23,470 nucleotides of DNA from a virus, in IMG/VR virus record IMGVR_UViG_3300032223_002287, positions 1 to 23,470 of that record; one strand, 5' to 3'. Positions 1 to 23,470 of this stretch are shown piece after piece. Position 1 is the first letter of the stretch. Each line of letters opens with the position of its first letter. The translations under genes were made by a program, and so were the position numbers. The notes under the pieces were generated by a model. The model was not told the DNA's origin. It saw only the letters and a list, made by a program, of their open reading frames with translations, and did not search any database.

Positions 1-336
1 GACGGTGTTAAGTTTTTACCCCCCATTGAACTTAAAGGTTTAGTTAAGATAGTTGCTCCAACCAACCAAAAATTAGGTAATTCAAAATTAAGACAAGAAG
101 AACCAGGTAATATGACATTCTCAATTTATCAAAAACAATTGGATGAGTTGAATGTTGATATTTTATTTGGTGACTATTTAGCATATTATGAAACGGAAAG
201 TAAAGTTAGGTATTATAGTGTTGCCGATGATGGTAGGGTTGTTTCAGATAATAAACATACCTACGCCGGGTATAAACCATTTTATAGAACAATACTTGCC
301 ACACCAGTAAGTCAAAATGATTTTAAAGGAATATGA
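1..336 (+). CDS. C-terminal fragment of a probable neck/head-completion protein
   Basis: The reading frame is open from the first base of the window, so the gene is cut at its 5' end and 111 residues are visible. An internal ATG at 112 lies within the open frame and is unlikely to be the true start. The visible part has a segment with Leu-Pro-Pro-Ile-Glu-Leu near the beginning and a later stretch around FGDYLAYYETE followed by VRYYSVADDGRVVSDNKHT and GYKPFYRTI. A 'GD' turn followed by beta-strand segments is common in neck and head-closure proteins. Its place just upstream of a gp15-like tail-completion gene is where T4-like phages carry gp13/gp14. The role as a gp14-like neck protein is therefore inferred from position and general appearance, not from a decisive motif. 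The stop codon overlaps the next start (ATGA), indicating translational coupling. Confidence 0.4.
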   Translation, partial: DGVKFLPPIELKGLVKIVAPTNQKLGNSKLRQEEPGNMTFSIYQKQLDELNVDILFGDYLAYYETESKVRYYSVADDGRVVSDNKHTYAGYKPFYRTILATPVSQNDFKGI

Positions 337-755
337 GGATAATAATAACAGAAGAACAAAATAAAATGTTGCTAGATTCTTTAATGGGTCAAAAGGTTAT
401 GGTTTATTATAACCTTCATAAACACACTTTTTCGGTTCAAAAGAACGGATTAGTTGTGTTGCACGCCGACTATGTAAAACTACAGGATGTTGAATTTAGA
501 GTTAGACAAGGAGGTAAAGAAAAGGTTAGAAAAGAAAAATCAAAAAACGTTCATGCGTTTGTTATTGGTAATTTAGTTGATTATTGTCAATATCCTTGTG
601 ATGATATTCCTGAAGAACCAACCGGAGATATTGTAACATATAACCCATACAAGTATGATACTTTTGTTTATAAAGAAACTGAAGAACCCGTAACATATGC
701 AACTGAAGTTGATATGATTAACAGTAAGAATAAACTATTCGTTATAGAACCATAA
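333..755 (+). CDS. Small phage protein of unknown function with a 'YYNLHK...KNVHAF' core
   Basis: A 140-aa protein. It starts with MRIIITEEQNKMLLDSL, then has a core at about residues 22-75 containing VYYNLHKHTFSVQ, GLVVLHADYV and KNVHAFVIG. This pattern reminds me of a widespread family of small phage proteins without known function, but the match is from memory only. The C-terminal half is acidic and tyrosine-rich (YNPYKYDTFVYKETEEP) with no motif I recognise. The start is supported by the four-base ATGA overlap with the upstream gene and an AAAGGA a few bases before it, one of the few Shine-Dalgarno-like stretches in the window. The stop codon shares one base with the next start (TAATG), so the gene is the middle member of a tightly coupled three-gene run with neck/tail-completion genes. 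No signal peptide or membrane segment is seen. Confidence 0.75.
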   Translation: MRIIITEEQNKMLLDSLMGQKVMVYYNLHKHTFSVQKNGLVVLHADYVKLQDVEFRVRQGGKEKVRKEKSKNVHAFVIGNLVDYCQYPCDDIPEEPTGDIVTYNPYKYDTFVYKETEEPVTYATEVDMINSKNKLFVIEP

Positions 756-1795
756 TGGCATTTCCAAAACAAATAAAAAAAACATTACAATTAGTTCCTG
801 ATAAAATATTATCCGAGCGTAGGAAACAGCTTGCCGAATATATTAATAAGGATGGGACTTATCTACCAAAATCAGTTTTACATGCTGATTTGGATAGAGG
901 TATGTTAGATTTTGTTAAAAATGATTTAAAAATAGTTACTGAAGGTAAGGTAATTCCAATGGTTGACATTATTCTAACCACACAAAATTGGGCTCAATTT
1001 ACAGAAACTTGGAGTTTTGTTGATACTGACTTTAACGCCAAACCACCATTTATTACTGTGGTAAGACAACCGGAAGTTAAATACGGAACAAATCCCGCAG
1101 TTTTATATACGATACCAAATAGAAGACAATATCATTACGCCGCAGTTCCTACTTGGAATGGTAATCAGGAAGGTATGGATATCTACACAATACCGCAACC
1201 AGTACCAGTTGATATCAATTATAATGTTAAGATTGTTTGTAATAGAATGAGAGAACTAAATCAATTTAACAAACTTGTATTACAAAAGTTTTCATCAAGA
1301 CAGGCATATACTTTTATAAAAGGACAATATGTACCAATCGTTTCAACAAATATTTCAGATGAATCTGTTATGGATATAGATAAAAGAAAATATTATATCC
1401 AAAATTATGATTTCACAATGCTTGGTTATTTAATAGATGAAGAGGAGTTTGAAGTTAAACCCGCAATTTCAAGAGTATTACAGGTATTTGAATTAGAAAC
1501 TTCAACAAGAAAAAATAAAAACACAAAATCACCGGAAAATAAAGATACTTTTGATTTAACTTTTTCATTTGAAGTTGGAGTAACTTCTTTGTTAAGAGTA
1601 ATAGATTACACAATCAATATGTCTTTAGAAAAGACAACTAACATATCTTCTTATGATGTTTATATAAATGGTGATTTTTTTGGGACGGATATTGATAATA
1701 TTCAAATAAATACTAACGATGAGTTAAGGATTGATGTTATTAAGAAAGATGATAACCTTGATTCTCAAATAATTTTTAACAATAAGTTAGTTTAA
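755..1795 (+). CDS. gp15-like tail sheath stabiliser / tail completion protein
   Basis: A 346-aa protein. In T4, gp15 (272 aa) caps the tail tube and sheath and joins the tail to the neck. The part of this protein that resembles that family runs from about residue 70 to 250. It includes a segment with PVDINYNVKIVCNRMRELNQ, followed by the helix LVLQKFSSRQAY, then VSTNISDESVMDIDKRKYY and YDFTMLGYLID. In gp15-type proteins the corresponding parts are a beta strand, a helix predicting 'L..F....', and a pair of strands near the C-terminal end of the fold. The roughly 95 extra C-terminal residues beyond the core are not recognised. The location just before the sheath gene also fits. The terminal codon overlaps the minus-strand gene by four bases. 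The family assignment is an inference from pattern and synteny. Confidence 0.55.
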   Translation: MAFPKQIKKTLQLVPDKILSERRKQLAEYINKDGTYLPKSVLHADLDRGMLDFVKNDLKIVTEGKVIPMVDIILTTQNWAQFTETWSFVDTDFNAKPPFITVVRQPEVKYGTNPAVLYTIPNRRQYHYAAVPTWNGNQEGMDIYTIPQPVPVDINYNVKIVCNRMRELNQFNKLVLQKFSSRQAYTFIKGQYVPIVSTNISDESVMDIDKRKYYIQNYDFTMLGYLIDEEEFEVKPAISRVLQVFELETSTRKNKNTKSPENKDTFDLTFSFEVGVTSLLRVIDYTINMSLEKTTNISSYDVYINGDFFGTDIDNIQINTNDELRIDVIKKDDNLDSQIIFNNKLV

Positions 1796-1959
1796 TCTTC
1801 TCCGTAAATATCTTTCTTCTCTTTACACTTTTCTTTTATAAGGTTCTCTAAAAACTTATAAATAATAATACCTCTCTTATCACAATACCTTTTTAAGATT
1901 TCGTGAGCCTCTTTTGAGATTTTAATGTTTTTTATATCTTTATTATCACTCTGTGACAT
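1792..1959 (-). CDS. 55-aa ribbon-helix-helix-like DNA-binding protein
   Basis: This short reverse-strand gene is the only minus-strand gene I accept here. Reading from ATG at 1959 down to TAA at 1792 gives 55 residues. The middle looks like a CopG/Arc-type ribbon-helix-helix fold: a short strand (KNIKISKEA), helix A (HEILKRYCDKRG) and helix B (IIIYKFLENLIKEKC), then a basic tail and an acidic end (YGED). Such proteins bind inverted repeats as dimers, often at their own promoter. The gene has a TATTTATA box 34 bases upstream on its own strand (1994-2001). Next to that box is a 16-bp palindrome (2000-2015). Its 3' end overlaps the gp15-like gene by four bases, tail to tail. It is divergent from the sheath gene. 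The function as an autoregulator or a switch for the tail operon is inference; the fold call rests on residue pattern only. Confidence 0.65.
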   Translation of the reverse strand: MSQSDNKDIKNIKISKEAHEILKRYCDKRGIIIYKFLENLIKEKCKEKKDIYGED

Positions 1960-1993
1960 AGGTAGAAAATAAGCAGAAAATTTACATACTTAA

Positions 1994-2001
1994 TATAAAT
2001 A
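1994..2001 (-). promoter_or_regulatory. Phage promoter box for the minus-strand gene
   Basis: On the minus strand this reads TATTTATA followed by TTAAG, 34 bases before the ATG at 1959. It matches the box found upstream of plus-strand transcription units in this window, but in reverse orientation, as expected for a gene on the other strand. On the plus strand the same bases read TATAAATA, the T4 late-promoter sequence, so orientation is ambiguous in isolation. Confidence 0.45.
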
Positions 2002-2015
2002 CTTTTTGAAAAGTA
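2000..2015. repeat. 16-bp palindrome, candidate operator
   Basis: TACTTTT-TG-AAAAGTA: perfect 7-base arms around a two-base centre. It overlaps the upstream edge of the minus-strand promoter box by two bases and lies 23 bases before the sheath box. An inverted repeat at this place is what a ribbon-helix-helix dimer encoded next door would be expected to bind. AT-rich sequence makes chance palindromes more likely, so this is only a candidate. Confidence 0.35.
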
Positions 2016-2038
2016 AAGTTTTTTCATTTATTTACTAA

Positions 2039-2046
2039 TATTTATC
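2039..2046 (+). promoter_or_regulatory. Phage promoter box upstream of the sheath gene
   Basis: TATTTATC, one mismatch from TATTTATA, ends 33 bases before the sheath ATG at 2080. It lies 37 bases from the divergent minus-strand box, so the 120-base intergenic stretch 1960-2079 appears to be a two-way promoter region. Confidence 0.45.
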
Positions 2047-2079
2047 TATAAAATAAATCTTTAACAGAATTTTTAAATA

Positions 2080-5000
2080 ATGGCAACAACTCAAACAAAT
2101 CAAAAAGTATTCGTATCACCGGGAGTATACACTTCAGAGACAGATTTATCATTTGTCGCACAAAGTGTTGGTGTTACTACATTAGGTCTTGTGGGTGAAA
2201 CTTTAAAAGGTCCCGCATTTGAACCAATCTTTATAACTAACTATGATGAATTCCAAGCCTTTTTTGGTGGAACGGAACCAACAAAGTTTGTTAATACACA
2301 AATACCTAAATATGAAGCCGCTTATATTGCAAAATCATATTTACAACAATCTAATCAATTATTTGTAACAAGAATATTAGGTCTATCAGGTTATGATGCC
2401 GGTCCGTCTTGGACTATCAGGGCTAATGCTAATGTTGACCCTTGTACAGTTGGTATATCAGGTAACGGAATACCTATTAGTACTCCTTTTCAATTTAGAA
2501 CTGATATTAACACATTAACAGGTTTAGGAGGACTACCATCTATTATTAGTAATAATCTAAATAAAGAATATAAATTATTTAATGGTTCAACATCAACATT
2601 AAATGATGATTTCTATGAATACATATCATACATATGTAAAGGTTCTACAGGTGCGACTCCGTATAAATCAGCAACAACTGTAATTTTTTATGGTGCTATT
2701 GCCGATTCTGATTATCAATCTATAACTTCATCTTATACTGCTCAAACTAATGTTTATGGTTCAACATCTAATGATATAACAGGTGCAACATTTACTTGTA
2801 ATATTAATGATAATGATTTAGAAGCATCTTATAACGACCCTTGGTATTATGCAAACTTTGATAATAATAATACTAACAATTATACCGGGTATTCTTTCTA
2901 TTATGTAATAACCGATTTGGTTGCAACACAAATAACAGGTGGATTTGATTTTATTGGAAATATTACAGGTAAATATTATATTTTAACCGGAGATTCTTAC
3001 ACAGATTACAATAACCTTGTAATTGCAACTTTACGTTCAAGAGGTATTTCTGAATACAATTCAACTCAACACGGACCAATTTATCAAGTTGATGATATTA
3101 ATAATGTTGTTTTAGATTGTGGTGGTCAATACAGTTGGATTAAGACAGACCCATTCTACACTTTCTTACTATCAGGAACAACTAAAGATAATGTTGATTT
3201 TTCATTTGAGACATCTTTACAACAAACAAGTAGTAAATATATTGGTAAGGTTTTAGGTGGAGATAATTTTGGTAAAACAAGAACTCAAGTTCCTTTATTT
3301 GTTGAGGAGATTTATCCGGGAGCATTAGAATACCTTTATAATAAAGGATACATTCGTGGTTTGAATTGTAATTTAGTTGCGTTAGATAGTGCAAGAAGTT
3401 TAAGTACAACATCAATTGCTTGGAATTTAGAAAAATACACAACACCTATGACTCCATTCTTGGTTTCAGAATTAAGAGGTAGTGAAGTGTTTAAATTATT
3501 TAGATTTGTTTCAATATCTGATGGTACCGCGGCAAATACTGAAATAAAAGTATCAATTACAAACATTTCATTTAACAATCAAACATTTGATGTTTTGGTT
3601 AGAAGTTTTTATGATACTGATACAACTCCGGTTGTTATTGAAAAATTCACAAATTGTAATTTAGATATTAATTCAAATAACTTTATCGCAAAGAAAATAG
3701 GTTCTGTTAACGGTGAGTTTAATTTAATATCAAAATATATAATGGTTGAGATGGCCGACGACTATCCTGCCGAAGCATTACCTTGTGGTTTTTATGGATA
3801 TACTCAAAGACAATACGAGAGTATGGATAATAAATCACCTATACCTGTTTATAAAACAAAATATAATTTTCCTGGTGAAACCATTTATAACCCTCCTTTT
3901 GGAACAACTTCAGGTGGTGATAATGTTATTTCATCCGGAGGTGATAATGTGAGAAGAACTTATTTAGGTTTTTCATCAAAATTAGGTGTGGATGATTCTT
4001 TCCTACAATATAAAGGAAAACAAAATCCGGTAACTAATTTCGCAACCGCAACAGAATCAGACCCTTGGAATTATCAAACTAGAGGTTTCCATATGGATTC
4101 AGGTGCAACTGTTATCACAATATCTAAATCTTATTCAACAAGTGGTGATGTAGCGTTTGATTGTGGTGTTGCTGCTTTCCATAGTGAACCTGAAACACAA
4201 GATAACCCATATTATAATTTATTTTCTAGAAAATTCACAGTTTGTTTCGCAGGTGGATTTGATGGTTGGGATATCTACAGAGAATATAGAACAAACCAAG
4301 ATAGATTCCAACTTGGAGGAAACGGTTATTTAGCGGGAGCTGCTCCATCCACAAGATATCCAACGGCAACCGGAGACGGAATGTTTAAGAAAATTACGGT
4401 AAATCAAAATACTGTTGATTGGGCAAATACCGACTATTACGCATATTTGTTAGGTATTAATACATTCTCAAATCCCGAATCAACAAATATTAATGTGTTT
4501 GCAACAACAGGTATAGATATGATTAATCATGATAATCTTGTTGAAGCCGCAATTAATATGGTTCAATATCAAAGAGCCGATTCAATATATATTGCAACAA
4601 CACCTGATTATCAAATGTTTACACCTGATGCTGGTGATGTAAATAACAACATATTACCAACTGAAGCGGTTGATAATTTAGACCAAACAGGAATTGATTC
4701 AAACTATACCGCAACTTACTATCCTTGGATATTAGTTAGAGATACGGTAAATAATACTCAAATATATCTTCCACCAACCGGTGAAGTTTGTAGAAACTTG
4801 GCATTAACAGATAACATCGCATTCCCTTGGTTCGCATCGGCGGGTTACACAAGAGGTCTTGTTAATTCAGTTAAAGCGAGAACAAAACTAACTCAAGAAG
4901 ATAGAGATATTCTTTATCAAGGTAGAATCAACCCAATCGCCACTTTCTCTGATGTTGGTACCGTAATTTGGGGTAATAAAACACTTCAGATTGCCGACAC

Positions 5001-5319
5001 AGCTCTTAACAGATTAAATGTTAGAAGATTGTTGTTACAAGCAAGAAAACTTATATCAGCAGTTGCGGTTAGATTATTGTTTGAACAAAACGACCAAGTT
5101 GTTAGACAACAATTCTTGGATAGTGTTAACCCAATATTAGATGCGATAAGAAGAGATAGAGGTTTATATGATTTCCGTGTTACGGTTTCTTCTTCAACTG
5201 AAGATTTGGATAGAAATACTCTTAACGGTAAAATCTATCTAAAACCAACTAGAGCACTTGAATTCATTAACATTGAGTTCTTAATTACTCCTACAGGAGC
5301 ATCATTTGAAAATATATAA
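2080..5319 (+). CDS. 18: Contractile tail sheath protein (T4 gp18-like), enlarged
   Basis: A 1079-aa sheath subunit, the outer contractile cylinder of the tail. The N-terminus has the typical opening VSPGVYTSETDLSFVAQSVG with TTLGLVGETLKGPA and a TNYDEFQAFFGGT segment. The C-terminal domain is equally characteristic: YQGRINPIATFSDVGTVIWG at about 945-965, then RLNVRRLLLQARKLIS and FEQNDQVVRQQFLDSVNPIL, ending in a beta strand region. These end domains form the sheath mesh in known sheaths. The middle (about residues 115-900) is much longer than in T4 gp18 (659 aa) and rich in Asn, Thr, Ser and Tyr, consistent with surface-exposed inserted domains. The leader has no Shine-Dalgarno. A hairpin follows 13 bases after the stop. 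Identification is firm; the role of the insertions is unknown. Confidence 0.95.
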   Translation: MATTQTNQKVFVSPGVYTSETDLSFVAQSVGVTTLGLVGETLKGPAFEPIFITNYDEFQAFFGGTEPTKFVNTQIPKYEAAYIAKSYLQQSNQLFVTRILGLSGYDAGPSWTIRANANVDPCTVGISGNGIPISTPFQFRTDINTLTGLGGLPSIISNNLNKEYKLFNGSTSTLNDDFYEYISYICKGSTGATPYKSATTVIFYGAIADSDYQSITSSYTAQTNVYGSTSNDITGATFTCNINDNDLEASYNDPWYYANFDNNNTNNYTGYSFYYVITDLVATQITGGFDFIGNITGKYYILTGDSYTDYNNLVIATLRSRGISEYNSTQHGPIYQVDDINNVVLDCGGQYSWIKTDPFYTFLLSGTTKDNVDFSFETSLQQTSSKYIGKVLGGDNFGKTRTQVPLFVEEIYPGALEYLYNKGYIRGLNCNLVALDSARSLSTTSIAWNLEKYTTPMTPFLVSELRGSEVFKLFRFVSISDGTAANTEIKVSITNISFNNQTFDVLVRSFYDTDTTPVVIEKFTNCNLDINSNNFIAKKIGSVNGEFNLISKYIMVEMADDYPAEALPCGFYGYTQRQYESMDNKSPIPVYKTKYNFPGETIYNPPFGTTSGGDNVISSGGDNVRRTYLGFSSKLGVDDSFLQYKGKQNPVTNFATATESDPWNYQTRGFHMDSGATVITISKSYSTSGDVAFDCGVAAFHSEPETQDNPYYNLFSRKFTVCFAGGFDGWDIYREYRTNQDRFQLGGNGYLAGAAPSTRYPTATGDGMFKKITVNQNTVDWANTDYYAYLLGINTFSNPESTNINVFATTGIDMINHDNLVEAAINMVQYQRADSIYIATTPDYQMFTPDAGDVNNNILPTEAVDNLDQTGIDSNYTATYYPWILVRDTVNNTQIYLPPTGEVCRNLALTDNIAFPWFASAGYTRGLVNSVKARTKLTQEDRDILYQGRINPIATFSDVGTVIWGNKTLQIADTALNRLNVRRLLLQARKLISAVAVRLLFEQNDQVVRQQFLDSVNPILDAIRRDRGLYDFRVTVSSSTEDLDRNTLNGKIYLKPTRALEFINIEFLITPTGASFENI

Positions 5320-5332
5320 TTTTAAAAAATAT

Positions 5333-5364
5333 GATAGGGGGTATTGATTTATCCCCTATCTTTG
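5333..5364 (+). terminator. Hairpin after the sheath gene, probable intrinsic terminator
   Basis: GATAGGGGGTA (5333-5343) pairs with TATCCCCTATC (5350-5360) around a six-base loop, with one G-T pair. It is preceded by a run of A and followed by only three T, so termination may be partial. It directly follows the sheath stop and ends six bases before the start I choose for the next gene (5370). Confidence 0.6.
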
Positions 5365-5369
5365 TAATT

Positions 5370-6197
5370 ATGAAAAAATATATATTAGAAGGTTTTGAAG
5401 ACAGTAGTACTCCGGATATGAAATATTACGCCTTTGATTGGGATGATAACATTGTTTCTATGCCGACAAAGATTATACTTAAAACGGATAATGGTGATGA
5501 GGTTGGGATGGGTACTGAAGATTTTGCGGAACATAGACATGACATAGGAAAAAAAGATATTAAATATAAAGGTGATATTATTGTCGGATATGCTGAAAAT
5601 CCTTTTAGGAATTTTGGAATAAAGGGTGACAAACAATTTTTAATTGATGTTATGAAGGCAAAACCGGGACCGGCATTTAAAGATTTCAGAGAAGCAATAA
5701 ATAATGGTTCAATATTTGCGATAATAACGGCAAGAGGACATAATCCTGAAACAATAAAACAAGCGGTATATAATTATATTGTAAGTGATTTCAACGGGAT
5801 AAGTAAAGATAAGTTGGTTAAAAATTTAAGAAAATATAGGTCATTCGCAGATGAAAGTGATTTAAGTGATAGTGAATTAATTAAATCTTATTTAGAACTT
5901 AATAGATACAACCCCGTTTCTTTTGGTGATGTTAAGGGGGCTGAAAATCCGGAACTTGCAAAAATTGTTGCTATGGATGATTTTGTATCTTATATAAGAA
6001 GTATGGCGGCTTTATTAAATAAGAAGGCATACATTAAAAAAGATTTTGGTAATAAGTTTGAACCTAAAATGCCGACAATAGGTTTTTCAGATGATGATGT
6101 TAGAAATGTGGAAGCAATGAAAAGACACTTTGAAGATAAACCAGATAATATAGTTAAAACTTATTCAACTGCTGGAGGTATTAAAAAAGAATATTAA
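5370..6197 (+). CDS. HAD-superfamily phosphatase-like protein in the tail operon
   Basis: A 275-aa protein when started at ATG 5370 (MKKYILEGFE). An upstream in-frame ATG at 5331 would put the terminator hairpin inside the coding sequence, so I reject it. HAD-like motifs are visible. Motif I is YYAFDWDDNIV, with candidate nucleophile Asp23 and general acid Asp25. Motif II is IFAIITARGHNPE with Thr120, as in the Ser/Thr of HAD enzymes. For the metal-binding acidic motif IV there are two candidates: AMDDF (203-204) and GFSDDDVRN (241-243), the latter more typical. A lysine for motif III cannot be placed with certainty. Such enzymes hydrolyse phosphate esters using an aspartyl-phosphate intermediate; the substrate here is unknown. 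T4 has no such gene between sheath and tube. A nucleic-acid-end, nucleotide or protein phosphatase role would all be guesses. Confidence 0.7.
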   Translation: MKKYILEGFEDSSTPDMKYYAFDWDDNIVSMPTKIILKTDNGDEVGMGTEDFAEHRHDIGKKDIKYKGDIIVGYAENPFRNFGIKGDKQFLIDVMKAKPGPAFKDFREAINNGSIFAIITARGHNPETIKQAVYNYIVSDFNGISKDKLVKNLRKYRSFADESDLSDSELIKSYLELNRYNPVSFGDVKGAENPELAKIVAMDDFVSYIRSMAALLNKKAYIKKDFGNKFEPKMPTIGFSDDDVRNVEAMKRHFEDKPDNIVKTYSTAGGIKKEY

Positions 6198-6223
6198 TTA
6201 ATAACTAAATAATTAAATATTAT

Positions 6224-6245
6224 AACTGGATACTGGAACTGGATA
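6224..6245 (+). repeat. Short direct repeats (three ACTGGA units)
   Basis: ACTGGA occurs at 6225-6230, 6232-6237 and 6238-6243, and AACTGGATA occurs in full at 6224-6232 and 6237-6245. The cluster sits in the 146-base gap between the HAD-like gene and the tail tube gene, about 60 bases before the promoter box at 6304. It stands out because the surrounding sequence is nearly pure A and T. It may be a protein-binding site; no known site is recognised. The rest of this gap shows only AT-rich sequence and the box. Confidence 0.4.
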
Positions 6246-6303
6246 TAATAAGAATATTAAAAATTAAAATAAAAGTAAATAGAAAAAATTTTTACAAAGA
6301 CAC

Positions 6304-6311
6304 TATTTATA
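6304..6311 (+). promoter_or_regulatory. Phage promoter box upstream of the tail tube gene
   Basis: An exact TATTTATA, 32 bases before the tube start at 6344. There is no clear -35 partner upstream, as with the other copies. Confidence 0.5.
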
Positions 6312-6343
6312 AACAATAAACAAATAATTAAATAACACACAAT

Positions 6344-6832
6344 ATGGCCGATTTATTAATGAAAATGCCCATACCGTATGAACCGAAACGTCAGAACCGA
6401 TTCATATTGAGATTTGACTCAAGTTTGGGGATAAATGAATGGTTTGTTGAAAGTACATCAAGACCACATATTCAAATTGGTGCAACTGAAATACCTTTTT
6501 TAAACACTTCTGTATGGGTTGCGGGTAGATTTAACTGGCAAACAATAAATGTTACATTTAGAGACCCAATTGGTCCTTCAGCCGCTCAAGCTCTTATGGA
6601 GTGGGTTCGTTTACACGCCGAATCAGTTACAGGTAGAATGGGATACGCCGCGGGGTATAAAAAAGATGTTGATTTAGAGATGTTGGACCCAACCGGAGTT
6701 GTAGTTGAAAAATGGATTCTTCAAGGTACATTCTTAACTGATGTTAACTTTAATACTTTGGCTTATAACCAAGATGGTTTGGCAACAATTGCGGCTACTT
6801 TAAGAATGGATAGATGTATATTGGTTTACTAA
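6344..6832 (+). CDS. 19: Tail tube protein (T4 gp19-like)
   Basis: A 162-aa protein, almost exactly the length of T4 gp19 (163 aa). It builds the inner tube through which DNA passes, stacked under the sheath. The sequence shows the usual pattern: N-terminal NRFILRFDSSLGINEWFVESTSRPHIQ, then IPFLNTSVWVAGRFNWQTINVTFRDPIGPSAAQALMEW, and a C-terminal WILQGTFLTDVNFNTLAYNQDGLATIAATLRMDRC. These are the alternating strands of the tube beta-sandwich with the conserved Asn/Asp-rich turns. The start is placed at MADLLMKMPIPYEPKRQNRF, which is typical for the family. Sheath and tube are separated by the HAD-like gene, unlike T4, where genes 18 and 19 are adjacent. The gene has its own box upstream and a strong terminator downstream, so it can be transcribed as a single-gene unit, fitting the need for high copy number. 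Confidence 0.95.
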   Translation: MADLLMKMPIPYEPKRQNRFILRFDSSLGINEWFVESTSRPHIQIGATEIPFLNTSVWVAGRFNWQTINVTFRDPIGPSAAQALMEWVRLHAESVTGRMGYAAGYKKDVDLEMLDPTGVVVEKWILQGTFLTDVNFNTLAYNQDGLATIAATLRMDRCILVY

Positions 6833-6855
6833 TATGCTTTATTTAAAATAAATAA

Positions 6856-6863
6856 TACTTATA
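6856..6863 (+). promoter_or_regulatory. Possible variant promoter box inside the tube/hub-assembly gap
   Basis: TACTTATA differs from the TATTTATA box by one base and is followed by TTAA, as is the minus-strand copy. A transcript starting about seven bases downstream would begin inside the left arm of the terminator at 6864-6899 and so could not form the full hairpin. This is suggestive only. Confidence 0.25.
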
Positions 6864-6907
6864 TTAACCGTAGGAAAACTATAAACTTTCTACGGTTAAT
6901 TTTTTTT
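6864..6907 (+). terminator. Strong intrinsic terminator after the tail tube gene
   Basis: TTAACCGTAG (6864-6873) pairs with CTACGGTTAA (6890-6899), extended inward by a G-T and two A-T pairs, and is followed by eight T (6900-6907). The T run ends only two bases before the next start codon at 6910. Confidence 0.8.
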
Positions 6908-6909
6908 AT

Positions 6910-7653
6910 ATGGATAACGAATCAAAACAATACGGACAAGAGAATTTCACATTACCACACGATGTGGTACCATTACCTTCAGGTGGTATTTTTTATAAAA
7001 ACAAAAAATCAGCAATTAAGGTTGGATACTTAACAGCTATGGATGAGAACATCCTAATGGGTGGTGGGGATGATATAACAACAAATCTTTTAAGGTCAAA
7101 AATATATGAACCTGATATGAGGATTGATGATTTATTGGAAGGTGATGTTGAAGCGGTATTAATCTTTTTAAGAAACACGTCTTTTGGACCTGAAATGAAT
7201 GTTAAATTAAAAGACCCATCAACCGGTAAAGAATTTGAAACCCAAGTTGAATTAGATACTCTTTCAATAAAAAAAGGTCAAGAACCAAATTTGGATGGTA
7301 CATTTACTGTAATATTACCAAAATCTCAATCCACTGTTAAATTAAAACTGTTAACATACGGTGAAATTTCACAATTAAATAAAGTTTTTGATAGTTATCC
7401 AAAAGGAAGAACTGTACCGAAAGTAACATTAAAATTACAAAAACAAATTGTTGAATTAGATGGTACGAATGATTTAGGAGTAATTGCTAAATTTGTAGAA
7501 CAAATGCCAATTATGGATTCAAAGTTTATAAAAAACTTTTTAAACGAAAATGAACCAAAATTGGATTTAACTAAAGTTATTATAGCCCCATCAGGAGAAA
7601 AACTAACTGTGAATGTTGGTTTTGGGGTAGAATTCTTTCGCCCTTTCTTCTGA
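6910..7653 (+). CDS. gp26-like baseplate hub assembly protein (upstream part of a frameshift pair)
   Basis: A 247-aa protein. The N-terminus (FTLPHDVVPLPSGGIFY at 13-29, then VGYLTAMDENIL at 38-49 and TTNLLRSKIYEP) matches the layout I know for the T4 baseplate hub-assembly family that includes gp26. That family opens with 'LPS.G..Y', followed by a 'Y.TA..E.IL' motif and helices. The middle has DPSTGKEFETQVELD, a beta hairpin, and the end reads VGFGVEFFRPFF. The position between tube and tape measure fits T4 order (26-51-27-28-29). The start is immediately after a terminator T-run, leaving almost no leader, so expression probably depends on readthrough or on the variant box at 6856. The frame ends in TGA at 7651, and a +1 frame continues from there with a protein-like sequence (next entry). 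Confidence 0.65.
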   Translation: MDNESKQYGQENFTLPHDVVPLPSGGIFYKNKKSAIKVGYLTAMDENILMGGGDDITTNLLRSKIYEPDMRIDDLLEGDVEAVLIFLRNTSFGPEMNVKLKDPSTGKEFETQVELDTLSIKKGQEPNLDGTFTVILPKSQSTVKLKLLTYGEISQLNKVFDSYPKGRTVPKVTLKLQKQIVELDGTNDLGVIAKFVEQMPIMDSKFIKNFLNENEPKLDLTKVIIAPSGEKLTVNVGFGVEFFRPFF

Positions 7654-7792
7654 TTATAGAAAAGGACAATTAGATGAATTTTATTATTTAAATACCTTAT
7701 TAAAAATAACATATTCGGATTTTGAAAAAATGCCAATTTTTATCCGAAAGTATCTGTTAGATAAATGGTTAAAAGAAAATGACAGGGACTAA
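7631..7792 (+). CDS. Out-of-frame extension with no start codon; probable +1 frameshift product of the hub-assembly gene
   Basis: This frame is open from just after a TAG at 7628-7630 to TAA at 7790-7792. It is +1 relative to the gene ending at 7653. From 7652 it encodes 46 residues: DYRKGQLDEFYYLNTLLKITY, then SDFEKMPIFIRKYLLDKWLKENDRD. This is amphipathic and protein-like, and the 'MPI..RKYL..K' end resembles small tail-assembly or chaperone-type phage proteins. There is no ATG, GTG or TTG in frame before the ATG at 7730, which lies in the middle of the helix. The likeliest reading is that ribosomes shift +1 near TTC-TTC-TGA (7645-7653), giving a 293-aa fusion. In T4 the next gene after 26 is 51, so this may be a fused counterpart, but I cannot show homology. 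A sequencing error that split one gene is the main alternative. Confidence 0.55.
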   Translation, partial: NSFALSSDYRKGQLDEFYYLNTLLKITYSDFEKMPIFIRKYLLDKWLKENDRD

Positions 7793-7805
7793 ATTTTTAG
7801 TCCTT
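7784..7805 (+). terminator. Hairpin at the end of the frameshift extension
   Basis: A ten-base-pair stem with one G-T pair: GGACTAAA (7786-7793) pairs with TTTAGTCC (7796-7803), extended by two outer pairs, around a minimal loop. It overlaps the TAA at 7790 and is followed by a broken T-rich stretch and then the promoter box at 7810. The poor T tract makes termination uncertain. Confidence 0.45.
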
Positions 7806-7809
7806 GTTC

Positions 7810-7817
7810 TATTTATA
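7810..7817 (+). promoter_or_regulatory. Phage promoter box upstream of the tape-measure gene
   Basis: An exact TATTTATA followed by TA, 14 bases before the ATG at 7832. It lies just five bases after the preceding hairpin. With a start site about seven bases downstream the mRNA leader would be only a few bases long. Confidence 0.5.
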
Positions 7818-7831
7818 TAAAAAAAGAAATT

Positions 7832-9592
7832 ATGGGACCTGATGAACAATCATATAACGAACAAAGGAGGGATTTTTATAAAGGAGAAATTGCCGATGCA
7901 TTAAGTTTAAAAAATATAATCAACGATATTGATGATGCTCATTTAACTATGGAGGAAGGTGCGAGAAGATTAAATGAGGTTTTTGGTCAAAATAGGCAAC
8001 GTATAACAGAAATTACAAAGGCGGTTGCCGATGCGGTTCCGGAAATTACAAGATTGGGAGGAGATGTAAGAAATGTGTTTGATACTATGGAAGACATAAG
8101 TAGAGGAACACAAAGGAATATTGTTGCGAGTAAGGAAGATGTTAACAATTTATTTGCGGCATCTAAAATATTAGGTACTAGTGTTGACACATTAACTCAA
8201 AATTTTACTGAAGTCGGTATACAAGTCTCATCAATAGGTCCTGAATTATTAAAAGCTGTGACATCAATTGAAAATGTTGGATTGAATGTTAAACAAGTGA
8301 TGGGTGAAGTAACAAGAAATATGGATAAGTTAACAATGTATAACTTTTCTGAAGGTGTTAATGGTTTAGCAAAAATGGCTGCTCAAGCATCAATTTTTAA
8401 ATTTGATATGTCTGAAACTTTTAGAGTTGCGGATAAGGCTTTAAGACCTGACGGAGCAATTGAATTGGCATCTGCTTTCCAAAGAATGGGAGTTGCGGTA
8501 GGAGAACTTACAGACCCGTTCCAATTAATGAATATGTCATTAAATGACCCACAAGGATTACAAAAAAGTTTAAGTCAGATGACCAAACAATATGCGGAAT
8601 TTGATGAGAAAACAAAAACATTTAAAATTAATCCGGCGGGAATGTTACAAATGAGGGAGTTATCGGAGCAAACAGGTATTAGTTATAAGGCATTGGCCGA
8701 TTCGGCTTTAGCCGCAGGTAATTTAGACAGAGCGTTATCACAAACAAAAGGATTACAATTTGCTAGTGATGAAGATAAGGAGTTGTTGGGTAATATAGCA
8801 AAAATGGATGCTGGTACGGGTGAATATACGGTTAGTTTAAAAAATGAAGAGACCGGAAAAGATGAAACCATAAAATTAAGTGAATTAACAAATGACCAAC
8901 TTAAAAAACTATTAGAACAACAAAAAACCGCTCCAAAGTCTTTAGAGGAAATTTCAAAAAATAGTTTAGACACATTAAAAGATATTTTAACAAATATAAA
9001 AGCGGGTAGAGAAGGATTTATATATGGAGTAACTTCTGCAGACCAAATAAGAAATGTGTCAGAAAATTTAAATAAATTTGGTAGAGAGGTTACAGATAAA
9101 TTATCTAAATCATTACCTACAACTTCAGATGTTAGAGAAAAAACAACTTCATTAATAGATGATTTTAAAAAGGGTATACAATCTTTGTATAAAGATTATG
9201 AAGAAGGAAAATTGACAAAAGATAAATTTGAAGAGAAAGCGAGGGAGATTGAAAACAGAACAATGGAGGCAAGTAAAAAAATTGGTGAAAAATCAATGGA
9301 ATTTATAAAAAATGATGTAATAGGTACTTTTGAAGATAGATTTATGAAAAATAATCCACTTACAAGTACAAGAAGTGCTAAAGAAAAGGTTGAAGCGATA
9401 AAAAGAAGTGAAGTTGATTTAAATTTCAAAGGAGGAACAGTAACTCATAACGTAAATATAAGTCCAAATGTTGATAATGATTTTGTAAATAGATTATTTA
9501 GTAATTCCACATTTCAAAGTGCATGGATAGATTCATTGATAACCGCCGACCCGGTTACAAAAACAAAACTCAAACAAGCGTTAGGTTTTTAA
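7832..9592 (+). CDS. Tail tape-measure protein candidate (T4 gp29-like position and length)
   Basis: A 586-aa, mostly helical protein; T4 gp29, the tape measure and hub component, is 590 aa. Tape measures set tail length and sit inside the tube until infection. The N-terminal part is rich in charged helices (DALSLKNIINDIDDAHLTMEE, then FGQNRQRITEITKAVADAVPEI). The middle has a repeated alanine/glycine-rich helical region (VNGLAKMAAQASIFKFDMSETF, ELSEQTGISYKALADSALAAG), and the C-terminal third is a long Lys/Glu-rich coiled-coil-like stretch (about 395-500). The last 50 residues (FKGGTVTHNVNISPNVDNDFVNRLF) look like a separate beta-then-helix module. No membrane helix is obvious. The gene has its own box upstream and lies between the hub-assembly gene and the baseplate genes, as in T4. 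If it follows the usual 1.5 angstrom per residue, a tail near 90 nm is expected. Confidence 0.65.
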   Translation: MGPDEQSYNEQRRDFYKGEIADALSLKNIINDIDDAHLTMEEGARRLNEVFGQNRQRITEITKAVADAVPEITRLGGDVRNVFDTMEDISRGTQRNIVASKEDVNNLFAASKILGTSVDTLTQNFTEVGIQVSSIGPELLKAVTSIENVGLNVKQVMGEVTRNMDKLTMYNFSEGVNGLAKMAAQASIFKFDMSETFRVADKALRPDGAIELASAFQRMGVAVGELTDPFQLMNMSLNDPQGLQKSLSQMTKQYAEFDEKTKTFKINPAGMLQMRELSEQTGISYKALADSALAAGNLDRALSQTKGLQFASDEDKELLGNIAKMDAGTGEYTVSLKNEETGKDETIKLSELTNDQLKKLLEQQKTAPKSLEEISKNSLDTLKDILTNIKAGREGFIYGVTSADQIRNVSENLNKFGREVTDKLSKSLPTTSDVREKTTSLIDDFKKGIQSLYKDYEEGKLTKDKFEEKAREIENRTMEASKKIGEKSMEFIKNDVIGTFEDRFMKNNPLTSTRSAKEKVEAIKRSEVDLNFKGGTVTHNVNISPNVDNDFVNRLFSNSTFQSAWIDSLITADPVTKTKLKQALGF

Positions 9593-9610
9593 TAAATTAA
9601 CTATAACGCT
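9577..9610 (+). terminator. Weak hairpin around the tape-measure stop codon
   Basis: AGCGTTA (9577-9583) and TAACGCT (9604-9610) are exact inverted repeats separated by 20 bases that include five T and the TAA stop. The right arm ends at the first base of the next promoter box. The large loop and lack of a clean T tract make this a low-confidence terminator. Confidence 0.3.
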
Positions 9611-9617
9611 ATTTATA
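9610..9617 (+). promoter_or_regulatory. Phage promoter box upstream of the giant baseplate operon
   Basis: An exact TATTTATA followed by TA, 12 bases before the ATG at 9630. It is the only box seen before the 12-kb run of overlapping baseplate genes, so it may drive all three. Confidence 0.5.
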
Positions 9618-9629
9618 TAATAAAAGAAA

Positions 9630-12600
9630 ATGGCAAATAGTCCTTTAGATTTTCCAAGTACCCAAAGTTTTAGAAATAGGTTAAATGGTAGAAATTTGGT
9701 ACCGTATCCAAAATCACCAAGAAGGATTACTCCGCCCATTAATTACGAATTTATACAATCTGATTATCACGTAATAGATAGTCCAGACCAAACAATAGAT
9801 GTTCCGACATTTGCAAATTCACTATATCCGTTAAACCAATATGGTTCAAGCGGTGGTTATATTCAAGCAAGAGACCCAAATTCATTACTTAATACTCATT
9901 CAAATGAGGGTGAATATGGGGTACAAGATGCAAATATAATTGATGAGGCAAGAACAGAGGCAAGAAATTGGAGGTCTCTAAATCCATATGGTAGTGGTTC
10001 AAATGATTTAATTGATTCTGCAAATAATTTTTCTTCATTAGAAATATTACAATTATCTAATAACGGAACCTCAAACGCTCAACCATACCCAACAACATTT
10101 GTTTCATCTTTCTATAGTCCGGTTTCTATTTTATTATCAACAAATCCAAGAGGTAGTAGTGGTAGTTTAAGTCAAGATTCTTTCTTGGTTAGACTAGGTG
10201 CAAAAACTTTAAGAAAAGAATTTGAAGAAAGAATTGCCGCTGAATTATATAGACAAACTTTAGGTAGAGTTAACGTACCGGGATTAAATCCGGTGTTAAA
10301 TACAATAGGTGCGTTAAACGGAACTGTTCCTATTGTACAACCTAACTACCAAATTACGGTACCTTCAAATCCTATTGTTTATGCTGCGGATTTTGCTTTA
10401 AGATTGGCGGGAACAAGATTACCATTCTCACCAATACCTGGTTCATATTTTGATTCAACTATTAATCCGGGACAACCAACAACAATACAACAAATTGCCA
10501 ACGCTTATAATAACACAGTAGGTCAAACACAGGTAGGACAATTTTTGGCTTCAATACTTGGAACACCTAAAACAGGTTCTCAAATTTTCTTAAACAATAC
10601 CGGAGGAGGACAAAAGAAAAGATTATTTTTTAATATAGATTATAACAGGTATAAACCGGGTTATGATAGAACTCTTATTGATAGATTAGGAGGTGCAATA
10701 TTTGGAACCACATTTGATAATAGTAATTATTATATTGGTTCACCGAACTCAGAACCTTCAAGAGTTTTATCACCAAGTAGGGCAATACCTGTAAATGAGT
10801 TTGGAAAAGAAGTACCATCACCCGTATTTGGCCCATCAGAGATTGCACAACTATATGAAGGTGAAGTTAGTAAACAAATAAAATTAGGGGCTAATGGTCC
10901 AACATATAGTGACGGTGGAGGTATTGAAGGTGGAATGACTTGGGTCTCACCAAAATACAAAGGTAATGCCGGTAAAAAAGTTGGAATTGGAGGAGAAATA
11001 GTTAAAGATGACACTGATTATAAAGAATCATCTTATGTGTCAACAGAATCAACTAATACCAAATTTAGAGCCGGCTCCATATTAGATGACACTCAAAGAA
11101 TTATTAATAGTCAACCTCAAGGAGGTAAAAGATTACAACATGTAGGTAATGCTATAGACCAAGTGAGCAAAGTGTTTAATGATGGGTATAAAGAACTCAC
11201 AAAAGGTTCTAGAGTTCTTGCTTATGTTGGTGAAATAGGACAAGAAAAGGGTGCGGAATATTGTAGAGTTTTTGCTAAAGATATACCATATCTTCAATAT
11301 AATGATTTACAAAAAACTGATGGTATAGTAACAGAAGGAAGAAGATTTAGTTATTCAGTATTGGATAAGACATATAATTTAAATATGTATCCAAATAAAA
11401 GAGAAGGAGGACAAGATTCAACCAATTTAATTGGAGGAAGTGGAACAGAAGGTAAAGCAAAAAAATATATGTTCTCTTTGGAAAATTTAGCTTGGAGAAC
11501 ATCAAACAAACCCGGATATACAGTTTCTGATTTACCTGTGTGTGAAAGAGGTCCTAATGGAGGTAGAGTGATGTGGTTCCCACCATATGATTTAAAATTC
11601 ACAGAGGGTTCAAGTGCTAACTGGAAGGGAACGGATTTTCTTGGAAGACCGGAACCAATTTATACATATAATAATACAACTAGAACAGGTACATTGAGTT
11701 GGAAAATTGTTGTTGACCATCCTTCTGTATTGAATGTTGTTGTTAATAAAGTTTTGGCAAAAGAAACTAATAAAACAAGGATTAATAGTATATTGGATTC
11801 ATTCTTTGCAGGATGTAGAAAATATGACTTGTATGATTTGGCTAAAAAATATTATACCGTAAACCCTAACGATATTTTACAAATACAGAAAGAGTTACAA
11901 TATAATGATGTTACAACAGAAAGGGTTGAATATATTAAACAAACATTAACAACAGGACAAGATAATATTAATACTGTAGAAGTACCAACAACGGTACCTG
12001 ATACTTTGACACCTAACTTTTTAAATAAGGCGGTTTATTTTGGAAATGATTATCCTAAACCAGGAAACAATAATCAAAATTATACTATTGAATATGGCAG
12101 ATATACTGAACCAAGTAATATATCTTTATATCAAACAAATAATTCAACGGCACCTTCTTTTTTTAATAGTGTAATAACACCAAACTATCAAGATATGGAA
12201 AAGTTGGCGATAGAGATTAATAAATTATTATCAGATGAGAAAAATAGTGGTACAATATCTCTAACAATTGCCGGAAGCGCGTCAGCACCAGCAACTCAAT
12301 CTTATAATATTAGTTTATCACAAAGAAGGATTAATTCATTAAAGGCTTATTTTGAAGAGAATACTAATACAAAAACACACATTACTAATAAAAGATTATT
12401 ATTAATTGATGGAGCGGCATCAGGAGAAAACGCTCAAGTTCAGCAGTATGATTTAAAAGATAATAAGTGGACTCAAGGAACGACATATTCTTGTAGTGAT
12501 AATGATGGTAAGGGAGATAATAATGGAGTTTCTCACGAAATTTATACAATAAACGCTATGGCGTGTAGAAGAGCTTCAATAAGTAAAATAAGTGTTAATT

Positions 12601-14675
12601 TAAATACCACAACAACTAAAGAAGAAAAAACAACAGTAAATAAAACCGAAGAATACGAAACCGCAAAAACTTACAAAGATACAAAAAAAGTACCTGAAGA
12701 AGTTAGTAAGACAGTAGTTAGAGATAATATTAGTAAAAGAGTTTTAAGGGCTTTATTAACGGAGTGTGATTATTTTGAAACAATCAAAGAAGAAACTCCA
12801 ATGGCTTTTGATAATTTAAGGGAAAAATTAAAATTCTTTAATCCAGCATTTCACTCAACAACACCTGAAGGACTTAACTCAAGATTAACATTTTTACAAC
12901 AATGTTTAAGACCCGGAGATACAATACCGGTTAAGAATACTGATGGTACCTTACAATATAATAATGCAACAAATACTGCATTTGGTGTACCGCCAGTTTT
13001 AGTTTTAAGGGTTGGTGATTTTTATCATAGTAAAATAATACCCGATAATCTTCAATTAACATATGAAGGATTGGATATAAATCCTGAAGGTATCGGTATC
13101 CAACCTATGATTGCCAACGTAACGTTAAGTTTTAAATTTGTTGGTGGACAAGGTTTGGCAGGTGCTGTTGATAGATTACAAAACGCATTAACATTTAATT
13201 ATTACGCAAATACCGAAATATATGACGATAGGTCTGATGTTACAGATACAAGTTACCAAGTAATAGATAAACAATTTTTAGATTACTTTAATATACAAGT
13301 ACCACCACCAACAGTTAATCAAGTTCAGAATAATGACGGACAATCTAATGGACAAACAATAGGTCTAATTATAACGGCAACAACAACAACAAGTGGAGAT
13401 ACAGGAATTATTGGATATCAAGGATTTTTTAATGGGTTGGTTGACGAGACTCAAAATTATTTTACCAATGTGGTTAATAAAAATAAAGAAGTGTCAAAAC
13501 AATATAATAATGCAATTAGGCAATTTTGGACATTTGATAGAGGGTATACAACAGGTAACTTAACTTATTTAAGTGGTTCTGAAACTAAAATATTTGGAAA
13601 ACCAATAAATGTTGAGACAAAAATAAATGAGCTTTTTAATGATTTTATTGACGATATTGAAAATGAAAATGAATGTCTAATTAGTTTCATAAAAGGAACA
13701 CCTACCAATCCTAAAAATTTCTCAACAAAGGTTATTACAACTTTAAAATCTAATTATAAGAATTATATTAAGACAACAAAGAAAAATAATTTTATTAGTG
13801 CCCTAACAAAAATAATACAAGATTTTTCAATCTTACAACAAAATTATGTTAAACTATTAAGTAAGGCCAATACGGTTTCTTTTAGAGGTTCTAATATTCA
13901 ATATGGTACAGATGGTTACCAACAAAGTAATGGTAATATTAAATTATATTTTATATCAGGTATTACAGAACCAAATTCACAACCGGTAACAGATAGTATG
14001 ACCGATATGCTAAATGATTTAACAACCTTAAAAGGATTGTTAAATGATTTTTATCAATTAACTAATTCTGCAACAACATTTAATTATTCTAATGTGACAA
14101 AAGAAGGTAAATTAAGATATAGTTCAAATGAAATTACTAAATTAGATGTGTTTAAAAACTTTTCAGATTTATTTAATAACAACAGATATATTAATGGTGT
14201 TGACGCTAGAAGAACCGCACTTAAAAGGTCTTATGCAATATTAAATGATGATATTATTGATAGTGTAAAATACCAAACATTTAAAAATATAATTATAGGT
14301 AATATTTTATCTAACCCATCTATTTTTGGAAGTGGAGACACTGAGTTAGAAAAAGAATTTGATGCGTTTTGGGTTAGTCAAGCTGACTCTGTTAAAAGTA
14401 TTTATGTTGATGAAAATAATGCAACAAATAAATTCTTTGAAGAAATTGAATCTAAAGGATATAGTAAATATTTGAAAGGAACTAGTCAAACTTTTTTAAG
14501 AACTAAAAAAAGAGAATTTTCATTTAAAACTTCAGTTGAAACTGAAACAGATTCAATAAAAAGGAGACAAAGTTTAATTAAATCATTGGGAGCATCAACA
14601 AATTCAAAAACAAATACGGATACTTGGTGTGATGATATAGATATAGTTCATATCGGAAAAGTAAAATTTAACTAA
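9630..14675 (+). CDS. Giant baseplate protein (1681 aa) with an embedded OmpA-like domain
   Basis: A 1681-aa structural protein. The baseplate role is inferred from its place between the tape measure and the hub. Domains, in order: an N-terminal PLDFPSTQSFRNRLNGRNLVPYPKSP segment; Asn/Gly/Ser-rich sequence to about 520; a compact region about 525-705 with MFSLENLAWRTS, GGRVMWFPPYDLKF, FLGRPEPIYTYNNTTR and TLSWKIVVDHPSV; an OmpA/MotB-like peptidoglycan-associated domain about 851-992; a Lys/Glu/Thr-rich linker about 992-1030; and a module about 1069-1201 with FGVPPVLVLRVGDFYHSKI, EGIGIQPMIANVTLSFKFVGG and ALTFNYYANTEIYDD. The C-terminal 480 residues are Asn/Thr-rich and unrecognised. In the OmpA-like domain the motif YNISLSQRRINSLKAYF fits the family's N-x2-LS-x2-R pattern and ACRRASI fits its C-terminal 'NRRVEI'. 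The usual acidic ligand near 'GHTD' is replaced (IAGSASAPA). The stop shares a base with the next start. Confidence 0.65.
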   Translation: MANSPLDFPSTQSFRNRLNGRNLVPYPKSPRRITPPINYEFIQSDYHVIDSPDQTIDVPTFANSLYPLNQYGSSGGYIQARDPNSLLNTHSNEGEYGVQDANIIDEARTEARNWRSLNPYGSGSNDLIDSANNFSSLEILQLSNNGTSNAQPYPTTFVSSFYSPVSILLSTNPRGSSGSLSQDSFLVRLGAKTLRKEFEERIAAELYRQTLGRVNVPGLNPVLNTIGALNGTVPIVQPNYQITVPSNPIVYAADFALRLAGTRLPFSPIPGSYFDSTINPGQPTTIQQIANAYNNTVGQTQVGQFLASILGTPKTGSQIFLNNTGGGQKKRLFFNIDYNRYKPGYDRTLIDRLGGAIFGTTFDNSNYYIGSPNSEPSRVLSPSRAIPVNEFGKEVPSPVFGPSEIAQLYEGEVSKQIKLGANGPTYSDGGGIEGGMTWVSPKYKGNAGKKVGIGGEIVKDDTDYKESSYVSTESTNTKFRAGSILDDTQRIINSQPQGGKRLQHVGNAIDQVSKVFNDGYKELTKGSRVLAYVGEIGQEKGAEYCRVFAKDIPYLQYNDLQKTDGIVTEGRRFSYSVLDKTYNLNMYPNKREGGQDSTNLIGGSGTEGKAKKYMFSLENLAWRTSNKPGYTVSDLPVCERGPNGGRVMWFPPYDLKFTEGSSANWKGTDFLGRPEPIYTYNNTTRTGTLSWKIVVDHPSVLNVVVNKVLAKETNKTRINSILDSFFAGCRKYDLYDLAKKYYTVNPNDILQIQKELQYNDVTTERVEYIKQTLTTGQDNINTVEVPTTVPDTLTPNFLNKAVYFGNDYPKPGNNNQNYTIEYGRYTEPSNISLYQTNNSTAPSFFNSVITPNYQDMEKLAIEINKLLSDEKNSGTISLTIAGSASAPATQSYNISLSQRRINSLKAYFEENTNTKTHITNKRLLLIDGAASGENAQVQQYDLKDNKWTQGTTYSCSDNDGKGDNNGVSHEIYTINAMACRRASISKISVNLNTTTTKEEKTTVNKTEEYETAKTYKDTKKVPEEVSKTVVRDNISKRVLRALLTECDYFETIKEETPMAFDNLREKLKFFNPAFHSTTPEGLNSRLTFLQQCLRPGDTIPVKNTDGTLQYNNATNTAFGVPPVLVLRVGDFYHSKIIPDNLQLTYEGLDINPEGIGIQPMIANVTLSFKFVGGQGLAGAVDRLQNALTFNYYANTEIYDDRSDVTDTSYQVIDKQFLDYFNIQVPPPTVNQVQNNDGQSNGQTIGLIITATTTTSGDTGIIGYQGFFNGLVDETQNYFTNVVNKNKEVSKQYNNAIRQFWTFDRGYTTGNLTYLSGSETKIFGKPINVETKINELFNDFIDDIENENECLISFIKGTPTNPKNFSTKVITTLKSNYKNYIKTTKKNNFISALTKIIQDFSILQQNYVKLLSKANTVSFRGSNIQYGTDGYQQSNGNIKLYFISGITEPNSQPVTDSMTDMLNDLTTLKGLLNDFYQLTNSATTFNYSNVTKEGKLRYSSNEITKLDVFKNFSDLFNNNRYINGVDARRTALKRSYAILNDDIIDSVKYQTFKNIIIGNILSNPSIFGSGDTELEKEFDAFWVSQADSVKSIYVDENNATNKFFEEIESKGYSKYLKGTSQTFLRTKKREFSFKTSVETETDSIKRRQSLIKSLGASTNSKTNTDTWCDDIDIVHIGKVKFN

Positions 14676-14998
14676 TGGCATTACAATATTATAATAGGTA
14701 TAGTACATTTTTAATAAACGGACAACAAACCGTAGTACCTTTCGTGCAGATACCACAAAAAACAACAGACAAAACATATGTCTATAAAGTTGGAAAAAGT
14801 AGGTTAGATAAGATATCTCAAGAATATTATTCAACACCATTTTTTGGTTGGTTAATTTTACAAGCCAACCCACAATATGGTGGACTTGAAACATATATTC
14901 CCGATGGGGCGATATTGATTATCCCATATCCTTTATTACCTTCTTTACAGGATTATAATGCGGCGTTAAATAATCATTTCTATTACTATGGCAGATAA
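14675..14998 (+). CDS. LysM-like small baseplate protein (gp53-like)
   Basis: A 107-aa protein. Residues about 34-90 (YVYKVGKSRLDKISQEYYSTPFF, then GWLILQANPQYGG and YIPDGAILIIPYP) follow the LysM fold seen in many tail proteins. It has the 'Y.V..G..LD.I....Y' strand and helix, a tryptophan-bearing second helix, and a closing 'P.G..L.IP' strand. In T4-like phages this fold forms the C-terminal part of baseplate wedge protein gp53, and short stand-alone versions (P2 gpX type) also exist. The N-terminal 30 residues (YYNRYSTFLINGQQTVVPF) are not recognised. LysM domains in cell walls bind peptidoglycan, but in baseplates they act mainly in assembly, so a wall-binding role is not assumed. The gene overlaps both neighbours: one base upstream, eleven bases downstream, which supports strict co-translation with the two giant proteins. 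Confidence 0.7.
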   Translation: MALQYYNRYSTFLINGQQTVVPFVQIPQKTTDKTYVYKVGKSRLDKISQEYYSTPFFGWLILQANPQYGGLETYIPDGAILIIPYPLLPSLQDYNAALNNHFYYYGR

Positions 14999-17900
14999 AA
15001 AAATTCAAGGAGATAAAAGTGGGAACATATATGTTGAGTTTGATTATAATAATATAATAATTGTTGACCCCAACAAAGTACAAGATAATCAAGGAAACAT
15101 ATCTGAAAGATTGGTTGACCACGAAGATTTGGTTATGTACGCCAATCTTGAAGCAGAATTATTACCAAGAACAAAACTTGCAATAGGAAGTTCGCCGGAT
15201 AATATAAGAGTAGTTTCAATTGCCAAGATTAATTTCTTATCACCAACAAAAGACGAATATCTAACCACAAATTACTATGACGAATTAACCGGAGAAGGGA
15301 CTATACAAGGTAAAGGACAAAATCAAACACAAAAAGAATATATACCAGCATCAAACGGTTCAAAAGCATACACAAAATTAACCGCAACCAATGAAGGTAA
15401 ATTCGGTTCAATTGATAATGGACTATTGGGTATAACAAGTATATCGGTTAAAATATCATCGTCTTTTATTCCAAGTGTAACTATTGAATTAGAAGATGTT
15501 CAGGGAAGGGCGTTATTTCAATTGGGTGAAAATTCACCATACGCGGCTTTTTTCCACCTACCATATCCACCATTTTATTTAACTTTAAAAGGGTATTACG
15601 GACAGGCAATAAAATACCAATTAAATTTGGAAAAATTTGCGGCAAGATTCAACTCCATGTCCGGTAATTATGGTGTTACTTTAACATTTAAAGGATATAA
15701 GTTTAACATATTAAATGAAATACAAATGGGACATCTTATTGCCGTTCCACACATGTATTCGTCAAAGTTTAATATATCAAATTCAAATCAGGGGCAATCA
15801 CCATCTCAATCTTTACAAAACGCGACTTCACAACAATCTGCAAATATTCCAAATGCTTCAAATAGTAATGGAATTGTTACTCAACAAATGTATGTTGAAA
15901 AAGGGTATCAAAAAATAATTGAGGTTTATGGTGAGTATAAAGCTAAAAATTTAATAGATAAAAATTTTCCGGAATTAACTTTACAACAGTTAATGAATAA
16001 ATTGGAAAATTTTGAAAAAAATATAATTGATAATTTTAAAAAGTCGGATGTTGAACCTTTAACAAATATAAGAAATTATATTGCAAACTTAAAAAGTTTA
16101 TATGAGGAAGTATATGCGGGTATTAATTCTTGGTTTGTTGAAAATTTAAACCCAAATCCGTTTATTGAAAAAGACACTGGGGTTAGATATTATGCGTTTA
16201 AAAATAATACGGACGATACTATAAAAGGGACATTAGAAACTAAATTAGACGGTATTATTAAAACATATAATGAAAAACTTAATTCAAACCCAACTTTAGG
16301 AATTGACGCACCACTAAAGATTGAGAACCCATTATCTATAAAGATAATAACCGCGATAACGACTTCAGATAGAATTGATTGGGTTAAGACAACAACAGAA
16401 CAAACAGGGATTGCTTCACCAACAATTAAAGATGTTGAAAGAGTAATTGAAATTAATGATAAATTATTTAAACCTGCGACGTTACTTAGTTTTAAAAACT
16501 TGATAAATGCAATTGGTGGAGAAACACCATTTATTGCTAGAGGTGATTCTGCAAATGTTATAGAGTTCCTTAACCCTAAATTTTTTCTTTTTGACGGACA
16601 AAATAGGTTTATTGAGATTGTAAATAATATGAATGCAGATGCGACTAAAAAGCTGTCTGAAGTTGAAGATAAATTGACAAGAGAATTAAGGGATAAAATA
16701 GAAGACCCAACAAGTGGTATTGGTTTTAGACCTACGGTTAGAAATATTGTTGCGGTTATTATGGCATCTGCCGAAGGTTTTATTAGGTTACTTGATGATG
16801 TTCACACTAAAGCTTGGGATGTTAGAAATGACCCGGTGAGAAAAAACGCTATTTTAAACAATACATCATCGGCACAAGGCTCAGATACTAAAAATGTTGT
16901 TAATGGTGTGGGTAGCGGTAATATATCGGAGATACCGGTTTATCCTTGGCCTCAATTTTTTGTTGAAACACATGAAGATAAAAAAGGTAAATACCAATTA
17001 AAGTATATTGCTGACCCCGCGATTGTTAATTTAACTAAAGGTTATTTGTATGATAAGTGGCCGGAAGTTGAGTTTGTTGAGGAATATATTAAAGGGTTAA
17101 CTCAAAAATTCACCCCAACCGATTCACCAACCCCTACAAGTATTAAAGATTTTACAAATCTATTAAACATTAACGCAATTGAATTTCCGCAAAGTGATGT
17201 AGACTATTCTAACAAAGAAGAGATTAAGTTTTTCTATGAAATATGGGAAAGACAATTTATGACTTCAAGATATGAGAACTTGGCTAGATTTACTAATAGT
17301 ACTGCGGAGTATAACAATTTAATAAATTTAATAACTGAAGTTGAATCCAAAAACTTATTAACCTCATTAGGACAAAGTAATCCTTATTTGAATTATAAAC
17401 TTAAAAACTTTAACTATACCGCATCAAACTATGTTGATTGGTTAAAACAAATATCTAATTTAAGTACTAGTCAATCTTACATTGATTTTATTAGGGACAT
17501 CTTCGTAACACCATATATAAAAAATTACACCACAAAGTCATTTGATATTTTAAGTACTGAAAACATAGGTGCACAACCATCAACAAAGTTTGATGACACC
17601 GCATTGGATAAGTTGGTACAATCAACTCAAACAAATACACCTAATGTTACTGACTTATATCCTTTTACAGATATTACTTGGTCTAAAACAAACTTATTAT
17701 ATAACACAAAAAACAATAGTACCAATAACCAATATAACACAACTAACGCACTAAAGGTTTATAAACAAAGAAATGTTATTGCAAACTTTACAGATATTAA
17801 TGACTACACAACAAATAGACCTGTAACAAACTTTTCATATCTTACAGTACAAAATCCATTAGTAAATTCACAATCATCTAACTCAACAAGTCAAACAGGA

Positions 17901-20900
17901 TTTCTACCTAATTTTTATGGGGTTAGAGAACCAAAAGATTTTATACCTACTGAAGGATATTGTTATTTTGATGTTCCGACAAATAAAAATATTGCATTTA
18001 TAAATTCATTAACCGGAGACTTACCGATTAAAACAACAACATCAATAATTAATACCCCATTCTTCATAAATGCAATATCTGAAGGTGTTAAAAAATGGAA
18101 ACAAAAAAATGAATATCCGTTTACCGAAGCGGCATACCTTTTTATAAACTCTTTACCTTTAATATCATTAAGAGAGAGATATAAAACAAATGGAACAAAC
18201 TTAAATCAACTTGATTATATGTTTGCATCACTAAAAAAGTTTGGTGCGTTACATAAATTACCATATGCTTGGATATTAAAGATAGGTTCTTTATGGTATA
18301 GATATAAACAAGAAAAAGAAACTAATACCGATATTCTTGGTAATATTTGGAAAGCTGCTGATTATAAAGAGAGTTTTGACCCGATAACAAAGAACCCAAC
18401 AAAAATATATAAACTTGATTTTAATGGCACCACAGGGAATACAATACAATTAGAATATGATGGAGGTACAAATATTGTAGTTCAATCCGGATTTTATCCA
18501 AAATTAATTAATGATTTTAATTATTTTTATAAAGGTAGTGATTTATATTCATCTTATTCGGACTCCGAAATACAAACAAGTATTAATGACGGTTTAAAAC
18601 TTTATAACTTTACACAATCAAATCTTAATGTTAGTCAAAACGGAATACCATTAAAATATATTACTTGGTCTGTGTTATTACCAACAGGTTCAGGGTATTA
18701 TGTTATACCTTCATTCGGAGGACAACAGAACCAAGTTGCCAATTCATTAACAACCCAAACTCAAACAATACCTTCACCATCAACACAAGTTGTATTACCT
18801 GGATATTCAATAACAGGAAACACATCTGTTTATAATGGCTCAATGAGATTATTGTGGGCATCACCTAACTATGGTTATTTTGATGATAGTCAAATAGTTA
18901 AACCATCAACAAATTCATATCTTAATGAAATTTTGGGTGATTCAAATTCATTATCACCATATAAATTATCAAACCAAAACAATTATACAAACATTGAAGA
19001 ATTTTTCTCAATCTTTGAAAAAGAGATATTAGATACTTTTGAGGCCGAGTTTAAGAACTTCTCAAAATCTGTAGATAAAGTTGATTTAACTCCTACAACA
19101 AACTTAAACTACGGACAACAAACCGGAGATATAAATTTAAATTATAAAAACTTCCAATTATTATTTAGGTCTTTAATGATTTTAGATAATATAAAATCGG
19201 GAGAAACCGACGAAACATATTTTTTAAATTCAATTGGAAATCAATTAAGTAATTTTAGTTCAATTATATTAAAGTTTTTAACTTATGATGTAATTTTTAA
19301 ATACGGAAATCCATCAAACTATAATAGATATATATTTGATTCATTTTTACAATATAACCCAAACAATCTTGTTGGATTTAATTTATCAGTACAGACTGCG
19401 GTAAGTAACGGGACACTTGTAAATCCTAAATATTTTGGAACCTATGTTGCAAATAGTTTACCATCAAAAAGTAATTCAACAACTCTAATACAATCTCAAG
19501 CATTATACGGTAATGAATGGAAAGAACTTTATTTAAGAGTTGGATTTTCAACAATACCGGAATTAAAATATGATGACAATGGTTCATACATAACAGATTT
19601 TTTTATAGACAACAATATAGGATTTACCGTTGAAAATATTAAAGATTTATCAACTTTAATTAAAATGTACGCAACACAAAAACTTAAAGACGGTACATTA
19701 AATGCAACAAAGTTTAATAAAACACTTAACACTTATTTAGGAGATTGTACCAAATTACAAAATGATACTTTAAATCAGATTTTAACTAAAATAAGGGCGG
19801 AGTTACCAGATTATCAGGAGGTACCGGAAAAAACGGTAGATTCTAAAGTTACCGGAGAACAACCAAAAGTTAATTTATATGAAAGTTTTAAAGCGTTAAA
19901 TGATAAATGGATATCAGGAAATGATTATAAAATAAAAACATTTTTTGAAGACATTTTATTTTTAGATAGGGCCAGTAGAAATATTGGAGATACTTTATAT
20001 CTTGATATTTTTGATTTAAAAACCATTTTCAATAATACAACATATGATTCAAAAATGAGTGTTTATACATTTATTGCTGGTTTATTGATTAAAAATAATT
20101 TTACAATAATGAATTTACCGGCGTATGTTAATTTCTATAACGTTATTCCGGGTGGAATACCATTCACACAACCGGGAGGTACTTTAGAATTTGCGGATAA
20201 AATGTGGGGAACATTCACAACCGTTGATTATCGTGAGTCCGGACCTAAAATGGTTTGTTTTTTTGTTGGAAGACCTTCAGCGTATCTTGATTTAGAAAAA
20301 AGTAAAAACTTTTTATTTAGAAGTGATGGTATTACATTAGAACGTAATTCAGACAATCCTTTATATGAAACATTGAATGGTAAAAAAGACCACGACAAAT
20401 CTAATGTTTGTGCCGGATTCAGTGTTGATATTGGAATAAGAAATCAAAATGTGTTTTCTAATTTTACTATATCACAAGATAATGGAAAAGGTACCAGTGA
20501 ATCCGTTCAAACTTTGATGAATATGATAGACCAAACAAGCGGAAGAGAAGTGGCAACACAAAACGTTAGTTTGTATAACTATTACAGTCAAAGAAGTTAT
20601 GGTGCCGAAGTTGTTTCATTAGGTAATGCGATGATACAACCAACAATGTATTTTAACTTGAGACACGTACCAATGTTTAATGGACCTTATTTAATTACAG
20701 AAGTAAACCATACAATTACTCCGGGACAATTTCAAACAAAATTTAGTGGAACAAGACAAGGTATTTTTGATTTGCCGGCAATTGATAGTTTTTTACAAAG
20801 TATCAACCAAAATTTGTTAACAAAATTAGAAAAATCCGTATTGTCAAAAGATGATGGAACTCCAAATAGTGGTACAAATAGTGTAACAAATTCTACTAAT

Positions 20901-21905
20901 TCTACTCAAAATGCGAACAATACAAAGGCACCTGAAAATAGTTGTAAGGCAAACACCGCATATGGAAATATAGATGTTTCTGCCGCAACCCAAACAACAA
21001 TAAATGAAAGTGATTTGGCAACAAAAATTAAAAATGCAACTACAGATTCAAATTTAAGAACCGCAATATTTGCGTTATGTTATTTAAGAACATATAAATC
21101 AAATGGATTTAATTCTTTTAATAACAACTATGCAATGGTTTCACTATCTGATGATAGGTATAAATCAAACGCGTCTTCTTACATAAAGAATTATTCTTGT
21201 GTTAATTCGGAAACCGCAAACAAAACGGCATCACTACCTATTGCGAATTTTAAAGATGTTGATACTTTTATTGGGTTTTTAGTTTCAAGAATTAAAGATA
21301 GAAGTAATCAAATTGCAAATGATATTGGATTACATCAATTTTATATTTGTTTGTGGCAAGATATTACGGTAAGTGAATCTAATTTTTCAACAAATAGATA
21401 TACATTATATAAAGAAAGTTATGATAGATTATTAAAAGGTTTATTGTTGGCATCAAATTATGGAATTACACCAACTGTAGATTTGAATAAATTTTTATCC
21501 GGAAAAACATACCAACCACCGGTTACACCAACACCTTCACCACGACCAATAGTTGTACCGACAGGGACAGAAATTTTTGAAATTACTAGAATTAAGAACG
21601 GTGATAACGATGTTAAGGTTATTGTTAAAATAAAACCAAATGTTGGGTCTTGGAAAATATTCCAAAGTGAAGGTCAAATATATTCATCAACGGTTTGTAG
21701 TACTATGGGAACATTAAGTTCTCCAGGTGTAATTAGTGCTGACGAACAACAAATAACTTTTCAACCATACCAAGAGGCTATTGACAGTTGCGATGGTGAT
21801 AATGTTCACGGACAAGTACCGATGAAATTCACTGTATATGCAGACCCAGTACCGTATAGTAATAATCAACAAATATTTAGTTTTCAGAGTATAATAACAG
21901 TTTGA
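14988..21905 (+). CDS. Giant baseplate hub-like protein (2305 aa)
   Basis: The largest gene in the window. A conserved-looking N-terminal domain lies at about 139-260 (LGITSISVKISSSFIPSV, ELEDVQGRALFQLGENSPYA, FFHLPYPPFYLTLKGYYGQA, YGVTLTFKGYKFNILNEIQ). It is followed by a Ser/Asn/Gln linker (261-304). About 1400 residues of Asn/Thr/Tyr-rich sequence with helices follow and are not recognised. A hub-type module appears at about 1750-1935: PKMVCFFVGRPSAYLDLE, DIGIRNQNVFSNFTI, then GNAMIQPTMYFNLRHVPMF and GPYLITEVNHTITPGQFQTKF. This last part matches the strand pattern of gp27/VgrG-like hubs ('G...i.P.m....' then 'G.Y.I..V.H.I..G.F.T'). After a Ser/Thr/Asn linker, residues about 1990-2106 weakly resemble a lysozyme- or glucosaminidase-type fold with an atypical catalytic region. 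A Pro-rich hinge (PPVTPTPSPRP, about 2178) precedes a C-terminal beta domain. The start overlaps the preceding gene by eleven bases. Confidence 0.65.
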   Translation: MADKKIQGDKSGNIYVEFDYNNIIIVDPNKVQDNQGNISERLVDHEDLVMYANLEAELLPRTKLAIGSSPDNIRVVSIAKINFLSPTKDEYLTTNYYDELTGEGTIQGKGQNQTQKEYIPASNGSKAYTKLTATNEGKFGSIDNGLLGITSISVKISSSFIPSVTIELEDVQGRALFQLGENSPYAAFFHLPYPPFYLTLKGYYGQAIKYQLNLEKFAARFNSMSGNYGVTLTFKGYKFNILNEIQMGHLIAVPHMYSSKFNISNSNQGQSPSQSLQNATSQQSANIPNASNSNGIVTQQMYVEKGYQKIIEVYGEYKAKNLIDKNFPELTLQQLMNKLENFEKNIIDNFKKSDVEPLTNIRNYIANLKSLYEEVYAGINSWFVENLNPNPFIEKDTGVRYYAFKNNTDDTIKGTLETKLDGIIKTYNEKLNSNPTLGIDAPLKIENPLSIKIITAITTSDRIDWVKTTTEQTGIASPTIKDVERVIEINDKLFKPATLLSFKNLINAIGGETPFIARGDSANVIEFLNPKFFLFDGQNRFIEIVNNMNADATKKLSEVEDKLTRELRDKIEDPTSGIGFRPTVRNIVAVIMASAEGFIRLLDDVHTKAWDVRNDPVRKNAILNNTSSAQGSDTKNVVNGVGSGNISEIPVYPWPQFFVETHEDKKGKYQLKYIADPAIVNLTKGYLYDKWPEVEFVEEYIKGLTQKFTPTDSPTPTSIKDFTNLLNINAIEFPQSDVDYSNKEEIKFFYEIWERQFMTSRYENLARFTNSTAEYNNLINLITEVESKNLLTSLGQSNPYLNYKLKNFNYTASNYVDWLKQISNLSTSQSYIDFIRDIFVTPYIKNYTTKSFDILSTENIGAQPSTKFDDTALDKLVQSTQTNTPNVTDLYPFTDITWSKTNLLYNTKNNSTNNQYNTTNALKVYKQRNVIANFTDINDYTTNRPVTNFSYLTVQNPLVNSQSSNSTSQTGFLPNFYGVREPKDFIPTEGYCYFDVPTNKNIAFINSLTGDLPIKTTTSIINTPFFINAISEGVKKWKQKNEYPFTEAAYLFINSLPLISLRERYKTNGTNLNQLDYMFASLKKFGALHKLPYAWILKIGSLWYRYKQEKETNTDILGNIWKAADYKESFDPITKNPTKIYKLDFNGTTGNTIQLEYDGGTNIVVQSGFYPKLINDFNYFYKGSDLYSSYSDSEIQTSINDGLKLYNFTQSNLNVSQNGIPLKYITWSVLLPTGSGYYVIPSFGGQQNQVANSLTTQTQTIPSPSTQVVLPGYSITGNTSVYNGSMRLLWASPNYGYFDDSQIVKPSTNSYLNEILGDSNSLSPYKLSNQNNYTNIEEFFSIFEKEILDTFEAEFKNFSKSVDKVDLTPTTNLNYGQQTGDINLNYKNFQLLFRSLMILDNIKSGETDETYFLNSIGNQLSNFSSIILKFLTYDVIFKYGNPSNYNRYIFDSFLQYNPNNLVGFNLSVQTAVSNGTLVNPKYFGTYVANSLPSKSNSTTLIQSQALYGNEWKELYLRVGFSTIPELKYDDNGSYITDFFIDNNIGFTVENIKDLSTLIKMYATQKLKDGTLNATKFNKTLNTYLGDCTKLQNDTLNQILTKIRAELPDYQEVPEKTVDSKVTGEQPKVNLYESFKALNDKWISGNDYKIKTFFEDILFLDRASRNIGDTLYLDIFDLKTIFNNTTYDSKMSVYTFIAGLLIKNNFTIMNLPAYVNFYNVIPGGIPFTQPGGTLEFADKMWGTFTTVDYRESGPKMVCFFVGRPSAYLDLEKSKNFLFRSDGITLERNSDNPLYETLNGKKDHDKSNVCAGFSVDIGIRNQNVFSNFTISQDNGKGTSESVQTLMNMIDQTSGREVATQNVSLYNYYSQRSYGAEVVSLGNAMIQPTMYFNLRHVPMFNGPYLITEVNHTITPGQFQTKFSGTRQGIFDLPAIDSFLQSINQNLLTKLEKSVLSKDDGTPNSGTNSVTNSTNSTQNANNTKAPENSCKANTAYGNIDVSAATQTTINESDLATKIKNATTDSNLRTAIFALCYLRTYKSNGFNSFNNNYAMVSLSDDRYKSNASSYIKNYSCVNSETANKTASLPIANFKDVDTFIGFLVSRIKDRSNQIANDIGLHQFYICLWQDITVSESNFSTNRYTLYKESYDRLLKGLLLASNYGITPTVDLNKFLSGKTYQPPVTPTPSPRPIVVPTGTEIFEITRIKNGDNDVKVIVKIKPNVGSWKIFQSEGQIYSSTVCSTMGTLSSPGVISADEQQITFQPYQEAIDSCDGDNVHGQVPMKFTVYADPVPYSNNQQIFSFQSIITV

Positions 21906-21926
21906 TAATTATTCATAAATGTTAGA

Positions 21927-21934
21927 TATTTATA
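21927..21934 (+). promoter_or_regulatory. Phage promoter box upstream of the 74-aa gene
   Basis: An exact TATTTATA, 13 bases before the ATG at 21948. It overlaps a TATAAATA on the same strand (21931-21938), making a palindromic ATTTATAAAT core. The position matches the other boxes, so I read it in the TATTTATA direction. Confidence 0.5.
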
Positions 21935-21947
21935 AATAAAATATATT

Positions 21948-22172
21948 ATGGACTTAACACAAAAATTAAATAACTATTTAGGAAAACAAGGACAATATTC
22001 GGAACAATCATTAGGTAATGGTAATAAAGAAGTATGTGATTTAGAAACAGGAGATTGTTATGTTGTCAGAGAAAAAGACGGACTTATTGAAAGAGCCGGG
22101 CATCAAGTTACTGCAAACAGAAAAATCAAAGTAGAAACCATTAAAGGTATAAAGCAATTATTAAACGATTAA
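21948..22172 (+). CDS. Hypothetical 74-aa protein
   Basis: A small, soluble, charged protein of unknown function. Visible features are a short amphipathic N-terminus (LTQKLNNYLGKQGQY), a central turn with two cysteines spaced C-x6-C (KEVCDLETGDCYVV, Cys30 and Cys37), and a basic C-terminal helix-like end (NRKIKVETIKGIKQLLND). The two cysteines flanking an acidic turn could form a disulfide or be half of a metal site, but there is no further ligand pair. It is separated from the next gene by only five bases, so the two probably share a transcript started at the box at 21927. No homologue comes to mind; the reading frame is supported by the box, the A/T-rich leader and normal codon use. Confidence 0.75.
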   Translation: MDLTQKLNNYLGKQGQYSEQSLGNGNKEVCDLETGDCYVVREKDGLIERAGHQVTANRKIKVETIKGIKQLLND

Positions 22173-22177
22173 TAAAA

Positions 22178-22834
22178 ATGTCAGTTGAAAAGAAAATTTT
22201 AAGTGAAATAGAAAGATATAAAAGTATCAATAGATACCTTAATGAACAAGGTGTACCACCACCACCTGATTTAGGCGCGGCACCTCCACCAGCACCCGGA
22301 GGAGATGCGGGAGCACCACCACCGGCTCCCGGAGGAGAACCCACAGCAACCACAGGCGCGGAACCTGAACCTATTGATGTTGAGGCAGATGATGACGTTG
22401 AAAAGATAGATGAGAAAGGAAAATCTGAAGAAGGTAAAGAAGATTCTGAAGAATTAGAAGTTACCGATTTAGTTAAATCCCAAGAAAATATTGAAAAGAA
22501 ACAAGAAGAATATTTTAATAATTTGTTTTCACAACTTTCAAACTTGGAATCTAAATTAAAAGATATGGATTCTATTGTTGCAAAACTTAACACTCTTGAA
22601 AATAAAATTGAGAAGTATAGAGAAAAATCTCCACAAGAAAAGTTGGACTTAAGAAAGTACGACTCATATCCTTTTAACCAAAAACTTTCAGATTTTTTTA
22701 ATGACAAACAAGATGAATTTGAAAAAACAGGAAAAACTGATTATGTTTTAACAAGTGATGATGTCACAGATATTTCAGATAGTGAAATTAAGGACACATT
22801 CTTACCAACAGATGATACAGAGTTTACAAATTAA
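22178..22834 (+). CDS. Probable virion-associated protein with Pro/Ala/Gly linker and coiled coil
   Basis: A 218-aa protein of unknown function. In order: an N-terminal helix (KKILSEIERYKSINRYLNEQ), a Pro/Ala/Gly-rich linker at about 26-57 with two near-identical APPPAPGG units, a very acidic stretch (about 58-98, DVEADDDVEKIDEKGKSEEG), a coiled-coil-like heptad region (about 100-150, FNNLFSQLSNLESKLKDMDS), and an acidic C-terminal part ending in DTEFTN. The overall plan, a helix and flexible linker attached to a coiled coil, fits a structural or scaffolding role. The linker DNA is far richer in G and C than its surroundings. It lies five bases after the 74-aa gene and is followed by a strong terminator, so it ends the transcription unit. 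The long antisense open frame covering it is a by-product of its low-complexity composition. Confidence 0.75.
   Translation: MSVEKKILSEIERYKSINRYLNEQGVPPPPDLGAAPPPAPGGDAGAPPPAPGGEPTATTGAEPEPIDVEADDDVEKIDEKGKSEEGKEDSEELEVTDLVKSQENIEKKQEEYFNNLFSQLSNLESKLKDMDSIVAKLNTLENKIEKYREKSPQEKLDLRKYDSYPFNQKLSDFFNDKQDEFEKTGKTDYVLTSDDVTDISDSEIKDTFLPTDDTEFTN
22280..22345 (+). repeat. Imperfect 33-bp tandem repeat encoding APPPAPGG units
   Basis: Two copies in register (22280-22312 and 22313-22345). Each encodes Ala-Pro-Pro-Pro-Ala-Pro-Gly-Gly followed by an acidic residue. The DNA is GC-rich in contrast to the AT-rich genome. Confidence 0.7.
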
Positions 22835-22852
22835 AATAATATTATTTAACTT

Positions 22853-22886
22853 AAAATGGGTATTGCGAAAGTAATACCCATTTTTT
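22853..22886 (+). terminator. Strong intrinsic terminator before the gp32-like gene
   Basis: AAAATGGGTATTGC (22853-22866) pairs with GTAATACCCATTTT (22871-22884) around a GAAA tetraloop (closing C-G), with one internal G-T pair, followed by further T. It separates the 218-aa gene from the next unit. Confidence 0.85.
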
Positions 22887-22901
22887 ATTTGACTAGTTCC
22901 G

Positions 22902-22909
22902 TATTTATG
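22902..22909 (+). promoter_or_regulatory. Possible phage promoter box upstream of the gp32-like gene
   Basis: TATTTATG, one mismatch from the box, ends 42 bases before the ATG at 22952 and 16 bases after the preceding terminator. In T4, gene 32 is also autoregulated at the translational level. No pseudoknot was identified here; the 5' leader (22910-22951) is AT-rich and largely unstructured. Confidence 0.35.
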
Positions 22910-22951
22910 ATTATCTTTATGATATTAATTAACATTTAAAAATTAAAAATT

Positions 22952-23470
22952 ATGAGTTCACTCGACGCCGTATTGGCACAGTATGAGAAATCTACACAAG
23001 GGGGCGGGGCCCAAAACAAAATGTCGCAAGACGAGAGAATGAAGAAGTATTTTGCTCTTCTTTTATCTGATAAAGAAAAGTCAGGACAAAGAAGAATCAG
23101 AATCCTACCTACAGCAGATGGTTCCTCACCATTTAAAGAAGCTTGGTATCACGAAATCCAAGTCGGAGGTCAATGGCAAAAATTCTATGACCCGGGAAAG
23201 AATAGTAACGAACGTTCACCACTTAATGAGGTTTACGAAGAGTTGATATCTACCGGTAAAGAATCGGACAAAGAATTGGCAAAACAATATAAATCACGTA
23301 AGTTTTATATTGTAAAGGTTATCGACAGAGATAATGAACAAGACGGGCCAAAGTTTTGGAGATTTAAACACAATTACAAGAATGATGGTATCCTTGATAA
23401 AATCATTCCGATTTGGAGAAACAAGGGTGATATTACCGACCCTGAAAAAGGACGTGATTTGATTATTGAA
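22952..23470 (+). CDS. 32: gp32-like single-stranded DNA-binding protein, 3' end beyond the window
   Basis: The frame runs from ATG 22952 to the window edge without a stop and shows 173 residues; T4 gp32 has 301. gp32 coats single-stranded DNA during replication, recombination and repair. Visible features are an N-terminal SLDAVLAQYEK segment with a Gly-rich turn, then MKKYFALLLSDKEKSGQRRIRILPTADGSSPFKEAWYHEIQ, KFYDPGKNSNERSPLNEVYEEL, and RKFYIVKVIDRDNEQDGPKFWRF, followed by GILDKIIPIW and ITDPEKGRDLII. These match the order of the gp32 OB-fold region ('R.LP', 'W..H', 'P...C', 'y..nV.V..D', 'G....+++...G'). In T4 a zinc is held by His64, Cys77, Cys87 and Cys90. Here His67 is present but the cysteine positions read as Asp/Tyr, Ser and Asn (SPLN instead of CPxC), and the visible part has no cysteine at all. 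The gene follows a strong terminator. Confidence 0.8.
   Translation, partial: MSSLDAVLAQYEKSTQGGGAQNKMSQDERMKKYFALLLSDKEKSGQRRIRILPTADGSSPFKEAWYHEIQVGGQWQKFYDPGKNSNERSPLNEVYEELISTGKESDKELAKQYKSRKFYIVKVIDRDNEQDGPKFWRFKHNYKNDGILDKIIPIWRNKGDITDPEKGRDLIIE

Follow-up and report, generated by a model that had tools for sequence, protein, structure and literature searches.

Late promoters of phage T4 have no -35 element and are read by gp55 together with the sliding clamp. Their box, TATAAATA, is a single 8-letter, -10-like element located before structural genes and served by a gp55-family factor, and the same holds for NATAAATA of cyanophage S-PM2. In the window analysed here, a 23,470-nt stretch of viral DNA taken at its full length, the sequence in this role is neither of these, but TATTTATA. 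It appears to be again a single, directional, -10-like box without a -35 element before late or structural genes, and related phages encode a putative gp55-family sigma factor. Read in the same frame, TATAAATA turns into TATTTATA by A to T changes at about -10 and -9 (central AA to TT), with the outer letters unchanged. The first-pass annotation had described the box as the reverse complement of the T4 one, which is literally true but misleading, since the same-frame reading shows two changes. A T4-type promoter read from the opposite strand was rejected because the box stays in sense orientation at homologous genes (36 of 36 sheath homologs, versus three with the reverse complement). On our best reading, TATTTATA would be a single-box late promoter of the gp55 type in which two central letters have changed from A to T, that is, a variant of the T4-type signal. 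We consider it very probable, from sequence comparison, that it is the late promoter of a T4-like phage group, most likely read by a phage gp55-family sigma with RNA starting about 5-7 nt past its core.

Exact copies of TATTTATA start at 6304, 7810, 9610 and 21927 on the plus strand, and one occupies 1994-2001 on the minus strand, each 12-34 nt 5' of a start codon. A recount confirmed all of these positions and spacings as first annotated and added two minus-strand copies absent from that annotation, one at 1857-1864 within a 55-aa gene and one at 21931-21938, which overlaps the 21927 copy as its palindromic counterpart. The resulting total of seven is at the chance level for AT-rich DNA (7.14 expected), as are the 133 one-mismatch copies (131 expected), and global over-representation in the window was therefore dropped as evidence. 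Placement gave a different picture: five of the seven copies lie no more than 60 nt upstream of a correctly oriented gene, which ranks TATTTATA first of 56 same-letter words in the window, as against an upstream share of 5% for copies of the other 55. The genome-wide count once proposed as a check thus came out at chance for the whole-window total and positive for upstream placement, in the window and in relatives alike.

The minus-strand box at 1994..2001 is an exact match belonging to a divergent gene for a 55-aa Arc-like (ribbon-helix-helix) protein (1792..1959, minus strand; phrog_582, E 6.8e-5), and TATTTAT is found upstream of 4/5 homologs, at the same 35-nt distance in two. On the other side, the 1079-aa tail sheath gene (2080..5319, plus strand; phrog_23, E 1.6e-54) is preceded by ATATTTATC (2038..2046, plus strand), which has a TATTTAT core and one mismatch to TATTTATA; this copy, annotated at 2039, is supported, with TATTTAT at 30-41 nt in 36/36 distinct homologous upstreams. 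The 162-aa tail tube gene (6344..6832, plus strand; phrog_4542, E 4.1e-23) has an exact box at 6304..6311 (plus strand). TATTTAT is present in 77 of 79 related tube loci (out of 80; L017 was excluded for lack of upstream sequence) and its reverse complement in 5/79, while 64 of the 67 distinct start-aligned homologous upstreams carry the box. An extra conserved element, AGTAAATAGAAA with an A/T tract (6274..6293, plus strand), lies upstream of the tube box; as AGT[AC]AA[TG]AGAAA it recurs in 59/79 tube upstreams and is almost missing outside them in the relatives. Further exact plus-strand boxes precede a 586-aa gene, judged by position to be the probable tape measure (7810..7817; box in 4/4 start-aligned homologs), a 1681-aa gene (9610..9617; 40/41 homologous upstreams, at 13-17 nt) and a 74-aa gene (21927..21934; 4/4 homologs). 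Megablast of the window DNA against named phages gave no match, nor did Pfam for five unknown or weakly known window proteins.

The copy at 22902, before the gp32-like gene, was rejected as a late promoter: TATTTAT is kept in 0/5 gp32-like homologs, and a host-type promoter, TTTG-N20-TATCTTTA (22888..22919, plus strand), occupies its place. Six of the seven transcription units first attributed to the box hold, and the gp32-like unit drops out. The box is real and directional, and the seventh copy is a chance occurrence.

For the relatives, homologs had to align at their starts (query start within the first 12 residues, offset no more than 8) and to have 75 nt of sequence upstream, and identical upstreams were counted once; genes were called as the longest ORF with ATG only, and some starts may be wrong. 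Upstream enrichment, the lack of which had been named as grounds for giving up the box, extends well beyond the window. In each of seven relatives TATTTATA ranks 1 or 2 of 56 same-letter words, and wherever it ranks second, the words ahead of it or level with it are shifted versions of this motif. It is present in 144 of 358 upstreams, compared with 28 for its reverse complement, and operon-internal genes are mostly without it (0/24, 1/24, 3/28 and 0/3). As a control of the pipeline, T4 gave TATAAATA as rank 1 of 56 with 22 upstream matches; the same word ranks 5 of 56 in relative G004 and 30 of 56 in Mel-JY01. Placement, strand asymmetry and sense-strand conservation at homologous genes thus uphold the early claim of a directional signal rather than AT-rich chance.

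The profile built on the upstream regions of box genes contains no -35 element, as had been noticed in the window, and shows AAA at the predicted RNA start, and G+C, 28-29% elsewhere, drops to 10-18% in the stretch 14-17 nt before the box. In 863 upstreams from six relatives, box-to-start-codon distances cluster in two peaks, at 4-6 nt (65 boxes versus 6 reverse-complement copies) and at 13-18 nt (88 boxes), with zero boxes at 0-3 nt. This pattern would fit transcription that starts at a fixed point and yields mRNAs with no leader or a very short one. We propose that a phage-encoded gp55-family sigma would join the host RNA polymerase and read the full form of the box, [A/G]TATTTATA-WWW-AAA, on the non-template strand as an extended -10 element, with no -35 box and only the short A/T-rich stretch 14-17 nt upstream. 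RNA would begin at the distance given above from the 7-letter core TATTTAT. In one gene class the start codon would then coincide with the predicted RNA start, giving leaderless mRNAs, and in the other a leader of about 8-12 nt would remain, with longer ones at the tube and sheath genes. We infer which sigma reads this box, where RNA starts, that timing is late and that the sigma is also encoded by the phage from which the window comes. The box would provide a readable late-gene code for a large environmental phage group, making late genes callable from sequence.

A gp55-like sigma, for which a search had been recommended, was found in relatives, the gene being outside the 23 kb fragment. The five largest relative contigs searched (G001-G005, 70-322 kb) and Immuto all encode a gp55-like protein, a diverged family member whose C-terminal domain of about 95 aa is not present in T4 gp55. 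Direct gp55 matches are weak: eight relatives gave per-genome E values of 7e-6 to 0.008, eight other records gave none, and at this loose limit the gp55 profile phrog_234 also matches 7/14 unrelated control genomes. At E up to 1, phrog_234 matches 39/40 members of the sigma alignment. Compared with eight gp55s (T4 plus seven hand-picked of 40 listed, with promoters examined for T4 alone), the family gave a profile-profile probability of 92.9 and E 3.8e-7 in a single pairwise test. Its profile has gene 55 as sole match in the whole T4 genome (E 0.0015) and gp55 as sole, weak match in the PDB (E 0.08), and an AlphaFold2 model aligned with gp55 (7d7c_F) over 120 residues at Z 10.4 and rmsd 6.0. 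These profiles and the model point to sigma region 2 homology and the fold of the gp55 family.

In T4 gp55, Y97 stacks on the -12 A, according to PMC7892883. Its equivalent is Tyr in 40/40 members of our alignment (A2; 40 of 160 sigma loci, hand-picked for spread). The equivalent of N13, in the -9 pocket, is Asn in 0/40, and that of T99, which contacts the -8 A left unchanged in the box, is Gly in 40/40. H95 failed its control as a specificity residue: cyanophage gp55s, for which NATAAATA is reported, also have Phe there. With T99 changed at an unchanged -8 A and an aromatic residue in place of H95 in cyanophages too, box and pocket residues do not vary together in a clean way. The comparative evidence, with the protein seen in relatives, favours a phage-specific gp55-like factor, in line with the sigma-like factor suggested at the outset. 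The T4 box with gp55 and this box with its sigma would form a natural pair in which to study changes of specificity in a sigma pocket.

Unlike T4, these phages yielded no detectable gp33 or gp45, and many of their start codons lie at the predicted RNA start. The gp33 profile phrog_254 gave one weak match in 16 non-T4 records (G001, E 0.008), within a clamp-loader-like frame, and a diverged gp33 could escape it. The gp45 clamp profiles phrog_223 and PF02916 matched in T4 only, Beta-clamp PF00712 gave one sub-threshold match, and PF00476 matched Immuto only. A diverged sliding clamp is likely, since relatives encode a B-family polymerase and a clamp-loader-like protein. The C-terminal domain was modelled at a mean pLDDT of 80.8; on its own it gave no clear fold and no sigma-4 match in a fold search, and its profile had no convincing match in the PDB. 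Sigma70_r4 is absent among the best 25 of 30 Pfam families listed for the relatives' sigma, and whole-model alignments to sigmaE extend to residue 245. Tentatively, and with the balance against it, the protein may be an unsplit late sigma, in which a gp55-type domain and a C-terminal gp33 replacement (a sigma-4 stand-in) would serve a re-specified box with no gp33/clamp tether and many leaderless late mRNAs. A 2010 review (PMC2988020) asks, in a section of its text, why nature shows no fused late sigma; the extra domain, with no gp33 detected, makes this question testable in these phages.

We regard it as very unlikely that the box represents a variant -7 element of the Bacteroidota host (TAHHTTTG) read by host sigma. 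TATATTTA is only one letter, the last, off this consensus, which is given in a portion of PMC6847099 along with F. johnsoniae promoters whose A/T-rich stretch near -28 resembles the one upstream of the box, and TATATTTAGGTAT, with GTTG farther upstream, is found at genes in the 60-76 kb part of Immuto. The A/T-rich core and stretch are indeed common to both promoter types, but the late box has neither a TTTG partner nor a terminal G. The T required two positions 5' of the box occurs at background frequency (42% and 35% versus 36%), and host-type promoter and late box stand together in only 7/1074 genes (odds ratio 0.38, P 0.014). TTTG at -33 with TAHHTTTG at -7 is lacking at late-box genes and present where G001 and G009 encode their gp32 homologs; both relatives retain the TTTG / TATNTTTG pair with the G ending intact. 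The claimed absence of a host-type TAnnTTTG element is accordingly correct for late-box genes and wrong for the gp32-like gene. The Microcystis phage Mel-JY01, in which the box ranks 2 of 56 and a sigma homolog of full length is encoded (1.3e-36), also argues against a host signal.

That the box is read by another phage factor, for instance an activator or a sigma from a different family, is very doubtful indeed. We only infer the tie between box and gp55-like protein, and Rhodothermus phage RM378 has a strong related box, TTATTTAA (28/38 copies upstream of genes), with no match to the sigma profile. Against this, all of G001-G005 and Immuto encode the gp55-like protein, and T4 uses a homolog for the same kind of box. 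It is hardly conceivable that the signal stems from chance in AT-rich DNA or serves translation initiation: the whole-window counts do match chance, but the upstream ranks in all seven relatives and the strong strand asymmetry do not, and two-peaked spacing with nothing at 0-3 nt is not expected from a ribosome signal. The gp55-type late promoter remains our preferred reading. The RM378 box has the TATTTA core in common with TATTTATA, also lies upstream of genes at a short distance (exactly 6 nt in 8 cases) and differs in its ends. Counting against the preferred reading, LR756508 has the sigma family (8.5e-41) but TATTTAT upstream of 0/49 genes in a 43-kb structural stretch.

A partial literature survey found no account of a TATTTATA phage late promoter and no paper that mentions Mel-JY01. 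PMC7077304, on Baltic Flavobacterium phages, contains none of the words promoter, sigma factor, immuto and transcription. Bacterial TA-led leaderless genes, as summarised in part of PMC3160421, likewise carry, roughly 12 nt 5' of the start codon, a TA-rich box that is taken as the promoter, whereas here the box is phage-specific and marks one class of a two-class set. The predicted leaderless class, if true, would mean phages using start-codon-first mRNAs in hosts with mostly leadered transcripts; for F. johnsoniae, a passage of PMC6847099 gives 87% of predicted transcripts with a leader >10 nt. Among 99 cross-genome pairs compared for 69 genes of this class, 65 align from the first five residues in both members, and the partner is also leaderless-class in only 44/99.

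The record, complete in IMG/VR at 23,470 bases with 31% G+C, is probably a genome fragment, and carries genes for a tail sheath, tube, baseplate hub and gp32-like protein together with a weak baseplate-wedge match. The first-pass annotation had proposed TATTTATA as a single-box promoter before seven transcription units, and the box coordinates proved correct on re-check. The count that it had called for gave a divided answer. In total, the exact copies are unremarkable (7 on both strands versus 7.14 expected), as are the one-mismatch copies (133 versus 131 expected, not above chance), whereas the placement upstream of genes stood: five of the seven exact copies in the window stand no more than 60 nt before a gene and in its direction, compared with 5% for the other 55 same-letter words, all their copies taken together. 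The signal is the placement of the box, not its raw number of copies.

We ranked TATTTATA against the other words of the same letters (56 in all), counting the 60 nt before each gene, in six relatives of 50-322 kb and in Immuto, a cultured Flavobacterium phage. It came first or second, and the words tying with or outranking it, ATATTTAT and TATATTTA, represent the same motif in shifted register. In the relative G001, for example, 17 of 24 box copies fall within the intergenic part, itself 3% of the contig. Run on T4, the identical pipeline placed TATAAATA first of 56, and is thus able to find a known late promoter.

A tube-protein search, from which 80 loci were taken out of at least 599 relatives, showed the core TATTTAT in 77/79 tube upstreams and its reverse complement in 5/79. 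Of 358 distinct upstreams drawn from these loci plus the window, 144 contain TATTTATA and 28 its reverse complement, which bears out the claim of a directional signal. Counted over window genes and their start-aligned homologs, the box precedes the sheath gene in 36/36 upstreams, the tube gene in 64/67, the 1681-aa gene at 9630 in 40/41, the 586-aa gene at 7832 and the 74-aa gene at 21948 in 4/4 each, and the 55-aa gene in 4/5. Internal genes nearly lack it (gene 14988, 0/24; gene 755, 1/24; gene 14675, 3/28; gene 22178, 0/3), and start-aligned upstreams gave 0/4 at gene 333 and 2/6 at gene 5331. The gp32-like gene, previously listed as a box-driven unit, has to be withdrawn: the box is found in 0/5 of its upstreams, and a host-type promoter stands there instead (TTTG / TANNTTTG in G001 and G009, TTTG-N20-TATCTTTA in the window). 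The relatives settle the box observation.

Several neighbouring elements were also observed. The 55-aa Arc-like gene (1792-1959, minus strand) is divergent to the sheath gene, with the late boxes of both facing away; this layout is kept in G001 and G004 with the box at 35 nt, and the protein is a possible late regulator. Upstream of the tube gene stands a second element, AGTAAATAGAAA plus an A/T tract (6274-6293), kept in 59/79 relatives and almost exclusive to this gene. Directly before the hub gene ATG lies a hairpin carrying a T-run (TTAACCGTAG...CTACGGTTAA, T8; 6864-6907), which could be a terminator or attenuator within the leader; in 22/58 hub gene homologs a late box precedes the gene by 36-67 nt, in most of them by 54-67 nt.

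Over 863 upstreams, the core lies 4, 5 or 6 nt before the ATG in 25, 28 and 12 cases (short class) and at 0-3 nt in none, while a second peak holds 88 cases at 13-18 nt (leadered class); the reverse complement occurs at 4-6 nt in 6 cases. The box-aligned profile reads A or G, then TATTTATA, followed in the leadered class by AAA at positions 11-13, the exact position of the ATG in the short class. It contains no -35 element, in agreement with the earlier claim, and 14-17 nt before the box G+C falls to 10-18%, versus 28-29% elsewhere. On T4 geometry, RNA would start 5-7 nt past the core (good to one or two bases), so that short-class mRNAs would be leaderless. Shine-Dalgarno-like letters precede 12 of 182 box genes in these phages and Immuto. 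Orthologs often fall in the same class: the gene beside the sigma gene belongs to the short class in G001-G004, where its N-termini align from residue 1, though not in G005. Since 65/99 cross-genome ortholog pairs align from the start and 44/99 partners share the class, the arrangement is common but not fixed.

As for the candidate reader of the box, phrog_234, the late-sigma family in PHROG, picks out a single protein of 224-249 aa in G001-G005 and Immuto, with further matches in G007 and G012; G006, G008-G011, G013, RM378 and Mel-JY01 gave no phrog_234 match. Single matches are weak (E 7e-6 to 0.008). The aligned matches from G001-G005 and Immuto are one orthologous protein, with 57-64% identity to G003's sigma among the other relatives and 23% for Immuto's. 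Their profile has gene 55 as its sole T4 match (E 0.0015) and picks up full-length homologs in Mel-JY01 (1.3e-36) and in LR756508, a phage of 484 kb (8.5e-41). Profile-profile comparison with eight gp55s gave a probability of 92.9, and under permissive limits phrog_234 matches 39/40 sigma members and Sigma70_r2 24/40. An AlphaFold2 model (mean pLDDT 78, pTM 0.44) aligns best with sigma factors, among them T4 gp55 from the late complex (Z 10.4 over 120 residues), although a Z near 10 among helical proteins is not decisive alone.

Mel-JY01, whose recorded host is Microcystis, carries the same box and the same full-length sigma. There ATATTTAT ranks 1 and TATTTATA 2 of 56, boxes lie mostly 30-44 nt from the ATG, and 14/20 box genes have Shine-Dalgarno letters. 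That phages with recorded hosts in two phyla share one box argues for a phage-encoded reader. We infer the host phylum of the window's phage from its host-type promoters and lack of Shine-Dalgarno sites.

The present box differs from the T4 late promoter at two letters. Over the T4 box, which we take to span -13 to -6, TATTTATA retains the A at -12 and at -8 and is altered at -10 and -9. The T4 letter at -13 is T (PMC2988020). In the T4 late complex, Y97 forms a stack with the -12 A, while the -9 A is held by N13 together with H95 and the -8 A by T99 (PMC7892883). Among the 40 sigma members, the Y97 position is Tyr in all and the N13 position is non-Asn in all, which is in line with the letters kept and changed; the T99 position is Gly in 40/40, though the -8 A is unaltered. 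H95 is no specificity guide, because cyanophage gp55s likewise carry Phe there. The pocket residues are a lead to the basis of box specificity rather than a proof.

T4 gp55 lacks the C-terminal domain of about 95 residues carried by the sigma here, and searches for the T4 gp33 and gp45 families gave nothing beyond one weak gp33 match. That match lies at the end of a 672-aa clamp-loader-like frame (G001:C1, ~129244-131061) whose matches are split by an interval. As relatives do have a clamp-loader-like protein and a B-family polymerase, undetected gp45 is not proof of clamp absence. The C-terminal domain taken alone has no clear match. A fused late sigma, posed as an open question in PMC2988020, therefore fits the data but is not demonstrated.

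Two further signals were seen in other phages. Rhodothermus phage RM378 (L327-L333) has a strong box, TTATTTAA, for which no reader protein was found; of its 38 genomic copies, 28 stand no more than 80 nt before a gene, including 8 exactly 6 nt from the ATG. In Immuto, a small-gene block at 60-76 kb (L087) has a common upstream GTTG...TATATTTAGGTAT, apparently an early host-type promoter class.

Follow-up and report, generated by a model that had tools for sequence, protein, structure and literature searches.

The question raised by this locus is how an open reading frame (ORF) without a start codon of its own could come to be translated. Within the window, the whole 23,470-nucleotide stretch of viral DNA that was analysed, a candidate short form of a tail assembly chaperone (TAC-N) of the T4 gp26/gp51 family occupies positions 6910-7653; this and all other features described here lie on the plus strand. 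The ORF is read in the 0 frame for 247 amino acids, its C-terminal end reads ...VNVGFGVEFFRPFF (closing on FFRPFF), and it stops at a TGA (7651-7653) that is variable among relatives. The gene is flanked upstream by a tail tube protein gene (6344-6832; phrog_4542, E 4.1e-23) and downstream by a 586-amino-acid ORF (7832-9592) whose position and composition suggest a tape measure protein. Farther upstream, the tail sheath protein of 1079 amino acids (2080-5319) matches known sheaths only at about residues 787-1077, and has a very long N-terminal or inserted part.

Toward the 3' end of the chaperone gene, the +1 frame is open from 7631, directly after an in-frame TAG (7628-7630), to a TAA at 7790-7792, and its translation reads NSFALSSDYRKGQLDEFYYLNTLLKITYSDFEKMPIFIRKYLLDKWLKENDRD. 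The frame offers no ATG, GTG or TTG before the ATG at 7730, which falls midway through a conserved domain, confirming the claim of the first-pass annotation that the ORF is start-less. The -1 frame is closed at the site. That annotation had also proposed a programmed frameshift yielding a 293-residue fusion, a reading supported, as a +1 (or -2) shift, by the retention of the frame change among relatives. It counted the extension as 46 residues following the TGA; the domain itself stands, but not its start at 7652, as the translated +1 segment most likely begins at 7640 and comprises 50 amino acids and the TAA stop (ALSSDYRKG...KENDRD, 7640-7792).

Conservation of the frame change

In a first scan, all 37 relatives, 55-79% identical, carried an identical frame change. 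The principal count covers 160 distinct loci or 3' ends found with queries or seed patterns that omit the shift region. In 158 of these, far more than chance would give, the end of the 0 frame and UUU_C precede a +1 extension of 40 amino acids or more, and the remaining two loci are cut off by contig ends. The +1 translation is conserved as a protein with the pattern xLSS[DNE]Y..MP..R+Y. The alignment with relatives suggested by the first-pass annotation finds both the frame change and the extension to be conserved. A further scan with the 15-mer TTTCGNCCTTTCTTC returned sequences that encode this gene in 109 of 120 cases among the matches listed; being selected on the motif, they are excluded from the 160-locus counts and included in the sets of 120 and 176 sequences used below.

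The proposed slip site and its alternatives

From 7631 to the stop, the 0-frame codons of the window are TTC, TTT, CGC, CCT, TTC and TTC, of which TTT alone re-pairs well at +1 (UUC). The proposed P-site codon is thus UUU at 7636-7638, within the slip site UUU_C, and the A-site codon is CGC at 7639-7641, with base 7639 skipped in the proposal. TTT is found in 120/120 non-redundant sequences, while UUU_C, and hence UUU followed by a pyrimidine, stands at the frame change in all 160 of the distinct loci collected without selection on the motif. In bacteria, UUU_Y is known as a tetranucleotide prone to +1 slips (PMC5009743). The earlier remark that the site matches no classical slippery sequence consequently holds for -1 heptamers, but not for +1 shifts. 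The A-site codon across the 160 loci is CGC (61), CGT (53), CGG (42), CTC (2) or CGA (2). Such codons are rare: the CGC at the site is the only one among the 7233 codons of the window, CGG is absent from them, and within the clade CGC and CGG make up 0.5% and 0.3% of Arg codons. Part of the preference for CGN could also be caused by the overlapping +1 codon, GNC, which encodes Ala, Val or Gly.

The nine bases that follow, CCT TTC TTC (7642-7650), are dual-coding, being read as Pro-Phe-Phe (0 frame) and as Leu-Ser-Ser (+1 frame). All nine are invariant in 120/120 sequences, a figure somewhat overstated because the set was partly found through the motif, and the wobble bases are fixed because they are read in both frames. 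Elsewhere in the gene, TTC accounts for 20% of Phe codons and CCT for about 33% of Pro codons. In the wider survey there are a few variants, such as CGG GTT TTC, and these retain UUU_CGN. Among the 120 non-redundant sequences the variable position is the third base of the 0-frame codon up to the site and the third base of the +1-frame codon after the 0-frame stop. Since LSS is conserved as protein and its wobble bases are fixed, the +1 frame must be read upstream of TTC-TTC-TGA. On this comparative evidence the slip would be placed at UUU_CGC, 12 nucleotides upstream of the site favored by the first-pass annotation, and from the pattern of conservation we strongly infer a +1 frameshift there.

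A -2 slip of tRNA-Phe on the same Phe codons would lead to an identical final frame with one extra Phe at the junction, and the TTT TTT of most relatives permits re-pairing at -2. There is also a precedent in the gpGT gene of phage Mu, which uses a -2 shift (PMC3498833). However, the site reads TTC TTT in the window and in 7 further non-redundant sequences, where a -2 slip would land on UCU, and their T run of only 3 argues against this kind of slip. Together with UUU_Y, a rare A-site codon and an upstream duplex, all of which favor +1, this makes a -2 slip improbable.

A second alternative is that the extension is produced as a separate peptide by re-initiation, much as T4 has two genes. Some relatives do have an ATG, GTG or TTG upstream in the +1 frame; yet the window has no start codon ahead of the domain core, ATG is absent there from 91 of 176 relatives, and 12 of the 176 lack all three start codons. 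There is consequently only a slim chance that re-initiation accounts for the extension.

The first-pass annotation had itself envisaged a shift at TTC-TTC-TGA, analogous in position to that of prfB. In this RF2-like alternative, slow termination at UGA would stimulate the +1 slip. Stop codons do promote the +1 slips of prfB, and TTC-TTC is followed by a stop in 127/160 loci, but a sense codon replaces that stop in the other 33. In addition, tRNA-Phe on UUC would re-pair poorly on UCU or UCG, and the conserved LSS with the fixed wobble bases of CCT TTC TTC requires that the +1 frame has been entered earlier. The RF2-like proposal is therefore abandoned as very improbable.

RNA polymerase slippage on the T run, which would create a mixed mRNA population, might be entertained for most relatives, as they contain TTTTTTC; it is nevertheless highly unlikely, given that the frame change is kept where the run is only 3 T (the window and the same 7 sequences) and that slippage leaves both the rare CGN codon and the hairpin described below unexplained. 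Lastly, although a single-base change would restore one continuous frame, an artefact of sequencing or assembly, or decay of the gene, has a negligible probability and is refuted by conservation, as judged by the recurrence of the frame change in independent assemblies of 158 of the 160 distinct loci and by protein-level conservation on both sides of the junction.

An upstream hairpin

Immediately upstream of the +1 site, comparison of relatives reveals a hairpin spanning 7585-7628. Its outer stem is formed by a 5' arm, GCCCCA (7585-7590, or -51 to -46 from the P-site UUU), and a 3' arm, UGGGGU (7623-7628), that ends 7 nucleotides before the P-site UUU; it displays covariation and compensatory changes on the tree. 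Between the stems lies a sequence-conserved bulge of 9 nucleotides, UCAGGAGAA (7591-7599), containing a Shine-Dalgarno-like AGGAG. The inner stem (7600-7608 with 7614-7622) encloses a loop of 5 nucleotides and shows compensatory changes in 5 of its 9 pairs, with 71.9% of cells paired. Besides the overlap codons, the hairpin codons are under the strongest synonymous constraint in the gene, as illustrated by GGG at -12 in 116/120 sequences (background 10%) and GGA at -42 in 117/120 (background 32%).

Folding and covariation analyses agree with this structure. The region from -54 to -6 has a mean minimum free energy (MFE) of -14.3 kcal/mol and a z of -2.6 against synonymous recodings, negative in all 60 sampled sequences, compared with z of -0.06 to -0.40 in six other windows of the gene. 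In 60 sequences, 80.2% of cells are paired, against 71.8% after shuffling and 37-58% in slid controls. Changes on both sides of a pair number 84 where 40 are expected, and none of 500 shuffles matched either the pairing or the double changes. On a protein tree built without the hairpin region, pair-preserving double changes amount to 13 for the outer stem (slid controls 1-5) and 46 for the inner stem (slid controls 7-34), counts that depend on parsimony and include one slid inner control that reaches 34. The outer stem is well kept, with at least 5 of 6 pairs in 166 of 176 sequences; the inner stem is looser, with at most 4 of 9 pairs in 25 of 176.

A covariance model of the element found one strong copy in each relative genome, at the chaperone gene; the sole second match, in genome G014, is weak (E 7.6e-4). 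Within the window, 7579-7659 is the only strong match. The model had no match in P-SSM2, Syn9, RM378, KVP40, Mel-JY01 or BRock, and the hairpin is inconsistent in distant +1 members (the LR756508 group, Mel-JY01 and SP-15). Since the hairpin is missing from the more distant +1 members, it would be at most a clade-specific stimulator. No Rfam family was matched by the element, the single match being on the other strand and attributable to chance (E 0.54), and RNAalifold detected no conserved structure downstream of the site. A candidate second stem of pseudoknot type, pairing UCAGGAGAA with UUCUUCUGA across the site, receives no support from covariation.

Hairpins positioned upstream, adjacent to the E site, promote +1 shifting by 70S ribosomes in vitro and mimic an internal Shine-Dalgarno duplex (PMC6321510). 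By analogy, the hairpin is likely a +1 stimulator. The bulge, with its AGGAG core, may be a contact for RNA or the ribosome in a window where 0 of 13 gene starts is Shine-Dalgarno-like; a role in pairing with the anti-Shine-Dalgarno is speculation.

A mechanism can be proposed on this basis. With peptidyl-tRNA-Phe on UUU (7636-7638), the ribosome would wait at the very rare CGC, and the hairpin (7585-7628) would refold behind it and favor a forward slip of one base. tRNA-Phe would move from UUU to UUC with base 7639 skipped, and translation would continue past the slip as ...FGVEFF|ALSSDYRKG... to the TAA at 7790. The junction peptide expected from this route is ...FGVEFFALSSDYR.

Probable identity of the short and long proteins

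The core ORF matches PF12322 (T4_baseplate) with an E of 9.6e-7 and 29.1 bits, above the curated cut-off of 24.5. The match to phrog_150 improves from E 3e-12 for the core alone to 4.8e-14 when the extension is included (from 47.6 bits to 53.4), and the aligned region then runs on into the added residues. AlphaFold was applied to the core and the extension one at a time. The core model (pLDDT 86) resembles predicted T4-like gp26-type proteins, and its best PDB counterparts by VIA-align are YqbN (3klu, Z 5.5) and the tail assembly chaperone (TAC) of HK97 (2ob9, Z 5.2), the next unrelated row having a Z of 2.6. These matches agree with a TAC fold for the modelled core, although a Z of about 5 is by itself modest, and plain Foldseek of the core against the PDB gave nothing significant. 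By fold, the core is also matched by BFVD entry A0A5S9C0Y7 from Tenacibaculum phage PTm1, a cultured phage of Bacteroidota; the sequence search with PTm1 gave no match and is uninformative.

Turning to the extension, its model consists of three helices (pLDDT 91). Searched alone against BFVD, it retrieved only non-significant matches, of which some carry the name tail assembly chaperone (E 2.3 and 7.2). Its profile aligns with gp51-type extensions in hhalign at E 1.4e-4, with a probability of only 52%, and 7 of 43 fused relatives match phrog_634, the 'baseplate hub assembly catalyst' family of the gp51 C-terminus. For the downstream 586-residue ORF, profile searches returned no family match; its positional counterpart in Mel-JY01, located two small ORFs downstream, matches tape-measure PHROGs. 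The ORF is a probable tape measure protein.

As read from the sequence, the product of the locus is very probably the tail assembly chaperone of a T4-like myophage, expressed as TAC-N (247 amino acids) and, by a programmed +1 shift, TAC-NC (293 amino acids). Like gpG and gpGT of λ, the two would load the tape measure with tail tube subunits.

Probable shift direction in the T4-like family

In T4, the short and long forms are two genes on opposite strands, and both gp26 and gp51 match PF12322 and phrog_150. Their shared membership in PF12322, the reach of phrog_150 into the extension and the matches to phrog_634 together suggest that gp51 is the long form and gp26 a short form. The first-pass annotation had related the extension to T4 gene 51; this kinship is upheld, but its picture of gp51 as a separate partner of gp26 that is fused here is not, as both are PF12322 members and gp51 is the counterpart of the long form.

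A start-less +1 extension after UUU_Y occurs also in SP-15, BRock, RM378, Mel-JY01, and LR756508 and its relatives, although in BRock and RM378 the extension has diverged too far to be matched securely to the clade extension profile. At the same Phe-Phe codons, P-SSM2, Syn9, HTVC008M, KVP40, phiM12 and Cr30 have a -1-frame extension, and so does XacN1. In the former six the codons are poly-T and the extension is the gp51-type C-terminal domain; what is catalogued as phrog_634 may be the C-terminal part of a chaperone made by frameshifting. In Xanthomonas phage XacN1 (locus L161, 3738-3998), the gene annotated 'baseplate hub subunit' has a run of seven T and a long -1 extension that is partly annotated as ORF316; it is probably a -1 frameshifted chaperone. 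Two loci of the LR756508 group (L174 and L180) have no UUU_Y and carry the extension in the -1 frame, suggesting that shift direction changed within that group.

Hosts

The hosts may be Bacteroidota. Shine-Dalgarno-like motifs are missing from all 13 gene starts of the window; this resembles Bacteroidota, in which the ribosome occludes the anti-Shine-Dalgarno (PMC9976891). A bS21 gene is present in 6 of 14 long relative records (G003, G004, G005, G009, G012 and G015), and lake myoviruses with bS21 infect Bacteroidota (PMC9723584). A scan of GTDB for hosts gave a single remote locus. The hairpin could be an intramolecular stand-in for the duplex of Shine-Dalgarno and anti-Shine-Dalgarno, driving +1 at UUU_CGN in (probably Bacteroidota) hosts that hide the anti-Shine-Dalgarno, while T4-type chaperones switched, at the same Phe-Phe codons, among -1, +1 and gene duplication; we lean only slightly toward this combined view. 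Since Bacteroidia retain the prfB site with its Shine-Dalgarno (PMC8710568), the idea that the hairpin replaces an rRNA-mRNA duplex in such hosts is speculation.

Comparison with known systems

For T4-like phages, Vladimirov et al. in 2022 reportedly proposed a mechanism other than frameshifting. Frameshifted tail chaperones are well known, including +1 cases in HSTV-2 (PMC5009743) and in SEA-PHAGES annotations (PMC10274946), with T4 singled out as the exception ('except T4'; PMC5009743). PMC10274946 and PMC12846349 cite Vladimirov et al. 2022 for gp26 and gp51 as the TACs of T4-like phages, and PMC12846349 ascribes poly-T -1 signals to TAC-N genes of these phages, citing the same study. No report of the +1 site or the hairpin was found in the literature searched, which is not proof of absence.

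Taken together, a sizeable group among the T4-like phages seems to frameshift, and to do so in the forward direction, with a signal that recurs in hundreds of related viruses and differs from the frameshift signals known in tail chaperone genes. With the short and long forms related by a frame change, one gene should yield both TAC-N of 247 and TAC-NC of 293 amino acids, where T4 uses two genes and cyanophages a -1 shift. As one pair of Phe codons is used for -1 in cyanophages and for +1 here, the evolutionary route to the two-gene solution of T4 may be traceable. The hairpin would offer a natural test case for the notion that the ribosome can be driven forward by a duplex in its wake, so far based on synthetic constructs on 70S ribosomes (PMC6321510). 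On a practical note, ordinary ORF calling misses the extension domain.

The arrangement closely parallels gpG/gpGT of λ: the gene has the tail tube gene on one side and the (probable) tape measure gene on the other, and a short form would be accompanied by a rarer long form through a frameshift near the 3' end. It differs in that the shift would be +1 rather than -1, without an X_XXY_YYZ heptamer, with an upstream hairpin and in the PF12322 family. T4 gp26/gp51 belong to the same family, and the extension resembles the C-terminus of gp51, but T4 has two genes in place of one gene and a frame change. The gp26-like genes of Kyanoviridae, KVP40, phiM12 and Cr30 likewise hold the extension (phrog_634) out of frame after the same Phe-Phe codons; theirs, however, would be a -1 shift at poly-U, and the hairpin model was unmatched in the three that were searched (P-SSM2, Syn9 and KVP40).

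Outside of tail genes, the PA-X site of influenza A, UCC_UUU_CGU, shares the P-site UUU_C and a CGN codon in the A site. UUU_CGU is the proven +1 site of PA-X, and the existence of a whole class of sites of this type was predicted in the same study (PMC3498833). The virus and the ribosome are unrelated and there is no evident stimulatory structure at PA-X (PMC5009743), in contrast to the conserved 5' hairpin found here; the likeness is convergent. Finally, prfB, with CUU_UGA and an internal Shine-Dalgarno, also combines a +1 slip with a duplex immediately 5' of the codon at which the slip occurs. In the chaperone gene, the duplex would form within the mRNA and not between mRNA and rRNA, no stop codon would be needed, and the spacer is 7 nucleotides instead of 3.
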